Below are positions 1 to 64,000 of a stretch of DNA of 64,000 nucleotides, one piece after another. Positions within the stretch are counted from its first letter, which is position 1, and each line of letters opens with the position of its first letter. The notes beneath the pieces are model-generated. The model saw nothing but the letters and a program-made list of their open reading frames with translations. It was not told the origin of the DNA and searched no databases. The stretch is taken from assembly GCA_902771935.1 (NCBI GenBank), contig CACXYM010000003.1, forward strand, positions 52,813-116,812. The letters run 5' to 3'. The stretch comes from an uncultured Bacteroidales bacterium (GTDB taxonomy: Bacteria; Bacteroidota; Bacteroidia; Bacteroidales; Paludibacteraceae). A program made the translations under genes and the position numbers.

Positions 1-1
1 C

Positions 2-250
2 TATTCCGGTATGCAGTTCGGTAACCGCGACTTCTTGACGAATGCAGTACTATATCTGGCTGATGATGAAGGCCTAATCAGTCTGCGACAAAAAGAGGTG
101 GCACTGCGGCTTATCAACACCGAGCGCGCGTACAAATACAAAGCACTGATACAAATGGTGAGCGTCATTGCTCCGATGATTATATTGACTATTATAGGCT
201 GTTCCGTTCTTCTGTTCCGCAGAAGACGCTACGGCTTGCAAAACGAATGA
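2..250 (+). CDS. gldG: GldG-like protein, C-terminal fragment (5' end outside window)
   Basis: Only the last 82 or so codons are in the window; the frame is open to the left edge (tat tcc ggt precede the internal ATG at 11), so the ATG is not the true start. The visible part has the motif NRDF-LTNAVLYLADDEGLI, followed by LRQKEVALRLI, a single membrane segment near the end (about residues 48-69) and a short basic cytoplasmic tail. This matches the C-terminus of the gliding-motility-associated ABC transporter component GldG, which in Bacteroidota works with GldF. The stop overlaps the next start (ATGA at 247-250), so the two are translationally coupled. Family assignment rests on pattern recognition of a short tail. 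Confidence 0.72.
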   Translation, partial: YSGMQFGNRDFLTNAVLYLADDEGLISLRQKEVALRLINTERAYKYKALIQMVSVIAPMIILTIIGCSVLLFRRRRYGLQNE

Positions 251-1608
251 ATATGAAGAGTTTATTGCGATTATTGACTATCTGTTGTGCGATAAGTCTG
301 ACGACAGTTGCAAATGCGGAATTACTGCCTTATCCTGTTGATACGGTTAACGGACAGGCTGTATATAAATACCGCGTGCCGCGTAGTATTGGTATTTATC
401 GTATTAGTGTGAATTTCGGTGTGACACAGGATGACATTATCAAATGGAATCCGCAACTCAAAGAACGCGGCCTACATTATGACGAGTTGATACTTATTCC
501 CGTTGTGCAAGAGCCCGAACCACAGCCTCAACCTGAACCACAACCGCAGCCTGAAGTGGTTGCTGTGGATTCACCCGTTATGACTGTTGTGGATACATTA
601 ACTGCCGTGGTAAAGGATTCCGTACCGGCAGAAGAGGTGGATACAATGCCGAGAACAAAGATTGCATTGCTCTTGCCCTTGCAGGCTGATAACGTACGTC
701 GCGATGCGAACATGGACCGCTTTATGGATTTCTATGAGGGCTGTCTGATTGCTTTATATGACCTGCAGTACATAGATAAATACGAGCTGTACGTTTACGA
801 TATCGGCAAGACGGATATGGAAGTGAAGCGCCTCATAGCTGATAGTGTTTTGCATAAGATGGACGCCATTATTGGCCCTGCGTACTCAAACCAGGTAGAG
901 CCTATCGCCCATTTGGCAAAAGAGGACTCTGTGCTCGTACTCATTCCGTTCACCGACCGCGTTCCGGATTTGGAGCATAATCCTTTTCTGTTGCAGTTTA
1001 ATCCTACATCAGAGCATGAGGCGAAGACTATGGCAGCGTATCTGGAAGCCAACAAGGCTAACATTAACTGCGTATTCGTAGAGAGTGCCGAAATGACGGA
1101 AGAAATTAGTGCGTTGCTTAAGGAAGTGAAGCAACGTGGTATACCGCACACAAAAGTATCCATGCACCAGATATTGGCTGATTCGTTGTCTAACTCACTC
1201 AAAGACAGCGTGGAGAATATTTTATTCTTCCCGACCGATAAATACAGCAACCTGCAGATTATCCTTCCGCATGTGCAAATTGGAACAGCCGGACAACGTG
1301 TGACGCTCTATAGCCGCTACTCGTGGCAGAAAGAGGATATCGCCTTGCCACAAGTCTATACTTCTATCTTTGCCACTGAAGGCGAGGTGGATATGACTCA
1401 TTATGACGCCATCTTCAACCGTTATTTCAAACACGAACATACATTGAGCATTCCGCGCTATGACCTGCTGGGTTATGACTTGATGCGACAACTCGTGGCC
1501 ACTATCAAAGGCAAGGAGTATTACGGCCTGCAGTCCGATATCCATTTTGAGAAGGTGGGTGAAAACGGAGGATATATCAATACACACGTAAAAGTGATTC
1601 GCAAGTAA
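247..1608 (+). CDS. LysM domain plus periplasmic ligand-binding (LppC/PBP1-like) protein
   Basis: 453 aa with an N-terminal signal peptide (cleavage after ANA, about residue 24). A LysM-like segment follows (about 40-85, containing YKYRVPRSIGIYRISVNFGV and a closing LILIPV). Next comes a Pro-Gln-Glu spacer (about 90-105) and a periplasmic-binding-protein fold (about 135-453), recognisable from KIALLLPLQ, DAIIGPAYSNQV and YDLLGYDLMRQL. It is probably a peptidoglycan-associated periplasmic or outer-membrane-facing protein; a true transported ligand is not implied. It starts inside the gldG stop (ATGA) and its stop overlaps the start of the barrel gene at 1608, so it lies in one operon with them. 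Confidence 0.8.
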   Translation: MNMKSLLRLLTICCAISLTTVANAELLPYPVDTVNGQAVYKYRVPRSIGIYRISVNFGVTQDDIIKWNPQLKERGLHYDELILIPVVQEPEPQPQPEPQPQPEVVAVDSPVMTVVDTLTAVVKDSVPAEEVDTMPRTKIALLLPLQADNVRRDANMDRFMDFYEGCLIALYDLQYIDKYELYVYDIGKTDMEVKRLIADSVLHKMDAIIGPAYSNQVEPIAHLAKEDSVLVLIPFTDRVPDLEHNPFLLQFNPTSEHEAKTMAAYLEANKANINCVFVESAEMTEEISALLKEVKQRGIPHTKVSMHQILADSLSNSLKDSVENILFFPTDKYSNLQIILPHVQIGTAGQRVTLYSRYSWQKEDIALPQVYTSIFATEGEVDMTHYDAIFNRYFKHEHTLSIPRYDLLGYDLMRQLVATIKGKEYYGLQSDIHFEKVGENGGYINTHVKVIRK

Positions 1609-2318
1609 TGTATAAAAAACTGCTCCCCATATTAGCTGCAATGTTGATGTTCGGTGGTACTGCTTCCGCCCAATTGCGTCTTCGTCATCCGGAGATGTAC
1701 GTGGGAGTGCACGGGGGTGTGATGGCTTCTACAGTCAATTTCAGTCCCACTGTGCCCCATATGAGCGTGCTGACGGACTCATGGATATTGGGTGGTAATG
1801 GTGGGTTTGTGTTTCGCTATAGTGAGCAGAAATGTTGTGCTGTGCAGGTGGAACTGAATTACATGACACGCGGTTGGGGAGAGCATGCAGCCGCCACAGA
1901 AACAAGCGAGGCAGTGAGTTATACTCGCACACTACATTACTTGGAGTTACCGTTTCTTATGCACATATATTTCGGCAGTCAAACATGGCGCGGTTTTGTG
2001 AATGTAGGACCGCAGATAGGTTACTGCCTTAAGGATGATGCGGGCAAAGGAACCAAACAGACGGGAGAGCTACATCAATATGTGGCTTTAGACAATAAGT
2101 TCGACTGGGGAGTAGCCGGTGGATTAGGCGCGTATTGTCGTACGAAAAATGCGGGACTATACCAACTGGAGGTGCGATTCAATTATAGTTTTGGAACCCT
2201 CTTTGCTTCAAAGTCATCTGATTATTTCAGTCAGTCCAACCCTATGTGCCTCAGCATAAACTTCGCATGGATGTGGGAGATTAAAAATGTGAAACCAAAG
2301 ACGATTAGTAAAAAATAG
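1608..2318 (+). CDS. outer-membrane beta-barrel protein, PorT-like family
   Basis: 236 aa with a signal peptide ending near SAQ (residue 22). The mature part is typical of a small outer-membrane barrel: alternating hydrophobic/polar strands with YVGVHGGVMAST, YLELPFLMHIYFG, FVNVGPQIGYCL and GVAGGLGAYCR, and an aromatic-rich end (INFAWMWE). PorT family members in Bacteroidota are linked to T9SS, which fits gldG upstream and sprA in the same window, but generic barrels of this kind are common, so a T9SS role is inference. The start codon overlaps the previous stop (taATGt), and parA follows after 3 bp. Confidence 0.72.
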   Translation: MYKKLLPILAAMLMFGGTASAQLRLRHPEMYVGVHGGVMASTVNFSPTVPHMSVLTDSWILGGNGGFVFRYSEQKCCAVQVELNYMTRGWGEHAAATETSEAVSYTRTLHYLELPFLMHIYFGSQTWRGFVNVGPQIGYCLKDDAGKGTKQTGELHQYVALDNKFDWGVAGGLGAYCRTKNAGLYQLEVRFNYSFGTLFASKSSDYFSQSNPMCLSINFAWMWEIKNVKPKTISKK

Positions 2319-2321
2319 CAT

Positions 2322-3080
2322 ATGAGTAAAATTATTTGTATAGCAAACCAAAAAGGCGGTGTGGGAAAAACCACTACAGCCATTAACTTAGCTGCTGGTC
2401 TGGCTTATGCCGGAAAGAAAGTGCTACTGGTGGACGCGGATCCGCAAGCCAACGCTTCCTCAGGATTAGGCATCGAGATTCGCGATTTGAATAATACTAT
2501 TTACGAGTGCTTGGTTGATGAGATTACACCGCAAGCAGCGGTTATCAAAACCAATGTGCCCGACTTATGGCTTATTCCCAGTCATATTGACCTGGTGGGT
2601 GCAGAGATTGAAATGCAGAACCTTGAGAATCGTGAGGAAAGAATGAAACGTATTCTCAACCAAGTGCGAAGCGACTATGATTATATCCTTATCGATTGTT
2701 CTCCTTCCTTGGGCTTAATCACCATCAATGCTCTTACAGCTAGCGACAGCGTGATTATTCCTGTACAATGCGAATTCTTTGCATTGGAAGGCATCGCTAA
2801 ACTGCTCAACACCATTAAGATTATCAAGTCCAATCTCAATCCGACTCTGCAGATAGAAGGCTTCCTGCTGACAATGTTTGACAACCGTCTGCGCCTAAGT
2901 AATCAGGTCTACGAGGAAGTAAAACGGCACTTTGGAGACCTCGTCTTCAATACCGTTATCTATCGCAATGTGCGCTTGAGTGAAGCACCGAGCCACGGAC
3001 TGAGTGTCATTGATTATGACCGCCACTCCAAAGGGGCAAAGAATTATATCAACCTCGCTAATGAATTAATACAAAGATGA
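2322..3080 (+). CDS. parA: chromosome-partitioning ATPase ParA (Soj)
   Basis: 252 aa, the usual length of chromosomal ParA. The deviant Walker A motif KGGVGKTT lies at residues 11-18 with the signature first lysine, followed by VDADPQAN at about 37-44 and the Walker B-like DYILIDCSPSLG at about 120. It is a dimerising ATPase that with ParB moves and orients newly replicated origin regions. Its stop overlaps the parB start (ATGA, 3077-3080), so the pair is coupled. No canonical parS palindrome (TGTTnCACGTGnAACA type) was seen nearby; the origin is therefore not shown to be in this window. Confidence 0.96.
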   Translation: MSKIICIANQKGGVGKTTTAINLAAGLAYAGKKVLLVDADPQANASSGLGIEIRDLNNTIYECLVDEITPQAAVIKTNVPDLWLIPSHIDLVGAEIEMQNLENREERMKRILNQVRSDYDYILIDCSPSLGLITINALTASDSVIIPVQCEFFALEGIAKLLNTIKIIKSNLNPTLQIEGFLLTMFDNRLRLSNQVYEEVKRHFGDLVFNTVIYRNVRLSEAPSHGLSVIDYDRHSKGAKNYINLANELIQR

Positions 3081-3901
3081 AGAAAGTAACAGGACTCGGT
3101 CGCGGATTAGACGCGCTGATAGATACTACACATGTGGAACCTCGAGGAGGTAGCAGCATCAATGAAGTAGAGTTGGCTAAGATTATCGCCAATCCTAATC
3201 AGCCTCGCCGCACTTTTGACCAAGAAGCGTTGAAGGAATTAGCCGATTCTATTAAAGCGCACGGCGTGATATCACCTATCACACTGCGCAAAAATGATGA
3301 TGGCAGTTACATGATTATTGCCGGCGAACGTCGTTTCCGTGCCGCCAAGTTAGCAGGACTCAATACCATCCCTGCTTATATCCGTACGGCTAAGGATGAG
3401 CAAGTGATGGAGTGGGCATTGATTGAGAATATCCAGCGCGAGGACTTGGATGCAATTGAGATTGCATTGGCTTATCAACGTCTCATTGACGACTATAATC
3501 TCACACAAGAGAAAATGTCCGAACGCGTCGGCAAAAAACGCGCTACAGTGGCTAACTACCTGCGCTTGCTTAAGTTACCGGCTGAAATACAAATCGGCAT
3601 CAAGGAGAAGAAAATTGACATGGGACATGCTCGCGCTTTACTCGCTTCCGAATCAACGGAGAAACAACTCTATCTCTATAAACGTATTCTGGCCGATGGA
3701 CTGAGTGTACGCAAGGTGGAAGAACTCGCGGCTGAACCGAAGAAAGAGAAAAAAACTGCTGAGCGACAATCCTCTTTTGCGGCTCAGGAAAAAGAGTTGT
3801 CCGCTATCTTCAGACTCCCGGTGAAAATTAGCGGTAATAAGATTGTGATACCTTTTGCTGACGAAAAAGAACTGAATAACTTTATTACCACACTGCGTTG
3901 A
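3077..3901 (+). CDS. parB: chromosome-partitioning protein ParB (Spo0J)
   Basis: 274 aa. The N-terminal ParB/CTPase domain shows NPNQPRR (39-45) and GERRFRAA (83-90), the phosphate-binding motif of ParB CTP switches. ENIQRED follows at about 115, then the helix-turn-helix that reads parS (LTQEKMSERVGKKRATVANYLRLLKLP, about 137-165) and a basic linker and dimerisation end. It binds parS and spreads as a clamp, acting with ParA. It starts inside the parA stop; its own stop (tga 3899-3901) overlaps the TTG start of the next gene. Confidence 0.96.
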   Translation: MKKVTGLGRGLDALIDTTHVEPRGGSSINEVELAKIIANPNQPRRTFDQEALKELADSIKAHGVISPITLRKNDDGSYMIIAGERRFRAAKLAGLNTIPAYIRTAKDEQVMEWALIENIQREDLDAIEIALAYQRLIDDYNLTQEKMSERVGKKRATVANYLRLLKLPAEIQIGIKEKKIDMGHARALLASESTEKQLYLYKRILADGLSVRKVEELAAEPKKEKKTAERQSSFAAQEKELSAIFRLPVKISGNKIVIPFADEKELNNFITTLR

Positions 3902-4608
3902 GAAAGTGGATCGTCATATTACTTTGTTTAATTGCGTCGCTTAATAGCTTCGCAACTAATGACTCTATTCCAGTGAACGATTCCGTTCCGGTTATTCGCA
4001 TTATTTCGGCCAATGACTCTATTCCGGCCAATGACTCTGTTGTGATACAAACCGCTGCGAAAGAACCATTGACCTTGATGTCGTATGAGTTGATGTGGAC
4101 TCCGGATCCGCTTCGCGCTACCTGGCTTGCCGTGATTATTCCCGGATTGGGACAAATCTACAACCGCAGTTACTGGAAACTCCCTATCGTTTATGGCGGA
4201 CTGATGGGATGCGGCTTCGCTATCGCATGGAATGACGAGAAATACGGTGCTTACAAACAAGCTTATCGCGATATCTTGGACGATGCGGATAATATCTCAA
4301 CTGACCCGACTCGTTCCTATAATGCCATCTTGCCGGAAGGGTATACCATCGAACGAATGGGAGGCGTTTCAACGTATACTAATGTGCTCAAGGACAAGCA
4401 GAATACCTATCGCCGATATCGTGATATATCGATTGTTGTGGGGGTATTGGTCTATGCTTTGTCTATCATTGATGCCTATGTGGACGCACAACTCTTTGAC
4501 TTTGATATCTCTGATGATTTGTCCATTAATATCGAACCACAAATATATTATAATCCGAATTTGCCGGATCAACGCGCGGCAGAACTAAAATTAGCAATAT
4601 CTTTCTAA
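3898..4608 (+). CDS. DUF5683-type membrane/periplasmic protein
   Basis: 236 aa starting with TTG at 3898, the only start that keeps the signal peptide (MRKWIVILLCLIASLNSFA) and overlaps the parB stop; no ATG is available. After the signal comes a short repeated stretch of NDSIP/NDSVP units (about 21-48), coded by near-identical tandem DNA. The conserved domain follows: WTPDPLRATWLAVIIPGLGQIYNRSYWKLPIVYGGLMG, with a glycine-rich membrane hairpin and a second hydrophobic helix near 180-200. This architecture matches DUF5683 proteins found next to parAB and mltD in Bacteroidales. Function unknown. The gene belongs to the parAB-mltD operon; mltD follows after 4 bp. Confidence 0.8.
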   Translation: MRKWIVILLCLIASLNSFATNDSIPVNDSVPVIRIISANDSIPANDSVVIQTAAKEPLTLMSYELMWTPDPLRATWLAVIIPGLGQIYNRSYWKLPIVYGGLMGCGFAIAWNDEKYGAYKQAYRDILDDADNISTDPTRSYNAILPEGYTIERMGGVSTYTNVLKDKQNTYRRYRDISIVVGVLVYALSIIDAYVDAQLFDFDISDDLSINIEPQIYYNPNLPDQRAAELKLAISF

Positions 4609-4612
4609 CTAT

Positions 4613-5881
4613 ATGAATAGCAAATATTTACTAACATTACTCATCGGCTGCCTTGCAGCTATCACCATTACAGCACAGCGACTGGATTCCATTAATGCCA
4701 CCATCGCTAACGACACTATCCAGCCTCTTCAGAAAGACAGCGACCAGGTCTTGGTGGTCGATACCGCTATCTTCGACAACACCATAGCTACAGTGGATAC
4801 AGAGTCTTGCACGCGGGACACATCTGTGGCTGAATTACCGGACTCAATCTACAAAGCGCGTCTGCAAGCTTTACCTTTTATTGTGGAGATGCCCTATAAT
4901 CAAGTGGTTCGTGCTTTCATCCTCCGTTACGTCCAAAAAAGCCCAAAACAATTGGCGCGTCTGCAACGCAAAGCCGCTTACTACTTCCCTATCTTCTACG
5001 ACGCACTTGGTCGTAACGGATTACCTTACGAGTTATGCTATCTCCCTGTTATCGAGTCTGCGCTTAATCCGCAAGCACATTCAAGAGCTGGAGCTGCCGG
5101 ACTATGGCAATTTATGCCGTCTACTGGTCGATTGTACGGATTGGAAATTAACTCGCTGGTGGACGAACGAATGGATCCTATTAAATCTACCGAGGCAGCA
5201 TGTACATTCCTTAAGTCGCTTTATAACATGTTCAACGACTGGACTCTCGCTCTCGCAGCATATAACTGCGGACCGGGTAACGTGAATAAGGCTATTCATC
5301 GTGCAGATGGCAAACGCGATTTCTGGTCTATTTATCCTTTCTTGCCGGCAGAAACAAGAGGCTATGTGCCTATCTTTATCGCCGCGGCATATTCCATCAA
5401 TTATGCCGACCTGCATGGTATATGTCCCGAAGCTATCGAGATGACCGAACAAACGGATACTATCCAAACAAACGTGCGCCAGCACTTGTTGCAGATTAGT
5501 GAAATACTGGGTATTGAGTTGGACGAACTGCGTCGTTTGAACCCGCAGTATGCAAAGGATATTATTCCTGGAGGCAAAACGTATTCGCTTTGCCTGCCTT
5601 CTGACCGCGTGACAGACTATATCGACCAACAGGAAGTAATCCTCGGATATCGCGCCGACGAACTGATTAATAACCGACGTGAAGAAATTGACCTTGCACA
5701 ACAAACAGACCTCAAAGGAGGATATTCTGTTAATGGAGTAACTTACTACAAAATTAGAAACGGAGATACACTCGGAGGAATTGCACAGAAGTTCCATTGC
5801 ACTGTTAGCCAGATTAAACAATGGAACGGACTCAAATCCGACAACATCCGAGCTGGTAGTACATTAAAGATTAAAAAATAA
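4613..5881 (+). CDS. mltD: membrane-bound lytic murein transglycosylase D-like, with LysM
   Basis: 422 aa with an N-terminal signal peptide (ITAQ end). The SLT catalytic domain (about 120-260) has the catalytic glutamate in PVIESALNP (about E148), followed by AGLWQFMPSTGR and ALAAYNCGPGNVNKA, the diagnostic motifs of family 1D lytic transglycosylases. A degenerate LysM lies around 283-330 and a good C-terminal LysM around 378-422 (YYKIRNGDTLGGIAQKF). It cleaves peptidoglycan strands, forming 1,6-anhydromuramyl ends. It is the last gene of the par cluster; a tandem 11-bp repeat array lies just downstream. Confidence 0.92.
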   Translation: MNSKYLLTLLIGCLAAITITAQRLDSINATIANDTIQPLQKDSDQVLVVDTAIFDNTIATVDTESCTRDTSVAELPDSIYKARLQALPFIVEMPYNQVVRAFILRYVQKSPKQLARLQRKAAYYFPIFYDALGRNGLPYELCYLPVIESALNPQAHSRAGAAGLWQFMPSTGRLYGLEINSLVDERMDPIKSTEAACTFLKSLYNMFNDWTLALAAYNCGPGNVNKAIHRADGKRDFWSIYPFLPAETRGYVPIFIAAAYSINYADLHGICPEAIEMTEQTDTIQTNVRQHLLQISEILGIELDELRRLNPQYAKDIIPGGKTYSLCLPSDRVTDYIDQQEVILGYRADELINNRREEIDLAQQTDLKGGYSVNGVTYYKIRNGDTLGGIAQKFHCTVSQIKQWNGLKSDNIRAGSTLKIKK

Positions 5882-5901
5882 CCCAATCCGTACCCGCTAA
5901 C

Positions 5902-5945
5902 AAAGGGTGATTAAAAGGTGATTAAAAGGTGATTAAAGGGTGATT
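5902..5945. repeat. 11-bp-period tandem array A (4 units)
   Basis: Four consecutive 11-mers between mltD and the merR-type gene: AAAGGGTGATT, AAAAGGTGATT, AAAAGGTGATT, AAAGGGTGATT. Units are identical except for one A/G position. The array lies entirely in the 97-bp gap upstream of the MerR-family start at 5979. Three other arrays with the same 11-bp period occur elsewhere in the window. Confidence 0.9.
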
Positions 5946-5978
5946 AACAAGCGGAATACGAGAAACTAACGAGAAAAT

Positions 5979-6302
5979 ATGCAGACCGAAAGACTATATT
6001 ATTCGATGAAAGAGGTAAAGGAGATGACAGGTCTTACTGCCTCTAACCTGCGCTATTGGGAAGCGCAGTTCAAACAACTCAATCCCCGCAAGGATGGACA
6101 TGGTAATCGCTACTATACTTTGCAGGACATTGACCTTATCAAACAGATTAAATACATCCGCGATGACCTCAAAATAACCCGTATTGACGCTATTAAAACC
6201 GAATTGAATTCCGGCAAGAAGAAAGCCGATATACGACAACGCGCTACCGATATCCTCGAACGCGTCAAATCCGAACTACTCGAAATAAAAGCATTGATAT
6301 GA
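5979..6302 (+). CDS. MerR-family transcriptional regulator (short)
   Basis: 107 aa. The winged helix-turn-helix of MerR proteins covers residues 5-75: YYSMKEVKEMTGLTASNLRYWE, then NRYYTLQDIDLIKQIKYI. The remaining 30 residues form a short helical dimerisation region; there is no effector-binding domain. Small MerR proteins of this type are widespread single-domain regulators in Bacteroidales; the target is unknown. The stop overlaps the start of the YfhO gene (ATGA, 6299-6302). An 11-bp tandem array lies 34 bp upstream of its start. Confidence 0.85.
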   Translation: MQTERLYYSMKEVKEMTGLTASNLRYWEAQFKQLNPRKDGHGNRYYTLQDIDLIKQIKYIRDDLKITRIDAIKTELNSGKKKADIRQRATDILERVKSELLEIKALI

Positions 6303-8752
6303 AGAATATTGATTGGAAAAACTGCAATTGGAAAAAACTCATACCCTATGGCGTAGCGATTATCGCCTTTCTCGCTTTCGCTATGTCCTATTGTATGCCA
6401 GTCCTGCAAGGAAAAGTCTTGCACGCTGGTGATGTCATTAACTGGCAAGGTGCCGCACACGAAGCACAAGAGTTCCAAAAGGCTAACGGTTATAGCCCGT
6501 GGTGGACCAATTCGATGTTCGGCGGCATGCCAACATACCAAATAACAGGTAGGCTCGCATCAAACAATGTCCGAATGACGCTCGAGAATATCACACACCT
6601 TGGCTTTAAGGGAGATGCGCAAGTAATAGGTATTCTCATTGGCTATTTATTGGGATTCTTCCTCATGTTGTTATGTTTCGGCATTAATCCATGGCTATCC
6701 ATTATAGGTGCTTTTGCGCTAACTTTATCTACCTATTTCTTGCTGATTATTCCGGCTGGACATATTACAAAGGCATTGGCGATTGGGGCCTTGGCTCCAT
6801 TTATTGGAGGTGTATATGCTATCTTCCGCAAGAATTATTATCTTGGCGTTCCGCTTGCACTTATATTCGGTTTTATCAGTCTTACTGTGCATCCGCAGAT
6901 GACGTATTATATGGCGATGCTTTTGGGTGTGATGATATTGACGGAGTGCTATGTGTACTTGCGAGAAAAAGATTTTAAGTGGCTTGGTATCAATGTGGCC
7001 ATCCTTATTGTCTGCGCGTTGCTTATTTACGGTACCAAACTCTCATGGTTCAAGATGAACAATGAATACCTGGCTGAAACGATGCGAGGTGGGCATTCGG
7101 AGCTGACACAAGAAAACCAAGAAGAGAAAAAGCAAACCGGTTTAGATATTGATTATGCAACAGCATGGTCATATGGTAAATTGGAGACGCTCAATCTCAT
7201 GATTCCTAATCTAATGGGTGGAGCAAGTGGCTATAATGTAGGCGAGAAGTCTGTACTTTACACGGAACTCGTTCAAGCGCGCGTACCAAAAACCAGTGCC
7301 AAACAGTTCTGCCAATCTGCGCCAACCTATTGGGGAGAAAAAGCCTTTACTTCAGGACCGGTGTATGTTGGTGCTATCGTTTGTTTCCTATTCGTTTTGG
7401 CACTTATTATTGTTCCTGGACCATATAAATGGGGACTTCTAATCGCCACAATCTTCTCAATACTGCTGGCTTGGGGACGTAACTTCATGCCGCTGACACA
7501 GTTCTTCTACGATTATTTCCCGATGTACAATAAGTTCCGCGCAGTAGAATCAATCCTTGTAGTAGCAGAGATAACAATACCCTTACTTGGTTTCCTCGGC
7601 CTGCAACGTTTGCTTAGCTCTGAAGACAAAAAACAATTCCGCACACCTATATATATATCTGCGGGAATTACGGCCGGACTATGCCTTATTTTGGCACTCT
7701 TTGGTGGCTCAATGTTTGACTTTACTTCTTCCTACGATGCTTCATGGAAAGGACAAGTGGGCAATGATATCTACAGCATGATTATTGACCAACGTGCTGC
7801 CATGCTCAAATCAGACGCTTGGCGTTCGTTTATCTTTATAGCATTTGCAGCCGGTTTACTTTATGTCTATACGTTGACAAATAAGATGAAAGCATCTTAT
7901 GTTTACGCTTTATTAGCCGTTCTTGTGCTGGTTGATATGGTACCTGTCAATCGCCGCTTCTTTGGAAACAAAGACTTCGAGACGAAAAAGAACACAGAGC
8001 GTGTATTTGCTATGCAGCCTTGGGAAGAACAAATCTTGCGCGATAATGAATTAGACTTCCGTGTTATCAATGTGGCCGCTAATACCTTCAATGATGCACG
8101 CACCAGTTATCGCCTCAAATCCATTGGAGGCTACTCTGCTGCCAAAATGCGTAGATACCAAGACTTGATAGATGCCCATATTAGCCGCAATAACATGCAA
8201 GTGCTTAATATGCTAAATACAAAGTATTTTATCACCCGAAATGGTGTGCAACTTAACCCACAGGCTTTTGGAAGTGCATGGCTGGTAGATGATGTGACAT
8301 TTGTGGATACGCCGGACGAGGAAAGTCAAGCGTTATGGAATATGGATTTGCGTCATCATGCTGTGGCGGACAAACAATTTAAAACCGCATTAACGGGTGC
8401 CGGTGATGCAACTCTTTCAGATGCAATACAGATGACATCTTATGCGCCAAACAGATTAGATTACGCAACAACTCTTGCAGAGCCTCGCGTGGCTGTTTTC
8501 TCAGAGATTTACTATCCGCACGATTGGCATCTATATTGTGATGGAGAAGAACTCCCCATCGGACGTGTCAATTATACGCTTCGTGCTGCCCTTATTCCGG
8601 CTGGTGAACATCACCTGTACATGGAATTCACACCAAGTGCGCTGAAAGTGGATAATTGGTGTGTGGCACTTATTGTGCTGATATTGCTGATTTCGCTAGG
8701 ACTTGTTACTTGTCCATTGTGGAAAAAAGGCCTTTCGTTACGTTGCGCCTAA
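6299..8752 (+). CDS. YfhO-family integral membrane protein
   Basis: 817 aa. The first ~560 residues hold a dozen or so membrane helices; the C-terminal ~200 residues form an extracytoplasmic domain (RYQDLIDAHISRNNMQVLNMLNTKYFI, SEIYYPHDWHLYCDGEELPI), followed by a last helix. This is the YfhO/GT-C-like architecture; B. subtilis YfhO acts on lipoteichoic-acid glycosylation, and related Bacteroidota proteins are assumed to handle lipid-linked sugars. Start overlaps the MerR stop. The 3' end overlaps the convergent glycosyltransferase gene by 47 bp (8706-8752). Substrate unknown. Confidence 0.85.
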   Translation: MKNIDWKNCNWKKLIPYGVAIIAFLAFAMSYCMPVLQGKVLHAGDVINWQGAAHEAQEFQKANGYSPWWTNSMFGGMPTYQITGRLASNNVRMTLENITHLGFKGDAQVIGILIGYLLGFFLMLLCFGINPWLSIIGAFALTLSTYFLLIIPAGHITKALAIGALAPFIGGVYAIFRKNYYLGVPLALIFGFISLTVHPQMTYYMAMLLGVMILTECYVYLREKDFKWLGINVAILIVCALLIYGTKLSWFKMNNEYLAETMRGGHSELTQENQEEKKQTGLDIDYATAWSYGKLETLNLMIPNLMGGASGYNVGEKSVLYTELVQARVPKTSAKQFCQSAPTYWGEKAFTSGPVYVGAIVCFLFVLALIIVPGPYKWGLLIATIFSILLAWGRNFMPLTQFFYDYFPMYNKFRAVESILVVAEITIPLLGFLGLQRLLSSEDKKQFRTPIYISAGITAGLCLILALFGGSMFDFTSSYDASWKGQVGNDIYSMIIDQRAAMLKSDAWRSFIFIAFAAGLLYVYTLTNKMKASYVYALLAVLVLVDMVPVNRRFFGNKDFETKKNTERVFAMQPWEEQILRDNELDFRVINVAANTFNDARTSYRLKSIGGYSAAKMRRYQDLIDAHISRNNMQVLNMLNTKYFITRNGVQLNPQAFGSAWLVDDVTFVDTPDEESQALWNMDLRHHAVADKQFKTALTGAGDATLSDAIQMTSYAPNRLDYATTLAEPRVAVFSEIYYPHDWHLYCDGEELPIGRVNYTLRAALIPAGEHHLYMEFTPSALKVDNWCVALIVLILLISLGLVTCPLWKKGLSLRCA

Positions 8753-9617
8753 AGCGAATAAGGATTGTTCCTTTCTTTGGTCGTCCAATAATTGTATAAC
8801 CACATAGAAGGACGATTGTTGCGCACCATTTAAACGCTTCCGAAAGGAGGCGTTTAGCATATTTAGCCGAACTGATCGCTTTGGTGCGTGCACGTTCAGA
8901 TTGTCCTATCTGGAAAGTAAGACGGTCAAAGTAATCGCGTTCTAATTTCTTCTGCGGAATAATATGATGAAGGATCATTTTGGGTAAATACATAAACCGC
9001 ATACCTTGCGACTTCATCTTATCGAAGATGTCTTTTTCTTCTGCTCCCATTAAACTATTGCCTTTGCGTCCCAAAGCAGTATTGAATAAACCGACTTGTT
9101 TGAATACTTCTGCACGATATGCGGCATTCCCTCCTCCTGGATAACGTTCGCCAGGAAAAGTGCGCACTTGATTACCAAAGTACAGATAACCGCACAGCAG
9201 TTCTTTTGTGAACCGCGTCATCCACTTGGGCTCTTCCGTTTCGTACAATGGGATAATAGGTCCACCTACCGCACTTATCTCAGGGTGTTCTATCATATAT
9301 TCGTATATGGTCGTAAGATACCAAGGATCCACGAGTGCATCATCATCTACATACACAAGAATATCGCCCTTTGCTTCTTTAATAGCCTTATTACGTGCAG
9401 CAGATAAGCCTTGCTCGTTTTCAACGCAGTAGTTTAATTGCACATCCTTATGCGTTTTGGCAAATGCCTCACAAACACCGCGTGTGTTATCTGTGCAATT
9501 ATTATCTACCAGCACAATTTCATACTTGCTTTTATCCAAGTCATTGGCAGCAATACTCTCCAACAAAGGACCTATATATTTTGCCCTATTATATGTACAA
9601 ATAATAGCTGTTATCAT
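8706..9617 (-). CDS. glycosyltransferase family 2
   Basis: 303 aa. GT-A fold: start ITAIICTYNRAKYI, then YEIVLVDNNCTDNT, LSAARNKAIKEAKGDILVYVDDDALVD (DDD metal/nucleotide-sugar motif, about 90-95), and GAEEKDIFDKMK as the acceptor-side acid region. A hydrophobic stretch near 263-280 (CATIVLLCGYTIIG) may anchor it to the membrane. Last gene of the minus-strand glycan cluster; its 3' end overlaps the convergent YfhO gene by 47 bp, which is a large overlap but both reading frames look intact. Sugar and acceptor not predictable. Confidence 0.88.
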   Translation of the reverse strand: MITAIICTYNRAKYIGPLLESIAANDLDKSKYEIVLVDNNCTDNTRGVCEAFAKTHKDVQLNYCVENEQGLSAARNKAIKEAKGDILVYVDDDALVDPWYLTTIYEYMIEHPEISAVGGPIIPLYETEEPKWMTRFTKELLCGYLYFGNQVRTFPGERYPGGGNAAYRAEVFKQVGLFNTALGRKGNSLMGAEEKDIFDKMKSQGMRFMYLPKMILHHIIPQKKLERDYFDRLTFQIGQSERARTKAISSAKYAKRLLSEAFKWCATIVLLCGYTIIGRPKKGTILIRFRRNVTKGLFSTMDK

Positions 9618-9627
9618 AAAATATGGT

Positions 9628-10413
9628 TCAAGAAAGCAAAGATCGTATTTTATCTATTAATCCGCGCAGGGATCTTTTATGATTCTTATGATACTCATAA
9701 AGAATAACCTCTTCTGGCTTAATCGGACGATCAGAATGTATTACAATTCCTTCATCTTCTACAAAATGATCCACATATTCTTTTATGAAATTGCCTCGCC
9801 TTATGACTCCACCATGATCATAATTGAAGATTGGTTCAGAACTGTTTGCAATGATATATGGATTTTGTGGTAAGCGTGCGCTGCGTTTGGAACCATAAAC
9901 CTCAAACCCCCAAGCAGATTCATGTGCTCGTAATATCTGCAATAAGTAATCTTTTCGATATAGACTCGCTTGAGTGGTAATTCTATAAGGACGTCTCTTC
10001 GGATACATAACCAAATCAGGATATTGTGTAGAGGGTTGTAATGTGCTCGCACTTTCGTGAATCAAATTAATATGTCCCATCTGCTTATCTCCATCGAAAC
10101 GATCCATCAAATCATGCAGACGCTTTGTATTAACAGGTTCCTTAATCCAAAAGTCATCAAGCATAAATATGATATTCTCCGTAGGAATGATATGAAGTAA
10201 ATCTATTAGTCTTTGTGACCATGTAGAGGACTGCGGTTCATTGAGAGGGCAATGAATCTTGAACCCGGGGAAAGAAAAACGCTTGGACTCTGTACAAAAG
10301 TACACATCATAATCAAAATTTGGCCAATAGCGCTGCAACAAAGTAAAAAAAGGTTCCCACAAGTCGCTATAACTATCACAAGTGCAAAATATAAATGAAA
10401 ATTTTTCTTTCAT
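9628..10413 (-). CDS. putative glycosyltransferase-like protein of glycan cluster
   Basis: 261 aa, no signal peptide. It opens FSFIFCTCDSYSDLWEPFFTLLQRYWP and has a central NIIFMLDDFWIKEPV (about 98-112) that resembles a GT-A type acidic metal-binding motif, then YRITTQASLYRKDYLLQIL and an AWGFEVYGSKRS segment. I do not recognise a named family with certainty; similar proteins occur in capsule and O-antigen loci as 'glycosyltransferase' or hypothetical. AT-rich compared with the par operon. Placed between two GT2 genes on the same strand, 10 bp upstream of the first. Confidence 0.6.
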   Translation of the reverse strand: MKEKFSFIFCTCDSYSDLWEPFFTLLQRYWPNFDYDVYFCTESKRFSFPGFKIHCPLNEPQSSTWSQRLIDLLHIIPTENIIFMLDDFWIKEPVNTKRLHDLMDRFDGDKQMGHINLIHESASTLQPSTQYPDLVMYPKRRPYRITTQASLYRKDYLLQILRAHESAWGFEVYGSKRSARLPQNPYIIANSSEPIFNYDHGGVIRRGNFIKEYVDHFVEDEGIVIHSDRPIKPEEVILYEYHKNHKRSLRGLIDKIRSLLS

Positions 10414-10450
10414 ACTATATCATCGTTATGTAGTATAAGTTGTATCATGG

Positions 10451-11407
10451 TTAGTTGCGCATAATTAGATGATAGATGGCCATAAAGACTTTGAGCATCC
10501 CCCATAACTTGCGCTTAGCAAGCGTGTATATAATGCGGTTTACTTCGGTAAGTCCCTTACCGGAATGTGAAAGAGCTTCTTTATAAACCTCTGTAACTAC
10601 AGGCCATCCGTCACGGTCCGAATTCTTAATGAGTGAGGTCATACTGCGTTGCGGTAAGATAGAGATTATATCCTGATATTCTGGCTTATCGGCAAAGAAT
10701 GTTGTCAAAATGGCATCTGCACGTTGATGACTCTCTATGGCGGCGCGGCTGAGGTTATGAACATACGAACTCTGGTTACGTGTCTCGTAATAATATAGCG
10801 CCTCGTGCAACATTTCTACTCGCTCTGCTAAATAGAGTAGTCTTGGGGTAACGGCATAGTCTTCCGCCAAGCGAATCTGCTCGTCGCTACGAATGCCGGT
10901 TGTGTCTAATAGTGCTTTGCGGTAGAACTTATTCCAATGCGCACATTTTTCGGTATGTTGAATAAGGCGGCGGATATAATCCTCTTTGCCATGATAATTC
11001 ACCATCTCATAGCGTGTACCTCGATCTGTTACCACATTGATGTCGCAAATAACAACATCAGCTTGCTGTTCTTCGGCTATCTCAACAAAGTCCTGTACCG
11101 CGTTTGTGGCGACATAATCATCCGAATCCACATGCCAAACATAGTCGCCTGTTGCGTGCTTAAGACCTGTATTACGTGCTGCAGAAAGGCCTTTGTTGAC
11201 AGGGTGGTGAATCACGTGTATGGCTTTTTCGCGTTGCGGGTAGCGTTTTATTACTTCTGTGAGAATGGCAATCGACTTATCCTGCGTAGCATCGTTCACG
11301 AAGATATATTCTATATCCTCGTACGTCTGCTCGAACAGACTCACTGCACAGCGTTCAATGTATTTCTCCACGCCATAAACGGGTACTATGATGCTAACCT
11401 TAGTCAT
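10451..11407 (-). CDS. glycosyltransferase family 2
   Basis: 318 aa. Classical GT2 start (VSIIVPVYGVEKYIERCAVSLFEQTYEDIEYIFVNDATQDKS), then GLSAARNTGLKHATGDYVWHVDSDDYV with the DSDD motif at about 95-98, and LAEDYAVTPRLLYLA as the ED acid motif. C-terminal helical part ends in a membrane-proximal basic-hydrophobic segment. It transfers a sugar from a nucleotide donor during surface glycan assembly. Its start overlaps the LicD stop by 8 bp (11400-11407), so the two are coupled. Confidence 0.9.
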   Translation of the reverse strand: MTKVSIIVPVYGVEKYIERCAVSLFEQTYEDIEYIFVNDATQDKSIAILTEVIKRYPQREKAIHVIHHPVNKGLSAARNTGLKHATGDYVWHVDSDDYVATNAVQDFVEIAEEQQADVVICDINVVTDRGTRYEMVNYHGKEDYIRRLIQHTEKCAHWNKFYRKALLDTTGIRSDEQIRLAEDYAVTPRLLYLAERVEMLHEALYYYETRNQSSYVHNLSRAAIESHQRADAILTTFFADKPEYQDIISILPQRSMTSLIKNSDRDGWPVVTEVYKEALSHSGKGLTEVNRIIYTLAKRKLWGMLKVFMAIYHLIMRN

Positions 11408-12179
11408 AAAACTCTATTCGCTTAGTATGTATTGCCCGTTTCTCCTTGGGTGGTATTTGCATATAATCGCCATATTGGGTTTGTAGTATCTTATGAGGAC
11501 ATTGGGGGCCGAATACTTTTAGTCCCTCAAATTCAATCTCTTTCACGGGAAAAACGTCGTTATAATCATATTTTATAGTGGTTGTCCAACCATATTCGGC
11601 TGCTATGATGTTTGTGGGGATAAACTTATTGATAAAACGAGTTATAGCCACTAAACATTTTGCAATAGGATATACCAAATAGGATAGTAATGTGTCTTTG
11701 GTATCTGCATAGTTACGAATCCCGCGGAAAGAATGGCCATATATGTAATCTAAGAAACGCTTCCATTTCCAACATGGAATTTTCTCAAAAGGGAAAATAT
11801 CAATGTATATGCCTGTATATTTGAGTTTATCGGAATAATCTTCCTGAAAAAAAGATTTTGTATCTCGTACTTTGGCAATTATCATCGGTAATCCTGAATC
11901 CGTTTTTTTGTCTTGCAGAACGTATTGTTTAGGTAGTTGTTCTTGCAATAATGCACGCAGGCGAGCATAATCTGTACGCAGTATTGATATGTCCAAATCA
12001 TCATCCCAAGGAATAAAGCCTCCGTGACGGACGGCTCCTAATAGCGTTCCGGCTTCTATCCAATAGGGGATATTATTCTGGCGGCATATTGTATCTACAA
12101 TTTTTAGAATCTCTAGCATTCTTAATTGGGCTCGGCGGAGTAACGAACCTGCCGGATTATATCTGCTTAAATCTTCCAT
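11400..12179 (-). CDS. LicD-family phosphotransferase
   Basis: 259 aa. The LicD signature is clear: IPYWIEAGTLLGAVRHGGFIPWDDDLDISI (about 36-65) with the DDDLD acid cluster, followed by YARLRALL. LicD proteins transfer phosphocholine or other phospho-alcohols from CDP-linked donors to glycans; in Bacteroidota some transfer other CDP-activated groups. In this cluster the gene sits 3 bp downstream of a cytidylyltransferase fusion and in the same operon as an IspD-type cytidylyltransferase, so a CDP-activated donor is a natural guess. Donor identity is inference. Confidence 0.9.
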   Translation of the reverse strand: MEDLSRYNPAGSLLRRAQLRMLEILKIVDTICRQNNIPYWIEAGTLLGAVRHGGFIPWDDDLDISILRTDYARLRALLQEQLPKQYVLQDKKTDSGLPMIIAKVRDTKSFFQEDYSDKLKYTGIYIDIFPFEKIPCWKWKRFLDYIYGHSFRGIRNYADTKDTLLSYLVYPIAKCLVAITRFINKFIPTNIIAAEYGWTTTIKYDYNDVFPVKEIEFEGLKVFGPQCPHKILQTQYGDYMQIPPKEKRAIHTKRIEFYD

Positions 12180-12182
12180 CTC

Positions 12183-13526
12183 TTAATATTTCAGGTAATG
12201 CAAATTTTCTTCTTTTTCGAAATCTTCCATAATTTGTGTTATACATAATGAGACTTCCCTGCTTATATTGTTGAATTTTGACCGTTCAATAGAACTTAAA
12301 AATGATACTAATTCATAGCGGATACCTTCGCCTTCTAATTGATAAAAATATCGTTTATTCTCTTCGGGATTCTCAAAACGCAGTTCAAAGTAATCAGTTT
12401 TCCACCACGGAGCAGGAACATATATATATCCCTTTGTTCCGGAAATAATCAATTCACCCTCTTTCTTGACACCTTTTCCGACATAAATTGTCGCTAATGC
12501 TTTGGGGTATGTAAACGAAATTCGGGTAAAATCATCAAAATGCAAGTCTTTATTGACGATGTGGCTATCTATTCGTGAGCAACTATAATGACATCCCAAT
12601 AATGCGAATACAGGTAATAATGCGGTTGGTCCCCATGATTGTAGACTGCTCCAAACATGTTGCAATGATGTACTATCATTATAGTTAATGTCTCGTAGAC
12701 TAGTACACGTGGCATCCACTGATACAACATCACCTATTTGTCCACTTTTCGCCAACAAAATCAAACGATTGAATGCAGTCGAATAAGCCGTTTTGATTCC
12801 ATCCATTAATACGCAGTTCTGACGAATCGCTAATTCCAGTAATTCATTACATTCCGCTGAACTAAGTGCAATCGGTGACTCACATAGTACATGCTTATGC
12901 TTTAACAGGGCTAATTTGATTTGTTCATAATGCATTCGTGGATGAGAGGCAATATATACGGCATCTACACATTCCAGTAACTTTGCATAATCATTTAGTA
13001 CCTTACAACTTTTCAACTCTTGGGATAGGAGCTGAGGAGAGGTCGTACATACACAGTTGATATTCAGACCATTGACAAAAGAGCTCTCGTTGGCTACTTT
13101 ATTCATAATGGCATTATCGCTAATAATACCCATCTTCAATTCGCGTAACTCTGTACGTTTCTGTGAACTGGACACTCCCTGCGTGCGATCTAAATAGACT
13201 ACTTTGCAATACTCGTTCAGGTAATCAAATTTACCCACCCAGTCTGAACCCACCGTAAAAATGTCAATATCGTAACGCTTGATATCATCTATTTTTTGAC
13301 CATCATATTCTTCAACGATAACTTCGTCTGCTAATCCTGACTCTTTGATGGCCTCTATGCGCTCCATTAATGACTGCTTGACATTAATTTTGCCGCGTGC
13401 TTTGTCAAAATCTTCAGATGTAACGCCTACAATTAAATAATCGCCAAGCGCTTTTGCACGCTCCAAAAGTCTTTGATGACCGATATGAAACATATCGAAT
13501 GTACCGTATGTGATAACCTTTATCAT
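12183..13526 (-). CDS. fusion: TagD-like cytidylyltransferase + Gfo/Idh/MocA-like domain
   Basis: 447 aa. Residues 1-130 form a nucleotidyltransferase of the glycerol-3-phosphate cytidylyltransferase type: GTFDMFHIGHQRLL with HxGH at about 14-17, and RTQGVSSS near 120 (RTEGISTT in TagD). From about 133 the chain resembles a Gfo/Idh/MocA NAD(P)-dependent oxidoreductase: a degenerate Rossmann start (GIISDNAI), DAVYIASHPRMHYEQIKLALLKHKHVLCESP, then a C-terminal alpha/beta domain. The catalytic lysine of the usual EKP motif is replaced (ESP), so the second half may not be a standard dehydrogenase. Start overlaps the stop of the pyruvyl-transferase gene (ATGA). Confidence 0.82.
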   Translation of the reverse strand: MIKVITYGTFDMFHIGHQRLLERAKALGDYLIVGVTSEDFDKARGKINVKQSLMERIEAIKESGLADEVIVEEYDGQKIDDIKRYDIDIFTVGSDWVGKFDYLNEYCKVVYLDRTQGVSSSQKRTELRELKMGIISDNAIMNKVANESSFVNGLNINCVCTTSPQLLSQELKSCKVLNDYAKLLECVDAVYIASHPRMHYEQIKLALLKHKHVLCESPIALSSAECNELLELAIRQNCVLMDGIKTAYSTAFNRLILLAKSGQIGDVVSVDATCTSLRDINYNDSTSLQHVWSSLQSWGPTALLPVFALLGCHYSCSRIDSHIVNKDLHFDDFTRISFTYPKALATIYVGKGVKKEGELIISGTKGYIYVPAPWWKTDYFELRFENPEENKRYFYQLEGEGIRYELVSFLSSIERSKFNNISREVSLCITQIMEDFEKEENLHYLKY

Positions 13527-14578
13527 TTTTTGTAATATTGATTTATTGATTTCTCCAAGAATGCCAAAGATGCTTTTCTCTGGGTGCTTATATCTGTCAA
13601 TCGTAACACCTCCGCTATCTTTGTGTCAGCTTGCTCACGCTTGAATACTCTAAACGGACGCTTGAATTGTATAGAGAATATCAATCCATGATAGGAATTA
13701 GTTACTACATATTCTGAATGTTTTATTAATGATAAAAACTCGTCAACTCCGGCATCATAACGCATTATATGTCCTTTGCTGGCATTTGAAGCACGCAAAC
13801 TGATATCTACTAATTGACACTTCATTTCCTTTGCTAATTGTTCTGCGTAGGAAAACATCTCTTCATTATATCTTCGTGCATATAGCAGAATATATGGCTC
13901 CTTCAATTGGCGAGTAGCGGTTATTTCATCGTACTCTTTCGCCTCCAATAGAAGAGTCGGATCTAATGTCTGCTTGATTGGAATATTGCAATGTGTTTCT
14001 AAATATGGCAATAGCACATGCTCTCTTATTCCAACTGCTTTGAAATTTTTCATTCGTTCTTGTAATATATCTAACGAGGCTTCATCAAAATGAGAATCTC
14101 CGAAACTAGCAGCATATGCTATCGTAAAACCTTTCCGCATCGTTTCATATTGTCCGAAAAAACCATCATCAAAGCCTTTGGTCTCATCAGTGCAAAAAAT
14201 AGTATCGCTGCCACAGATAAATCCACACAAGTTCTCTTTTCCAATCTCTTTGTCAAAGTTCGTATAATCAAATCTTAATTTCGTCCAAGTTAATTGTTTT
14301 GCAAAGAACATATTAATCTTGTCATTGTTCGCTTGTATAGCTGGTAAACTGAGAATACATTCTTTTTGTGACTGTTCATCTTGATCCCACATGAGAGGAA
14401 TGGGATTCAATATATTACATCGCATATGCGATTTCGGACAGTAGTCAATAACTACGGAACTATAACGCCCTTTACCCAATCGATTTACTACACGTGACAA
14501 CGCCCACGTTTGCAATACCGAACCGTAGTTCGTAAAATTTCCATATTTGTTGTAACTTATGATACCAAATTTATCCAT
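13523..14578 (-). CDS. polysaccharide pyruvyl transferase family protein
   Basis: 351 aa. Pattern of the family: FGIISYNKYGNFTNYGSVLQTWALSRVV at the N-terminus, GFICGSDTIFC near 120, ILLYARRYNEE mid-protein, and SLIKHSEYVVTNSYHGLIFSIQFKRPF near 285-315 (the SxHGL motif of the second Rossmann half). These enzymes add ketal-linked pyruvate to sugars, or act as GT-B-like transferases. It is flanked by an aminotransferase and the fusion gene and is usually found in Bacteroidales glycan loci with the Fe-S protein encoded two genes upstream. Confidence 0.85.
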   Translation of the reverse strand: MDKFGIISYNKYGNFTNYGSVLQTWALSRVVNRLGKGRYSSVVIDYCPKSHMRCNILNPIPLMWDQDEQSQKECILSLPAIQANNDKINMFFAKQLTWTKLRFDYTNFDKEIGKENLCGFICGSDTIFCTDETKGFDDGFFGQYETMRKGFTIAYAASFGDSHFDEASLDILQERMKNFKAVGIREHVLLPYLETHCNIPIKQTLDPTLLLEAKEYDEITATRQLKEPYILLYARRYNEEMFSYAEQLAKEMKCQLVDISLRASNASKGHIMRYDAGVDEFLSLIKHSEYVVTNSYHGLIFSIQFKRPFRVFKREQADTKIAEVLRLTDISTQRKASLAFLEKSINQYYKK

Positions 14579-14579
14579 T

Positions 14580-15638
14580 TTACTTGTCTATTTCTAGCAA
14601 TGCTGTTATAAATTGTTCCATAATGCTGCGCTCACCAATAGTTACGCGCAAGCATGTTCCGAACTTACCTACATTTGGATAGGACTTGACTAAAATCTTT
14701 TTTTCTTTTTTCATTCTCCGTACAATCTCATCTGCATCAGTGCGTGGTTTGATAAAAATGAAATTACCGGCATCGCCATGATGAGGATAACCGTTTTTAT
14801 CCAATAATTCAATTAAATATTTGCGTCCGTCGTTAAACTTGAAAATAAGTTCTTCTATAATTTTCGGATTCTGAATAATCGCATCTGCAAAACGCATTGC
14901 AAATGCGTTCACATTATGAGGAGTACATAACTTTTGTATAATGCTTATTCCTTCTTGCCATCCCGCTACATAACCTAATCTACATCCTGCCATAGAAAAT
15001 AGTTTTGAGAACGTTCGTGTTACAAAAACATGCTCATGATGCAAGGCGTAATTAATAAATGTCTTTGGGTAAAAATAATGATAGGCTTCATCAATTAATA
15101 CTGTAATTTGTTGTTTTTCTGCATAATGCATGATGCGCTTAAATTCTTCTTCAGAATATACATTGCCCATCGGATTATTCGGATTAAGCAGAATTAACAA
15201 TTCCGTATCTATCGTCATTGCTGCCAGTATGGATTCTGTTGACATGCTCAAATCCTCTTCATATGGCACTTTTATTATGTTGCGACCATACATCTCGGAG
15301 TATACTTGAAACATGAAATAAGAGGGGACTACGCCAACTATACGGCCACCAGGCGAAGTGAACGCCTCTATAATATGGCGTATGCCTTCTGCGGAACCAT
15401 TCACAAGACATAGATTTTGGATGCTCGTTCCCAAGTATTGTGCCAAATGGGTGGTGAATTCCAAAGTTTCAGGATATTGCGCTACAAATTGTGGCGTAAT
15501 ACCCGATAATACTTGCATAATAAACTTTTCTGGCAACCCCACTGGATTCTCGTTCAAATCCAGACGTAAATAGGCTTTCCGCTCATTCTGGTCAAAAATC
15601 CGGTACAAATGTTCAACATTCGGATTCAAGTAATACAT
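14580..15638 (-). CDS. class I/II (HisC-like) PLP-dependent aminotransferase
   Basis: 352 aa. LDLNENPVGLP at the N-terminus, VNGSAEGIRHIIEAF, LLNPNNPMGNVYSEEEF, VLIDEAYHYFYP (PLP-pyridine aspartate) and VTRTFSKLFSMAGCRLGYVAG (Schiff-base lysine in FSKLF, about 215). The fold is that of histidinol-phosphate aminotransferase, but the cluster contains no his genes and NNPMGN replaces the common NNPTG, so the substrate is probably a glycan building block or a donor head group instead of histidinol phosphate. Separated from the pyruvyl transferase by 1 bp and from the Fe-S protein by 3 bp; all in one operon. Confidence 0.86.
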   Translation of the reverse strand: MYYLNPNVEHLYRIFDQNERKAYLRLDLNENPVGLPEKFIMQVLSGITPQFVAQYPETLEFTTHLAQYLGTSIQNLCLVNGSAEGIRHIIEAFTSPGGRIVGVVPSYFMFQVYSEMYGRNIIKVPYEEDLSMSTESILAAMTIDTELLILLNPNNPMGNVYSEEEFKRIMHYAEKQQITVLIDEAYHYFYPKTFINYALHHEHVFVTRTFSKLFSMAGCRLGYVAGWQEGISIIQKLCTPHNVNAFAMRFADAIIQNPKIIEELIFKFNDGRKYLIELLDKNGYPHHGDAGNFIFIKPRTDADEIVRRMKKEKKILVKSYPNVGKFGTCLRVTIGERSIMEQFITALLEIDK

Positions 15639-15641
15639 ATC

Positions 15642-16829
15642 TTATCTCCTCTTATTAAATATATTCCATAACAACATTTTTTGCCGATTCCCCCATACAT
15701 ATTTGTGAATCAATAGCCTTATGGAAGGTTTAGTGGCATATTTAGAAACAATCTCTTTGTAGGTGATGGCATCATCCCTTAAGTCTTCCAAACATACTTC
15801 ACGGCGCTTGTTATATGCGATTGGTTTACGAAGCGGGGACTGGTATTTCACAGCTTCTTCATACTGCAAAAAATGTCCTTCCATAAAAGGCAACGCGTGG
15901 TTTAATGCTTCTTTACCTTTTTTGCTATTACAAATTATCAAAGAAGCTCCTCGATTGTGATTATACAACTCCGGACAAAACAAATGTACTCCCCATAAAT
16001 CCCCTAATGATATATCCGCAACACGTTCTTTGGTCGCAAATGGACACTCGTAACACGATGGACGGCTTATCAAATGTTGTAGCCATATAGACCAAAACGA
16101 ATTAAACCATCGGTCAATTACTTTTGCGCCATGCGATGTTTCTATCTTCATCATCTGAAAGTCCCAGCGACCGTATTTGGTTTTATTCCGGTAGTCAATG
16201 TCTCTTATGTCACCATAATGTTTGCTTAATTTCCTTATTAATAAAGGGGAAGGAATACCTTCACAAATCACTTCTATTGTCAATAGGTTTGTTCTGTTGC
16301 AACTACCCAAGAACATTTCCAATCCCGCAATTTGACAGGGAGTTCCACTAAATAATACTTTTTTTCCTGCCTTTAGAAATTCTTTTGTTTTAATATATGA
16401 ATTGCCGATCTCGCTCTGTGCATATTTGGACTTTCTGAATATAGAGATATCTCTTTTGTCTTCTATATAGGAGTGTAATATGCGTGTCCCCTTTGACTCG
16501 GCTCCAAATATGACGTAGTTCATATCACACCAACCATCCACAATGGCAGAGAATGCACCACCGGATGTGCTGGCTAATACAACATCTGTGGATATATGAT
16601 GTCCTCCGTAAACAACCTTTTCCTCTTGATGCCGTACAGGGGTATTCTCCATGGGACAGACTTTATGGCACCGTCCACACCCAATGCATTTTTCTGAGTC
16701 TATAATTGGATAACGGAAACCCTCATCGTCTTCTTCCATCCTTATTGTTCCTTGACGACAAGCTTGTACGCAGGCTTCACACCCTACACAAGCAACTTTG
16801 TTTCCACTATATAGATATCTTTCAGACAT
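15642..16829 (-). CDS. ferredoxin-type protein with coenzyme F420 dehydrogenase beta-subunit domain
   Basis: 395 aa from the ATG at 16829. That start is preferred to an upstream ATG at 16961 because the upstream 44 codons run through the neighbouring gene and are Arg/Pro-rich; a purine-rich site (GAAGAGGCGAAGAAAA) precedes 16829. Two 4Fe-4S motifs lie at the N-terminus (CVGCEACVQAC, CIGCGRCHKVCP), then the FrhB N and C domains (SGGAFSAI, VLFSGTPCQIAGLEMFLG, CYECPFATKERVADISLGDLWG). Such proteins recur in polysaccharide loci beside pyruvyl transferases; they are presumed flavin/Fe-S redox enzymes acting on a sugar. F420 itself is not expected here. Confidence 0.88.
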   Translation of the reverse strand: MSERYLYSGNKVACVGCEACVQACRQGTIRMEEDDEGFRYPIIDSEKCIGCGRCHKVCPMENTPVRHQEEKVVYGGHHISTDVVLASTSGGAFSAIVDGWCDMNYVIFGAESKGTRILHSYIEDKRDISIFRKSKYAQSEIGNSYIKTKEFLKAGKKVLFSGTPCQIAGLEMFLGSCNRTNLLTIEVICEGIPSPLLIRKLSKHYGDIRDIDYRNKTKYGRWDFQMMKIETSHGAKVIDRWFNSFWSIWLQHLISRPSCYECPFATKERVADISLGDLWGVHLFCPELYNHNRGASLIICNSKKGKEALNHALPFMEGHFLQYEEAVKYQSPLRKPIAYNKRREVCLEDLRDDAITYKEIVSKYATKPSIRLLIHKYVWGNRQKMLLWNIFNKRR

Positions 16830-16843
16830 TTTTCTTCGCCTCT

Positions 16844-17350
16844 TCAATCTTTTCCTAGTATCTCTTCTGCCACTTCCCGTATTGCACCGTCGCCGCCGCG
16901 GTGTTGGAGGATACGGATGCCAGGGATGACTTGCACTTGGGGCATCGCGTTCGGTGGGCAAGCAGCGATACCGCCGGCTTTAGCAACGGCTTCAAGCAAA
17001 TCAATGTCGTTAATATCATCGCCCACGTAGCACACTTCATCCAAACCGATACCTAATTCAGCACAGATGTCCTGGCACGTCTGTAGTTTCGTTTTAACAC
17101 CTTGTTTGACTTGGCTCCCAACTCCCATAAACAGATAATCCAACTGCAGTTTCTTAGCCCTGCGGGCAACGATTTCGGTTGTTTCAGAGGTGAGGATACC
17201 ACATTTGATACCGGCTTTCATGAGCCGTACCATGCCCATGCCGTCATACACGCAGAAGCGTTTCATCTCTTCGCCGCTCGCGCCGTAGTACATACCGCCA
17301 TCTGTCAGGCAGCCGTCCACATCGGTTAAAAATAATCGTATCGGTTTCAT
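16844..17350 (-). CDS. HAD-family phosphatase, KdsC/YrbI type
   Basis: 168 aa from the ATG at 17350, one base after the stop of the upstream cytidylyltransferase; a longer frame from 17404 would overlap that gene. HAD motif I LFLTDVDGCLTDGGMYY, motif II GILTSETT, motif III lysine in QVKQGVKTK, motif IV YVGDDINDIDLL. Length and the capless fold match 3-deoxy-manno-octulosonate-8-phosphate phosphatase (KdsC) and related nonulosonate phosphatases. It could therefore serve Kdo synthesis or a cluster-specific acid sugar; the sequence does not decide. Continuous operon with IspD-like and GT4 genes. Confidence 0.87.
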   Translation of the reverse strand: MKPIRLFLTDVDGCLTDGGMYYGASGEEMKRFCVYDGMGMVRLMKAGIKCGILTSETTEIVARRAKKLQLDYLFMGVGSQVKQGVKTKLQTCQDICAELGIGLDEVCYVGDDINDIDLLEAVAKAGGIAACPPNAMPQVQVIPGIRILQHRGGDGAIREVAEEILGKD

Positions 17351-17351
17351 G

Positions 17352-18005
17352 TCAGTCAAAATCTTCTTTATAGGTGAGTTTCTTATTGGTTTCTTCGCCA
17401 TCAACGATATAAATCGGCACGTTGGGCATATAGTGTTTCACGATGCCGCAATCGTCAGTTACGCAAATACCTTTAGGGTCTTGTAGCGCTATCTCATAAG
17501 CCTTGCGGATAAGCGAAAGACGGAAAGCTTGTGGTGTTTGGGCGCGCATAAAGGAAGCCCGTTGCGGAATCTCAGCGATGCAGTTATTCTCCACGCGATA
17601 TAACGTATCGGTTGCGGGAACAGCAACAGTAACTGCTTCATGCGACTCCAACGCGCGGCAAACATCACCGATAATACGCGCAGAGACAAAAGGACGTGCC
17701 GCATCATGTATCAGCACATTCACATCCTCCACATCTTCAAGCGCTCGTAGCGCATTCCATGACGACTCCCAGCGTTCTTTGCCACCGGGTACAAGCATAA
17801 TCCGGTCATTCTCCAGCATCGCTCGCGCTTCCTCTAAATAGTCCGGATGGATGACTACACAGATAGCATCCACTTGTCCTTCAAAAGCATCAACACAGGT
17901 TTGCAAAACGGTCTTGCCGTTTGGCAGCAACCGAAATTGTTTCGGCTTACCTTCTCCGGCACGAACACCTGTTCCTCCTGCTAATATGACAGCAATATTA
18001 CGCAT
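17352..18005 (-). CDS. ispD: IspD-family cytidylyltransferase (IspD or TarI-like)
   Basis: 217 aa. Nucleotide-binding start VILAGGTGVRAGEGKPKQFRLLPNGKTVLQ, then HDAARPFVS (CTP/metal aspartate, about 105), QTPQAFRLSLIRKAY and a TDDCGIVKHY segment. This is the fold of 2-C-methyl-D-erythritol 4-phosphate cytidylyltransferase (MEP pathway). The same fold makes CDP-ribitol (TarI) and similar donors; location in a glycan operon together with LicD and a TagD-like domain keeps that alternative open. Its start overlaps the GT4 stop by 8 bp (17998-18005). Confidence 0.8.
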   Translation of the reverse strand: MRNIAVILAGGTGVRAGEGKPKQFRLLPNGKTVLQTCVDAFEGQVDAICVVIHPDYLEEARAMLENDRIMLVPGGKERWESSWNALRALEDVEDVNVLIHDAARPFVSARIIGDVCRALESHEAVTVAVPATDTLYRVENNCIAEIPQRASFMRAQTPQAFRLSLIRKAYEIALQDPKGICVTDDCGIVKHYMPNVPIYIVDGEETNKKLTYKEDFD

Positions 18006-19122
18006 CTTTTATCGTCAAAAAGGCTTTCGTTAGTTTGTCCCAGCCGTATTTTATCTTTTCCCCTTTAAGGTATTCCGTAAAGTTTTTTTGTCTGTTGTTG
18101 GTGAAATAATCCACCAGTGCAGTGGCGATGGCGTCAGCGTTTGGTTCAACTGCATAGCCCATTTTGCCGTCATGCACTATTTCGCCCAGTCCGCCTACAT
18201 TGGTCACCAATATAGGTTTTTCGAAGTGGAAAGCCACTTGCGTCACACCGCTTTGGGTGGCAGATTTGTATGGTTGCACAATCAAGTCTGCTGCGCCGAA
18301 GTACTTGCGCAAGTCGGCATCCGGAATGAACTCGTTGCGGATGATCACTCTGTCAGTCAACCCGTTACGTACAATCTGCTCGCGATATTTCTCTTCATTT
18401 TCATAGAACTCGCCGGCAATCAGCAGTTGCATGTTCGGTAGTTGCTCTTTCACTTTGCCCATCGCATCTAATAGCAGGTCAAGACCTTTGTATGCGCGCA
18501 CAAGCCCAAAAAACAATATATAATCTTTCTTGCCGTCAAGGTCTAATACTTTGCATGCTGCGGCTTTGGTCATTTGTTCGCCGTAATGATCGTAAATAGG
18601 ATGGGGCGAAGCTATAGCCGGAACGTTGGTCAGTTGGTGTATTTGTTCCACGACGCTTTCGCTCAGGGCAACAAAAGCATCTTGCCGCTTGACGAAGTAA
18701 GGCGCAAAGAGTTTGTCCAGCATACTCTTTTCGTGCGGGAACATATTGTGTACAAGTGCCACACAACGTGTTTTCTTGTTGCGCCGAACGATGGAGCAGA
18801 TAGTGCCGTATAGTGGTGCAAAGAAAGCCATCCAGTAGCAGCAAATCACCATATCAGGTGCCATTTTTTTCAGTTCTCGTCCTACGCGCAGCCAGTTGAA
18901 CGGATTGCAGGAGTTCAGGCGGCGTGTGATGCGTACTCCTTCGGGCGCAGGGTTCGAAGTATATTGCGTCTTGCCGGGAAAGAGGAAGGAGGGATATTGC
19001 AGCGTGAAAGTCCATACCTCCACGTCATGTCCTTCGGCAACAAACTGCTTGGCGAGGCGTTCGTTGAACGTCGCTAATCCGCCTCTGTAGGGCCATGCTG
19101 TTCCTAAAATTACTATTCGCAT
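17998..19122 (-). CDS. glycosyltransferase family 4 (group 1)
   Basis: 374 aa, GT-B fold. N-terminal acceptor domain begins RIVILGTAWPYRGGLATFNERLAKQF; the C-terminal donor domain has ILFFGLVRAYKGLDLLLDAM, NEFIPDADLRKYFGAADLIVQPYKSATQSGVTQVAFHFEKPILVTNVGGL, where the EX7E-type motif is degenerate. It transfers a sugar from a nucleotide or lipid-linked donor in glycan assembly. First gene of the glycan block after thiL; a TCGAAAG-type heptamer array lies in the 33 bp between it and the thiL stop. Confidence 0.9.
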   Translation of the reverse strand: MRIVILGTAWPYRGGLATFNERLAKQFVAEGHDVEVWTFTLQYPSFLFPGKTQYTSNPAPEGVRITRRLNSCNPFNWLRVGRELKKMAPDMVICCYWMAFFAPLYGTICSIVRRNKKTRCVALVHNMFPHEKSMLDKLFAPYFVKRQDAFVALSESVVEQIHQLTNVPAIASPHPIYDHYGEQMTKAAACKVLDLDGKKDYILFFGLVRAYKGLDLLLDAMGKVKEQLPNMQLLIAGEFYENEEKYREQIVRNGLTDRVIIRNEFIPDADLRKYFGAADLIVQPYKSATQSGVTQVAFHFEKPILVTNVGGLGEIVHDGKMGYAVEPNADAIATALVDYFTNNRQKNFTEYLKGEKIKYGWDKLTKAFLTIKDA

Positions 19123-19124
19123 TG

Positions 19125-19155
19125 CTTTCGACTTCTGACTTTCGACTTTCGACTC
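19125..19155. repeat. 7-bp repeat array (CTTTCGA type)
   Basis: Four to five heptamers in the gap between thiL and the GT4 gene: CTTTCGA, CTTCTGA, CTTTCGA, CTTTCGA, then the start of a fifth. Same unit (TCGAAAG on the other strand) as the arrays at 21921, 40035 and 40697. Confidence 0.85.
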
Positions 19156-20181
19156 TTAAAACGCTTGCCAGCCTTGGGCTTGTAGCATCATTTCTTCGCC
19201 GTTGCGACCAACCAAGACTGCGCCGTATTCGGGCTTAGTGATATGGCCAATGATATAGACATCCTCTATCGGCACAAGCTTCTCATAATCGTTGATGTCA
19301 CAGGTAAAAAGCAGCTCATAGTCTTCGCCGCCGTTGAGTGCACAGGTGACGATATTAAGGTTCATCTCTTCCGCAAGCACCGCAGCCTGATAGTCTATTG
19401 GCAGTTTGTCCTCGTAAATAGAGCAGCCGCAGTTAGATTGGTGGCAGATATGCAGTATCTCCGACGACAATCCGTCGCTTATGTCCATCATCGCTGTTGG
19501 TTTAATTCCTGCCTCGCGCAGTTTGGCGATTATATCCCGCCGTGCTTCGGGTTTGAGTTGGCGCTCAAGCAAATACTCCTTGCCCTCAAATGCCAGTTGA
19601 GCTTTCTCATTGCCTTGTGCTACTAAGCGCTCGCGCTCAAGTAATTGCAGTCCCATATAAGCGGTTCCAAGATTGCCCGTTACACAAACGAGATTGTGCT
19701 CTTTAGCGCCGTTGCGATAGATGATATCTTCCGCTTTGGCGGTGCCCAAACAAGTGATAGAGATAGTGAGTCCGGTCATGGATGCGGACGTGTCACCACC
19801 GACTAAATCTACACCATATCGTTCGCAGGCAAGACGGATGCCGTCATACAATGCTTCGATATCTTCCACGCCAAAGCGTTTGGATATGCCGAGCGAAACC
19901 GTTATCTGTGTCGGCGTGCCGTTCATTGCGTAGATATCGGAGAAGTTCACCACCGCAGCCTTGTAGCCGAGGTGTTTGAGTGGCACGTACTCCAAGTTGA
20001 AATGGATACCTTCCAACAGCAGGTCGGTGGTCATCAAAACTCGTTCATCATTACCATAGTTCATCACCGCTGCATCGTCGCCTACGCCTTTTTCGGTGGA
20101 CGGTTGCACGGGTTTAATATTTTCCGTCAAATGACGAATCAGACCAAATTCTCCTAATGTCGAAATCTCTGTTTTGCCCAT
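19156..20181 (-). CDS. thiL: thiamine-monophosphate kinase
   Basis: 341 aa from the ATG at 20181 (MGKTEISTLGEFGLI, the family's usual start; the frame also opens at 20202). ThiL phosphorylates thiamine monophosphate to the diphosphate. Motifs: GVGDDAAVMNY (metal/ATP aspartates), TTDLLLEGIHF, VVNFSDIYAMNG, DLVGGDTSAS, MDISDGLSSEI and NGGEDYELLFT, all in order for this AIR-synthase-like kinase. A promoter with -33 TTG and TATCTTTG lies 19-50 bp upstream on the minus strand. The downstream glycan genes may be read from it. Confidence 0.95.
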   Translation of the reverse strand: MGKTEISTLGEFGLIRHLTENIKPVQPSTEKGVGDDAAVMNYGNDERVLMTTDLLLEGIHFNLEYVPLKHLGYKAAVVNFSDIYAMNGTPTQITVSLGISKRFGVEDIEALYDGIRLACERYGVDLVGGDTSASMTGLTISITCLGTAKAEDIIYRNGAKEHNLVCVTGNLGTAYMGLQLLERERLVAQGNEKAQLAFEGKEYLLERQLKPEARRDIIAKLREAGIKPTAMMDISDGLSSEILHICHQSNCGCSIYEDKLPIDYQAAVLAEEMNLNIVTCALNGGEDYELLFTCDINDYEKLVPIEDVYIIGHITKPEYGAVLVGRNGEEMMLQAQGWQAF

Positions 20182-20199
20182 AATCACATAATTAGCGTG

Positions 20200-20230
20200 C
20201 AAAGATACTACTTTTATTTGGTATACACAA
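20200..20230 (-). promoter_or_regulatory. Bacteroidota promoter for thiL
   Basis: On the minus strand TTG (20230-20228), 20-bp spacer, TATCTTTG (20207-20200), matching the TTTG-N19/21-TAnnTTTG consensus; it lies 18 bp upstream of the thiL ATG. Confidence 0.75.
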
Positions 20231-20232
20231 AT

Positions 20233-20269
20233 AAAAAGTGCAGAAAAACGAAATTTCCTGCACTTTTTT
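20233..20269 (-). terminator. rho-independent terminator, GTGCAG family copy 1
   Basis: Inverted repeat AAAAAGTGCAG / CTGCACTTTTTT around a 14-nt loop, downstream of the minus-strand gene ending at 20288. A-tract and T-tract on both sides make it bidirectional in form. The same stem occurs at 44082 and 49001. Confidence 0.8.
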
Positions 20270-20287
20270 CACTATGCCAACGCTCGA

Positions 20288-20800
20288 TTAGCGCTTAAAT
20301 TCTTTGGTCTCAAAGCCTTGCTTCTCGACCTGAAAATGTTTATGACTATGCTCATTTACTCGCTTATCGCAGCATTGTTTTGGACCGCATGGCTCATCCA
20401 AACGCAGCACTTTTGCTACTTGGCGTGCACTTAAATCTTTGCGAAACTTGTCATAGTATTTGGCTTTCAAGTTAACAAGCTCTTTCTGTTTCTCAAAACG
20501 TTGTTTCGCCAGCTTATCTAACTCTGCGTCAGTCAGTTCCTTGCCTTTTTCGCATTGCGAACGATCGCCTTTTTTATGGAATATTTCATCTACTTTGCCC
20601 GCATATTCACGGTAGAGAGGAGCGAATTTCTTCGCTTGTTCGTCGCTGAGCATCAGCTCGTTAGTAAAGCGTTTGATAGCAAACTCAACACGCTCTTCCT
20701 TACTTAACTGCTTTCCGCCGTTACCTTCTTTTTTCTGCTCTTGCGCAAATACATTTGCTACAAGAATGGCACTAATGGCCAAAAACACAATCTTTTTCAT
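20288..20800 (-). CDS. periplasmic Spy/CpxP-like helical protein, Cys/His-rich end
   Basis: 170 aa with a signal peptide (MKKIVFLAISAILVANVFA). The body is charged and helical: RVEFAIKRFTNELMLSDEQAKKFAPLYREYAGKVDEIF, then LDKLAKQRFEKQKELVNLKAKYYDKFRKDLSARQVAKVLRLDE, which resembles the LTxxQ helix-hairpin pattern of Spy/CpxP periplasmic proteins. The C-terminus has CGPKQCCDKR followed by HSHKH, a possible metal site. Monocistronic: terminator 20 bp downstream. Function is inferred from the helical pattern only. Confidence 0.65.
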   Translation of the reverse strand: MKKIVFLAISAILVANVFAQEQKKEGNGGKQLSKEERVEFAIKRFTNELMLSDEQAKKFAPLYREYAGKVDEIFHKKGDRSQCEKGKELTDAELDKLAKQRFEKQKELVNLKAKYYDKFRKDLSARQVAKVLRLDEPCGPKQCCDKRVNEHSHKHFQVEKQGFETKEFKR

Positions 20801-20839
20801 ACCTTTTCAATTTAATGGTTTCACCCGGATTCACGAATA

Positions 20840-20888
20840 TTCCATAATCACTAATAAATATTCATTAATCATTATTCATTATCCATTT
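20840..20888. repeat. 7-bp repeat array (TTCATTA type)
   Basis: Seven consecutive heptamers: TTCCATA, ATCACTA, ATAAATA, TTCATTA, ATCATTA, TTCATTA, TCCATTT. Degenerate but in register throughout. Confidence 0.7.
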
Positions 20889-21064
20889 TTCCCGGCTTAC
20901 TAACTGCAAAACAAATTCCGTGCCAAACCTTTTTTCATCATTCTTTTTTCCTCATCATCCTTCTTTTTTTCGCGCTATTCTTCTTTTCTCATCGTTTTCT
21001 TTTTTCTCGTCATTTTTCTTTTCTCATCATTTTCTTCTTTCTCCCCTCTTCCTCCCCACATAAC

Positions 21065-21119
21065 TCTACAACATTAACACCTCATCAACACAGGATTAAC
21101 ACAGGATTAACACAGGATA
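21065..21119. repeat. 11-bp-period tandem array B (5 units)
   Basis: Units TCTACAACATT, AACACCTCATC, AACACAGGATT, AACACAGGATT, AACACAGGATA in perfect 11-bp register, upstream of the ruvA promoter. Confidence 0.88.
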
Positions 21120-21207
21120 AGCCTGTTCCTGCCGTGGGGCTGATGTATCAATAAACGTAATTTCGGGCGCAGCAATTGAATTTTTTTATTGAATTCTGCA
21201 TTTTTTT

Positions 21208-21238
21208 TTGCGTAATTCAAATAAAAGCAGTACTTTTG
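21208..21238 (+). promoter_or_regulatory. Bacteroidota promoter for ruvA-sprA
   Basis: TTG (21208-21210), 20-bp spacer, TACTTTTG (21231-21238); about 50 bp upstream of the ruvA ATG. The spacer ends in the AAAAGCAG stretch seen at several promoters in this window. Confidence 0.82.
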
Positions 21239-21290
21239 CGGGCTTAATTTGCGCGTATTGTATATATACGTGCGCTAATTCGTACGGATT

Positions 21291-21917
21291 ATGATAGAGT
21301 ACATCAAAGGAAAATTGACGGAACTGAATCCGACTTATGCGGTTTTGGAAGCTGCCGGAGTGGGGTATGAAATAAACATCGCTTTGCCGACATTCTCGGC
21401 ACTTGCGGGACAAGAGAATGCTGAGGTTCGGCTCTTTGTGAATGAGATTATTCGCGAAGATACGCACGACCTGTATGGTTTCTTCACCAAAGGTGAGCGG
21501 CAACTGTTCATCATGCTGATGACGGTTAGCGGTATTGGTGCCAACACGGCGCGAATGATTATGTCGGCTTATACGGCGGCTGAGATTCGTCAGATCATCG
21601 CAACAGGTAACTCGCGCGCTTTGGCTCAGATCAAAGGCATGGGACCGAAGACGGCACAGCGTATTATCGTGGACTTGAAAGATAAAGTGCTGAAGATAGA
21701 TTTGGGAGACGGAAACGCTTCGCTTAATGATGCCAATGATACGAATGATGTACTGTTCCCTGTGGAAGAGAATCCGGTTAAAACAGAAGCGGTAAGCGCT
21801 TTGATGATGTTGGGCTTCGCCGCAAACGCCAGCGGAAAAGCGGTGGATAAGATACTCAAAGGTGATCCCTTGATGAAAGTGGAAGCTGTGATTCGAGAAG
21901 CACTAAAGATGCTGTAA
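21291..21917 (+). CDS. ruvA: Holliday junction DNA helicase subunit RuvA
   Basis: 208 aa. Domain I OB fold (MIEYIKGKLTELNPTYAVLEAAGVGYEINIALPT), domain II helix-hairpin-helix motifs (MLMTVSGIGANTARMIM and LAQIKGMGPKTAQRIIVDLKDK), and domain III at the C-terminus (AVSALMMLGFAANASGKAVDKIL) that contacts RuvB. RuvA tetramers bind four-way junctions and direct RuvB-driven branch migration. sprA follows on the same strand after 51 bp occupied by heptamer repeats, a gene order common in Bacteroidales. Confidence 0.96.
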   Translation: MIEYIKGKLTELNPTYAVLEAAGVGYEINIALPTFSALAGQENAEVRLFVNEIIREDTHDLYGFFTKGERQLFIMLMTVSGIGANTARMIMSAYTAAEIRQIIATGNSRALAQIKGMGPKTAQRIIVDLKDKVLKIDLGDGNASLNDANDTNDVLFPVEENPVKTEAVSALMMLGFAANASGKAVDKILKGDPLMKVEAVIREALKML

Positions 21918-21920
21918 TTA

Positions 21921-21964
21921 GTCGAAAGTCGAAAGTCGAAAGCTGAAAGGTCAAAAGTCGAAAG
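21921..21964. repeat. 7-bp repeat array (GTCGAAA type) between ruvA and sprA
   Basis: Units GTCGAAA, GTCGAAA, GTCGAAA, GCTGAAA, GGTCAAAA (one extra base), GTCGAAA, GCG. It fills nearly the entire gap and ends 4 bp before the sprA TTG start, so it occupies the position of the ribosome binding site. Confidence 0.9.
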
Positions 21965-21968
21965 CGAT

Positions 21969-24900
21969 TTGAAAATTAAACGGATAGTACATATTTTAGT
22001 TCTGTTACTGCTGCCAATCATCTTGCTAGCACAAAGCCGTCAGCCGCTTATTCCGTCTGCACGTAATGACCGCCGGATGGCAGAAGAGCGTGAACGGGCA
22101 AGACAGGATTCCATTCGTGCTGCCAGCAATGTGGTGACTACGGATGGCACGGAACTGACTGCAGCACAAGATTCATCCATCATGAATCCTCTAAGTGCTG
22201 ACCGTATCGGCGATGTGAAAACAGAAGTGGTGTACGATCCGGTTACTGGCGGCTACATCATCCATACTAAAATAGGCGATACCGATATTGCAACGCCGTA
22301 TCTGCTTAACGAGCAAGAATATAAGGAATATTCCGAACGCGAGATGATGCACCGCTACTGGCAGGAGAAGATTGGCGAAGTCGAACACAATAACGAGCGC
22401 AAGTTCGATATAACGGACATGAAGTTCAATATCGGTCCTGCGGATAAAGTGTTTGGTCCCGGTGGTGTGCAACTCAAACTGCAAGGTAGTGCGGAATTAC
22501 TCTTCGGCTTCAAGCACCAGTTCGTTGATAACCCGAGTCTGACTCTCAAAGCGCGGAATAATAATATCTTTGACTTTGACGAAAAGATACAAGTTAATGT
22601 CAACGGTAAAGTGGGAACGCGCCTTAATTTCAACCTCAATTATAATACAGAGGCTTCATTCTCCTTCGACCAACAAAACCTCAAAATGGCTTATAAGGGC
22701 GAAGAGGATGATATCATTCAGTCCATTGAGGCTGGTAATGTGTCGATGGATTTGAACTCGTCCCTTATCCGCGGAACGCAAGCGTTGTTCGGTTTCAAGA
22801 CAACTCTGAAATTCGGCAAACTCAAAATACAAGGTCTTATTTCGCAACAGAACTCCGAGAGCCAAACCGTTAATAGCCAAGGTGGTGCGCAGATGACCAA
22901 GTTCGAAATTGATGCCGATAAATACGATGAGAACCGGCACTTCTTCTTAGGCTATTTCTTCCGCGATAAGTATGAAGAGGCAATGGCAGCGTTACCCTAT
23001 GTGGCCAGTGGCGTAACGATTAACAAAATTGAGGTGTGGGTAACGAATAAGCGTGCCACATATGACCAAGCACGTAATATCGTTGCTTTAGTGGACTTGG
23101 GCGAAGTGCAAAACCATATTTACAATCCCAAATGGGTGCCGAACGGGCAAGTACCGCAGAACATTTCCAACTCCATGTACGATAATCTGCGATCGCTTCC
23201 GGGAATACGCGATATTCAGCAAGTTAGTACAGTGCTGCAAGGCGAAAATATGGAGAGTGGCGATGAGTTTGAGAAGATTGAGTCGGCTCGATTGCTTTCC
23301 AGCAGCGAATATACACTCAATAGCGCTTTAGGTTATATCTCTCTTAAATCAGCATTGAATCAAGACGAAGTGCTGGCTGTAGCCTATGAGTTTACTTATG
23401 GAGGCCAAGTGTATCAAGTGGGTGAGTTCTCAACCGATGCCAGCGATGAATTGAAAGCACCTAATACGCTGATGCTGAAGATGTTGAAATCGTCCATTAA
23501 TGCACCTCACGCCTATAACTCTGCCCGTAAGAACGACAAATATGGTACGTGGGACTTGATGATGAAGAACGTCTATTCACTGGGCGCGTCATCTCTCACT
23601 AATGAGAAATTTGAGTTCTATATCAATTACCGCAATGACTCACTCGGTACGGATTTGCAGTATCTGCCAGAGTCTGTGATTAAGGGCAAGCAACTCTTGC
23701 GTGTGATGCAGCTTGACCGCTTGGATGCGCGCAACAATCCGGCTTCCGACGGACACTTTGACTTCATCGAAGGATATACCGTACAATCCGGAACGGGACG
23801 CGTCTTCTTCCCTGTACTGGAGCCGTTCGGTAGTTATCTCAGGTCGCAGATTAAGGACGATAAGATAGCCGAACGATATGTTTTCCAAGAACTATATGAC
23901 TCCACATTGGTTATTGCGCAGGAATTAACCGAAAAGAATAAGTTCACTCTCAAAGGTAAGTACAAGGGCACCAGCGGAAGTCAGATAAGTTTGGGCGCAA
24001 TGAACGTTCCTCGCGGAAGTGTAACCGTTACCGCCGGCGGTGCTACGTTGATTGAGAACGTGGATTATACCGTTGACTACGCGATGGGAACGGTGACTAT
24101 TTTGAATGAGTCCATTCTGGAATCCGGAACAGCGGTGCAGTGTAAGCTGGAGAACCAGTCGACCTTCTCTCTACAAAGAAAGAGCTTATTTGGTGCGCAT
24201 TTAGAGTACGAGTTCAACAAGGATTTGGTTGTGGGCGCTACGATTATGCACTTGCGCGAAAAACCGCTGACAACGAAAGTAAACACAGGTAGTGAACCAT
24301 TGGCGAATACTGTTTGGGGCGTAAACGCTTCGTGGAAAACTGATTTGCCATGGCTGACAAATGCTTTGGACAAGATTCCGTGGATGAGCGTCTCGGCACC
24401 ATCTACGTTCCAAATCAATGCGGAGTTTGCGCACTTGATACCGGGGCATACGAATGATGTGGGTAAAGCTGGAACAGCGTATATCGACGACTTTGAGTCT
24501 ACAAAGACCAATATCGATGTGCATTATCCGAGTATGTGGTTCCTCGCATCAACGCCGTATAACCCGTCATCGTCCAAGCAGTTTAATACCGAAGATGCAA
24601 AACTGTCTAATGATATTCGCTATAACCGTAACCGTGCGTTGCTGAACTGGTATCATGTGGATCCTATTTTCGGTTATCCGCAAGCCAATACGCCGGCGCA
24701 TATCAAAGATGACTTGAATGCTTTGAGTGACCACCGCACACGTATCGTTCTGCAAGATGAGATTTATCCAACCAAAGGTCAAGCCGCATCGAATGAGGAT
24801 GTGCGTTTGACAGTGCTCAATCTCTCTTTCTATCCCGATCAGCGTGGACCATACAACGTGAGTGCTTCGGAGTTTAATTCGGATGGTAATCTGACTAATC

Positions 24901-27900
24901 CTCAGAATCGTTGGGGTGGTATCATGCGCAAACTGGATAATACCGATTTTGAGAAAGCCAACATCGAATATATTGAGTTCTGGCTCATGGATCCGGCTCT
25001 GACTAACCCCAATGGTTTTGATGGTGAGTTATACATCAACTTGGGTGATATCAGTGAGGATATTTTGCGAGACGGTAAGAAAAGTTTCGAGCACGGTCTG
25101 CCGGTTAGCGCAACAGATGCTGTTCGCCTCGATTCCACGATATGGGGACTTATGCCGCGCACTACTTCTACAACCGTTGCCTTCTCTAACGAATCTGGCT
25201 CTCGTATTCATCAAGATGTAGGTCTTAACGGTTTGTCCACGGAACAAGAGTTACAGTTCTCCTTCAACGGCACATATCCTTACCGTGACTTCGTGAACGC
25301 GATGCGTGAAAAAGTGACTAACCAGACTGTTCGTCGTGAATGGGAGAACAACCCGTTCTCTCCGTTTAATGACCCGTCCGGTGATAAATATCACTACTAT
25401 CGTGGTACCGATTATGATGAACAGGAAGTATCAGTTCTAAATCGCTACAAGCAGTTCAACAATACCGAAGGTAACTCACCCGATTCGGAGAATCAAACCG
25501 AGTCATATGGTACGGCTTCAACTCTTTCTCCGGATATAGAAGATATCAATAATGATAACACGCTGAGCGAGATAGAGCGTTACTATCAGTACAAAGTTAT
25601 TTTGCGTCCTGATATGATGCAAGTAGGTAAGCAGCATATCGCTGAAAAGAAAGTGGCTCATGTGACTTTGCGCAACGGCGAGAAAGTCGACGTCAACTGG
25701 TATCAGTTCAAGATACCTCTTCGTGGCGACAGCGCAACAATGCAAACGGTAGGAAACATCCGCAACTTCAAGTCTATCCGCTTTATGCGTTTGTACATGA
25801 CAAACTGCCAACAGGAAACACACTTGCGTTTTGCTACCTTGGACTTAGTTCGTGGTGAATGGCGTGCCTATAACAAAGACCTTGCACCTCTTGGGGCAAC
25901 TGTCAATAAAGGTGCTTCACTTGATGTGGAAGCTGTGAACATAGAAGAAAACTATAGTAAAACTCCTGTCAACTATATCTTACCTCCTGGTGTTTCGCGT
26001 CAAACCGACCCGGGACAAGCACAACTCGTTCCGCTGAACGAACAATCCATGGTACTCCGTGTACATAATCTGTCGCCAAAGGATGCACGTGCCGTCTACA
26101 AGAATACGACCTACGACATGCGCAACTACAAGCACTTCCAGATGTTTGTTCACGCTGAGGCAATGGAGGAGGCACCGAATCTGAATAATGGAGATTTGAC
26201 CTGCTTTGTGCGTCTTGGTACTGACCTAAAGAATAACTATTACGAATACGAAATTCCTTTGGTACTTACCGAACCGGGTATTTACAATAACGATAACGAA
26301 AACGACCGCTATAAAGTTTGGCCGAAAGCCAACTATTTCGACTTCCCGTTCAAAGTGTTGACAGATGCAAAAACGGAACGTAACAAGGCCAAACGGGCAG
26401 GAAACACCAATGTAGGTAATACAATTCCGTATATCATCTATGATGAGGCCAACGGTAAACCGCAGAACCGTATTACCGTCATGGGTAACCCGACTTTGCA
26501 GGAAGTGGAGTGCATCATGATTGGTATCCGCAACAACGGTGTTGAGATGACAAGTGGTGAGGTCTGGGTCAACGAGATGCGACTCAGTGAATTTAACGAG
26601 CAAGGTGGTGTCGCGGCTATGGCTAATGCGTCACTCGCTATAAGTGATATTGCGCAAGTGAATGTGGCAGGTCAATTGGAAACTGCCGGATATGGAAGCA
26701 TTGAATCGAACGTGCTCAGCCGTAATATGGAGAATAATTACCAACTCTCTGTCTCGGCAGCGATGGAAGTGGGACGTCTCTTCCCCGAAAAGGCTAAACT
26801 GCAGATTCCTGTATATGTGTCCTATTCAACGAATACCTCGTCACCTGACTATAATCCGTTCGACACGGATGTTAAATTGAAAGAGTCATTGGACGAACTG
26901 GAAACCAAGGCAGAGCGGGATTCGCTCAAACAGATATCCAATACTGTGATGGAGTCCACTAACTTCTCCGTCACGAACTTCAAGGTAAATATCAAGTCGA
27001 AGAAGAAAGATATGTTCTACGACCCGGCTAACTTCTCTATTTCTGCATCGTACAATAAACAGCATGAGCATTCGCCTGAGATCGAGAAAAACGTTACAAC
27101 TGACCATAAAGGTTCATTTAATTATTCATACTCTTTCAATCCCAAACCTTGGGAGCCTTTCAAGAATAAGGAGAAAGTGAAGAATGTGAAACTTATCAGC
27201 GAGCTTAACTTCTACTACTTGCCGCAGTCGTGGGGCTTTAACACGAATATGCATCGTACATTCTCGCACATGAAACTGCGTGACTTCAATGCCGACCCGT
27301 CTGCCAAAATGGACCTTACATATTCAAAGGACTTCACGTGGGATCGTAATTTCGACTTTAAATACGACCTGACCAAGAACATGAAGTTCACCTTCCAAAC
27401 GGCTATGAACTCCACTGTGGATGAGGGTACGTTCACAAAAGAAATTATTGATGAGTATCACTTCTCCAATGACTATTACGAGGCATGGAAAGATACAATC
27501 CAGCGCAGTCTTGCTAAATGGGGTGCTCCTTATACCTATCAGCAAGTATTCACGGCTTCGTGGAACGTGCCGTTCAACCGTATTCCATATGTAGAGGCAC
27601 TCTCCGCAACAGCATCCTATAATGCTAACTACAGCTGGTCTCGAACTACCAGCACCAAGACGGATCAGGAATTAGGTAATACCATTTCATCTGTTCAGTC
27701 GTGGCAGATAGACGGAGGCATTAATTTCGAAACTTTATATGGCAAGTCTAAGTACTGGAAAAACATGACCCAGAAGTACACAAGTACGCGCCGTGGACGT
27801 GCCTTCAAACCTAAGACTTACACTCAGACCGTAGTTGCAGAAAAAGGTGTAGCACAAGAGATTATACACCGTCTGGGTGCGGAACAAGTAACTATTACTG

Positions 27901-29480
27901 CCAATGACTCAACCGGCAAGCGAGTACCTGTAACCTTCAAAGTGATTGATATGAACAAGATTTCTATCACGCCGAGGGAAGACTGCAAGGCACTCACCAT
28001 TAATATCGTTACCAAAGACCCGAATATCACAACACCGGCTCAGACAGCACGCGATATGTTCGCTTATCTGGGTACAATGATTAGACGCGTACAAGTGACT
28101 TACCGCAAAACCAACTCAATGACAGTACCGGGCTTCAATCCACAGATAGGGTTCATGGGACAAACCAAACAGGACGGAATATACGCACCTGGATGGGACT
28201 TTGCCTTCGGTTTTGTGCCAAAAGACTTTATGGAACGTGCTAAAGCTAATCACTGGCTAAGCGGTGATACAATGATTGTGCAACCTGCTACTCGCGCTAC
28301 CACGGAGGATATAGATATCAAGATCAATCTCGAACCGTTGCCCGGATTGAAGATACAACTCGCTGGTAAACGGTACTTTGCAAACTCAACATCTATCATC
28401 TACTCGTACGAAAGAATGCAGGAGAACCTCACCGGTTCGTTCAATATTACATCGGTTGCTATTGGAACTATCTTCTCGCGTGTTGGCACGCAGGATGAGA
28501 ACTTCGCCAATGAGATATTTGACCGTTTTATCCGTAACCGCGATGTTGTTCAAGCACGCGTGCAATCGCAATACAATGGTATCCGCTATCCAACCACCGG
28601 TTTCATGCAAGGAAAGATTTATTCTGTAGATGGCAATTATGATCCTAAGAACGGAAGCGTCTCGAGTAAATCCGCTGATGTGCTGGTGCCTGCTTTCTTA
28701 GCAGCATATACCGGACGAAGTGCGGATAAAGTGTCACTTAATCCTTTCTTGGGCATCCTCGCTATTCTGCCTAACTGGAATGTTTCTTACGATGGACTTG
28801 GCAAGTTGCCTTGGATGAGAGACCATTTCCGTTCGGTCACTTTGACCCATGCTTATACCTGTAAGTACTCGATCGGTTCTTACTCTTCGTTCTCGACTTG
28901 GGTACCGGCCGACGGAGATAATAAGATGATTGGTTTCGTCCGTGACGTGACAACCGATAATCCGATTCCATCATCACAATACGATATATCGTCTGTGAGC
29001 ATCTCCGAGTCTTTCTCTCCGCTAATCGGACTGAACCTCGCGATGAAGAACTCGCTATCGCTGAAATTTGAGTACCGCAAACAACGTAACTTGGCACTGA
29101 ATATTACTTCCGTGCAACTGTCCGAAGGACATACGGACGAATATGTTGTGGGAGGTGGATATACCATCAAGAACCTCAACTTCATTACCAAGAATAAATC
29201 CGGTGTGCAGAAGAAAGTGTCCAACGACCTCAAGTTGTCTGTGGACTTGAGTTATAAGAATATCATGACACTCTTGCGTAAAGTTGAGGAAGGTATTACT
29301 CAGGCTTCGTCCGGCAATAAGGTATTCACAATTAAGATTGCGGCTGACTATGTCCTCTCGCAGAAGATAAACCTGCAACTATTCTATGACCATCAGTCCA
29401 CGCTGCCGATGCTCTCTTCTTCATACCCTGTTAAAGCCGATAATGTCGGTATCAACATCAAACTTATGTTGACGCGATAA
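21969..29480 (+). CDS. sprA: T9SS outer-membrane translocon protein SprA
   Basis: 2503 aa. It starts with TTG at 21969, which is needed for the signal peptide (MKIKRIVHILVLLLLPIILLAQ); no ATG is placed to give one. The size, early NIGPADKVFGPGGVQLKLQGSAELLFGFKHQ, mid-protein AGTAYIDDFESTKTNID and the long run of amphipathic strands with a final LQLFYDHQSTLPMLSSSYPVKADNVGINIKLMLTR match SprA/Sov, the giant 36-strand barrel that exports T9SS cargo across the outer membrane. Expected cargo proteins with C-terminal sorting-like ends are encoded at 45213 and 56933. The stop overlaps the next start (TAATG). Confidence 0.96.
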   Translation: MKIKRIVHILVLLLLPIILLAQSRQPLIPSARNDRRMAEERERARQDSIRAASNVVTTDGTELTAAQDSSIMNPLSADRIGDVKTEVVYDPVTGGYIIHTKIGDTDIATPYLLNEQEYKEYSEREMMHRYWQEKIGEVEHNNERKFDITDMKFNIGPADKVFGPGGVQLKLQGSAELLFGFKHQFVDNPSLTLKARNNNIFDFDEKIQVNVNGKVGTRLNFNLNYNTEASFSFDQQNLKMAYKGEEDDIIQSIEAGNVSMDLNSSLIRGTQALFGFKTTLKFGKLKIQGLISQQNSESQTVNSQGGAQMTKFEIDADKYDENRHFFLGYFFRDKYEEAMAALPYVASGVTINKIEVWVTNKRATYDQARNIVALVDLGEVQNHIYNPKWVPNGQVPQNISNSMYDNLRSLPGIRDIQQVSTVLQGENMESGDEFEKIESARLLSSSEYTLNSALGYISLKSALNQDEVLAVAYEFTYGGQVYQVGEFSTDASDELKAPNTLMLKMLKSSINAPHAYNSARKNDKYGTWDLMMKNVYSLGASSLTNEKFEFYINYRNDSLGTDLQYLPESVIKGKQLLRVMQLDRLDARNNPASDGHFDFIEGYTVQSGTGRVFFPVLEPFGSYLRSQIKDDKIAERYVFQELYDSTLVIAQELTEKNKFTLKGKYKGTSGSQISLGAMNVPRGSVTVTAGGATLIENVDYTVDYAMGTVTILNESILESGTAVQCKLENQSTFSLQRKSLFGAHLEYEFNKDLVVGATIMHLREKPLTTKVNTGSEPLANTVWGVNASWKTDLPWLTNALDKIPWMSVSAPSTFQINAEFAHLIPGHTNDVGKAGTAYIDDFESTKTNIDVHYPSMWFLASTPYNPSSSKQFNTEDAKLSNDIRYNRNRALLNWYHVDPIFGYPQANTPAHIKDDLNALSDHRTRIVLQDEIYPTKGQAASNEDVRLTVLNLSFYPDQRGPYNVSASEFNSDGNLTNPQNRWGGIMRKLDNTDFEKANIEYIEFWLMDPALTNPNGFDGELYINLGDISEDILRDGKKSFEHGLPVSATDAVRLDSTIWGLMPRTTSTTVAFSNESGSRIHQDVGLNGLSTEQELQFSFNGTYPYRDFVNAMREKVTNQTVRREWENNPFSPFNDPSGDKYHYYRGTDYDEQEVSVLNRYKQFNNTEGNSPDSENQTESYGTASTLSPDIEDINNDNTLSEIERYYQYKVILRPDMMQVGKQHIAEKKVAHVTLRNGEKVDVNWYQFKIPLRGDSATMQTVGNIRNFKSIRFMRLYMTNCQQETHLRFATLDLVRGEWRAYNKDLAPLGATVNKGASLDVEAVNIEENYSKTPVNYILPPGVSRQTDPGQAQLVPLNEQSMVLRVHNLSPKDARAVYKNTTYDMRNYKHFQMFVHAEAMEEAPNLNNGDLTCFVRLGTDLKNNYYEYEIPLVLTEPGIYNNDNENDRYKVWPKANYFDFPFKVLTDAKTERNKAKRAGNTNVGNTIPYIIYDEANGKPQNRITVMGNPTLQEVECIMIGIRNNGVEMTSGEVWVNEMRLSEFNEQGGVAAMANASLAISDIAQVNVAGQLETAGYGSIESNVLSRNMENNYQLSVSAAMEVGRLFPEKAKLQIPVYVSYSTNTSSPDYNPFDTDVKLKESLDELETKAERDSLKQISNTVMESTNFSVTNFKVNIKSKKKDMFYDPANFSISASYNKQHEHSPEIEKNVTTDHKGSFNYSYSFNPKPWEPFKNKEKVKNVKLISELNFYYLPQSWGFNTNMHRTFSHMKLRDFNADPSAKMDLTYSKDFTWDRNFDFKYDLTKNMKFTFQTAMNSTVDEGTFTKEIIDEYHFSNDYYEAWKDTIQRSLAKWGAPYTYQQVFTASWNVPFNRIPYVEALSATASYNANYSWSRTTSTKTDQELGNTISSVQSWQIDGGINFETLYGKSKYWKNMTQKYTSTRRGRAFKPKTYTQTVVAEKGVAQEIIHRLGAEQVTITANDSTGKRVPVTFKVIDMNKISITPREDCKALTINIVTKDPNITTPAQTARDMFAYLGTMIRRVQVTYRKTNSMTVPGFNPQIGFMGQTKQDGIYAPGWDFAFGFVPKDFMERAKANHWLSGDTMIVQPATRATTEDIDIKINLEPLPGLKIQLAGKRYFANSTSIIYSYERMQENLTGSFNITSVAIGTIFSRVGTQDENFANEIFDRFIRNRDVVQARVQSQYNGIRYPTTGFMQGKIYSVDGNYDPKNGSVSSKSADVLVPAFLAAYTGRSADKVSLNPFLGILAILPNWNVSYDGLGKLPWMRDHFRSVTLTHAYTCKYSIGSYSSFSTWVPADGDNKMIGFVRDVTTDNPIPSSQYDISSVSISESFSPLIGLNLAMKNSLSLKFEYRKQRNLALNITSVQLSEGHTDEYVVGGGYTIKNLNFITKNKSGVQKKVSNDLKLSVDLSYKNIMTLLRKVEEGITQASSGNKVFTIKIAADYVLSQKINLQLFYDHQSTLPMLSSSYPVKADNVGINIKLMLTR

Positions 29481-29929
29481 TGTATAAGGTAGGTATCATA
29501 GGACCGGAGTCTACAGGCAAATCTACCTTGGCGCATTATTTGGCTAAGCGTTATAATGGCGTTTGCGTGCCCGAGTACGCGCGAGAGTATATGGAGAATC
29601 TTCATCGCCCGTATACTATTGAGGATGTGGAGACTATCGCGAGACAGCAGATACAACAACTGCAAGAGTTGAAGGACCGACTTTATTTTTTCGACACCGA
29701 GCTTGTGATTACGAAGGTGTGGTTTGAATATAAGTATGGTTCTTGTCCTTCTTGGCTCGAACAAGCTATTCATGACTATCCGATGGACGTTTATCTGATT
29801 TGTTACCCCGATATAAAATGGAAACCGGATCCTGTACGAGAGAATCCGGATATCCGACTTGAGTTATTTCAGCGCTACGAAAGCGAAATACAGAAACTTG
29901 GTATTCCTTATTATATCATTAAGCATTGA
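29480..29929 (+). CDS. small P-loop ATPase/kinase (NadR ribosylnicotinamide-kinase-like)
   Basis: 149 aa. Walker A GPESTGKST (9-17), CVPEYAREYMENLHRPYTIEDVETIARQQ, FFDTELVITKVWFEYKYG with the Walker B-like aspartate, and YPMDVYLICYPDIKWKPDPVRENPD, characteristic of the NadR C-terminal kinase-like family (AAA_28). It may phosphorylate a nucleoside such as nicotinamide riboside; that is family inference. It ends at GIPYYIIKH, which seems shorter than typical members of about 175-185 aa; the 3' end overlaps the convergent maf gene by 19 bp. Coupled to sprA by a TAATG overlap. Confidence 0.8.
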   Translation: MYKVGIIGPESTGKSTLAHYLAKRYNGVCVPEYAREYMENLHRPYTIEDVETIARQQIQQLQELKDRLYFFDTELVITKVWFEYKYGSCPSWLEQAIHDYPMDVYLICYPDIKWKPDPVRENPDIRLELFQRYESEIQKLGIPYYIIKH

Positions 29930-30510
29930 AGCTTGGTATAAACTTGTTCTACGGGGAATCCCATCACATTGAAGTACGATCCGACCATCCGACTTACTCC
30001 TATATATCCGATGTACTCCTGTACACCATAAGCGCCGGCTTTGTCCAAAGGCTTGTAGTTTGCTACATAATAGGATATTTCCTCCTCACTTAGTTCGCGA
30101 AAAGTGACATCGGTCTTATCTACCAGTGATTCCATTACAGGAGCACCTTCGATGATTCGCGTAAAAGTGACACCGGTATAAACTTGGTGCGTCTTACCGG
30201 ATAATTGCCGCAACATTTTGCATGCATCTGTTTCATCATTTGGTTTACCCAACATCTTGCCTTCCAACCACACAATCGTATCGGCTGTTATAAGTAACTC
30301 GTTCGCACGAAGTTGCGGCGCATAAGCTTTGGCCTTTTCCTGTGAAATATACAAAGGAATATCTCCCTCCTTCAAATCATGAGGATAGGACTCGTCTGCA
30401 TCAATACTGATAGCACGAAAAGGAATATCCAGTCCGGCCATTAACTCTCGACGGCGAGGCGACTGCGAGCCGAGAATAATGTGATATTTAGAGGTGAAGG
30501 AAGAATGCAT
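29911..30510 (-). CDS. maf: Maf-family nucleotide pyrophosphatase
   Basis: 199 aa from the ATG at 30510 (MHSSFTSKYHIILGSQSPRRRELM); the frame extends to 30543 but this start leaves the usual short lead to the SQSPRR motif. Other motifs: ISIDADESYP, LITADTIVWLEGKMLGKP and DKAGAYGVQEY. Maf proteins hydrolyse non-canonical or canonical nucleoside triphosphates to monophosphates. It overlaps the upstream ubiA-like gene by 23 bp and the convergent kinase gene by 19 bp. Last gene of the pta-ackA operon. Confidence 0.93.
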   Translation of the reverse strand: MHSSFTSKYHIILGSQSPRRRELMAGLDIPFRAISIDADESYPHDLKEGDIPLYISQEKAKAYAPQLRANELLITADTIVWLEGKMLGKPNDETDACKMLRQLSGKTHQVYTGVTFTRIIEGAPVMESLVDKTDVTFRELSEEEISYYVANYKPLDKAGAYGVQEYIGYIGVSRMVGSYFNVMGFPVEQVYTKLQCLMI

Positions 30511-31429
30511 AGATGATACCGGCAAACATAGTGAGTTTAACAAATAACTGAGCGCGACGATAATCGGTAGGGATCTTAGCTGTCCACAAAAGGAACACCT
30601 CGCAAATCAGTAATACCAGCAAACAGGAAGGAATAAGGAATGGATAGTAAACCATTTCGCGTAACCGGAAGGCAAAATAACCGATTAACCAACCTGTGCC
30701 TATAATAAGGATCGTGAGAATAATCTTTGTCCATTGTTCGCCTAATACGATGGGTAGCGTATGGCATTCAAGTTCCCTATCTCCGGTTTGGTCTTGCAAG
30801 TCCTTAACAATTTCTCTAATCCACGTGAGCAAGAAAGCGAACATCGCAAAACCACTCATCCAGTAAAAGATATCCTTACTAAAAGTAAGGTATGGCATGA
30901 TTGCCGTAAAATGAGAATTCAGCCAACCCACATTAGCCATGGCCAGCAATATCGGCGGCAATGCGGCGGAAAGAGCTATAATCAAATTGCCCAGCAAGAA
31001 CTGACGCTTGTAAGCCGAGGAGTAAAACCATAGTAGTCCCGGCACAAAAACAAAGATGACCGCCATGGACCAACTCCGTATCAACCACGAAGCACATAGG
31101 CCCATTACTACGCCGATTCCGGTGGCAATACGATAGGTCCAAATCGCCTGATCCTTACTAATTGTTTGCGTCACAATAAGCTTATCCGCACGATTAATGC
31201 GGTCAATTTTGATGTCGAAATAGTCATTTATGATATATCCTCCTGCAGCTATGCCCACTGCTGCACCAATCAGTAGTACAAGATACCACCAAGGCAATAT
31301 CTCGTAAAAACCATTGGCATACAGCACTTCTGCGCAAACGCGCTCCATCACCCACATGAGGAACGCTAAAAAGAGCAGGTTCTGCCATCGCATCAAGCGG
31401 AAGTAATCTGGAATATAGCGCCTTTCCAT
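30488..31429 (-). CDS. UbiA-family prenyltransferase, (geranyl)geranylglyceryl phosphate type
   Basis: 313 aa, about eight membrane helices. Motifs: first aspartate-rich site NDYFDIKIDRINRADK (about 68-83) and second site in DLQDQTGDRE (about 210-220). The start at 31429 is preferred to the ATG at 31393 because YFRLMRWQNLLFLAF aligns with the family N-terminus. Bacteroidales members are annotated as geranylgeranylglycerol-phosphate geranylgeranyltransferases; the lipid product in this phylum is not well settled. Overlaps the amylase gene by 37 bp and maf by 23 bp. Confidence 0.88.
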   Translation of the reverse strand: MERRYIPDYFRLMRWQNLLFLAFLMWVMERVCAEVLYANGFYEILPWWYLVLLIGAAVGIAAGGYIINDYFDIKIDRINRADKLIVTQTISKDQAIWTYRIATGIGVVMGLCASWLIRSWSMAVIFVFVPGLLWFYSSAYKRQFLLGNLIIALSAALPPILLAMANVGWLNSHFTAIMPYLTFSKDIFYWMSGFAMFAFLLTWIREIVKDLQDQTGDRELECHTLPIVLGEQWTKIILTILIIGTGWLIGYFAFRLREMVYYPFLIPSCLLVLLICEVFLLWTAKIPTDYRRAQLFVKLTMFAGIIYAFFLHL

Positions 31430-33036
31430 GCAGGTAAATTAATTGATATAGGTTGATTCGGGACAAAAGCTATAGGTTCGAGTGCTTTGTCGGTCAGTAA
31501 ATCCACAGCCTTGGCTTGAGGCAATGGCATTTGCTTGAGGTATCGGAATGCGTCGTCAGGAATGGTAACTGCCACGTCTTTCTCTTTGTCATCAAAATTA
31601 ACAACAATAAGTAGCAATTCGTCTTCGGACTTACGTAGGTAAACAAACTGTTCGTGCCTGTCAAAGCCGTCACCTTGCGCATATTCAAGGTCGTACATTA
31701 AACCTGAATGAATTGCACTATGGTCTCGAGCTATAGTGAGCAGACGTTGGTAGAAAGTACGCAAAGCTTTTTGCTCGTCGTTCAATAGTTTGCCGTCGAA
31801 CTTACCATGATTTGTCCATGCTTGCAGAGCCTTCACTCCCCAATAATCGAATATAGTGGTGCGACCGTCAATACCGGAGAAACCTTCCATATCCATACCT
31901 TTTTCGCCAACTTCCTGTCCTGCCCAAATAAGAACAGGATTACGTCCAAGTGTTGCTGCAACCACCATAGCCGGTTCGGCATTACTACCTCTGCCGCTAA
32001 AGAAACCGCTGGCAATACGTTGCTCGTCGTGATTCTCGAGGAAATAAAGCATGTGATCCTGGATGTCATCAACTGTCTGCCAATGGCGAGTGATGCCTTC
32101 CGCTGCCCATGCTTTGGTCGTGACACCACGCAAGTAGTCGTACATCCCCACTTTATCATATAGGTAACTAAAGCCTGCCCCGATAAAATCCCGATACATC
32201 AACGGGTTATACACCTCACCGATAAATTCGATATCTGGGAAGAAGGAGTGTATGTTCGGAATCACCCACTGCCAAAACTCAAGAGGCACCATCTCGGCCA
32301 TATCTACACGGAACGCATCAACGCCCTTACGTGCCCAAAATGACAAAATGGACATCATCTTATACCATGTCGATGGGATAGGGTCGAATTGCTTTTCTCC
32401 GCCGCCTTGATAGAACACACCATAGTTAAGCTTGACGGTCTCATACCAATCGTCGCGACTCGGGTGCGCTGTGAAACAATCGTTGCCTGTTGCCTTAGCT
32501 GGAAACTCATCGTAGTCACCGATGTCAAAGGATGGCGCGAACTTCTCGCCTGGTATATAGTAAAAATTATTGAGTGGAGAGAATGCCCATTCGGGATGAT
32601 CCGTTTCACCCAAATCTTCGAAGCCCTTGGGCTTGCATGTGGACTTATACTCGCGTGCAACGTGGTTCGGCACAAAGTCAATAATAACTTTCAAACCTTG
32701 TTTGTGTGTGCGACGTAAAAGTGCCTCAAACTCAGCCATTCGCTTGCTCTCATCCGTGGACAAGTCAGGATCAACGTCAAAGTAATCCGTGATGGCATAG
32801 GGACTACCGGCTTTACCTTTCACGATAGAGGGAGTGTTATACTCTGCTGTCGCGTGACGAATAATGCCTGTGTACCAAACATGCGTAGCGCCCAGGTCTT
32901 GAATAGCTTTCAGCGCCTTCGGAGTGATATAGGCAAACTTACCGCAACCATTCTCTTCTTTGCTGCCGTTGATTTTCCGCGTCTCGTTATAATTAGTGAA
33001 TGTGCGCGGAAAGAGTTGGTATATTATTGGTTTCAT
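31393..33036 (-). CDS. cytoplasmic alpha-amylase-family glycosidase (GH13)
   Basis: 547 aa, no signal peptide, so intracellular. (beta/alpha)8 GH13 motifs in order: VIIDFVPNHVAREY (region I), VDAFRVDMAEMVPLEFW (region II, nucleophile Asp), IEFIGEVYNP (region III, acid/base Glu) and FLENHDEQRIASGF (region IV). The C-terminal beta domain ends the chain. It hydrolyses or rearranges alpha-glucans; exact specificity not predictable. Its ATG overlaps the ackA stop (ATGA) and its stop lies inside ubiA. The location behind pta-ackA suggests co-expression of glycogen/maltodextrin breakdown with fermentation. Confidence 0.9.
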   Translation of the reverse strand: MKPIIYQLFPRTFTNYNETRKINGSKEENGCGKFAYITPKALKAIQDLGATHVWYTGIIRHATAEYNTPSIVKGKAGSPYAITDYFDVDPDLSTDESKRMAEFEALLRRTHKQGLKVIIDFVPNHVAREYKSTCKPKGFEDLGETDHPEWAFSPLNNFYYIPGEKFAPSFDIGDYDEFPAKATGNDCFTAHPSRDDWYETVKLNYGVFYQGGGEKQFDPIPSTWYKMMSILSFWARKGVDAFRVDMAEMVPLEFWQWVIPNIHSFFPDIEFIGEVYNPLMYRDFIGAGFSYLYDKVGMYDYLRGVTTKAWAAEGITRHWQTVDDIQDHMLYFLENHDEQRIASGFFSGRGSNAEPAMVVAATLGRNPVLIWAGQEVGEKGMDMEGFSGIDGRTTIFDYWGVKALQAWTNHGKFDGKLLNDEQKALRTFYQRLLTIARDHSAIHSGLMYDLEYAQGDGFDRHEQFVYLRKSEDELLLIVVNFDDKEKDVAVTIPDDAFRYLKQMPLPQAKAVDLLTDKALEPIAFVPNQPISINLPAWKGAIFQITSA

Positions 33037-34226
33037 TGAATCAGCGCTAACGTGTCTCTTGCAATCATCAACTCCTCATCGGTCGGGATAATAACTACTT
33101 TCACTTTGCTCTCAGGTGTTGAGATAACAATCTCTTCACCGCGGGTCTTGGCGTTCAACTCCTCATCAATCTGGATACCCATCCAACCCATTCCTTTCAA
33201 GGCGTCAGAACGGACACCGGCTTGGTTCTCACCTACACCTGCGGTGAAGACGATAATATCCAAACCATTCATGGCTGCGGCGTAAGCGCCAATGTATTTC
33301 TTGATACGGTAGTTGTACATATCCAGACCGAGTTGCGCTTGTCTGTTTCCTTCGGCACAAGCAGCCTCAATCTCACGCATGTCGGAAGAGATACCTGTTA
33401 CACCCGCCATACCGCATTTCTTGTTCAGAAAATCTGACATCTCATCCGGACCGAGATTCAACTTCTTCTGAAGATAGGTGATAGCGCCGCCGTCTATATC
33501 GCCGGAACGAGTACCCATCATCAAACCCTCTAACGGAGTGAGACCCATCGTCGTGTCGATACATTTGCCGCGCTTGATGGCTGCGATAGATGCACCGTTA
33601 CCGATGTGGCAGGAAATAATCTTCACCTTATTGATATCTACGCCCAAAAACTCGCAAACGCGTTGGCTGACATAGCGGTGACTCGTACCGTGGAATCCAT
33701 AGCGACGAACACCGTAGCGGTCGTACATCTCGTGCGGAATCGCGTACATATAGGCGTACGCTGGCATAGTTTGATGGAATGCGGTATCGAATACACCTAC
33801 TTGCGGCAGACCTGGCATCAACTCCTGAACCGCACGAATACCTTTCAAGTTGGCAGGATTATGAAGCGGAGCCAAATCACTCACAGCCTCAAAAGCGCGA
33901 ATAACACGACCGTTAATAACAACCGATTCCGTAAATTTCTCACCACCATGTACCAAACGATGACCTACTGCGTCAATCTCGCTTAAAGATTTAATAACAC
34001 CATTCTCGGGATCTGTCAGCAATGAGAAAATGAATTTTACACCCTCAGTGTGTTCAGGAATGTCGTGCATCACATTCCGTTTCTCACCTGGATACTTGAT
34101 TTTAACAAATGAACCCTCCATGCCTACGCGCTCTGCGCCACCGGCTGCCAAAAGAGTTTGATCTGTCATGTCATACAGCGCATACTTAATTGAAGATGAG
34201 CCGCAATTCAATACTAAAATTTTCAT
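33033..34226 (-). CDS. ackA: acetate kinase
   Basis: 397 aa, standard length. ASKHA-fold motifs: VLNCGSSSIKYAL at the N-terminus, HRLVHGGEKF (catalytic region), FDTAFHQTMPAYAYMYAIP, RRYGFHGTSHRYV, ISCHIGNGASIAAIKRGKCIDTTMGLTPLEGLMMGTRSGDID and FTAGVGENQAGVR. It converts acetyl phosphate and ADP to acetate and ATP, the last step of acetate fermentation. Encoded 41 bp downstream of pta and overlapping the amylase gene start. Confidence 0.98.
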   Translation of the reverse strand: MKILVLNCGSSSIKYALYDMTDQTLLAAGGAERVGMEGSFVKIKYPGEKRNVMHDIPEHTEGVKFIFSLLTDPENGVIKSLSEIDAVGHRLVHGGEKFTESVVINGRVIRAFEAVSDLAPLHNPANLKGIRAVQELMPGLPQVGVFDTAFHQTMPAYAYMYAIPHEMYDRYGVRRYGFHGTSHRYVSQRVCEFLGVDINKVKIISCHIGNGASIAAIKRGKCIDTTMGLTPLEGLMMGTRSGDIDGGAITYLQKKLNLGPDEMSDFLNKKCGMAGVTGISSDMREIEAACAEGNRQAQLGLDMYNYRIKKYIGAYAAAMNGLDIIVFTAGVGENQAGVRSDALKGMGWMGIQIDEELNAKTRGEEIVISTPESKVKVVIIPTDEELMIARDTLALIQ

Positions 34227-34267
34227 GGTATTTATGCTATTAATTATTAGTTATTCTCGAGTTACTA

Positions 34268-35266
34268 TCACTTCATCGCCTGATTGGCGGTAATAATCAC
34301 CATCTGTACAATATCCTGTACTTTGCATCCGCGACTCAGGTCATTAACAGGTGCCGCTATACCTTGCAGAATCGGACCAATAGCATCTGCACCAGAGAAA
34401 CGTTCCACCAGTTTATACCCGATGTTTCCCGCTTGTAAGTCTGGGAATACCAGCACGTTAGCCTTACCTGCTACCTTCGATCCCGGAGCTTTCTTCTCTG
34501 CCACAACTGGTATCAACGCAGCATCTGCTTGCAACTCTCCGTCAATCTCTAAATCAGGCGCCAATTCCTTTGCAAGACGGGTCGCTTCAGTCACTTTATC
34601 GATCAGTTCGTGTTTTGCACTACCTTTCGTGGAGAAAGAGAGCATGCCAACACGCGGCTCAATACCTACAAGCGAACGAGCTGTTTCTGCAGTAGAAATC
34701 GCTATCTGTGCTAATTCTTCTGCATTCGGACAAGGATTAACGGCGCAATCTGCAAACAGCAACACACCATTTTCACCCAACTGCGTAGCAGGCGTAATCA
34801 TCAAGAATGCACCACTCACAATACTTACACCCGGACGAGTCTTAAGTATCTGAAAGGCAGGACGAATAGTATCTGCTGTCGTGCCGCGAGCACCGGCCAC
34901 TTCGCCGTCAGCGTCGCCTGCTTTAATCATTAAACAACCCAAATAAAGCGGGTCTTGAGCTTTCTTCTTCGCTTCTTCAAGCGTCATCCCTTTCGCTTTG
35001 CGAAGTTCGTATAGTAAATTAGCGTATTTGTCCAGATTAGGATTATTCAACGGATCAATAATGGTTGCCTGACAGATATGCGTCAAACCTTTGGCTTGAA
35101 CTTGTTGAGCAATCAAAGCCGGATTGCCGATTAAAATCAATTCAGCCACTTTGTCACGTAACAAAATCTCAGCCGCCTCAAGTGTGCGGGACTCATCTCC
35201 TTCCGGCAAAACAATACGTTGAACATTCGCTTGCGCGCGAACTAACATCCTATCTAATACTTCCAT
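34268..35266 (-). CDS. pta: phosphate acetyltransferase
   Basis: 332 aa, the short single-domain Pta form without the N-terminal regulatory domain. Motifs: VLPEGDESRTLEAAEIL, ARGTTADTIRPAFQILKTRPG, VSGAFLMITP, FADCAVNPCPNAEELAQIAI, MLSFSTKGSAKHELIDKV and NVLVFPDLQAGNIGYKLVERFSGADAIGPILQG. Converts acetyl-CoA and phosphate to acetyl phosphate. First gene of a five-gene operon (pta, ackA, amylase, ubiA-like, maf), with its promoter 47-77 bp upstream. Confidence 0.97.
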   Translation of the reverse strand: MEVLDRMLVRAQANVQRIVLPEGDESRTLEAAEILLRDKVAELILIGNPALIAQQVQAKGLTHICQATIIDPLNNPNLDKYANLLYELRKAKGMTLEEAKKKAQDPLYLGCLMIKAGDADGEVAGARGTTADTIRPAFQILKTRPGVSIVSGAFLMITPATQLGENGVLLFADCAVNPCPNAEELAQIAISTAETARSLVGIEPRVGMLSFSTKGSAKHELIDKVTEATRLAKELAPDLEIDGELQADAALIPVVAEKKAPGSKVAGKANVLVFPDLQAGNIGYKLVERFSGADAIGPILQGIAAPVNDLSRGCKVQDIVQMVIITANQAMK

Positions 35267-35312
35267 ACTGCGAAAAATATCAATTGTTAATTACTATTCT
35301 CAATTCAACTCG

Positions 35313-35343
35313 CAAAGTTACACTTTTTCCCGCATATGCGCAA
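35313..35343 (-). promoter_or_regulatory. Bacteroidota promoter for pta-ackA operon
   Basis: Minus strand TTG (35343-35341), 20-bp spacer, TAACTTTG (35320-35313), 46 bp upstream of the pta ATG. Confidence 0.78.
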
Positions 35344-35411
35344 TATAGAGTATGTACTTTATATAAAATCAGTACAAAAAAGCAAAAAAATGCTATTTTT
35401 TGTAAAAAAAC

Positions 35412-35442
35412 TTTGGTAATTCAAAAAAAAGCAGTAATTTTG
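35412..35442 (+). promoter_or_regulatory. Bacteroidota promoter for OmpA-LysM gene
   Basis: TTTG (35412-35415), 19-bp spacer, TAATTTTG (35435-35442), 43 bp upstream of the chosen ATG at 35486. Confidence 0.82.
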
Positions 35443-35485
35443 CGGGTCGAATATGTATGTTAAACACGAAACAAACAGATTTATT

Positions 35486-37036
35486 ATGAATAAAAAGGTA
35501 CTTCTTGCGTGTGGTTTAATGCTTTGCTCGCTCGGCTTATTCGCTGCGGAGCAATCGGACGAACCTAAAGGTGCTCACCCTTGGAAACTGGAGGAGAATG
35601 CGAATGGCGTTGCACCTAAGTTTGCTCACTGGACGTTGGTCTTAGAGGGCGGCTTTAACTCGTTTGATGGTGACTTTAATAGTGAGATGAAACACCCTGT
35701 TTGGGCTCCCGGTGCCGGTTTAGGTTTGGAATACCACTTTACTCCTATGTGGGCGTTGGGTGTTGAGGGCTACTATGACTGGTATAAAGTAACAGGCCAA
35801 AACAATGACCAACACGCTGCAGTACTCTTAGACGGTATGATGGCGCGTGCACAAGGATACTTAGAATTCGACCTTATGGGGTCCTGCTATCCGAAAACCC
35901 AGAAGAAGATATTCGGCCTGAACCTCTTAGTCGGTGGTGGTGCTGCGTGGTATAAGAATAGCACCTATTATCCGGATGAGACAAAAGGTCACACTGCCGA
36001 TTATACACCAAAATCCGATTCAAAGTTCATGAATCCACTGCCGTTCGTACAAGCGGGCGTACTCTTTGACTTCAACCTTGGTCGTGTTACATCGTTGGGC
36101 GTTAAAGGTACCTATTCCTATTTCGTAAAAGATATTATTGATGGACGCGGTCCTTCTACTCCTGCTTCTAAAAATAATGATGGTATCTTCGATGTTTCGC
36201 TTGTTCTGCGCTTTAAGTTAGTATCTAAGAAGAAGACCCACGTGCAGAATATTGCTTCCTATGCTGAGGCTGACAGCTTTAATGCTAAGAATGAGAGCAA
36301 GGCATACGGTAAGGATACGCTCGTTATTTCGCACGTTGATACATTGTATATCAATACAACTTCAGTTGCAACGAACTCCGTACAAGTCATCAACGATAAC
36401 TTCGTTTACGTTTATTTCGACCATAACTCCAATGCTCTTAATGACGCAGCGCTCATCGTTGTTCAACAACTTGCAAGCCAATTGAAGTGGGATCCGTCAC
36501 TCTGCGTAGAGATTATCGGTTATGCTGACAATACGGGTACGGAAGATCATAACTCCAACCTCGGTGTAGCACGTGCACAGAATATCCGTGACGAACTCGT
36601 TGAGGAGCATAATATTGATCCGAGCCGTATTACCTACTCCAGCGGTGGCGCTATCCATGGTGGCCGTTCCACAGGTGCTTATACGCCTAATCGCCGTGCG
36701 GACATCCGCGTAATGCAATGCAGCGACTTCGGTGCGGTTAAACAACGCAACGATGACCGCGAGGCACAAGCAGAGCAAGCACAAAAGCAAGCTCTCGCAG
36801 AACGCGATGCAAACAACATGATTACTGCTCCGGAAGGTATGACACTCAGCGCTATCTCGCGTAAATACTATGGCAATACCTATTGCTGGGTATTCATCTA
36901 CGAGGCTAACAAGAAAACGCTGAAGTCACCGAACTATATTCCGCAAGGTGCACGTCTCGTCATCCCTGACTTGACAGACGAACAAAGACATATCTCGAAG
37001 GCAAAGGCAGACGCCTACTACGAGAAAATTAAATAA
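35486..37036 (+). CDS. OmpA-family outer-membrane protein with C-terminal LysM
   Basis: 516 aa from the ATG at 35486, which starts a clear signal peptide (MNKKVLLACGLMLCSLGLFA); an in-frame ATG at 35453 would add 11 residues in front of it. An N-terminal barrel (about 40-270, LVLEGGFNSFDGDF, GAGLGLEYHFTPMWALGVEGYYDWY) is followed by an OmpA peptidoglycan-binding domain (about 305-415: FVYVYFDHNSNALN, IIGYADNTGTEDHNSNLGVARAQNI, NRRADIRV) and a charged linker, then a LysM-like end (GMTLSAISRKYYGN, ARLVIPDL). It would tie the outer membrane to peptidoglycan. tRNA-Met follows 17 bp downstream without its own visible promoter. Confidence 0.93.
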   Translation: MNKKVLLACGLMLCSLGLFAAEQSDEPKGAHPWKLEENANGVAPKFAHWTLVLEGGFNSFDGDFNSEMKHPVWAPGAGLGLEYHFTPMWALGVEGYYDWYKVTGQNNDQHAAVLLDGMMARAQGYLEFDLMGSCYPKTQKKIFGLNLLVGGGAAWYKNSTYYPDETKGHTADYTPKSDSKFMNPLPFVQAGVLFDFNLGRVTSLGVKGTYSYFVKDIIDGRGPSTPASKNNDGIFDVSLVLRFKLVSKKKTHVQNIASYAEADSFNAKNESKAYGKDTLVISHVDTLYINTTSVATNSVQVINDNFVYVYFDHNSNALNDAALIVVQQLASQLKWDPSLCVEIIGYADNTGTEDHNSNLGVARAQNIRDELVEEHNIDPSRITYSSGGAIHGGRSTGAYTPNRRADIRVMQCSDFGAVKQRNDDREAQAEQAQKQALAERDANNMITAPEGMTLSAISRKYYGNTYCWVFIYEANKKTLKSPNYIPQGARLVIPDLTDEQRHISKAKADAYYEKIK

Positions 37037-37053
37037 GTCGCGCTTGTCGCGCG

Positions 37054-37128
37054 GGTCCCATAGCTCAGTTGGTTAGTAGCACCTGACTCATAATCAGGGG
37101 GTCCTTGGTTCAAGCCCAAGTGGGACCA
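37054..37128 (+). tRNA. tRNA-Met (CAT anticodon)
   Basis: Cloverleaf by eye: acceptor GGTCCCA / TGGGACC, D arm GCTC-AGTTGGTTAG-TAGC in which the 13-22 pair is C·U, anticodon stem CCTGA / TCAGG with loop CTCATAA (anticodon CAT), T arm CTTGG-TTCAAGC-CCAAG. No CCA is encoded (ACA follows). CAT may be elongator Met, or Ile2 if the C is converted to lysidine; the sequence resembles elongator Met. A strong terminator follows after 2 bases. Confidence 0.9.
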
Positions 37129-37130
37129 CA

Positions 37131-37157
37131 AAAAAGCACCGCATCGGTGCTTTTTTG
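37131..37157 (+). terminator. rho-independent terminator after tRNA-Met
   Basis: Stem GCACCG-CAT-CGGTGC (37136-37150) followed by six T. It closes the OmpA/tRNA transcript, 16 bp before the nrnA start. Confidence 0.88.
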
Positions 37158-37172
37158 CAACAGAGAAGAATA

Positions 37173-38240
37173 ATGATTTCGGACAAGTTAACACAAGAAC
37201 AGGTAGAAGGAGTACGCCGTTTACTCGAGCCGGCACAAAAGGTAGTCGTTCTTACCCATATGTCACCTGATGGCGATGCCATGGGAAGTGCTCTTGCGCT
37301 CTACTGGTGGTTGAAAGCAACTAAGGATGTGCAAGTCATTGTTCCTAATGTGTTTCCGGATTTCTTCAACTGGATGCCTGACGTGGATACTATCCTTATC
37401 TGCGAGAAGGATGCAGCTAAAGCAAAATCCCTCATCAACGATGCTGACTTGCTTATCTGTTCCGACTTCAATGAACCAAAACGAATCGGGCAACTCGGAC
37501 AAATGGCAATGGAAGCCACGTGTCCCAAAATACTGATTGATCATCATCTCTTCCCGTCCGATTTCGCGGATGTGACTATTAGTTATACCGATGTTACTTC
37601 CGCCTCAGAACTTGTTTTCCGACTGATTTATCAAATAACCAATCACCAGTTACCAATCACCAATTACCAGGAAATGGCAACCTGTATCTATACAGGCTTA
37701 ATGACAGACACAGGTAATTTTGCTTTTAACTCCAATTACCCCGAAGTGTATGAGATCATAGCCATTCTCATCGCAGCCGGTGTGGATAAAGATGCGGTTT
37801 ATAACCATATATTTAACGCGCACACGGAAGGACGGATGCGCCTTGTAGGGTATTGCTTGAATAATAAGATGCGCATTTTCCCCGATTGTCATGCTTCGCT
37901 AATCTATATCAGCGGTAAGGAGTTATATCGTTTCAATTTCAAGACGGGCGATGCAGAAGGTATCGTCAATATGCCGCTTTCCATTAAGGATGTCTATTAC
38001 TCCGTTTTTATGCGCGAGGATAAGGTCGCAGACTGGGAGAAAGAGCGCGCTAATGGCAGTAAGACAAAGATAAAGATTTCTATGCGTAGTCAAGGTGACC
38101 GACCCGTTAATATTTTCTGCCAAGAAATCTATAATGGTGGCGGACACAAAAATGCATCCGGAGGAGAATACTACGGCTCACTCGCGGATGCAGTTAACTT
38201 ATTCCTAAGTAATTACGAAAAGTATTTTAAGAAGGATTAG
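37173..38240 (+). CDS. nrnA: DHH-family bifunctional oligoribonuclease/PAP phosphatase
   Basis: 355 aa from the ATG at 37173; an upstream TTG at 37155 lies in the terminator T-tract and is rejected. DHH domain: VVVLTHMSPDGDAMGSALAL, ICSDFNEPKRIGQL, KILIDHHLFPSDF (DHH), CIYTGLMTDTGNFAFN; DHHA1 domain ending YNGGGHKNASGGEYYG. Degrades nanoRNAs and pAp. Residues about 155-166 (TNHQLPITNYQ) come from five heptamer repeats inserted just before EMATCIYTGL, where family members have no such segment as far as I recall. The 3' end overlaps the convergent HMA gene by 14 bp. Confidence 0.92.
   Translation: MISDKLTQEQVEGVRRLLEPAQKVVVLTHMSPDGDAMGSALALYWWLKATKDVQVIVPNVFPDFFNWMPDVDTILICEKDAAKAKSLINDADLLICSDFNEPKRIGQLGQMAMEATCPKILIDHHLFPSDFADVTISYTDVTSASELVFRLIYQITNHQLPITNYQEMATCIYTGLMTDTGNFAFNSNYPEVYEIIAILIAAGVDKDAVYNHIFNAHTEGRMRLVGYCLNNKMRIFPDCHASLIYISGKELYRFNFKTGDAEGIVNMPLSIKDVYYSVFMREDKVADWEKERANGSKTKIKISMRSQGDRPVNIFCQEIYNGGGHKNASGGEYYGSLADAVNLFLSNYEKYFKKD
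37636..37670. repeat. 7-bp repeat array (TTACCAA type) inside nrnA
   Basis: Five in-register heptamers in the coding sequence: TAACCAA, TCACCAG, TTACCAA, TCACCAA, TTACCAG. Read in this orientation any frame avoids stops; the opposite orientation would contain TAA. Confidence 0.88.
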
Positions 38241-38529
38241 TTTGCGTAGGTGGCGTTAGTGACGCGGGTTTACCGATAGCCTCGAATGCTTTTTGCAGGG
38301 TAGGGATATCGGTTTTGTTGGCGTCATAGGTCACGACTACGGTTTTGGTCTTCAGGTCGCATTGTAAATCACGCACGCCTTTCTCATAGGCGATATTCTT
38401 ATAGATTTTGTCTATGCACCCTTGACAATGCAAATCCACATAGAACGTGACTTGTTGTTTATCTACTTTGGCGCTTGCCATACCAATTGACAGCGTCAAC
38501 ATCATCATAAATAACACTACTCGTTTCAT
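38227..38529 (-). CDS. periplasmic heavy-metal-associated (HMA) domain protein
   Basis: 100 aa with a signal peptide (ending SAKA/ASA-like near residue 20). The rest is a single HMA fold with the metal-binding CxxC in VDLHCQGCIDKIYKNIAY, then GVRDLQCDLKTKTVVVTYDANKTDIPTLQKAFEAIGK. Such domains bind Cu(I), Hg, Zn or similar soft metals as chaperones. It lies 8 bp downstream of a TonB receptor stop, so the two form an operon and probably serve one metal or metal complex. Overlaps the convergent nrnA end by 14 bp. Confidence 0.87.
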   Translation of the reverse strand: MKRVVLFMMMLTLSIGMASAKVDKQQVTFYVDLHCQGCIDKIYKNIAYEKGVRDLQCDLKTKTVVVTYDANKTDIPTLQKAFEAIGKPASLTPPTQTNPS

Positions 38530-38537
38530 ACTTTTGA

Positions 38538-40634
38538 CTAATCTTCCTTTTTCTCAAGGTCATACCTAAATCCAACATACACTTTCCATCCCGTAGTCGG
38601 CCCGCATACCATAGATGCATCGAAATCGGGACTGTAGGGATGGAAACTATCCACAATAGGATGATCTTGCCTGAAGTTGGTCATATTCTCTGCACCTACG
38701 TAGAGACTGCAGGTCTTCCAGTACTTCGTTATTTGAGCCATTAGTTGCGGATACCATGTGAGTGGCTTAGGCGTACCGTAACCGCCTCGTAGGTTGCCGT
38801 AAGCAGTGAATCCGTCCGGCATTCGGCCTATACCATTAAACTGTGCTGTGATGTCGAATTGCCATTTCTTGAGAGGCGTCTGGTAACTCGTTGTAATAAC
38901 GCCTTTGTATTTATTCGATAGCGCTTTCGGGCGTAACTTATACTCCGTAACCGGTAACCCATCCACCGTGACCGTGACTCCGGTCGTTTGCTCTATATCT
39001 GTCCAACGGAAAGCTGCTGTCCATGTCCAACCGCGTAGCACTTCGATAGTGGCCTCTATCTGTGCGCTGTGAGCAAACGACTTCGCGCCTTTGATGTCGC
39101 TTTGGTTATAGATATAAACGCCGTGCGGGTCTTGGTCCAAGTCCACTATAGCGGAGTTGAGAAAATGGGTGTAATAATACTCGCCGGATAGTTGCAATTC
39201 TTTGCTGCCCAATGGGATATAGAAAGTGGTACTTATACCTGAATTTACGGCGCGTTCCTGTTCGATTTTGTCCGTGATATATATCGTTCGGCTTGATGGT
39301 AGTATAAATGCGTTGTCGGCTATCACGTTAGGCGAACGGTAGCCCATACCCACACTTGCCCGGAGCGTCCACCATTCCCATGGCGTATAGCGGATATTCA
39401 TTCGTGGCGTGACGAAGAAGCCATATCGGGTAGAGTAGTCGGCTCTAACGCCTGCCACTAAAGATAATATCTCTTCGTACTTGAGACTATATTCAGCGAA
39501 TATACCGGGCACCACTTCCCAACGGTTCAGGTTGTCCGGGAGGATATTGAGTGTTTCGCCGTACTTATCGAAGTTCACACTTACTCCGGCACTTAGTCGG
39601 TGGTCATTGTCTATTTCGCCTTGTCCCTCGAAGTTCCCCTGATAAATGGCGTTGGCATATACATTGAGTTGGTCGGCTTTCCAGTTACGCAAACCGTATT
39701 GGTTATCCAGGTTGTGATAGCTCACGGCGGTAATGAGTGCCACGGATGAACCGCTTTCTTCGTCAAACACGTAGCCGTTTTTCATAAATCCTTCCACTCG
39801 CCATGTGTTAAGGTGGATATGGTAGGGATTAGCAATTGTGTCGGCGAACTGTCCTCCTCTGCGGCGGTCGTATAGTCCGCGTACGAAAGCCTGGAACGTG
39901 TAGTTGCCTTGTTTGTAGAACCATCGGTTGGCGAGATTGGCGTTGATGGTCTTGGGCATGTCCATAAACGAGTCATGGTTGCCGTCCATGGCCATGAAAT
40001 TCTGCCCATAGTGAGCAAGAATACCTGTATATAGCTTTCGACTTTCGACTTTTTGCTTTCGACTCTCAATCTTCCATCCTCCGGAGATATTGGCTTCAGC
40101 CATCAGGTCGCTGTTGAACATGAGGTTGACGGACAGCGGATTCTGTATCTGCGGTTTGAGTAACTCTACATTTATTTGTCCGGAGGTTGCTTCGTATCCA
40201 TTGATAACAGAGGATGTACCTTTGCTCACCTGTATCGAACTCATCCAGGGGCCTGGTATATATTCTAATCCGAAGTTCTGTGCGAGACCTCTAACGGCCG
40301 GGGTGTTTTCTTGAATGAGTTGCACATAGGTGCCGTTCAGTCCAAGTAGTCGAATCTGTTTGGCCCCTGTAGCGGCGTCGGCATATGCCACATCCACCGA
40401 GGCACTGGTTTCGAAAGCTTCGCTCAAGTTACAACAAGCTGCGCGGCATAGTTCCTCGCTGTTGATGCGTTGCGTATCGAAGGCGTCTGTGCGGCTTTTG
40501 ACCGTTCCTTTGCGCCGCTGAACTACTTGTACTTCCTCAATATGGAAGTCGTTCGTGTTCAGCGTATCTTGGGCTGTAACAGGGAGTGCTACAAGCGAAA
40601 GAAACAGTATTATATGATTTTTTATTCGTTTCAT
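38538..40634 (-). CDS. TonB-dependent receptor, HMA-associated
   Basis: 698 aa with a signal peptide (LVALPVTAQ). Plug domain without an N-terminal carboxypeptidase-like domain: IEEVQVVQRRKGTVKSR (TonB-box region), LCRAACCNLSEAFETSASVDVAYADAATGAKQIRLLGLNG, PGPWMSSIQVSKGTSSVINGYEATSGQINVELLKP; the rest is a 22-strand barrel ending in F (FRYDLEKKED tail). The Cys cluster CRAACC and the HMA partner suggest metal or metallophore import; ligand unknown. Residues about 189-200 (ESRKQKVESRK) come from a TCGAAAG heptamer array. The ATG is only 4 nt behind TAATTTTG, so the mRNA may be leaderless. A conserved dyad overlaps the -33 box. Confidence 0.9.
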   Translation of the reverse strand: MKRIKNHIILFLSLVALPVTAQDTLNTNDFHIEEVQVVQRRKGTVKSRTDAFDTQRINSEELCRAACCNLSEAFETSASVDVAYADAATGAKQIRLLGLNGTYVQLIQENTPAVRGLAQNFGLEYIPGPWMSSIQVSKGTSSVINGYEATSGQINVELLKPQIQNPLSVNLMFNSDLMAEANISGGWKIESRKQKVESRKLYTGILAHYGQNFMAMDGNHDSFMDMPKTINANLANRWFYKQGNYTFQAFVRGLYDRRRGGQFADTIANPYHIHLNTWRVEGFMKNGYVFDEESGSSVALITAVSYHNLDNQYGLRNWKADQLNVYANAIYQGNFEGQGEIDNDHRLSAGVSVNFDKYGETLNILPDNLNRWEVVPGIFAEYSLKYEEILSLVAGVRADYSTRYGFFVTPRMNIRYTPWEWWTLRASVGMGYRSPNVIADNAFILPSSRTIYITDKIEQERAVNSGISTTFYIPLGSKELQLSGEYYYTHFLNSAIVDLDQDPHGVYIYNQSDIKGAKSFAHSAQIEATIEVLRGWTWTAAFRWTDIEQTTGVTVTVDGLPVTEYKLRPKALSNKYKGVITTSYQTPLKKWQFDITAQFNGIGRMPDGFTAYGNLRGGYGTPKPLTWYPQLMAQITKYWKTCSLYVGAENMTNFRQDHPIVDSFHPYSPDFDASMVCGPTTGWKVYVGFRYDLEKKED
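40035..40069. repeat. 7-bp repeat array (CTTTCGA type) inside TonB-receptor gene
   Basis: Heptamers CTTTCGA, CTTTCGA, CTTTTTG, CTTTCGA, CTCTCAA on the plus strand, within the receptor coding sequence, encoding ESRKQKVESRK on the minus strand. The frame stays open because the unit has no stop in any phase. Confidence 0.88.
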
Positions 40635-40638
40635 GCTG

Positions 40639-40669
40639 CAAAATTACTGCTATTTATTTGAATGCGCAA
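40639..40669 (-). promoter_or_regulatory. Bacteroidota promoter of TonB receptor 38538-40634
   Basis: Minus strand TTG (40669-40667), 20-bp spacer, TAATTTTG (40646-40639). Only CAGC separates the element from the ATG. Confidence 0.85.
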
Positions 40670-40686
40670 TACCTAAAAATGGGGAT
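40669..40686 (-). promoter_or_regulatory. conserved dyad, site 5 (overlaps -33)
   Basis: Plus-strand sequence ATACC-TAAAAATG-GGGAT. Read on the minus strand its last T is the first T of the -33 TTG of the receptor promoter, the same geometry as sites 1 and 3. Confidence 0.72.
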
Positions 40687-40696
40687 TTGCTTTTAT

Positions 40697-40738
40697 CTTT
40701 CGACTTTTTGCTTTCGACTTTCGACTTTTGACCTTCGA
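40697..40738. repeat. 7-bp repeat array (CTTTCGA type) between two TonB-receptor genes
   Basis: Six heptamers: CTTTCGA, CTTTTTG, CTTTCGA, CTTTCGA, CTTTTGA, CCTTCGA. It abuts the stop codon of the upstream receptor gene at 40739. Confidence 0.9.
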
Positions 40739-43012
40739 CTAAATCTTAATCGCTAACCCTACGAAGTAGGTCCGTGGTGTGGATGGGCCGTAGATATAGT
40801 TGGCGTCTTTGTTAGGTCCTTTGTCTAAGTCGCGTTGAAATTGGTCGAAGATATTCTTTACACCTGCGCTCACTTCCAAACTATATTGTTTATATAGTCG
40901 TATCTCGTATGCGAGGCGGATCCCTAAATCGAAGAATGTAGGCGTTTTGGCTTCTTCGTCTTGAGGAATATATCCTGCCAAGTGCGGCACAATCATAGAC
41001 CCGGTTACTTTGCCGTTGATCGATATGGTGAAGTCTTTGACCGGTTTAACGTCGAGCAACATGTACCCATAGTGGTCCGGGGTATGGAGCATACGTTTTT
41101 GTGGTGCCACGTCGGGGCTCCATTGTTGGGCTACGGTGTATTGACTTTGCTGGTAGGTATAACCTAATTGTATGGTTAGGAAGGGCGCATAGCTCACTTT
41201 TCCTTCGAAATTAACTCCTCCGACCCAAGCGCCTGCAGCATTGGTTCGGGTCAGTAGCAGATTGCCTTTGGCATCGTGACCTTCTTCCCGAAGAAAGAAA
41301 ACGTCCTGTAAGTAGGTGTAAAATCCTTCAGCAGTGAGGTTCACTTCCCAACGGTCGAAGTGTCTATTCCAATCGATACTCATGGTAGCGCTGTGTGAGT
41401 ATTCGGGTTTGAGGTTTGGGTCAAGGGATATGAGTGACACTTCCCCTCCCACAGCCGCTACGTGCAGGTCTTCGTCGTAGGCTTGCGGTGCACGATAGCC
41501 ACTGCTGTATCCGGCACGTAGAACAAGCCCTTCGATGGGTGTATAGCGGAAGTTAGCGCGTGGGGTCACCACCACATTGCGCAGCAGGTTATGCTTCTCT
41601 ATGCGGGCACCAATTAAGATGCTCCAGTTCGTGTTCTTCCATTCGTTCTGGGCATAGCCGCCTACTACATGCACATGCTGATTGATGATGCGTTTGTAAC
41701 CTAACATTTTGTCATTCAATCCGTTGTAGTTATACTCTGTTCCTACCGTCAGGTCTCCTGTCATTTTTCCGCAGGGGTAGGAGAATCGGTATTGCAGACC
41801 GGTGTTGGCGGTGAGGTCAGAGCTTCTGCCGTACGCGTCAGGGTCATGGTTGGTCCCGAAGTAACTCTCTCTGCCGATATGTTGCACGGCGCCGTAGGCG
41901 GAGACGAAGTGTCGGTTGTCTTCCGAGAACCAGTCGAAGCCTAACGACCCTGCGTCGATATTATGCCGTAGTTGTTCCGCGATATCGGCTTTAAAGGGTT
42001 CTTCGTCTCTATTGTTGCCTCCGCGTCGGTATTCGGACGTGTGGTGATATTCGGCAGTTATCTTACTGTATGCACTTGTTTTAAAGAACGCGCGTGCGCC
42101 TGCGGTAGTACCGCGCAGTTGGGGCACTTCGCTAAAACCGTCTTCGTCTCTGTCGTATGCAGAACGCGTACGGTGGTTGGCAAAGAGATAGGCACCTATT
42201 TTGCGGTTCTCGCTCACTACCGATGCGTTGAGATTCGTATTGATGTCGTATCCTGTGTGCTCATTGATACCGCTTGTGTTCGATAGGTTAACAAAATTGC
42301 GCACAGGCTCTTTGGTGATGATATTCACTACACCGGCGATAGCGTTCGCTCCATATACGGCGGACCCGCCTCCGCGCAATACTTCGATGCGGTCAATCAT
42401 GGCTGCCGGTACTTGCTCTAAACCATAGACTGACGCCATCGACGAGAATACAGGCCGACTGTCCATCAGTATCTGGGTGTACTGACCCTGAAGGCCATTG
42501 ATACGCAAGTCCGTCTTTCCGCAGTTGGAGCAAGTGTTCTCTACACGTAGTCCGGGTTGAAAATTCAGTGCATCGGCTACACATGATACAGCCGTCGTCT
42601 CAAAGAGACGTGGCGATATGACATTCACTATCGAAGCCGTTTCTTGACGCTTCGTAGCATACCGATTGGCGGTCACCACCACGCTGTTCAACTCATGTGA
42701 TGCTTCGCGGATGGTCGCTTTCAGCTCAATGGTCTTATCTTGAACTAAGGTGACGGGTAATTCTAATGTCTCGTACCCGACGTAACTGAACACTACGGTT
42801 TGTTTGCCTATGGGAAGGTCTTTTAGCAAGTAGTGTCCGGATTCATCTGTCACGGTGCCTTTATCGGATCCTTTGAGTTGCACGTTGACGTAGGGAAGGT
42901 GTTCTCCGGTTCGCTCGTCAAGCACGTGTCCGGTTATATGCGCATCGTATTGGGCGTAAATGGGTAAAACACAACTTAACAGAAATACTAATACCTTTAT
43001 TTTTTGCTTCAT
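40739..43012 (-). CDS. TonB-dependent receptor with carboxypeptidase-like N-terminal domain
   Basis: 757 aa from the ATG at 43012; the frame runs further upstream (to 43267) but that part precedes the promoter. Signal peptide (VLPIYAQ), then a carboxypeptidase D-like regulatory domain (about 24-110: ITGHVLDERTGEHLPYVNVQLKGSDKGTVTDESGHYLLKDLPIG), TonB-box/plug (LNSVVVTANRYATKRQETA, CSNCGKTDLRINGLQGQYTQILMDSRPVFSS, IEVLRGGGSAVYGANAIAGVVNIITK) and the barrel, ending YFVGLAIKI with hydrophobic termini. It lacks SusC-type features and a SusD partner. The CSNC pair in the plug is a feature of metal/haem/cobalamin-type receptors in this phylum; ligand unknown. A heptamer array abuts the stop. Confidence 0.92.
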   Translation of the reverse strand: MKQKIKVLVFLLSCVLPIYAQYDAHITGHVLDERTGEHLPYVNVQLKGSDKGTVTDESGHYLLKDLPIGKQTVVFSYVGYETLELPVTLVQDKTIELKATIREASHELNSVVVTANRYATKRQETASIVNVISPRLFETTAVSCVADALNFQPGLRVENTCSNCGKTDLRINGLQGQYTQILMDSRPVFSSMASVYGLEQVPAAMIDRIEVLRGGGSAVYGANAIAGVVNIITKEPVRNFVNLSNTSGINEHTGYDINTNLNASVVSENRKIGAYLFANHRTRSAYDRDEDGFSEVPQLRGTTAGARAFFKTSAYSKITAEYHHTSEYRRGGNNRDEEPFKADIAEQLRHNIDAGSLGFDWFSEDNRHFVSAYGAVQHIGRESYFGTNHDPDAYGRSSDLTANTGLQYRFSYPCGKMTGDLTVGTEYNYNGLNDKMLGYKRIINQHVHVVGGYAQNEWKNTNWSILIGARIEKHNLLRNVVVTPRANFRYTPIEGLVLRAGYSSGYRAPQAYDEDLHVAAVGGEVSLISLDPNLKPEYSHSATMSIDWNRHFDRWEVNLTAEGFYTYLQDVFFLREEGHDAKGNLLLTRTNAAGAWVGGVNFEGKVSYAPFLTIQLGYTYQQSQYTVAQQWSPDVAPQKRMLHTPDHYGYMLLDVKPVKDFTISINGKVTGSMIVPHLAGYIPQDEEAKTPTFFDLGIRLAYEIRLYKQYSLEVSAGVKNIFDQFQRDLDKGPNKDANYIYGPSTPRTYFVGLAIKI

Positions 43013-43038
43013 GAATAGCCTGTTTTCGAAAACGGCGG

Positions 43039-43069
43039 CAAAGGTACTGCTTTTTTTCCACATACACAA
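43039..43069 (-). promoter_or_regulatory. Bacteroidota promoter of TonB receptor 40739-43012
   Basis: Minus strand TTG (43069-43067), 20-bp spacer with AAAAAAAGCAG end, TACCTTTG (43046-43039), 26 bp upstream of the ATG. Confidence 0.83.
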
Positions 43070-43084
43070 GTTTTCACCTCTCTT

Positions 43085-43102
43085 TTCTCTATTATTTGGG
43101 AT
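43085..43102 (-). promoter_or_regulatory. degenerate dyad, site 6
   Basis: Minus strand ATCCC-AAATAATA-GAGAA: the left ten bases equal those of site 2 (minus reading), the right half-site is lost. Exactly 15 bp separate it from the -33 TTG, as at sites 1 and 2 for their minus-strand promoters. Confidence 0.4.
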
Positions 43103-43128
43103 ATTCTCTTTTTTACTTCTTCCCCTTT

Positions 43129-43145
43129 CCCGAGTGTCACTCGGG
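43129..43145. repeat. 17-bp perfect palindrome CCCGAGTG-T-CACTCGGG
   Basis: Eight-base arms around one central base; a similar 17-bp palindrome (CCCGAATC-G-GATTCGGG) lies at 47786-47802. Confidence 0.8.
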
Positions 43146-43304
43146 CTTCGTTCCGTGCTCTGCCTCTTTCCGAGCTCGGGCATAGGCGGTTTAGCCCTTC
43201 GCTGTCCTGCAAGAGGACGGTTGGTCTCGAGCCCTAAAATTGGTGAAAAATTAAGAAAACAGAACAAAAATTACAAAAATCGCCATAAATACACACCCAA
43301 AAAT

Positions 43305-43335
43305 TTGCACAATCCAAAATTTTGTACTACTTTTG
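43305..43335 (+). promoter_or_regulatory. Bacteroidota promoter for 160-aa gene
   Basis: TTG (43305-43307), 20-bp spacer, TACTTTTG (43328-43335). The start codon is 180 bp further on, leaving a long leader that carries the 11-bp array. Confidence 0.75.
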
Positions 43336-43357
43336 CACCCAAAATACACCCAATATG

Positions 43358-43467
43358 TATATGAGGTGGATAGGTGGCTCATATGTGATTCATATGTGAT
43401 TCGTATGTGATTGCTATGTTATTCATATGTCGTTCCTATGATATTGATATGAGGTGTATATGTTAGT
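43358..43467. repeat. 11-bp-period tandem array C (10 units)
   Basis: Ten in-register 11-mers: TATATGAGGTG, GATAGGTGGCT, CATATGTGATT twice, CGTATGTGATT, GCTATGTTATT, CATATGTCGTT, CCTATGATATT, GATATGAGGTG, TATATGTTAGT. The core TATGTGATT is shared and the outer units (ATATGAGGTG) match each other. The array lies between the promoter and the start of the 160-aa gene. Confidence 0.9.
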
Positions 43468-43514
43468 AATGCTTTAGTAACGGAACAATAGTATAATTTT
43501 AAAAAAATTTCAAT

Positions 43515-43997
43515 ATGGCAACAGTTCAACTTACTGATCCCGTTCATTCAATACATGGACGAATCGCAAAAGATCATTCCGTACATCGGAGAAAAACGTA
43601 TCGTGACGAACAAGGAAACATCATCGGAGAAGGCAAACAAGAACAGTATGATATCCTGAATCCGCGTAACTACAAGAAACATCCGCCTAAAGGCACCGAA
43701 CTCGCTAACATTAATCGTTGGCAGGAGGCATGCCACAGAACGACGCAAATTCTGCAAGTCGCACAGCCGGAAGAACTAACCAGAAAACAACGGCTAATCC
43801 ACGAATTCCGCCACGTGCCAACCTACTACACTCCGGAAGAAGCGCAAGAATTGTATAATGCGTATCAAGTTCAGTTTAAAGCTCAGTTATCTCGCAAAGT
43901 CGGCAAACACTATCTCCAATTCTCCGGCTTCGTCCGCGCAATGATCTACCAAGACCTCAAATCTGCGGAAACACAAGCCTCCGAACCAACTAACTAA
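43515..43997 (+). CDS. conserved hypothetical protein of Bacteroidales (160 aa)
   Basis: 160 aa, no signal peptide or membrane segment, basic and polar. It begins VQLTDPVHSIHGRIAKDHSVHRRKTYRDEQGNIIGEGKQEQYDI and ends with a helical part (YYTPEEAQELYNAYQVQFKAQLSRKVGKHYLQFSGFVRAMIYQDL). I recall similar unnamed proteins in Bacteroidales, often of the form 'DPI..IHGK.....Y..R.....G', but know no function. It has its own promoter, a long repeat-bearing leader and a strong terminator, so it is a monocistronic unit. Confidence 0.75.
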   Translation: MATVQLTDPVHSIHGRIAKDHSVHRRKTYRDEQGNIIGEGKQEQYDILNPRNYKKHPPKGTELANINRWQEACHRTTQILQVAQPEELTRKQRLIHEFRHVPTYYTPEEAQELYNAYQVQFKAQLSRKVGKHYLQFSGFVRAMIYQDLKSAETQASEPTN

Positions 43998-44023
43998 ACT
44001 CAACCATCTTTAACAAATAGCAC

Positions 44024-44058
44024 AAAAAAATGCGGAACAATCACATTCCGCATTTTTT
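44024..44058 (+). terminator. rho-independent terminator after 160-aa gene
   Basis: AAAAAAATGCGGAA / TTCCGCATTTTTT around an 8-nt loop, 27 bp downstream of the stop. Confidence 0.87.
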
Positions 44059-44081
44059 GTAGTTCGTGTCAATCCTATGTA

Positions 44082-44119
44082 TAAGTAAAGACTTCTGATA
44101 TAGCACAGTCAGTTGCGAT
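44082..44119 (-). terminator. rho-independent terminator, GTGCAG family copy 2
   Basis: Minus strand CAAAGTGCAG / CTGCAC followed by nine T; same stem as at 20233 and 49001. It lies about 150 bp downstream of the stop at 44273. Confidence 0.75.
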
Positions 44120-44272
44120 TATACAAATCCGGTCTTTGAGACTTTTTCGCCGCAAAGGTACAACATTTTTATGATATCTGCAAAAAAAAAGTGCAGAAAT
44201 ACTCAAATTCCTGCACTTTGTCGAGTAGCAAATGCGTATGTGTTATCCGTTTCTTGCGCTTGTGTTGAAGTT

Positions 44273-45100
44273 TTAGAACTTCAGCGCCAGGCCGACACCG
44301 TTTCCTCCTACGTTGAAGTTTAAGGACATCGGGGCTTGTTGCTTGGCGCAACTCTCATTGTAAACTTCGTGCGAATTGTTCTTTTTGATGGAGCCGATAA
44401 TTAACAGCGGCACGCTGGCAGACAGAGCTGCAGAACCGAAGGAAAGGAGAACCGCTCCAGAATAGAAACAAGCCTCTTGCTCAGATGTTAAACTTGAACT
44501 TGAGTTAATAACTTGTCCGGTTGACTTATTATAGGTATATTTAACAGTATAAACACCCCAATCTCCTGCAGCGGCTAACGCGATACCAGCCAAAAATAGT
44601 CCTGAACCACCTCCAAACAAACCCCATCCTGTATAGAATAGTTTGCGACCGGTATTATAGCTGTCCCAAGCATCCTTGCAATTGTTCTTGATGTACTCGA
44701 AATATACTTCTTCGTGCATGCGGAGATTGCCGAGCCAGTAGTAATCATCGTCATCTTTTCTGATGGTCACTCCGGGTTGATATGCTGGAGCTTTGTCGCC
44801 TTCCAAGAGCGTTACAGTACCTTGTCCCGTCGGTTGATAGGTGGTCGGCTGTGGTTTTTGTTCTTCCTGCTTGAAGGTTTGAACGTTGCCATTCTTGTAA
44901 ATGATGGAAGCCAGTTCGGACGTCGCAATAACGAATGTCGGACCCTCGAGGTTGTCCATTCGTTTGTACTTAATTTCGTTTTTAGACACTTCCAGAATCT
45001 GAGCGTCAATTCGTTCAGATGCGGTTGTGATGATTATGTCCTGTGCCCATATCGGCGCGAGAACTGCTACGCAGAGCAGTGTAAGTAAAAATTTTTTCAT
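44273..45100 (-). CDS. hypothetical exported protein, 275 aa
   Basis: 275 aa from the ATG at 45100, which starts the signal peptide (MKKFLLTLLCVAVLAPIWAQ); the frame extends to 45166. After it, DIIITTASERIDAQILEVSKNEIKYKRMDNLEGPTFVIATSELASIIYKNGNVQTF is a small beta domain common at the start of Bacteroidetes exported proteins. Then come a Gln/Pro linker and a C-terminal half with two hydrophobic stretches (GWGLFGGGSGLFLAGIALAAAG; FYSGAVLLSFGSAALSASVPLLIIGS). Probably envelope-anchored; function unknown. Terminator of the GTGCAG family downstream; no clear promoter found. Confidence 0.72.
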   Translation of the reverse strand: MKKFLLTLLCVAVLAPIWAQDIIITTASERIDAQILEVSKNEIKYKRMDNLEGPTFVIATSELASIIYKNGNVQTFKQEEQKPQPTTYQPTGQGTVTLLEGDKAPAYQPGVTIRKDDDDYYWLGNLRMHEEVYFEYIKNNCKDAWDSYNTGRKLFYTGWGLFGGGSGLFLAGIALAAAGDWGVYTVKYTYNKSTGQVINSSSSLTSEQEACFYSGAVLLSFGSAALSASVPLLIIGSIKKNNSHEVYNESCAKQQAPMSLNFNVGGNGVGLALKF

Positions 45101-45212
45101 TGCAGTATAAATTAAAATATTAAGAATTATGATTAATTGTTCTTGCGATATAATTTTGTGTTGCACCTATTTTTTATCAGATTTTCGGCAGACTCCGTTA
45201 TATTATATTATG

Positions 45213-47723
45213 TTATTTCAACACAATATCTTGTCCTGTTAACGTATATGTCTTTTCACCATGAAGAATATAAATTTGTCCGTTGTGGAGGAGTTTGCGG
45301 GTGTGCGTCCTATACGAATCTTCCTCTATATTCGATAAAGGAGTGGACGCGTGTTTAACACAAGAATATGTCATTTCTTCCGTATCGGAATTAAATGTAA
45401 AGGTAATATCATAGAGGGCATCTTCCGAAACGGTCAGATTATCACCGAACTTGCCCCCTTGACCATAATCGAAATTATCCATTTCTCCAGATGGTTGCCC
45501 GTTTTTGGTCCGAATCTTAAAACCATAGCTGGTAGTAGTGATATGTACTAGCGATGCCTGCCAAGTGTATAGATTGCCGTCTCGAACAGGTGTCCCCAGC
45601 GGATATACATTTCCCCACTGCCAATCTGACGGATCCGGGATGGCGCCTTCTTGGTTGGCGATAGCATCACCAATAAGTTCAAGTTCGCAGTCCTCATAGC
45701 TCGGTTTAATTAGCGTTCCATCTTCAAACAGGAAGCACTTCCAAACAGGTGCCGCCTTATAAAGCGGTACTGATTCCTCAGGAACTATCAGCAAGCATGC
45801 CGATCGGTCAATACCATAAAAAACGGATTTGCTAATAGGTTGAGGTGTAGTTGCATTGTTACATATAGTGTCCAAAGATGTACAGTTGAAGAAGGCGCCA
45901 TCTCCAATGCTTGTGACAGTATTCGGTATGGAGATAGAAGTCAAGCCAATGCATCCAAAGAAAGCATATGTTCCTATAGAATTAAGCTCTTCGGATAGGT
46001 GAATCTTTTTGAATAATGTTCGGTAATTATACCATGGTGAAGTATTCCAGTCGTAATTATACATATCACCAGAGCCTATTATTTCAAGTTCTGATGTATT
46101 GCAATTTATCTTCCATACCAAATCATCTCCGCATTTTCCATAGGCAGTAATACAAGGCGTTGGTTCTTCATGAGGGAAGAAGTCTTCCCATTGATTGGCT
46201 ATCTTGTATAGGTCTATACTGGCATCTGGAAGATGCAGCGTAATAGTTTTATCTATATCTCTAAATACTGCGGTCCCGCAAATCGGTGGAGTGAGTGCTT
46301 TACATGTAATCTCTTTGACATTGGAACAGCCGCTGAATGCATAATCACCAATGGATGTAATGCCCTTAGGCAAAAATATATATTCTATAGAATCTCTGAA
46401 CGGATACCAAGGAGCTTCATTCAGTTCCCAATTGGCTGTCATGTCGCCAATACCCATTATTGTTAGGACACTGCTGTCGCAACTGACTATCCACCCCAAG
46501 CCGTCGCCGCACATTCCGTACCCAGCAATACAAACGGAAGTTGTATCAATTAAGAAGTCTTTCCATACAGGGGCTGATTTGTATAAACCATATGACTCGG
46601 CAGGAACTAATAATAGGCAAGTAGATTTGTTAACATCGCCAAATACGCCCTCTGTAATCTGTTGTGGAATCTCCGCATGATTATAAATAATAGAAAGGTT
46701 GTTGCAACCTTCGAACGCATTATACCCAATGCTTGTGACGCTATTAGGAATAGTAATAGAAGTTAGTTGACTCATGCCATAGCACAAATACCTTGGGATG
46801 GTTTCCACATTCTCTCCGAATGTAAAAGATGTGATCTGACTATATATAAAACTGAAAGGAAAATAAAAACCACTTGAAGGCGTGGCACAATTTTTTGCCT
46901 CCCATACAATACTCGTCAGATTAGTGCAACCATCGCAAACCGCATCTTCAATGCTTGTGACGCTATTGGGGATGGTAATACTTGTCAAACCGACGCAACC
47001 AGAGAAAGCACGTTCTTTGATGCATGTGACGCTATTTGGAATTTCAATACTCGTCAGACCAGTACATTCAGAGAAAGCATATCTTCCAATAATTGTGACG
47101 CTATTGGGAATGGTGATAGAAGTCAATTTATTCAGACCACTGCAACATCCTGCAGGAATGTACTCAACTTCATTTCCAAAGGAAAAGAATTCTACATAAC
47201 TGCCCCATGACATTATACTCTCGGTATAATTCTTTGCATTCCATGTTACAGATATTAGATTGGAGCAAAAATAGAATGCACCATCTCCAATGCTTGTGAC
47301 GTTTTTTGGGATGGTGATACTTGTTAGACCAGAGCAATATTCGAAAGCAGAATTTCCTATAGTTGTGACGCTGTTGGGAATGGTGATACTTGTTAGACCA
47401 GAGCAACCTTCGAAAGCAGAATTTCCTATAGTTGTGACGCTATTGGGAATGGTCACATTCATCAAACCGGTGCAACCATAGAAAGCATAATCGCCAATGC
47501 TTGTAACACTGTTGCCAATAGACACTTCAGTTATTGATGAACGATACAAATACCAAGGAACGTCTCTGTATCCAAAATCATACATTACTCCGATACCGCT
47601 AATAGTAAGCACTCCATCCTTTAAATCCCACGTGAGGTTTTCGCCGCATGTTCCGCTTTCGGCAAACAGTGTTCCTACGCTTGCTGCAAGCGCGAGAAAA
47701 AGAGTAAATAATGTTTTTTTCAT
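45213..47723 (-). CDS. BspA-type leucine-rich-repeat surface protein, likely T9SS cargo
   Basis: 836 aa with a signal peptide (SVGTLFA). At least nine BspA/LRR_5 units of about 23 residues (pattern CTGLTSITIPNSVTSIGDYAF) in three blocks (about 60-350, 435-480, 560-600). Each block is introduced by a CG..L.W.......L.I.G.G.M......PW..YR module (about 26-60, 400-435, 525-560). Residues about 665-770 (WQWGNVYPLGTPVRDGNLYTWQASLVHITTTSYGFKIRTKNG) resemble SusE/SusF-like starch-binding modules. The end TRKLLHNGQIYILHGEKTYTLTGQDIVLK looks like a Bacteroidales C-terminal sorting-type signal. Adhesion or polymer binding at the surface is likely. Confidence 0.88.
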   Translation of the reverse strand: MKKTLFTLFLALAASVGTLFAESGTCGENLTWDLKDGVLTISGIGVMYDFGYRDVPWYLYRSSITEVSIGNSVTSIGDYAFYGCTGLMNVTIPNSVTTIGNSAFEGCSGLTSITIPNSVTTIGNSAFEYCSGLTSITIPKNVTSIGDGAFYFCSNLISVTWNAKNYTESIMSWGSYVEFFSFGNEVEYIPAGCCSGLNKLTSITIPNSVTIIGRYAFSECTGLTSIEIPNSVTCIKERAFSGCVGLTSITIPNSVTSIEDAVCDGCTNLTSIVWEAKNCATPSSGFYFPFSFIYSQITSFTFGENVETIPRYLCYGMSQLTSITIPNSVTSIGYNAFEGCNNLSIIYNHAEIPQQITEGVFGDVNKSTCLLLVPAESYGLYKSAPVWKDFLIDTTSVCIAGYGMCGDGLGWIVSCDSSVLTIMGIGDMTANWELNEAPWYPFRDSIEYIFLPKGITSIGDYAFSGCSNVKEITCKALTPPICGTAVFRDIDKTITLHLPDASIDLYKIANQWEDFFPHEEPTPCITAYGKCGDDLVWKINCNTSELEIIGSGDMYNYDWNTSPWYNYRTLFKKIHLSEELNSIGTYAFFGCIGLTSISIPNTVTSIGDGAFFNCTSLDTICNNATTPQPISKSVFYGIDRSACLLIVPEESVPLYKAAPVWKCFLFEDGTLIKPSYEDCELELIGDAIANQEGAIPDPSDWQWGNVYPLGTPVRDGNLYTWQASLVHITTTSYGFKIRTKNGQPSGEMDNFDYGQGGKFGDNLTVSEDALYDITFTFNSDTEEMTYSCVKHASTPLSNIEEDSYRTHTRKLLHNGQIYILHGEKTYTLTGQDIVLK

Positions 47724-47785
47724 AATTGTCTCCCTAAATTCGTGTCGGGTGCTTATATGTTATAATTTATTCTCCGATAGTTAGC

Positions 47786-47802
47786 CCCGAATCGGATTCG
47801 GG
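47786..47802. repeat. 17-bp perfect palindrome CCCGAATC-G-GATTCGGG
   Basis: Between two minus-strand genes, 27 bp downstream of the lipoprotein stop. No T-tract follows, so a simple terminator is doubtful. Compare the palindrome at 43129. Confidence 0.7.
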
Positions 47803-47829
47803 ATTAATAGACGGAGTACTTATCTCCGA

Positions 47830-48879
47830 TTATACCCCTCCGACTTTGGACACGGTAAATTCGATTGTTAGAATTCCATTACTGAAAATAACTTCATATG
47901 TCGGATAAACATATCCGTCCTTTCCTTCCGGCAGATTATAGTTGTCACTATCCGCTCCAAACACAATATATCCATCTTCATCTATGTTTGTAATAATCTG
48001 CAAATAGTGTCCTGCTTCCTTAATCTTTGCAATATACGCTTTTACATCTTCGGCTGTGGCACCGTCAATCTTAACAATCACATATGCCACGTCGTCAATA
48101 TTGCACTTCGGTAGCCAGTCCACCTTAGAATTATTCACACTCTTGCCCCATTCAAACACTCGGTCCACTTCCATTGAGGCAATCTTGCCCGAACCGGTAT
48201 ATTTGAACACATAACCTTTATCCTCCATATCCTTTGGATATAATTCGCTCAGCCACTGGCAATTCATTTTTTTGTATTGAAGCACCATCTTCGAAGGCGG
48301 AACAATCGGTCCTTGCGTTTGATAACGTTTGGCAATCTCTTTGTAAGTACCTTCAAAATCGGAAGCGTCTGCAATCTTTGTATAGCTACTCAAGTACATA
48401 AAATGTGGTCCGTATGTAGCTTCCATCATCTCTTTTGACGACTCGTCCCATTCCGTCTGAGTTTTGTAGAAGATGGTATCTTTGAAATCGTTTGTGAAGA
48501 CATTGTCGTCCATTTCATTGTAATATTCCTGCCAGAATTCATAAGTACTCCACTTACCGTCGTAAGCATGATATGCGCCAAACTGACAACTGGTCATCAG
48601 GGCGCCCTTTGCCTCTGTTCTCGGGAAATCCGTTACATCTTCGATATGGAAAGCACTTCCGTCCGTTCCTTTTGCGAGTAACTGGTTGCCGTTCATGTAG
48701 ATACCCGGAGCGGCTTTGCGGTATGCCTCTGCCCAGCCGGTTGCTGGATTATCCGGATCGGTTGGTTTGCTCGGGTCTTGGGTTGTCTGCTCTTCAGGTG
48801 CGTTCGTTTTCTTTTCATTGCAGGCCGTGAACATCGTTACAACTGCAAAGCACATCAGTGCCAGATAAATTTTCTTCAT
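47830..48879 (-). CDS. hypothetical lipoprotein, 349 aa
   Basis: Lipoprotein signal with lipobox (MFTAC, Cys near residue 20) followed by an acidic/Thr/Pro linker. The mature part is soluble, with YRKAAPGIYMNGNQLLAKGTDGSAFHIEDVTDFPR and a C-terminal segment ending EVIFSNGILTIEFTVSKVGGV; no family recognised with confidence. The ATYGPHFMYLSSYTKIADASDFEGTYKEIAKRY part looks helical. Likely periplasmic or surface exposed. A promoter lies 64 bp upstream; the LRR gene is downstream on the same strand after 106 bp. Confidence 0.7.
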   Translation of the reverse strand: MKKIYLALMCFAVVTMFTACNEKKTNAPEEQTTQDPSKPTDPDNPATGWAEAYRKAAPGIYMNGNQLLAKGTDGSAFHIEDVTDFPRTEAKGALMTSCQFGAYHAYDGKWSTYEFWQEYYNEMDDNVFTNDFKDTIFYKTQTEWDESSKEMMEATYGPHFMYLSSYTKIADASDFEGTYKEIAKRYQTQGPIVPPSKMVLQYKKMNCQWLSELYPKDMEDKGYVFKYTGSGKIASMEVDRVFEWGKSVNNSKVDWLPKCNIDDVAYVIVKIDGATAEDVKAYIAKIKEAGHYLQIITNIDEDGYIVFGADSDNYNLPEGKDGYVYPTYEVIFSNGILTIEFTVSKVGGV

Positions 48880-48942
48880 AATGTAAATGTTTTAGTTGTT
48901 AGTTTGAAAACATCTAAGTTTTATATTATTCATTTCACGTTG

Positions 48943-48973
48943 CAAAATTATATCTTTTTTTTGACATATGCAA
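48943..48973 (-). promoter_or_regulatory. Bacteroidota promoter for lipoprotein 47830-48879
   Basis: Minus strand TTG (48973-48971), 20-bp spacer, TAATTTTG (48950-48943), 63 bp upstream of the ATG. Confidence 0.76.
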
Positions 48974-49000
48974 ATTTAATTTACTTTTTTCTCACATGCA

Positions 49001-49036
49001 CAAAAAAAAGTGCAGAATTTATGATTTTCTGCACTT
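49001..49036 (-). terminator. rho-independent terminator, GTGCAG family copy 3
   Basis: Minus strand GAAGTGCAGAAAATC / ATTCTGCACTTTTTTTT; closes the ABC transporter operon ending at 49044. Confidence 0.83.
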
Positions 49037-49043
49037 CCCTCCT

Positions 49044-50069
49044 TTAATCATCATTGATATTCGGTTGGATCAGTTGTGTGCGCCAGGACGTGAAACGCAA
49101 GCGGATAGGCAGTAGCCATCGTTCAATGCGCTGCGCAAGCGGTCGTTCGCCGTCCGGCACAATCTCACAAGCGACCTGCTCAAACGTCTTCGCATCCACA
49201 GCATAATAACGCGAGTCGGTGGCAGTATATTCGGTAATCGTCCAGTGGAAGAGGTCACCGACAATAGTTATCTGCATCTGCTGCGGATCGTACGCATCGA
49301 TACCAACCATAACCGTCTGTCCATCTCTCGTGACCGCGAAGAGTTGGTCGTCATTAGATACTACCAAACCTATCAACTGTCTGTTCGCCGGCTCTACTGT
49401 AAAGACTTGCTTCCAGCCGTTTGTATTATCGGTCTTTATCTCACGTACCCACGGCACTCCCTTAACCATCTTGAGTTGGAAGAGTCGGTCATTAGCATCG
49501 GTACTATTTCCCCAGATGAGTTGCACGGGGAAGGTAAATCCGTGTTTAGTCAATTCGCGTGAGAATGAAAGCGACTTGGCCTTATTGACCTTATTCGTCT
49601 CGCAATCTATAAACTCCAATCCGTTTGTAGTAACTCGGAACACATCCGGTGGAAGTTGTAGATCCACTCTGCCGGATGCCGATTCAAGCAAAGTGTATAA
49701 TCCGACAGCCGGTTTGTTAAGTTGCTTAGGCGAAGTCTTGAAATGAAAAGCATTCTGTTGTATCAGTTTAGGAGTAAGCGCTACGCCATACAGCGAATCG
49801 GGTAGGCGTCCTTCTGCTACTAATTGACGGAAAGCAAAAAGGGGCAACAGACTATCTGCCTGTGCTTTGCTAAACTCCTGCCCGCGGAAATCTACATAGC
49901 GGACTTGCTTATTGCTACTCTCAAAGCGAATAAACGTACTATCTAAACACGAGTACACAACAAATGGCATTTTGTCCGTACGTGGTATAACTAATTCGTA
50001 TAGTGCCGGTAACAACCAAGCTATCACAATTAGCGATAGAGCGATGATAAGGTATTTAATATATCTCAT
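49044..50069 (-). CDS. DUF4857-type ABC-transporter-associated membrane-anchored protein
   Basis: 341 aa with an N-terminal membrane anchor (YIKYLIIALSLIVIAWLLPALYELVIP). The rest is a periplasmic beta-rich domain: SKQVRYVDFRGQEFSKAQADSLLPLFAFRQLVAEGRLPDSLYGVALTPKLI, LQLPPDVFRVTTNGLEFIDCETNKVNKAKSL, and RYYAVDAKTFEQVACEIVPDGERPLAQRIERWLLPIRLRFTSWRTQLIQPN. I recognise this as the DUF4857 pattern, typically the third gene after an ABC ATPase and permease in Bacteroidales. Function unknown. Its ATG overlaps the permease stop (ATGA, 50066-50069). Confidence 0.8.
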   Translation of the reverse strand: MRYIKYLIIALSLIVIAWLLPALYELVIPRTDKMPFVVYSCLDSTFIRFESSNKQVRYVDFRGQEFSKAQADSLLPLFAFRQLVAEGRLPDSLYGVALTPKLIQQNAFHFKTSPKQLNKPAVGLYTLLESASGRVDLQLPPDVFRVTTNGLEFIDCETNKVNKAKSLSFSRELTKHGFTFPVQLIWGNSTDANDRLFQLKMVKGVPWVREIKTDNTNGWKQVFTVEPANRQLIGLVVSNDDQLFAVTRDGQTVMVGIDAYDPQQMQITIVGDLFHWTITEYTATDSRYYAVDAKTFEQVACEIVPDGERPLAQRIERWLLPIRLRFTSWRTQLIQPNINDD

Positions 50070-50734
50070 TGTTTTCCAAGTTTAAAGCGATATATGGAAT
50101 AGAAAGGAAGGCAGACTGTAGCAATTAACACTACTAGCAGCCAGGGCCACATAGTAATATAGCACGCAGGTTGAGTTGTGAGGAAACAGAGTGCTACCAA
50201 TGGCGCGCCAATTAGGAAGTTCACACAGCGCATTTTCCAAAGCGGTTCCAATAGACACCATGAAGTAACATTATAACCAATGAATCCACCTATGTACCAC
50301 GGCAAGCACGTAATAAATGTTCTCCAAACCAGTTCGCGCGGGAGCCATAGCTGCTCTACAATTGACAGCGTCACAGCATCAATGCTGAAAAGGAGGCACA
50401 AACCTATCAGGCTGCTCAAAAGCATAATCCCGATAGATTGGGAATAATCAATGGGTAAGTGCAGGGTCAAGCGTATTCGTTTATTTTGCATCTCTGGTAG
50501 CCATTGGCACAAGGCAATGCATATACCTGTGATTAAGGGCAAGTACGTTAATTGGTTAATCATTAGTACATCCCGACTTATCATAGTTGCCCATGTCTCT
50601 ACGGTGCCGGCTGACAGAAGAGTGGCACGCAGTGCGAGAAGGAGATAGGTTATCAGACCAATATGTATCACGAAGGCAAGGCACCATACAAGGCGCAACT
50701 TGAGCCATTCTTTATAAAATATTGCGTGTACCAT
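50066..50734 (-). CDS. ABC transporter permease
   Basis: 222 aa with about six membrane helices and no soluble domain. Conserved-looking spots: MVHAIFYKEWLKLRLVW (ABC-2-type cytoplasmic start) and RIRLTLHLPIDYSQSIGIMLL between helices, as in ABC-2 permeases (KEW.K.R start). It pairs with the ATPase directly upstream (2-bp gap) and the DUF4857 protein downstream. Substrate and direction are unknown; ABC-2 permeases are often exporters. The regulatory link with TonB receptors makes a role with a metal or cofactor possible (inference). Confidence 0.8.
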   Translation of the reverse strand: MVHAIFYKEWLKLRLVWCLAFVIHIGLITYLLLALRATLLSAGTVETWATMISRDVLMINQLTYLPLITGICIALCQWLPEMQNKRIRLTLHLPIDYSQSIGIMLLSSLIGLCLLFSIDAVTLSIVEQLWLPRELVWRTFITCLPWYIGGFIGYNVTSWCLLEPLWKMRCVNFLIGAPLVALCFLTTQPACYITMWPWLLVVLIATVCLPFYSIYRFKLGKQ

Positions 50735-50736
50735 AA

Positions 50737-51450
50737 TTAGTATTTACCGGTTAAATCAATAAACGTATCTTCCAGCGTCTTCTGAGGCGTAATCAGTTCA
50801 CTTACAGGACATTGTTTGAGAATATGTCCATAGTCCATGATGATGCAATCGTCCACAAGTCGTTCCAAGTCTTGAATGATATGGGACGTGAGAAACACTG
50901 TTTTCTCTCCGCGTTTGCAGAAGTCTCGTAAGTATTCAACAAACAGCCGTCTGTAGCCAGGGTCTAATCCTAATGAGAAATCATCCAAAATGAGCAATTC
51001 GGGATCTTGAGCCATCAGTAGTCCTAATGCCACTTGGCTCCGTTGTCCGTTCGACATCTGGCTGAGCGACTGATAATCCTTAACTTGTAGTAATCGCATC
51101 AGTTCATAGTATGCGTCTCGGTTCCATTTAGGAAAGAATGGAGCATAGAATCGCTCTATTTGTGCAATGGTCATAAACGGATATTGTACATGTCCCTCAA
51201 GCAGTAGTCCAATTCGAGCGCGTACTTTGGAGGGCATCGTACGTATATCATAACCTAAAAGTCGGCATGAGCCGGAGTGAGGCTGAATAAATCCTGAGAG
51301 GATATTGATTGTGGTCGTCTTGCCGGTGCCGTTTTTACCTAATAGACCAAGTATGCGTCCCCGTGGTACAGAAAAAGACATGTTCTCGTAGATAAGTCGT
51401 TTCCCGTAATAGTGGGTGACGTGGTCATATTCTATCATATTTGTATCCAT
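50737..51450 (-). CDS. ABC transporter ATP-binding protein
   Basis: 237 aa from the ATG at 51450. An in-frame ATG at 51438 (MIEYDH) is the alternative; the frame extends to 51684 but crosses the promoter. Walker A GLLGKNGTGKTTTIN (about 36-50), Q-loop region LLLEGHVQYPF, signature MSNGQRSQVALGLLM (a variant of LSGGQ), Walker B PELLILDDFSLGLDPG, H-loop TVFLTSHIIQ. The DDF-S in Walker B instead of DEP-T is a subfamily feature. The start lies 8 nt behind TACTTTTG, so the leader is extremely short. Divergent from the TonB receptor at 51557; both share one dyad. Confidence 0.88.
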   Translation of the reverse strand: MDTNMIEYDHVTHYYGKRLIYENMSFSVPRGRILGLLGKNGTGKTTTINILSGFIQPHSGSCRLLGYDIRTMPSKVRARIGLLLEGHVQYPFMTIAQIERFYAPFFPKWNRDAYYELMRLLQVKDYQSLSQMSNGQRSQVALGLLMAQDPELLILDDFSLGLDPGYRRLFVEYLRDFCKRGEKTVFLTSHIIQDLERLVDDCIIMDYGHILKQCPVSELITPQKTLEDTFIDLTGKY

Positions 51451-51458
51451 AGCGACTG

Positions 51459-51489
51459 CAAAAGTACTGCTTTTTTTCCAATTAACCAA
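51459..51489 (-). promoter_or_regulatory. Bacteroidota promoter of ABC operon
   Basis: Minus strand TTG (51489-51487), 20-bp spacer, TACTTTTG (51466-51459). Confidence 0.86.
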
Positions 51490-51504
51490 GCCTATACCCC
51501 TAAA

Positions 51505-51522
51505 ATCCCAACTAATGGGGAT
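51505..51522. promoter_or_regulatory. conserved dyad, site 1 (shared by divergent promoters)
   Basis: ATCCC-AACTAATG-GGGAT, perfect 5-bp arms. On the plus side its last T (51522) is the first T of the -33 TTG for the TonB operon. On the minus side it ends 15 bp upstream of the -33 TTG of the ABC operon. The flank TACCCCTAAAAT on the left is shared with site 2: 26 of 32 positions (51495-51526 vs 58571-58602) are identical. Confidence 0.8.
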
Positions 51523-51552
51523 TGTGCAGGTGGGTAAAAAGCAGTACTTTTG
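51522..51552 (+). promoter_or_regulatory. Bacteroidota promoter of TonB/DUF4876/DUF6850 operon
   Basis: TTG (51522-51524), 20-bp spacer ending AAAAAGCAG, TACTTTTG (51545-51552). Only CACC separates it from the GTG start. Confidence 0.86.
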
Positions 51553-51556
51553 CACC

Positions 51557-54073
51557 GTGAAAAAAAGGCTACTTTTTATACTAATCTTTTGCGGACAATG
51601 GGTCTGGGCGGCGCAGCCGGATTCGTTGCGGTTAGATAGTGCCCAACAAGCGCTATTGGATAGTATAGATAAGTTGTTTACCATTCAGGAAGTAGTAGTG
51701 ACCGCGGAAGAATCCACGGGGCAGAGTAGTGCCAGCGTGATAGGTAAAGAGGCGATTCAGCATATTCAGCCTTCCTCCTTTACAGATATCCTCCAGACAC
51801 TTCCGGGTGGTACGACAAAAGACCCTAATCTATCTAATGCCAATACCATTCGCCTCCGAGAAGCAAGTAATAGCGCGAGCAGTAGCGATTATGATGCTTC
51901 ATCTCTTGGAACCTCTTTTGTCGTTGATGGAGCTCCGGTTAACACCGACGCTAATATGCAATATGTCCAATCTGACGTCAGTGGTGCAGACTCTAAACGT
52001 AATAGCGTGGGAGCAGGTGTCGATATGCGAACTATTTCGACCGATGATATAGATAAAGTGGAGATTATTCGCGGAATAGCGGGTGCTGAATATGGGGATG
52101 TGACATCCGGAGTCGTGAAGATTGAGCGTACGAGTAAGCCGACACCTTGGAGAGCACGATTTAAGGCAGACGGATTTAGTAAGTTGCTCTTCTTCGGTAA
52201 AGGAATAGGATGGAATAACGAAAGGACGGTGCTTAATTTTGGAGTGGATTACTTAAATGCCAAAGCCGACCCGACCAACACCTTGGAAAATTATCAACGT
52301 ATCACTGCCTCGGTGCGTTTGCAGCAGAAGTGGGAGATTAATGCCATTCACTTGCGTTGGCAAAGTCATTTGGACTATACCGGTAGCATTGATAACGACA
52401 AAATAGACCCTGATATCCATAACAACCGCGAGGATAGTTATCGAAGTGAATACCATAAGTTAAGTTGGAACAACACTTTCTATCTGCACAGCCACGGTGT
52501 CGAGTGGTGGAGATGTAGTGTGCAAGCCAATCTGTTAGGCGAGATGGATCGTATCGAACAGACGCGATTAGTGCAATTGACAACGCCTAAGAATCCTGCC
52601 ATCGATAATATGGTTGAAGGCGAGGCTACCGTACAATTCCTGCCCTACAAATACACGGCTAAACACATGGTAGAAGGTGTACCGATTAACGTCTTTATCC
52701 GCCCTAAAGCCGAGTTCTATTTCTCAACATGGCGCATAGAGCATAAGGCGAATATAGGTATTGAGTGGCGTTATACCAAGAACTTCGGTAGAGGACAGAT
52801 ATACGACTTGAGTCGTCCACTTAATTACTCCTCGACCTTGCGTCCGCGTGCTTACTACGATATCCCCGCCACGAACCAGTTAGCGTGGTATATCCAAGAC
52901 GATATCACTTTTCCCATTGTGGAGCACTTACGCCTCGACCTCAATATAGGACTACGTGGAACCTCTTTATTGGGGCTTGGAAGTGAATATGCGATTAGCG
53001 GTAGGTGCTATTTAGACCCACGTGCAAACCTTACCGTCAATTTCCCATTTACTAAGGGTAAGTGCTACGTTGCTGCAGCTATCGGGCAGCATACAAAAAT
53101 GCCTACCTTGCTGCAACTCTCACCCAATCTGTTATATATGGATTTGCAAGCGCCCAATGCTACTATTGCTCCCCAAGACCAAACCATGCAAATCTATACG
53201 CATATCATCGATCCTACCAATTATGCACTGCAGCCGGCGAGAAACCTTAAGTGGGAAGTGCGTGCCGGACTTGATATAGATAAGCACCGTTTAACGATTA
53301 CTTATTTCGAAGAAAACATGAGCAATGCTTTCAGGGGGCTGATGCAAGTCGAAGCGTTTCACTATACCATTGGGTCAAGTGATTACAAACGTTTGCTCAC
53401 CTATTCCACTACTACTAATGGTAGCCGTATCTTCAAGCAAGGAGTAGAGTGGCAGTACCAAAGTCCGCGTATTCAGGCTATATGCACTCGTTTTACGGTT
53501 AATGGGGCATGGTTGAGAACCACCTATAGCAATAGTGAAAAGATGTTCTCCACAGAGAAAAGTCCCGGCGTCGTTCAGGGAGTCAATGTGCAAGACCATT
53601 ATATAGGCTTATACGACTGGACGGAAGGGTATATTCGCGAGAGCTTGAATACCAATCTCGTTGCGGATATCTATATTCATAAAATCGGACTCACCGTTAG
53701 TGCTACATTAGAGACGACTGTATATACGGCATCAAAGACCTTGGAGAAGAACGGACGACCTATTTCCTATATATCGTCTGAGGATGGAGAACTCCATCGC
53801 TATGATGCTGCGGCGGAGCAGAATGCAATCCTTAAGACGTTGATTTTCGATTATAATAGCGGACAATTTGTGCGTCGTACGGTGCCTTTTGAAGGCTACC
53901 TGAACTTGCGCGTACAGAAAAGTATAACTCGTTTTGCTAATATCGCGCTATATGTCAATCGGTTATTAGATATACTTCCAGATTATCAGGTAAGTGGCCC
54001 CAGCGGCGGACAAGTGACTATTCACCGAACCGCAAGTCCTTATTTTGGCATGGAGATAAATTTGAATATATAA
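51557..54073 (+). CDS. TonB-dependent receptor of DUF4876/DUF6850 operon
   Basis: 838 aa from GTG at 51557, the only start that yields the signal peptide (MKKRLLFILIFCGQWVWA, cleavage before AQPDS); the frame is open upstream but runs through the promoters. TonB box/plug: IQEVVVTAEESTGQSSASVIGKEAIQHIQPSSFTDILQTLPGG, SFVVDGAPVNTDANMQYVQS, IDKVEIIRGIAGAEYGDVTSGVVKIERTSKPTPWRARFKADG; then a long barrel ending GMEINLNI. No carboxypeptidase-like domain. The GTG lies 4 nt behind the -7 element, so a leaderless mRNA is likely. DUF4876 lipoprotein gene follows after 1 bp. Confidence 0.9.
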   Translation: MKKRLLFILIFCGQWVWAAQPDSLRLDSAQQALLDSIDKLFTIQEVVVTAEESTGQSSASVIGKEAIQHIQPSSFTDILQTLPGGTTKDPNLSNANTIRLREASNSASSSDYDASSLGTSFVVDGAPVNTDANMQYVQSDVSGADSKRNSVGAGVDMRTISTDDIDKVEIIRGIAGAEYGDVTSGVVKIERTSKPTPWRARFKADGFSKLLFFGKGIGWNNERTVLNFGVDYLNAKADPTNTLENYQRITASVRLQQKWEINAIHLRWQSHLDYTGSIDNDKIDPDIHNNREDSYRSEYHKLSWNNTFYLHSHGVEWWRCSVQANLLGEMDRIEQTRLVQLTTPKNPAIDNMVEGEATVQFLPYKYTAKHMVEGVPINVFIRPKAEFYFSTWRIEHKANIGIEWRYTKNFGRGQIYDLSRPLNYSSTLRPRAYYDIPATNQLAWYIQDDITFPIVEHLRLDLNIGLRGTSLLGLGSEYAISGRCYLDPRANLTVNFPFTKGKCYVAAAIGQHTKMPTLLQLSPNLLYMDLQAPNATIAPQDQTMQIYTHIIDPTNYALQPARNLKWEVRAGLDIDKHRLTITYFEENMSNAFRGLMQVEAFHYTIGSSDYKRLLTYSTTTNGSRIFKQGVEWQYQSPRIQAICTRFTVNGAWLRTTYSNSEKMFSTEKSPGVVQGVNVQDHYIGLYDWTEGYIRESLNTNLVADIYIHKIGLTVSATLETTVYTASKTLEKNGRPISYISSEDGELHRYDAAAEQNAILKTLIFDYNSGQFVRRTVPFEGYLNLRVQKSITRFANIALYVNRLLDILPDYQVSGPSGGQVTIHRTASPYFGMEINLNI

Positions 54074-54074
54074 G

Positions 54075-55259
54075 ATGAAATGTAAAGTTATTAGTATGGG
54101 TTTCATGGTGTGCTTGCTGTTGGCAGCATGCGAACCTTCCTCTTTGAACCGGACTGCACGTGTAACGGTTGTTTTGCAGATGGAGCAATTGGAGGATGTG
54201 TCGCATATACACATCACGGCTCATGACGTCAATATGAACAAAGATTATACGGATAGTACGTTATCGCTGACTATTCCTATTGGGTATTACGATTGGTCTA
54301 TATCCGCTGAGAATAACGGCAGACCTATTCGAGGGTATCTACGTGGAGTCGCAGTGTCGCAAGATTGCTCCGTCACTATCCAAACCGACTATATGAGCAC
54401 AGGGGAAAGTGATTTCGTGCTTGCTGAGATTTTCTTTGCGGGAACAGAGACTCCGGAGGGCAAACGGTACGTCGGCGATAAGTATTTCGTAATCTATAAT
54501 AACTCCGAGGACACTTTGTCAGCCGATGGATTGATTTTAATGGAGGCCGACCTGAACTCCGTGCAGAAGTATAAATTAGACTACGACTTTCGTAGCGAGT
54601 ATTTTGCAGTCGATGCGTTGTATCGTGTTCCCGGAACGGGTACAACCTATCGCGTCGCACCGGGGAAGGCATTGCTTATTGCTGATAACGCGATGAATCA
54701 CAAGGAGGCTAATCCGAACTCCTTTGATTTAAGCGAGGCGGATTTGGAGTGGTTTGACGTCTCATCCAGTGCCGGTATAACGGATGTGGATAATCCGCAA
54801 GTGCCGAATATGGATAAGTTGTATTGCTATACCTATACGATTTGGGTGCCGCATAATCAGGGACATAAGTCCTTTGGTTTGGCGCGATTCCCCGAAGGTA
54901 TGACAGTGGAGAAGTACTTCGCAACGGATACGTATTACCTGAATTATACGTATGAGTTAGTAACCTCAGCCGGTACGTTCTCGCAGTCCAAGAAGTCGTA
55001 TGTCATCCCAAACGAATGGGTTGTGGATGCGGTTAATCTCTCACCTTCGGAGACGTTTCAGTGGTTAACCTTTAGCCAAACCCTTGATGCAGGTTATACC
55101 TACGTGGCACCTACAGGTAGTGATGTTACGCGATTTGGCAAGGCTGTGCGTCGTAAGGTGCAACAGATAGTTAATGGACGGCGTGTATTACAGGACACGA
55201 ATAACTCTACCGACGATTTTGAGCATGGAGTACCTGCTAATCCGAATTATTTCAAATGA
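54075..55259 (+). CDS. DUF4876-type lipoprotein
   Basis: 394 aa. Lipobox LLLAAC near residue 20. An N-terminal beta domain (ARVTVVLQMEQLEDVSHIHITAHDVNMNKDYTDSTLSLTIPIGYYDWSISAE) is followed by the larger conserved part with LAEIFFAGTETPEGKRYVGDKYFVIYNNSEDTLSADGLILMEADLNSV, an LTD-like (lamin-tail-type) beta fold by pattern, and FEHGVPANPNYFK at the end. I recognise this as DUF4876, always near a TonB receptor and DUF6850 in Bacteroidales; role unknown, presumably the surface partner of the receptor. Its stop overlaps the next start (ATGA). Confidence 0.82.
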   Translation: MKCKVISMGFMVCLLLAACEPSSLNRTARVTVVLQMEQLEDVSHIHITAHDVNMNKDYTDSTLSLTIPIGYYDWSISAENNGRPIRGYLRGVAVSQDCSVTIQTDYMSTGESDFVLAEIFFAGTETPEGKRYVGDKYFVIYNNSEDTLSADGLILMEADLNSVQKYKLDYDFRSEYFAVDALYRVPGTGTTYRVAPGKALLIADNAMNHKEANPNSFDLSEADLEWFDVSSSAGITDVDNPQVPNMDKLYCYTYTIWVPHNQGHKSFGLARFPEGMTVEKYFATDTYYLNYTYELVTSAGTFSQSKKSYVIPNEWVVDAVNLSPSETFQWLTFSQTLDAGYTYVAPTGSDVTRFGKAVRRKVQQIVNGRRVLQDTNNSTDDFEHGVPANPNYFK

Positions 55260-56398
55260 GTATATTATTGGTCATATTAACAGCATTGGTTACCGATACG
55301 GCGCGGACTGATTTGACCTTATCCGGTCACTTTGGACAGGGCACTGAGCTCTATGACGGCACGCAGATAGGTGGTTTTTCCGTTGAGGCTCAGTCCATAT
55401 ACGATATCACTTCGAGTAGTCGTATTTTCGGTGAGGCGTCGTATCATTGGGAGGATTGTAAGCAGACGCGGTATGTGGACAATGCCGACTACCGATTAGT
55501 TGCTCCTTATTGGACAGTCGATAGTGTAGGAGGGGATATGCGACGGGAGACGTATGCTTTTTACGGAGGATATAGAATGCTTAAGAACCATATCTTATGG
55601 CATGCCGCTTTGCAGTTCCGCGCAGAACAGAGTTATCGGATGCGTGACCCGAGAGCTAAGAATAAAGTTACTGACTTGCGTGTAGAAGCGTCTATTGGGT
55701 ACCAGTGGCAACAATATGCCCTCAGCCTACAAGCGTACGGGGGTAGGTATAAGCAGAATAATGAGATACGATTCTATTCCGAATTAGGTGAGACCACTAT
55801 CTACCACATGGCGAATGATACGGAGCCCTATGCGCGCTTCTCCAGTAATAATAAACTCAGTTACTACACCGGCTACCGCGCCGGAGTAGGCGTGCAACTT
55901 CTGCCTACCACCGGTTTCATGGCGGGAGTTCAGTATGATTGGTTCCGGTTTAAAAAAGAGCTCTCTATCAACACGCAAGTCCCTATTGCCGCACTCACTA
56001 CTCACACCCTTTCTGCGCAGATAGGATATGTGGCTACGCGTTGGAGAGTAACCGCTACTGCCGGAGCGGAACTTAAACGTGGTGAACTATATCTCTATGG
56101 AGATAATGCCAATAACTACTATGAGTTGCTATTCATTGTGCCGAATTACCGCAAGAACTTGGCGTTTGCCCATGTTTATGGAGACTATCGTTTACCATTG
56201 CCAGTAGGAGATATGCTCTTTGCTGCAAAAGTAAACTATGACATGTTCCTGCAGCGGGTAGAGGAGGGAGTTCAGGTGCAATATACCTTCCCGCTCAAAA
56301 AGCGTTACTCGTGGTTAGTTCGTGCGCAGGCACGATTGATACAGTTTGATAATGCACACGCTTGGCAAGTTGGAATAACAACAGGTTTAACATTCTAA
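55256..56398 (+). CDS. DUF6850-type outer-membrane barrel
   Basis: 380 aa. Short hydrophobic N-terminus (MSILLVILTALVTDTA) as signal, then about 14-16 amphipathic strands: LTLSGHFGQGTELYDGTQIGGFSVEAQSIYDITSSSRIFGEASYHWED, ALQFRAEQSYRMRDPRAKNKVTDLRVEASIGYQWQQYALSLQAYGGRY, ending QVGITTGLTF with a terminal Phe. Family pattern DUF6850. An outer-membrane channel or receptor-like barrel working with the TonB receptor and the DUF4876 lipoprotein is the likely role, not proven. The ATG overlaps the previous stop. Confidence 0.8.
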   Translation: MSILLVILTALVTDTARTDLTLSGHFGQGTELYDGTQIGGFSVEAQSIYDITSSSRIFGEASYHWEDCKQTRYVDNADYRLVAPYWTVDSVGGDMRRETYAFYGGYRMLKNHILWHAALQFRAEQSYRMRDPRAKNKVTDLRVEASIGYQWQQYALSLQAYGGRYKQNNEIRFYSELGETTIYHMANDTEPYARFSSNNKLSYYTGYRAGVGVQLLPTTGFMAGVQYDWFRFKKELSINTQVPIAALTTHTLSAQIGYVATRWRVTATAGAELKRGELYLYGDNANNYYELLFIVPNYRKNLAFAHVYGDYRLPLPVGDMLFAAKVNYDMFLQRVEEGVQVQYTFPLKKRYSWLVRAQARLIQFDNAHAWQVGITTGLTF

Positions 56399-56414
56399 TT
56401 TTTAATTTTATATT

Positions 56415-56849
56415 ATGAAAAAGATTCTATTTATCGTTGCAGTGGCGCTGGTGGCGTTGACTGCATGCCAAAAAGGACAAGTGAAAGAAACCGTCTATTC
56501 AGTGGACGAAGTGTTTGTACAGGGTGATTCGCTCGTGGGCGATACCATCTCGGTAGAAGGTATGTGTTTGCATTTGTGCAAGCATGGTGGTCGTAAAGCG
56601 TTTTTGCGCAGTAGTGATCAAGGTGAGTTTATTCGTGCTAATGCTGTTGCCTTTGAGTCTTTTGCGCCTGAGTGCGTGAATAATAAGGTACGCGTGCGCG
56701 GTGTGTTACGCGCGATGGAAGTACCGGTAGAGGTTAAGGAAGCGGAAGAGTCGCACGAAGAGGGCGAAGAGGCTTGCTCTGTCTGCTCGACTGTTAAGAA
56801 GTTCTACATTGATGCCGATTCCTACCAAATCATTCTCCCTGAGAAGTAA
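56415..56849 (+). CDS. Cys/His-rich OB-fold-like lipoprotein
   Basis: 144 aa with lipobox LTAC (Cys about 19). The domain looks like a small OB fold (ISVEGMCLHLCKHGGRKAFLRSSDQGEFIRANA ... NKVRVRGVLRAM ... FYIDADSYQIILPEK). It carries CLHLCKH (CxHxCxH-like) in the first strand pair and an acidic loop ending ACSVCSTV (CxxC). These four cysteines and two histidines could bind Zn, Cu, Fe-S or haem; which one is unknown. Last gene of the TonB/DUF4876/DUF6850 operon, 16 bp after DUF6850, which suggests a metal or metallocofactor as the operon's ligand. Confidence 0.72.
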   Translation: MKKILFIVAVALVALTACQKGQVKETVYSVDEVFVQGDSLVGDTISVEGMCLHLCKHGGRKAFLRSSDQGEFIRANAVAFESFAPECVNNKVRVRGVLRAMEVPVEVKEAEESHEEGEEACSVCSTVKKFYIDADSYQIILPEK

Positions 56850-56876
56850 TTCGTCATTTTACATTTTTAACAAAGC

Positions 56877-56910
56877 AAGAGCCGCATGTCAAACGACATA
56901 CGGCTCTCTT
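56877..56910. terminator. bidirectional terminator-like hairpin
   Basis: AGAGCCGcATGTC-AAAC-GACATaCGGCTCT, one mismatch in the stem, between convergent genes ending at 56849 and 56933; the T-tract is weak on both strands. Confidence 0.72.
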
Positions 56911-56932
56911 AATTCTTCTATTTATCAATTCA

Positions 56933-58459
56933 TCATTCCATTAGTCCTCCAGTGATGTTGTACAGTTTTCCATTGTGGCGGATAAGCAGTTGTCCGTTCT
57001 GGATGAACTTCTCAGCACGTGTAGCCGGTAGTTGAATGCTTTCAATGGCGGTTGACGGGCTCTTGGTGTTCAATGTAGCAAGTACGCTGTACCAGTTTGT
57101 TTTGTCTGCGAAGTTAAAGGTCTGTCCTAAGAGCAGGTAGTCAGCGGTCGTTCTTGCGCGGCATCCAATAGCTGTTTGTGTAGCATCTGCATTGCGTGCT
57201 ACGCAGCTGATAGTGGACGAACCGCCACCTGTACCTAACGTATCTGTGCTGATCAAGGTCAAGTCCTCATCGTAGTTAAATGCCAGCTGGATACCATTTA
57301 GCGTCTCGTGGTTATATGCTATGACACCGGTAGCGGTCGGAAAAGCAGCTACGGTGATGTTCAGCGCGTCATTAGCTGCGGCGTGGATATCGGCATTGAG
57401 TGCCTTGCCATTCGCTTGGTTGATTACATAAACGAGACCATTATTCATGTTGCCGGAGGTAGAAATAGTCTTTTCACCGATCGTGATACTACCTTTACTG
57501 ATAGCGCCGCAGATGTAAATTCTGCCTTTTTCGAACTTGGTCTGTTGGAATTGCAGGTTACCTGTTATCGGGTGATATTCGATAAACTCACGCTTTAGGT
57601 CTGTTCCGTAAGCAGCTGCATAGATACCGCTCTCTGTACTGTTTTTGTAGGTACCAACCACATACAGCTTGCCGTTCTCATAGTGCATACCAATAGGGCG
57701 GTCGTAAACTAAATCGTCGCTATTGATTACGTAGGCGAGATATTTCATTTGGCTGTCGTATTTGATGATAACGGTGTTGCAGTTACTGCTCTTTTGCTGT
57801 GCATTGCCATTCCAATTGTTCGGACGCATTGCGATAGTGTCCATCCAGGTAGGGAAGAGTGTGTCAGCTTGATAACCGGCGAGATAGATGTTATTTGCTT
57901 CATCTTGTGCCAGTCCTGCCCAAGCGTATGAGTCGTTAGGGTCTGCAGTCATTGTGGAGGTGCGCTCATAACTTGCAGTGATGTTGTTACTCTCGGTTAC
58001 GAAAGAGGTGTTGTCGTGCACGTTGATAAACGTTACGTAACGACCTTTCTTATTGCGCATCTTCTGCGCAAAGATTGCTCCTCCGTCTTTGGTAGCCATA
58101 TTGACACTACCACCGAGGTCAAACTGATACGTCGTGTCCGGAACAGTCCATAAAACCGTACCTTCTTTGTCCACTTTTGCCATAAAAGCATTTGTGAGCG
58201 CTTGCAACCCCAATTTACTTGCCGTACCTCCTTGATAGGTATCACCATCGAAATGCAAACCAACTTCGTCCTTGGAAGCCGTAGAGTAACTCGACAGCAG
58301 TAGCAGACTGCCGTCAGCATAGTAATCGAGGTTGTACAATTGCGTTTGTCCTTTGGTAGCGTCTGCTTGTTCTGCTACTAATGTTTTGAAATAGCCAGGT
58401 TCTGCTGCCTGTGCCATTACGCTCAGCCCTAAAGCTGCTAAAAAGATAACTTTTTTCAT
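56933..58459 (-). CDS. exported protein with Bacteroidales C-terminal sorting-like end
   Basis: 508 aa from ATG at 58459 (an ATG two codons upstream, 58465, is equally possible). Signal peptide MKKVIFLAALGLSVMAQAA. The body looks like a repetitive beta-propeller/SBBP type: LLLLSSYSTASKDEVGLHFDGDTYQGG, AKVDKEGTVLWTVPDTTYQFDLGG, VIIKYDSQMKYLAYVINSDD, KLYVVGTYKNS. It ends TRAEKFIQNGQLLIRHNGKLYNITGGLME, the pattern GQ-L-I---GK-YN--G shared with the LRR protein at 45213, probably a T9SS-type sorting end. Cargo or ligand unknown. Its promoter is associated with a conserved dyad. Confidence 0.78.
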   Translation of the reverse strand: MKKVIFLAALGLSVMAQAAEPGYFKTLVAEQADATKGQTQLYNLDYYADGSLLLLSSYSTASKDEVGLHFDGDTYQGGTASKLGLQALTNAFMAKVDKEGTVLWTVPDTTYQFDLGGSVNMATKDGGAIFAQKMRNKKGRYVTFINVHDNTSFVTESNNITASYERTSTMTADPNDSYAWAGLAQDEANNIYLAGYQADTLFPTWMDTIAMRPNNWNGNAQQKSSNCNTVIIKYDSQMKYLAYVINSDDLVYDRPIGMHYENGKLYVVGTYKNSTESGIYAAAYGTDLKREFIEYHPITGNLQFQQTKFEKGRIYICGAISKGSITIGEKTISTSGNMNNGLVYVINQANGKALNADIHAAANDALNITVAAFPTATGVIAYNHETLNGIQLAFNYDEDLTLISTDTLGTGGGSSTISCVARNADATQTAIGCRARTTADYLLLGQTFNFADKTNWYSVLATLNTKSPSTAIESIQLPATRAEKFIQNGQLLIRHNGKLYNITGGLME

Positions 58460-58534
58460 AAGCATAATAATTTAATTAATAATTTGTATTTGGTATTTAT
58501 TTCCAATTAGGCTATAGCCATTTGTTTTCGACGA

Positions 58535-58565
58535 CAAAATTACTACTTTTTCCCCGTCCTTGCAA
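58535..58565 (-). promoter_or_regulatory. Bacteroidota promoter of gene 56933-58459
   Basis: Minus strand TTG (58565-58563), 20-bp spacer, TAATTTTG (58542-58535). Confidence 0.84.
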
Positions 58566-58580
58566 GCCTATACCCCCAAA

Positions 58581-58598
58581 ATACCAACTATTTGGGAT
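58581..58598. promoter_or_regulatory. conserved dyad, site 2
   Basis: ATACC-AACTATTT-GGGAT, one arm mismatch. On the minus strand it ends exactly 15 bp upstream of the -33 TTG, and the spacer (TTTGGGGGTATAGGC) is nearly identical to that of site 1 (TTTAGGGGTATAGGC). Confidence 0.78.
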
Positions 58599-58644
58599 GG
58601 TAGAAAGCATTAATAATATAGAGAAAAATGGAGGTTGCTATTGA

Positions 58645-58688
58645 CAGGCTAAAGTCTCGCAATAATCCCGCAATAATCAGGCAGTTAA
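58645..58688. repeat. 11-bp-period tandem array D (4 units)
   Basis: CAGGCTAAAGT, CTCGCAATAAT, CCCGCAATAAT, CAGGCAGTTAA in 11-bp register; the outer units resemble each other, as in array C. Confidence 0.75.
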
Positions 58689-58763
58689 AAGAAACAAATT
58701 GGGAACAAAAATGGAGAAAAATGCATATTGATCAAACTCTATTGTGGGATACGACCATTCCAC

Positions 58764-58781
58764 ATCCCTAAAAATGGTGAT
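58764..58781. promoter_or_regulatory. conserved dyad, site 4 (upstream of the regulator gene)
   Basis: ATCCC-TAAAAATG-GTGAT, one arm mismatch; the spacer is identical to that of site 5 (TAAAAATG). It ends 14 bp upstream of the -33 TTG of the hemerythrin-LuxR gene, with a TTTTGGG flank as at site 2. Confidence 0.72.
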
Positions 58782-58795
58782 TTTGGGCTCCGTAT

Positions 58796-58826
58796 TTGGC
58801 TAAACCGAATATTTTTACTACCTTTG
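58796..58826 (+). promoter_or_regulatory. Bacteroidota promoter of hemerythrin-LuxR regulator
   Basis: TTG (58796-58798), 20-bp spacer, TACCTTTG (58819-58826), 22 bp upstream of the ATG. Confidence 0.84.
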
Positions 58827-58848
58827 CAGCCAAATTACGATTTCTACT

Positions 58849-59688
58849 ATGTATAAAGCTACGGATAAGATAAGCGACTTGATGGCGCACGAAGAAGATG
58901 CTATCCAGATTATCAGTCGGTTTGGATTAGAATTAGGAGTAGGTGAGCAGACCATTGAACAGGTGTGCGAAGCGCATCATGTGCATACACCTACTTTCCT
59001 CGCTATTGTTAACTATAAACTCTACAAACAGCCTGTTACAGCGGCGGATATCGATGTGCCGACCCTGCAGCGGTTCCTTGGTAATGCCCACGCGTACTTT
59101 TTGGACTTCCGCCTGCCACGACTGCGTCGCGCTTTAGTGGAAGCAATAATTCCTGCCGACCCTACGACTCAGATACCCGGACTTATACTCCGTTGCTACG
59201 ATGAGTTTGTGGACGAGATACGTACCCATATAGAGCATGAAAACGAGGGACGATTTGAGGAACATGAGCACGATGACCAACGCATCACCGATAAACTCAC
59301 AGAAATCAAGAACCTCATCATCAAGTACTTCCAAGGTGGCGACTCCTATCTGCTTATCAGCGTTATGTCCGATTTATGGCATACCGAGCAGGATTTTGCA
59401 GACCATTGCGCTATCGAGGACGATATTTACCGTCCTGCCATAACCAAGATACAACCTTCGAGTCCGCGACGCATACAAATAGCAGAAACAGAAGAACTGA
59501 GTGACCGCGAAAAAGAGGTGCTTATCCAAGTCGTTCGCGGACTGAGCAATAAAGAGATTGCCGATGTGCTATGTATCTCTACGCACACCGTTATTTCACA
59601 CAGAAAGAATATTTCTCGTAAACTCAATATTCACTCAACGGCCGGTTTGACCATCTACGCGATAGTCAATAAGATAGTGCCGATTTGA
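58849..59688 (+). CDS. hemerythrin-like/RIC-type sensor fused to LuxR-family DNA-binding domain
   Basis: 279 aa, soluble. Residues 1-60 (KISDLMAHEEDAIQIISRFGLELGVGEQTIEQVCEAHHV) resemble the ScdA/RIC N-terminal DUF542 domain but lack its CCG cysteines. Residues 85-200 follow the hemerythrin pattern with candidate di-iron ligands in FLGNAHAYFLDFRLP, EFVDEIRTHIEHENEGRFEEHEH and DLWHTEQDFADHCAIEDDIYRP. Residues 213-275 are a LuxR/GerE helix-turn-helix (LSDREKEVLIQVVRGLSNKEIADVLCISTHTVISHRKNISRKL). An iron-, NO- or O2-responsive regulator is the natural reading; P. gingivalis has a LuxR-type haemin regulator (CdhR) that may be related. Dyad site 4 precedes it; its end overlaps convergent FeoB by 34 bp. 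Confidence 0.85.
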   Translation: MYKATDKISDLMAHEEDAIQIISRFGLELGVGEQTIEQVCEAHHVHTPTFLAIVNYKLYKQPVTAADIDVPTLQRFLGNAHAYFLDFRLPRLRRALVEAIIPADPTTQIPGLILRCYDEFVDEIRTHIEHENEGRFEEHEHDDQRITDKLTEIKNLIIKYFQGGDSYLLISVMSDLWHTEQDFADHCAIEDDIYRPAITKIQPSSPRRIQIAETEELSDREKEVLIQVVRGLSNKEIADVLCISTHTVISHRKNISRKLNIHSTAGLTIYAIVNKIVPI

Positions 59689-61157
59689 TAAACTACAAAT
59701 GCCATCACCCAAGCAAGTAACAGGGAGTGGATCACCGTGAACCACGCCCAGCGTCGTCCTGCCTCGCGACGAAGAGTGGCTATCGTTGCAATACAAGGGA
59801 AATAGAGTAGCACGAAGAGCATAAATGTGAAGGCTGTCAGCGGTGTAAAGGCGGATGTGGTGGCATCTCCGCCGTACAGAATACCCATTGTGGAGATAAT
59901 AGCTTCTTTAGCCGGCAGACCTGTCAATAAGCACACAGAGGTCTTCCAGTCAAAGCCTAACGGCTGAACGAGCGGTTCCGTCCATTTACCAATCATAGCC
60001 AAGTACGAGTGCTCCAGGTCCATTGAGTGCGTCGGAAAATAGGTCAGCGCCCAGATAATGATACTTGCCCAGATAATAACGGTACCAATCTTTTGCAGGT
60101 AATCCCAAAGTCGATCCCACACATGCACACATAAAGCCTTGAACTGCGGTTTGCGGAACTGTGGCAACTCGGATACATAGTCACGAGCAGACTGGCGGAA
60201 CCACTTCGTGCGCTTCATCACTAAAGCAAAGAGGATACTGAGCACAATGCCTATCGCGTAAAGCGACATCATCACCAATGCCTTATGGCCAGGGAAGAAA
60301 GCACTCACAAACAGCATATATACCGGAAGGCGTGCAGAGCAGGACATAAACGGTATCATCAGCATTGTCAGCGTGCGGTCCTTGATATTATCAATATCGC
60401 GTGCAGCCATAATAGCCGGTACGTTGCATCCGAAGCCTACCAACATGGGGATAAAACTGCGTCCGTGCAGACCGACGGCGTGCATGATTTTGTCCATCAG
60501 GAAGGCAGCACGCGCCATATAACCTGAGTCCTCCATCAATGCTAACAGGATAAAGAGTATCAATATATTCGGCACGAAAGAGAGAATAGCGCCTACGCCG
60601 CGAACAATACCATCAATAAACAGACTGCTCAGCCAACCGGCAGCAAGGACGGTGTCAAGCCACTCGCAGAGCGCGTCTATCCCTTGTGCGATCCACTCTT
60701 GCGGATAACTGCCGATAGCGAACGTCAGCTCAAAAACTGCGTACAGCACCACAATCAAGATAGGGAAACCGAGCCATCGGTTAGTCAGCACCTTATCAAT
60801 GCGATCCGCCAGACTATGGCCGGTATCATCGGGAGCGTGATGAAGTGTCTCCTCCAAGGCTCCGTGGATATAACCTTCTATACTGTCAATACGAACAGGA
60901 CGGAAATGGTTCGGCATAGCCAGTATGGTATCTTTGTCCTCAATGCGACCAATACGCACTCCCATTAGTTGGGAGAGTAATTCGTAATCGAGCCAGTGGT
61001 GCGTTTTAAGAAGGTCTTTGTAATGCGTAAGGAGAATAACGAAGTGTTGCCGTTGGTTAAGCAACTGTACCGCTTGCACGAGCCCGGATTCCAGGTGACG
61101 TGCGTCCACTTCTACAATGTGAATTCCATTCTCAATATAGTCAGTACTATGTGCCAT
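59655..61157 (-). CDS. feoB: FeoB-family permease with vestigial G domain
   Basis: 500 aa. The membrane part is clearly FeoB: DRIDKVLTNRWLGFPILIVVLY, then SFVPNILILFILLALMEDSGYMARAAFLMDKIMHAVGLHGRSFIPMLVGFGCNVPAIMAARDI, MIPFMSCSARLPVYMLFVSAFF, LTGLPAKEAIISTMGILYG. The usual N-terminal GTPase lacks its first half: no P-loop GxxNxGKT or DxPG is present, and residues 1-90 keep only remnants (HFVILLTHYKDLLKTHHWLDYELLSQLMGVRI aligns with the NMMD-LSxxLGVPV part). Its own promoter and dyad lie right upstream, so the short form is genuine in this sequence. No FeoA partner is seen. Ferrous iron or Mn transport is expected. Confidence 0.9.
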   Translation of the reverse strand: MAHSTDYIENGIHIVEVDARHLESGLVQAVQLLNQRQHFVILLTHYKDLLKTHHWLDYELLSQLMGVRIGRIEDKDTILAMPNHFRPVRIDSIEGYIHGALEETLHHAPDDTGHSLADRIDKVLTNRWLGFPILIVVLYAVFELTFAIGSYPQEWIAQGIDALCEWLDTVLAAGWLSSLFIDGIVRGVGAILSFVPNILILFILLALMEDSGYMARAAFLMDKIMHAVGLHGRSFIPMLVGFGCNVPAIMAARDIDNIKDRTLTMLMIPFMSCSARLPVYMLFVSAFFPGHKALVMMSLYAIGIVLSILFALVMKRTKWFRQSARDYVSELPQFRKPQFKALCVHVWDRLWDYLQKIGTVIIWASIIIWALTYFPTHSMDLEHSYLAMIGKWTEPLVQPLGFDWKTSVCLLTGLPAKEAIISTMGILYGGDATTSAFTPLTAFTFMLFVLLYFPCIATIATLRREAGRRWAWFTVIHSLLLAWVMAFVVYQIGTILLTIA

Positions 61158-61176
61158 AAGTTATCAAATTGCGTTG

Positions 61177-61207
61177 CAAAAGTACTGCTTTTTGCGCATT
61201 CCCACAA
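61177..61207 (-). promoter_or_regulatory. Bacteroidota promoter of FeoB-like gene
   Basis: Minus strand TTG (61207-61205), 20-bp spacer ending AAAAAGCAG, TACTTTTG (61184-61177), 19 bp upstream of the ATG. Confidence 0.86.
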
Positions 61208-61224
61208 TCCCCAATTGTTGGTAT
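61207..61224 (-). promoter_or_regulatory. conserved dyad, site 3 (overlaps -33 of feoB)
   Basis: Minus strand ATACC-AACAATTG-GGGAT; its last T is the first T of the -33 TTG. The following GGGATTGTG is identical to site 1. An ACCCC-AAAAT block lies further upstream, displaced by 6 bp relative to sites 1 and 2. Confidence 0.78.
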
Positions 61225-61271
61225 TTATATTTTGGGGTCCCCGACGCAACTTTGTTGTGGTGGGGAGAGGA

Positions 61272-61329
61272 GGAAGTGCGAGCCGCCTATTTTCGACGGG
61301 GTCGAAAATTTTTTAGGCGAGCCACTTCC
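61272..61329. other. nested 58-bp hairpin between tRNA-Arg and feoB promoter
   Basis: Three concentric arms: GGAAGTG / CACTTCC (61272-61278, 61323-61329), GCCTA / TAGGC (61285-61289, 61314-61318) and TTTTCGAC-GGG-GTCGAAAA (61290-61308). No clear T-tract after the outer arm on either strand. Could be a tRNA processing or terminator structure, an ncRNA, or a small mobile-element remnant. Confidence 0.65.
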
Positions 61330-61336
61330 GACGATG

Positions 61337-61410
61337 TGACTCCGCTGGGGCTCAAACCCAGAACCTTCAGAACCGGAATCTGACACTCTATTCAATTGAG
61401 CTACGGAGCC
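61337..61410 (-). tRNA. tRNA-Arg (CCG anticodon)
   Basis: Cloverleaf on the minus strand: acceptor GGCTCCG / CGGAGTC (one G·T), D arm GCTC-AATTGAATA-GAGT, anticodon stem TCAGA / TCTGA with loop TTCCGGT (anticodon CCG), T arm CTGGG-TTTGAGC-CCCAG, discriminator A. CCA is not encoded. Confidence 0.93.
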
Positions 61411-61418
61411 TTATATGT

Positions 61419-62120
61419 TTAATCCCGTCTTCCGAGGAAGATGAGGATATAGTATATCAATGTAGCGAGAGAGGAGAGGGCAGCTACCACATAGGTGTAT
61501 GCGGCACTATGCAGTGCAGAGGAAGCCATCTCGGTGGTATCTCGGTCGGTTATGCCTGCTTCTTGCAACCAGTTCACGGCACGTTGGCTTGCGTTCACTT
61601 CGACAGGAAGGGTGATCAAAGAGAAGAGGGTTGTGAGTGCAAACAAGCAGATACCTGCCAATAGGAGGTAGGGGAATACTCCCACCAATAAGATACCTGC
61701 GAGCAGCACCCACGTCATCCATGTGCTGGCGAAGTTAACGACCGGCACCAAAGCGGAACGCAGTTTGAGAGGTCCGTAAGCCACTGCGTGTTGCACGGCG
61801 TGCCCGCACTCGTGCGCTGCGACTGCAGCTGCGGCTACGTTGGCTTCGTTATATACGTTCTCGGAGAGGTTAACGGTTTTATTAGCCGGGTTATAGTGGT
61901 CGGTCAGATGCCCTTTTACGCACGTTACTTTGACATCTGTGATGCCATTGTCGCGCAGCATCTTTTCTGCCACTTGCTTGCCGGTGAGATTAAGCGGCAC
62001 TTGGGCGTAGCGCTTCATGCGCGACTCCATTATGCTGCTCACAATCCAACTGACTAAAGCGATACCGATAAACAGTACCCAGTAGATGAGATTGGGGTTG
62101 TTGTATACTACTTGTTCCAT
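61419..62120 (-). CDS. zinc metallopeptidase, YugP family
   Basis: 233 aa. N-terminal membrane helix (LIYWVLFIGIALVSWIVSSIM), then a cytoplasm- or periplasm-facing domain with HECGHAVQHA (the HExxH zinc motif, about 103-112) preceded by YNEANVAAAAVAA, and further hydrophobic segments (WMTWVLLAGILLVGVFPYLLLAGICLFALTTLFSL; TYVVAALSSLATLIYYILIF). It matches the YugP-type putative membrane neutral protease. Substrate unknown. Stop lies 8 bp from tRNA-Arg; start shares a base with the fur-like stop at 62120. Confidence 0.9.
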   Translation of the reverse strand: MEQVVYNNPNLIYWVLFIGIALVSWIVSSIMESRMKRYAQVPLNLTGKQVAEKMLRDNGITDVKVTCVKGHLTDHYNPANKTVNLSENVYNEANVAAAAVAAHECGHAVQHAVAYGPLKLRSALVPVVNFASTWMTWVLLAGILLVGVFPYLLLAGICLFALTTLFSLITLPVEVNASQRAVNWLQEAGITDRDTTEMASSALHSAAYTYVVAALSSLATLIYYILIFLGRRD

Positions 62121-62602
62121 TATGCTTCTTGATTTTTGATGATGTTCTCTTTTGCGAGCAGACTTCGGCAGACCTTACATTTGCCGTACACGGTAAGCGT
62201 ATAGTGCTGCATGACAAAATTATTGAACTGACGGTTGTGTATAGCTTTGCTTATGTTGTTGTCTTTAATCTTGGATATGCGTCCGCAGCGGGTACAAACG
62301 AGTTGGATACAGGTGTGCTTCTGAAAGAAGAAGTCGTACTGGCGGTATTTCTTATCCACAGCCTTTCCGACGCACTGCAGTATCTCGGCATGTACAAACG
62401 TATCGATGGCGTTATAGACGGTAGGACGACTGATGCCTCTTTCTCCGGCAATGAGTACGAGTCGCGCGGTAGAGATAGGCGTGGGCTCGTTACAACATAT
62501 CTCGAGTACGGCATTTCGCTGCGGCGTCATACGTAAGTGGTTACGCTTGGCATAGGCCGTGAGCTTCGCCATCAGGCGGTCATATGGATTGACCGTAATC
62601 AT
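62120..62602 (-). CDS. Fur-family transcriptional regulator
   Basis: 160 aa. N-terminal winged helix: LRMTPQRNAVLEICCNEPTPISTARLVLIAGERGISRPTVYNAIDTFVHAEIL; C-terminal metal-binding dimerisation domain with FFFQKHTCIQLVCTRCGRISKI (CxxC) and YGKCKVCRSLL (second CxxC), i.e. the structural Zn site. Fur, PerR and Zur cannot be separated by eye; the HT-CIQLVC region departs from the canonical HHDHxxC iron-sensing site. It is a second candidate, besides the hemerythrin-LuxR protein, for controlling the feoB and TonB genes nearby. Its ATG overlaps the stop of the upstream gene (62599-62602). Confidence 0.9.
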   Translation of the reverse strand: MITVNPYDRLMAKLTAYAKRNHLRMTPQRNAVLEICCNEPTPISTARLVLIAGERGISRPTVYNAIDTFVHAEILQCVGKAVDKKYRQYDFFFQKHTCIQLVCTRCGRISKIKDNNISKAIHNRQFNNFVMQHYTLTVYGKCKVCRSLLAKENIIKNQEA

Positions 62603-63732
62603 TCAATCGACTTGATATACGCGCGACGACGTTTATGGTACTTGTGCTCGAGCAGCTGGAACTGTTGCTGGTTCTTCATATTCGTCTCGAGGATAGATGT
62701 TGTGTCGAGAGTCTCAACGCCGTATTTATTGAAGTACGGTATCTGGTCAGCGAAGAAGAGACTGTTGATACCTTTATCTTGGTAGTCGGGCCGTACTGCC
62801 ACGAGCAGGAGGTCAAAGTGTTTCATATGTTTCGCCTTGAGTGCCTTGAGAATATGGTACCAGCCGAACGGGAAGAGTTTACCGCCGCATTTGCGGACTG
62901 CATCGCTGATATCCGGCATTCCCAGTCCTACGCCTACGATCTCATTTTTTTCGTTGACGATAATGGTCACGAAGTCGAAGTTAAGAATAGGGAAGTAGAT
63001 ATCGCGGTAGTAGAGCTTCTGGCGTTCGGTCATCGGCTGGAAGTTATAGAGCTTCTGATATGCTTCATCGAGTACGTCCATAAAGGTATTTCCGTACTTG
63101 CGTACAAGTTCTTTGGCGCTCCTGACTTTATCGACGCGGACGTGGCTACGCTCTTTCACTATTTCGGCGACTCGAGCCATTTTCTCCGGCACTTGTTTCG
63201 GGCAGGTGATAAGCATTTCCACCCAGTCAGCGTCCTTCGTCAGGCCGTATGCATCCATGTGCTTGACGTAGTACGGGTAGTTATACAATGAGGCAAGCGG
63301 AGCGACATAATTATATCCTTCGAGCAGTAGTCCTTCGTGGTCCCAATCGGTAAAGCCGACAGGTCCGTTGATTTCGGTCATTCCGCGTTTCTTACCCCAG
63401 TCAGCGACGGCGTCGAGCAACGCGCGACTTACTTCGAGGTCATCGATAAAGTCCATCCATCCGAAGCGGACGTGCTTCACGTTCCACGCTTGGTTGGCTT
63501 TCTCGTTGATAAGTGCCGCGATACGTCCGACGATTTTAGTGTCACGGTAAGCGAGGAAGAGCTGGAAGTCGCTGAAATCCATAGCCGGGTTTTTCTTACG
63601 GTCAAAGACTGCCATCTCATCGAGGAAGAGAGGAGGACAATAATAGGGACATTCTTGGTACAGGTCGTTAGCGAACTGAATGAACTTTTTGATTTCTTTT
63701 TTAGTACTAATTGCTTTTACTTCTACAGCCAT
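62599..63732 (-). CDS. GNAT-like acyltransferase-type protein, Bacteroidales conserved
   Basis: 377 aa from ATG at 63732 (MAVEVKAISTKKEIKKFIQFANDLY); the frame extends to 63783 but that part runs toward tmRNA. An N-terminal GNAT-like half (about 1-150: YRDTKIVGRIAALINEKANQAWNVKHVRFGWMDFIDDLEVSRALLDAVADWGKKRGMTEINGPVGFTDWDHEGLLLEGYN) and a C-terminal half with a second acyltransferase-like segment (LLLVAVRPDYQDKGINSLFFADQIPYFNKYGVETLDTTSILETNMKN). Conserved 'N-acetyltransferase'-annotated protein in Bacteroides-like genomes; substrate unknown. It precedes the Fur-family gene, with which it overlaps by 4 bp. Confidence 0.78.
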   Translation of the reverse strand: MAVEVKAISTKKEIKKFIQFANDLYQECPYYCPPLFLDEMAVFDRKKNPAMDFSDFQLFLAYRDTKIVGRIAALINEKANQAWNVKHVRFGWMDFIDDLEVSRALLDAVADWGKKRGMTEINGPVGFTDWDHEGLLLEGYNYVAPLASLYNYPYYVKHMDAYGLTKDADWVEMLITCPKQVPEKMARVAEIVKERSHVRVDKVRSAKELVRKYGNTFMDVLDEAYQKLYNFQPMTERQKLYYRDIYFPILNFDFVTIIVNEKNEIVGVGLGMPDISDAVRKCGGKLFPFGWYHILKALKAKHMKHFDLLLVAVRPDYQDKGINSLFFADQIPYFNKYGVETLDTTSILETNMKNQQQFQLLEHKYHKRRRAYIKSIE

Positions 63733-63748
63733 AATTGTACATTTTTTG

Positions 63749-64000
63749 TGGAGATAGCGGGAGTCGAACCCGCGTCCAAACAAGGAACCGATATGCTTTC
63801 TACACGCTTATCTTGGCCTTGATTTTCGAGCAGCGGCAAGACCCAAGCCACCAACCGTTGCCTTATCTGCTAAAGTTTTCGTTATTGCATCGCAGCTTGC
63901 ACTAACTATCCTTGCTATTTCCGCACCGCTATATCCTATAAGCCGCAAGGCTTGGCTTGGAGCGATGTCTCGTTTCAGCACCTTGTGCCGAAATGACGCC
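63749..64000 (-). ncRNA. ssrA: tmRNA, 3' part (5' end outside window)
   Basis: The minus strand ends with the tmRNA T arm and acceptor GGACGCGGGTTCGACTCCCGC-TATCTCC-A, preceded by GCGTGTAGAAAGCATATCGG, the conserved stretch before the T arm, and by stem-rich pseudoknot sequence. The tag-encoding part and 5' acceptor half lie beyond position 64000, so the tag peptide cannot be read. Confidence 0.92.

Follow-up and report, generated by a model that had tools for sequence, protein, structure and literature searches.

In a stretch of 64,000 nucleotides from an uncultured Bacteroidales bacterium (here called the window), an 18 bp dyad recurs in front of a cluster of iron-related genes. The dyad is real, conserved and locked to promoters. 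It is probably the operator of a protein encoded in the same cluster at 58849-59688, in which a hemerythrin-like half is fused to a LuxR-type DNA-binding domain and which, judged from sequence, would activate iron genes when iron is scarce. The regulon reaches beyond the cluster: the dyad also precedes flavodoxin genes, some HmuY-type genes and many hemerythrin/LuxR genes elsewhere, and in those other Bacteroidales it often shows the same 22 bp geometry. The sites, their geometry and conservation, their co-occurrence with the regulator and the domain make-up of that protein are shown here, while binding by it, activation and iron as the signal are inferred.

Dyad sites and promoter geometry in the window

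The dyad consensus is AT[AC]CC-N8-GG[GT]AT; across the wider Bacteroidales it is about AATACCTAAAAATAGGKATTG. An earlier note on this DNA had pointed to five such sites, and all five are confirmed as exact matches, the only ones in the window. At up to three mismatches there are 11 matches, against a shuffle mean of 3.9 and a largest shuffle value of 9. The source genome (2.06 Mb in 46 contigs, 95% complete) has five exact matches, all inside the cluster, and at up to two mismatches it has 19 strand-matches as compared with 5 for the reversed pattern.

Geometry is given here as the distance from the end of the dyad to the TA of the -7 element TAnnTTTG. At 22 bp, the final T of the dyad doubles as the initial T of the -33 TTG. 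Promoters 40634, 51557 and 61157 have this distance. The predicted operator of TonB receptor 40634 is at 40669-40686 (minus strand, exact match, 22.7 bits); it overlaps the -33 TTG and precedes the -7 element TAATTTTG at 40639-40646 (minus strand) by 22 bp. That of the feoB-like gene 61157 is at 61207-61224 (minus strand, 22.6 bits), with the -7 at 61177-61184. The dyad at 51505-51522 (exact match, 24.7 bits) is common to two divergent promoters, those of the TonB operon 51557 (-7 at 51545-51552, 22 bp) and of the ABC operon 51450 (-7 at 51459-51466, 38 bp), and for this reason the earlier count of six promoters from five sites is correct. Gene 58459 likewise has 38 bp between its predicted operator (58581-58598, minus strand, 23.1 bits) and its -7 at 58535-58542, and the hemerythrin-LuxR gene has 37 bp between the dyad at 58764-58781 (plus strand, 21.3 bits) and the -7 at 58819-58826; through this dyad the gene would regulate itself. 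A degenerate copy at 43085-43102 (minus strand, three mismatches, 14.3 bits), the predicted operator of TonB receptor 43012, stands exactly 38 bp from its -7 element. These measured spacings, including the T shared with the -33 TTG and the distance kept by the degenerate copy, bear out the description in the earlier note, and the TTTKGGG flanks that it ascribed to the class centred near -58 are also present within the window. When the window was scanned for TAnnTTTG at 22, 37 and 38 bp with a matrix trained partly on the five exact sites, and not on the degenerate copy, exactly seven promoters of at least 2 bits were found, where about 0.35 are expected.

Genes proposed as targets

Three of the proposed targets are TonB-dependent receptors. 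One is encoded at 38538-40634 (minus strand) and a second at 40739-43012 (minus strand); the latter resembles heme/siderophore receptor models at scores below their cut-offs. The third, with a Plug domain, is encoded at 51557-54073 (plus strand) and heads an operon that continues with a DUF4876 gene (54075-55259), a DUF6850 gene (55256-56398) and a gene for a small lipoprotein (56415-56849). The divergent operon (49044-51450, minus strand), also a proposed target, encodes an ABC ATPase (start 51450), a 222-amino-acid protein (50066-50734) and a DUF4857 protein (49044-50069). The candidate target at 56933-58459 (minus strand) encodes a 508-amino-acid protein, for which Pfam and NCBIfam gave no match; the dyad is found upstream of homologs in 7 sources. 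The remaining proposed target, at 59655-61157 (minus strand), encodes the membrane part of FeoB: TIGR00437 is matched from position 233, and the GTPase part is unmatched. A Fur-family gene (62120-62602) lies beside the cluster.

The hemerythrin-LuxR protein

The protein encoded at 58849-59688 (plus strand) consists of an ScdA/YtfE-like hemerythrin domain (residues ~2-199) and a GerE/LuxR DNA-binding domain (residues 216-271). The GerE domain scores 64.8 bits with PF00196 (cut-off 23.5), and this is the one GerE protein found in the source genome. The Pfam hemerythrin match, at 22.7 bits, is under its cut-off of 25.3. In a profile search residues 2-199 match ScdA (E 1e-4) and residues 104-198 match YtfE (E 0.005); NarL-type regulators are matched by the C-terminal part. 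No receiver domain was found with Pfam, and a phosphorylated response regulator is ranked low as a reading of a protein of this make-up.

The RIC proteins YtfE and ScdA are known for the repair of nitrosative and oxidative damage, and their di-iron ligands are four His and two Glu. They match the whole N-terminal half of the window regulator and, in addition, appear to share ligand-like His/Glu positions with it; here, however, the hemerythrin half is joined to a DNA-binding domain in one chain or has a DNA-binding protein as its partner. The ligand-like residues H81, H127, E131, H186 and E190 are invariant among 29 sequences. A His in the middle-ligand stretch is present in all 104 sequences in which the anchor was found (of 113), and in the clade of the window it is shifted by about two residues. 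The families listed for the window protein (25 of 28) do not include the RIC model TIGR03652. The hemerythrin protein of one split pair (L213) scores 62.8 bits with this model, far below the cut-off of 204.7, and is therefore a relative rather than a member.

The predicted structure of the regulator has a pLDDT of 84.2 with a flexible linker at residues 202-214 (pLDDT under 50). Fold comparison of the model reached no E value under 0.001, for which the flexible connection between the domains may be responsible; the best matches are LuxR-type proteins, and YtfE is at rank 19 (E 0.05).

Conservation and spacing among close relatives

A search with the 58849-59688 protein gave 130 related loci, of which the best 80 were used. 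These are 69-85% identical and come from metagenome-assembled genomes titled Paludibacteraceae, Bacteroidales or Bacteroidia. Dereplication at 95% reduced the 80 orthologs to 69. With a matrix made from the five window sites only, a site scoring 10 bits or more was found in the 200 bp upstream of 49 of the 69, frequently 82-89 bp ahead of the start codon. At 8 bits the count is 50 of 69, against a mean of 5.0 over 500 matrix permutations; the most extreme permutation reached 47 of 69, and some symmetric permutations approach the motif itself. Twenty of the 69 orthologs have no clear upstream site, some of them because another gene apparently lies directly upstream, as judged by eye.

In the noncoding DNA of the 80 loci and the window, 86 sites were found with a matrix that drew seven of its nine training sites from the scanned sources, while permuted matrices gave a mean of 0.88 and a maximum of 7. 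A further 58 sites lie inside open reading frames as crudely called (permuted mean 4.4). Genes that recur within 300 bp of a site are the regulator (53 sources) and homologs of receptor 43012 (11), TonB gene 51557 (10), gene 58459 (7), receptor 40634 (5) and feoB (5); for 65 site-gene pairs the set of window proteins used contains no homolog of the gene.

Merging of similar sites reduced 150 to 118 distinct ones. Over these 118, the distances to TAnnTTTG are concentrated at 22 bp (40), 37 bp (38 promoter sides), 38 bp (16) and 48 bp (5); a -7 element at 37 or 38 bp is found for 51 sites. Every other distance up to 72 bp occurs 0 to 2 times, where about 0.5 is expected per distance, and the distances 29-36 and 39-47 are empty. 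There are 44 sites without a -7 element at any of the four peak distances. Two divergent promoters are served by 25 sites, and in 21 of these a distance of 22 bp is combined with one of 37 or 38 bp on the opposite side. The two main positions are 15-16 bp apart, or roughly 1.5 turns of the helix.

Co-occurrence with the regulator

Among congeneric genomes at least 90% complete, the excess of the motif over its reversed control is 4.56 where a close regulator is present (n=39), 1.31 where only a distant or partial one is found (n=13) and 0.55 where there is none (n=11). The difference between close and no regulator has p=2e-5, and control counts do not differ. Over all 151 congeneric genomes the corresponding values are 3.92 (104 genomes), 2.29 (21) and 1.00 (26), six of the 26 regulator-less genomes having been assigned by difference.

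The feoB promoter follows the same pattern. A dyad within 1.5 kb upstream of feoB is present in 9 of 10 regulator-bearing genomes, hand-picked from the 39, and in 1 of 11 regulator-less genomes, which are all those at least 90% complete (p=3e-4). An 11.2-bit match at one locus (L310) is inside an open reading frame and was excluded from the promoter sites. The exception is G528, which has a strong feoB-promoter site although it is without the regulator.

An order-wide scan with the exact palindrome found a match in 145 of 393 genomes, with 226 forward and 115 reversed matches. The 68 genomes with a regulator match of E <=1e-22 account for 64 forward and 12 reversed matches, and the other 325 for 162 and 103. 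Forward counts differ between the two groups (p=0.001) and control counts do not (p=0.21), the scan being noisy per genome. A composite search for the dyad plus the -7 element in 20 genomes, made with a spacing of 21 rather than 22 bp, returned none of the known window sites of the 22 bp class; at this spacing regulator-negative and regulator-positive genomes have about the same number of matches, and the search serves only as an off-by-one control.

Split regulators, flavodoxin and HmuY in other Bacteroidales

Outside the genus, the hemerythrin part and the LuxR part are frequently encoded by separate, neighbouring genes, and both split and fused forms occur among the 20 neighbourhoods L195-L214. 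In three split LuxR partners examined Pfam found no receiver, and the N-terminal part is receiver-like by eye. A text pattern for the segment with the acceptor Asp was found in 12 of the 20 LuxR proteins, with N at this position in 11 and D in one (L205); the 8 unmatched proteins include three of fused length. A site of at least 13 bits is found at the hemerythrin gene in 12 of the 20 neighbourhoods, and none of this strength is found at the regulator in the other eight (L203, L205, L208-L212 and L214). In L208 and L212 a weak dyad is seen by eye 22 bp from a -7-like element.

In two genomes (G059 and G165) a flavodoxin gene and a hemerythrin gene diverge from a region that contains the dyad. 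With a matrix built without any flavodoxin site, 15 of 20 flavodoxin promoters from regulator-bearing genomes have a site and none of 20 from genomes without a close regulator (p=4e-7), a split that overstates the contrast because a second sample is less clean and these first loci were hand-chosen. The regulator E values are at most 7e-23 in the one group and at least 3e-14 in the other, and the groups represent different lineages. Two negatives that were kept, L277 and L280, are short contig ends with 141 and 111 bases. Another negative, L283, has a dyad-like sequence of 7.2 bits.

In the second sample an open reading frame was obtained from 25 of 30 loci, two of these being wrong (L185 and L190), and sites of at least 10 bits are present in 2 of 2 promoters with the regulator, 4 of 10 with an intermediate match and 3 of 11 without a close regulator. 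The last three are from G194, G092 and G156; the first two of these belong to one genus, are 68 and 74% complete and carry strong sites with the 22 bp spacing.

HmuY promoters of regulator-bearing genomes carry a site of at least 10 bits in 6 of 19 cases (permuted mean 0.41), some of the six being near-identical orthologs; 19 of 21 matches were examined, L299 and L304 (broken gene) having been excluded.

When sites from other genera were merged by a rule similar to that used for the close relatives, 61 distinct sites remained. For 32 of them a -7 element with at least 5 of 6 bases lies at exactly 22 bp, where 0.95 is expected. Exact -7 matches number 15 at 22 bp and 4 at 23 bp, with smaller peaks at 53 bp (5) and 54 bp (4). 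There is no peak at 37 or 38 bp among the 61 sites, and this class is thus confined, as seen, to close relatives of the window.

Relation to known systems

NarL 7-2-7 sites are made of inverted half-sites with a span of 16 bp. The dyad, written TACC.../...GGTA, has this same span, and its heptamer is only partly NarL-like; we take it to resemble NarL-type sites and not a Fur box. A GerE domain is common to NarL/FixJ-type regulators and the window regulator, but the input of the latter is an ScdA/YtfE-like domain instead of a phosphorylated receiver. The Fur regulon controls feoB and TonB receptor genes. The regulon described here differs from it in the operator and the protein family, and apparently also in that it works by activation rather than repression.

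Hemerythrin and LuxR parts, split or fused, are likewise found in PG1236-PG1237 of Porphyromonas gingivalis, BT0519-BT0520 of B. thetaiotaomicron and PIN17_RS10465 of Prevotella intermedia, the last being reported as a fused form (PMC10434189). The same source reports induction by iron depletion for PG1236-38 and BT0519-20, with PG1236-PG1237 (CdhR) up about 7-fold and BT0519-BT0520 16-20-fold. This 2023 transcriptomics paper calls the mechanism of CdhR unclear and the molecular mechanisms of the Bacteroidetes iron response scarcely known, and the terms "motif" and "binding site" are absent from its main text (PMC10434189). CdhR is reported to control hmuYR (PMC10434189, PMC3832793). The literature on the direction of PG1237/CdhR control is conflicting: PG1237 is described as an activator of hmu in one paper (PMC3832793) and as a repressor of hmu in another (PMC2671838), and CdhR is described as a repressor of mfa1 and luxS (PMC4082711).

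In comparison with these pairs, the window regulator is the fused form without a receiver-like part, and the present analysis supplies a predicted operator with its precise spacings together with a set of genes; no published operator or promoter geometry was found for the known systems. The open-access matches listed include no operator for hemerythrin/CdhR proteins; the primary CdhR papers (2009, 2010) fall outside that scope, and a published CdhR site could therefore exist. The earlier description of the regulon as undescribed thus holds for the binding site, for which no publication was found, and not for the regulator, whose family, the hemerythrin/CdhR group, was already known.

Proposed mechanism and alternatives

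Related genomes support the earlier proposal, in which one regulator binds as a dimer, the regulon is of the metal type and the geometry takes two fixed forms; of the candidates then named the hemerythrin-LuxR protein fits best. Its GerE domains would bind the dyad as a dimer, one per half-site, and the N-terminal ScdA/YtfE-related half would serve as the sensor of iron status. Under iron scarcity the dimer would bind and activate the Bacteroidales -33/-7 promoter from a position at about -42, overlapping the -33, or at about -57/-58. The TonB receptors, the ABC-transporter operon, FeoB and the regulator gene itself would be switched on, together with flavodoxin and some HmuY-type genes in other families. 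Binding by this protein is suggested by the co-occurrence data. Strict spacing at two positions points to contact with RNA polymerase, and hence to activation rather than repression, while the nature of the targets and the expression of homologs suggest iron as the signal.

The same regulator and operator may instead answer to NO, oxygen or redox state, in which case a di-iron centre like that of YtfE/ScdA would bind NO or O2 and control of iron genes would be part of a repair response. The kinship of the sensor half to ScdA/YtfE, and of the split form to the RIC model, is in keeping with such a signal, but the genes observed as targets encode iron uptake functions or flavodoxin, and homologous pairs are reported to respond to iron depletion (PMC10434189), so that this alternative, though possible, appears unlikely. 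That the protein represses, or acts in both directions, is doubtful as well and is given somewhat less weight. Dyads overlapping the -33, as in the 22 bp class, could block RNA polymerase until released under iron limitation, and repression has been reported for CdhR at mfa1 and luxS (PMC4082711) and, in one paper, for PG1237 at hmu (PMC2671838). The second class of sites, however, lies beyond the -33/-7 core, another 15-16 bp upstream, and is equally strict in its spacing, which repression would not need.

It is improbable that the dyad is bound by the Fur-family protein (62120-62602), which the earlier note had also put forward, or by another regulator, with the hemerythrin-LuxR gene merely a target. 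The Fur-family gene adjoins the cluster, iron genes are classical Fur targets, and a few genomes that lack a close regulator nevertheless have flavodoxin sites. The dyad does not, however, track the Fur-family protein. A Fur-family homolog is kept in 8 of the 11 complete regulator-negative congeneric genomes, yet 10 of the 11 are without the feoB dyad; of the 8, seven lack it and G528 has it. A close ortholog (93-95%) was found in only G458 and G459 of 21 genomes searched. The dyad co-occurs with the hemerythrin-LuxR protein instead, and its presumed likeness is to NarL-type sites. The Fur candidate is thus weakened but keeps a small probability, because the three genomes without a Fur-family match (G448, G464 and G483) are all regulator-negative as well and have no feoB dyad. 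A chance sequence, or an element intrinsic to the promoter with no dedicated regulator, could draw on the AT-rich 8 bp core and on the T common to the dyad and the -33 TTG in the 22 bp class. This reading is refuted computationally by the counts (86 noncoding matches against 0.88), the strict 37/38 bp spacing and the scarcity of the dyad where the regulator is absent, and its likelihood is negligible.

Implications

The preferred reading, a hemerythrin-LuxR activator acting under iron scarcity, allows a broader proposal, for and against which the balance is about even: that the Bacteroidales have an order-wide iron-limitation regulon in which Fur is not the switch. A di-iron protein of the Fe-S-repair type would have been turned into a gauge of intracellular iron, fused to or paired with a LuxR-type protein, and the signal would arise when iron leaves the di-iron site of the gauge itself. 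It would activate flavodoxin, FeoB, HmuY-type and TonB genes through a 7-2-7-like operator at 22 bp, and in relatives of the window also at 37/38 bp, and one dyad would often drive two divergent promoters in two geometries.

The Bacteroidetes are a dominant gut phylum, and their iron-dependent gene switching is poorly understood. An operator with exact geometry would make the regulon predictable from Bacteroidales sequence, and single-base changes in the operator could be assayed. The sites of the upstream class also suggest an uncommon activation position, at about -57/-58, for the unusual Bacteroidetes promoter.

Putative target genes

The match between the product of the FeoB-like target gene (59655-61157, minus strand) and the FeoB model starts only at position 233 of 594, and a FeoB without the GTPase front part is odd. 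A P-loop-like start is seen in 11 of 21 congeneric FeoB homologs, and the FeoB of the window has no such start. In G458 and G459, two congeneric genomes, FeoB is likewise of the short form and the operator is retained. A tRNA-Arg (anticodon CCG; 61336-61410, minus strand) lies immediately upstream of the feoB promoter region.

Another target gene (56933-58459, minus strand) encodes a 508-amino-acid protein for which Pfam and NCBIfam gave no match; the dyad also lies upstream of homologs in relatives. Located among the iron genes is an 836-amino-acid protein with BspA-type leucine-rich repeats (45213-47723, minus strand). An open reading frame of 2503 amino acids is present at 21969-29480 (plus strand).

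Operator spacing

In the loci of close relatives (L049-L128), the two operator positions are separated by 15-16 bp, or ∼1.5 helical turns, and both are predicted to be activating. In E. coli, the step from class II to class I sites is 20 bp, unlike the spacing found here. Among the dyads of other genera, exact -7 elements cluster not only at 22 bp but also at 53 bp (five cases) and 54 bp (four cases), where 0.05 each is expected by chance; these clusters are about three helical turns beyond the 22-bp spacing.

Between the dyad and the -33 element, the window's two 38-bp promoters, those of the ABC operon and the 508-amino-acid protein gene, carry almost identical stretches of 15 bases (51490-51504 and 58566-58580, respectively), TTT[AG]GGGGTATAGGC. 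This spacer could contain a third half-site.
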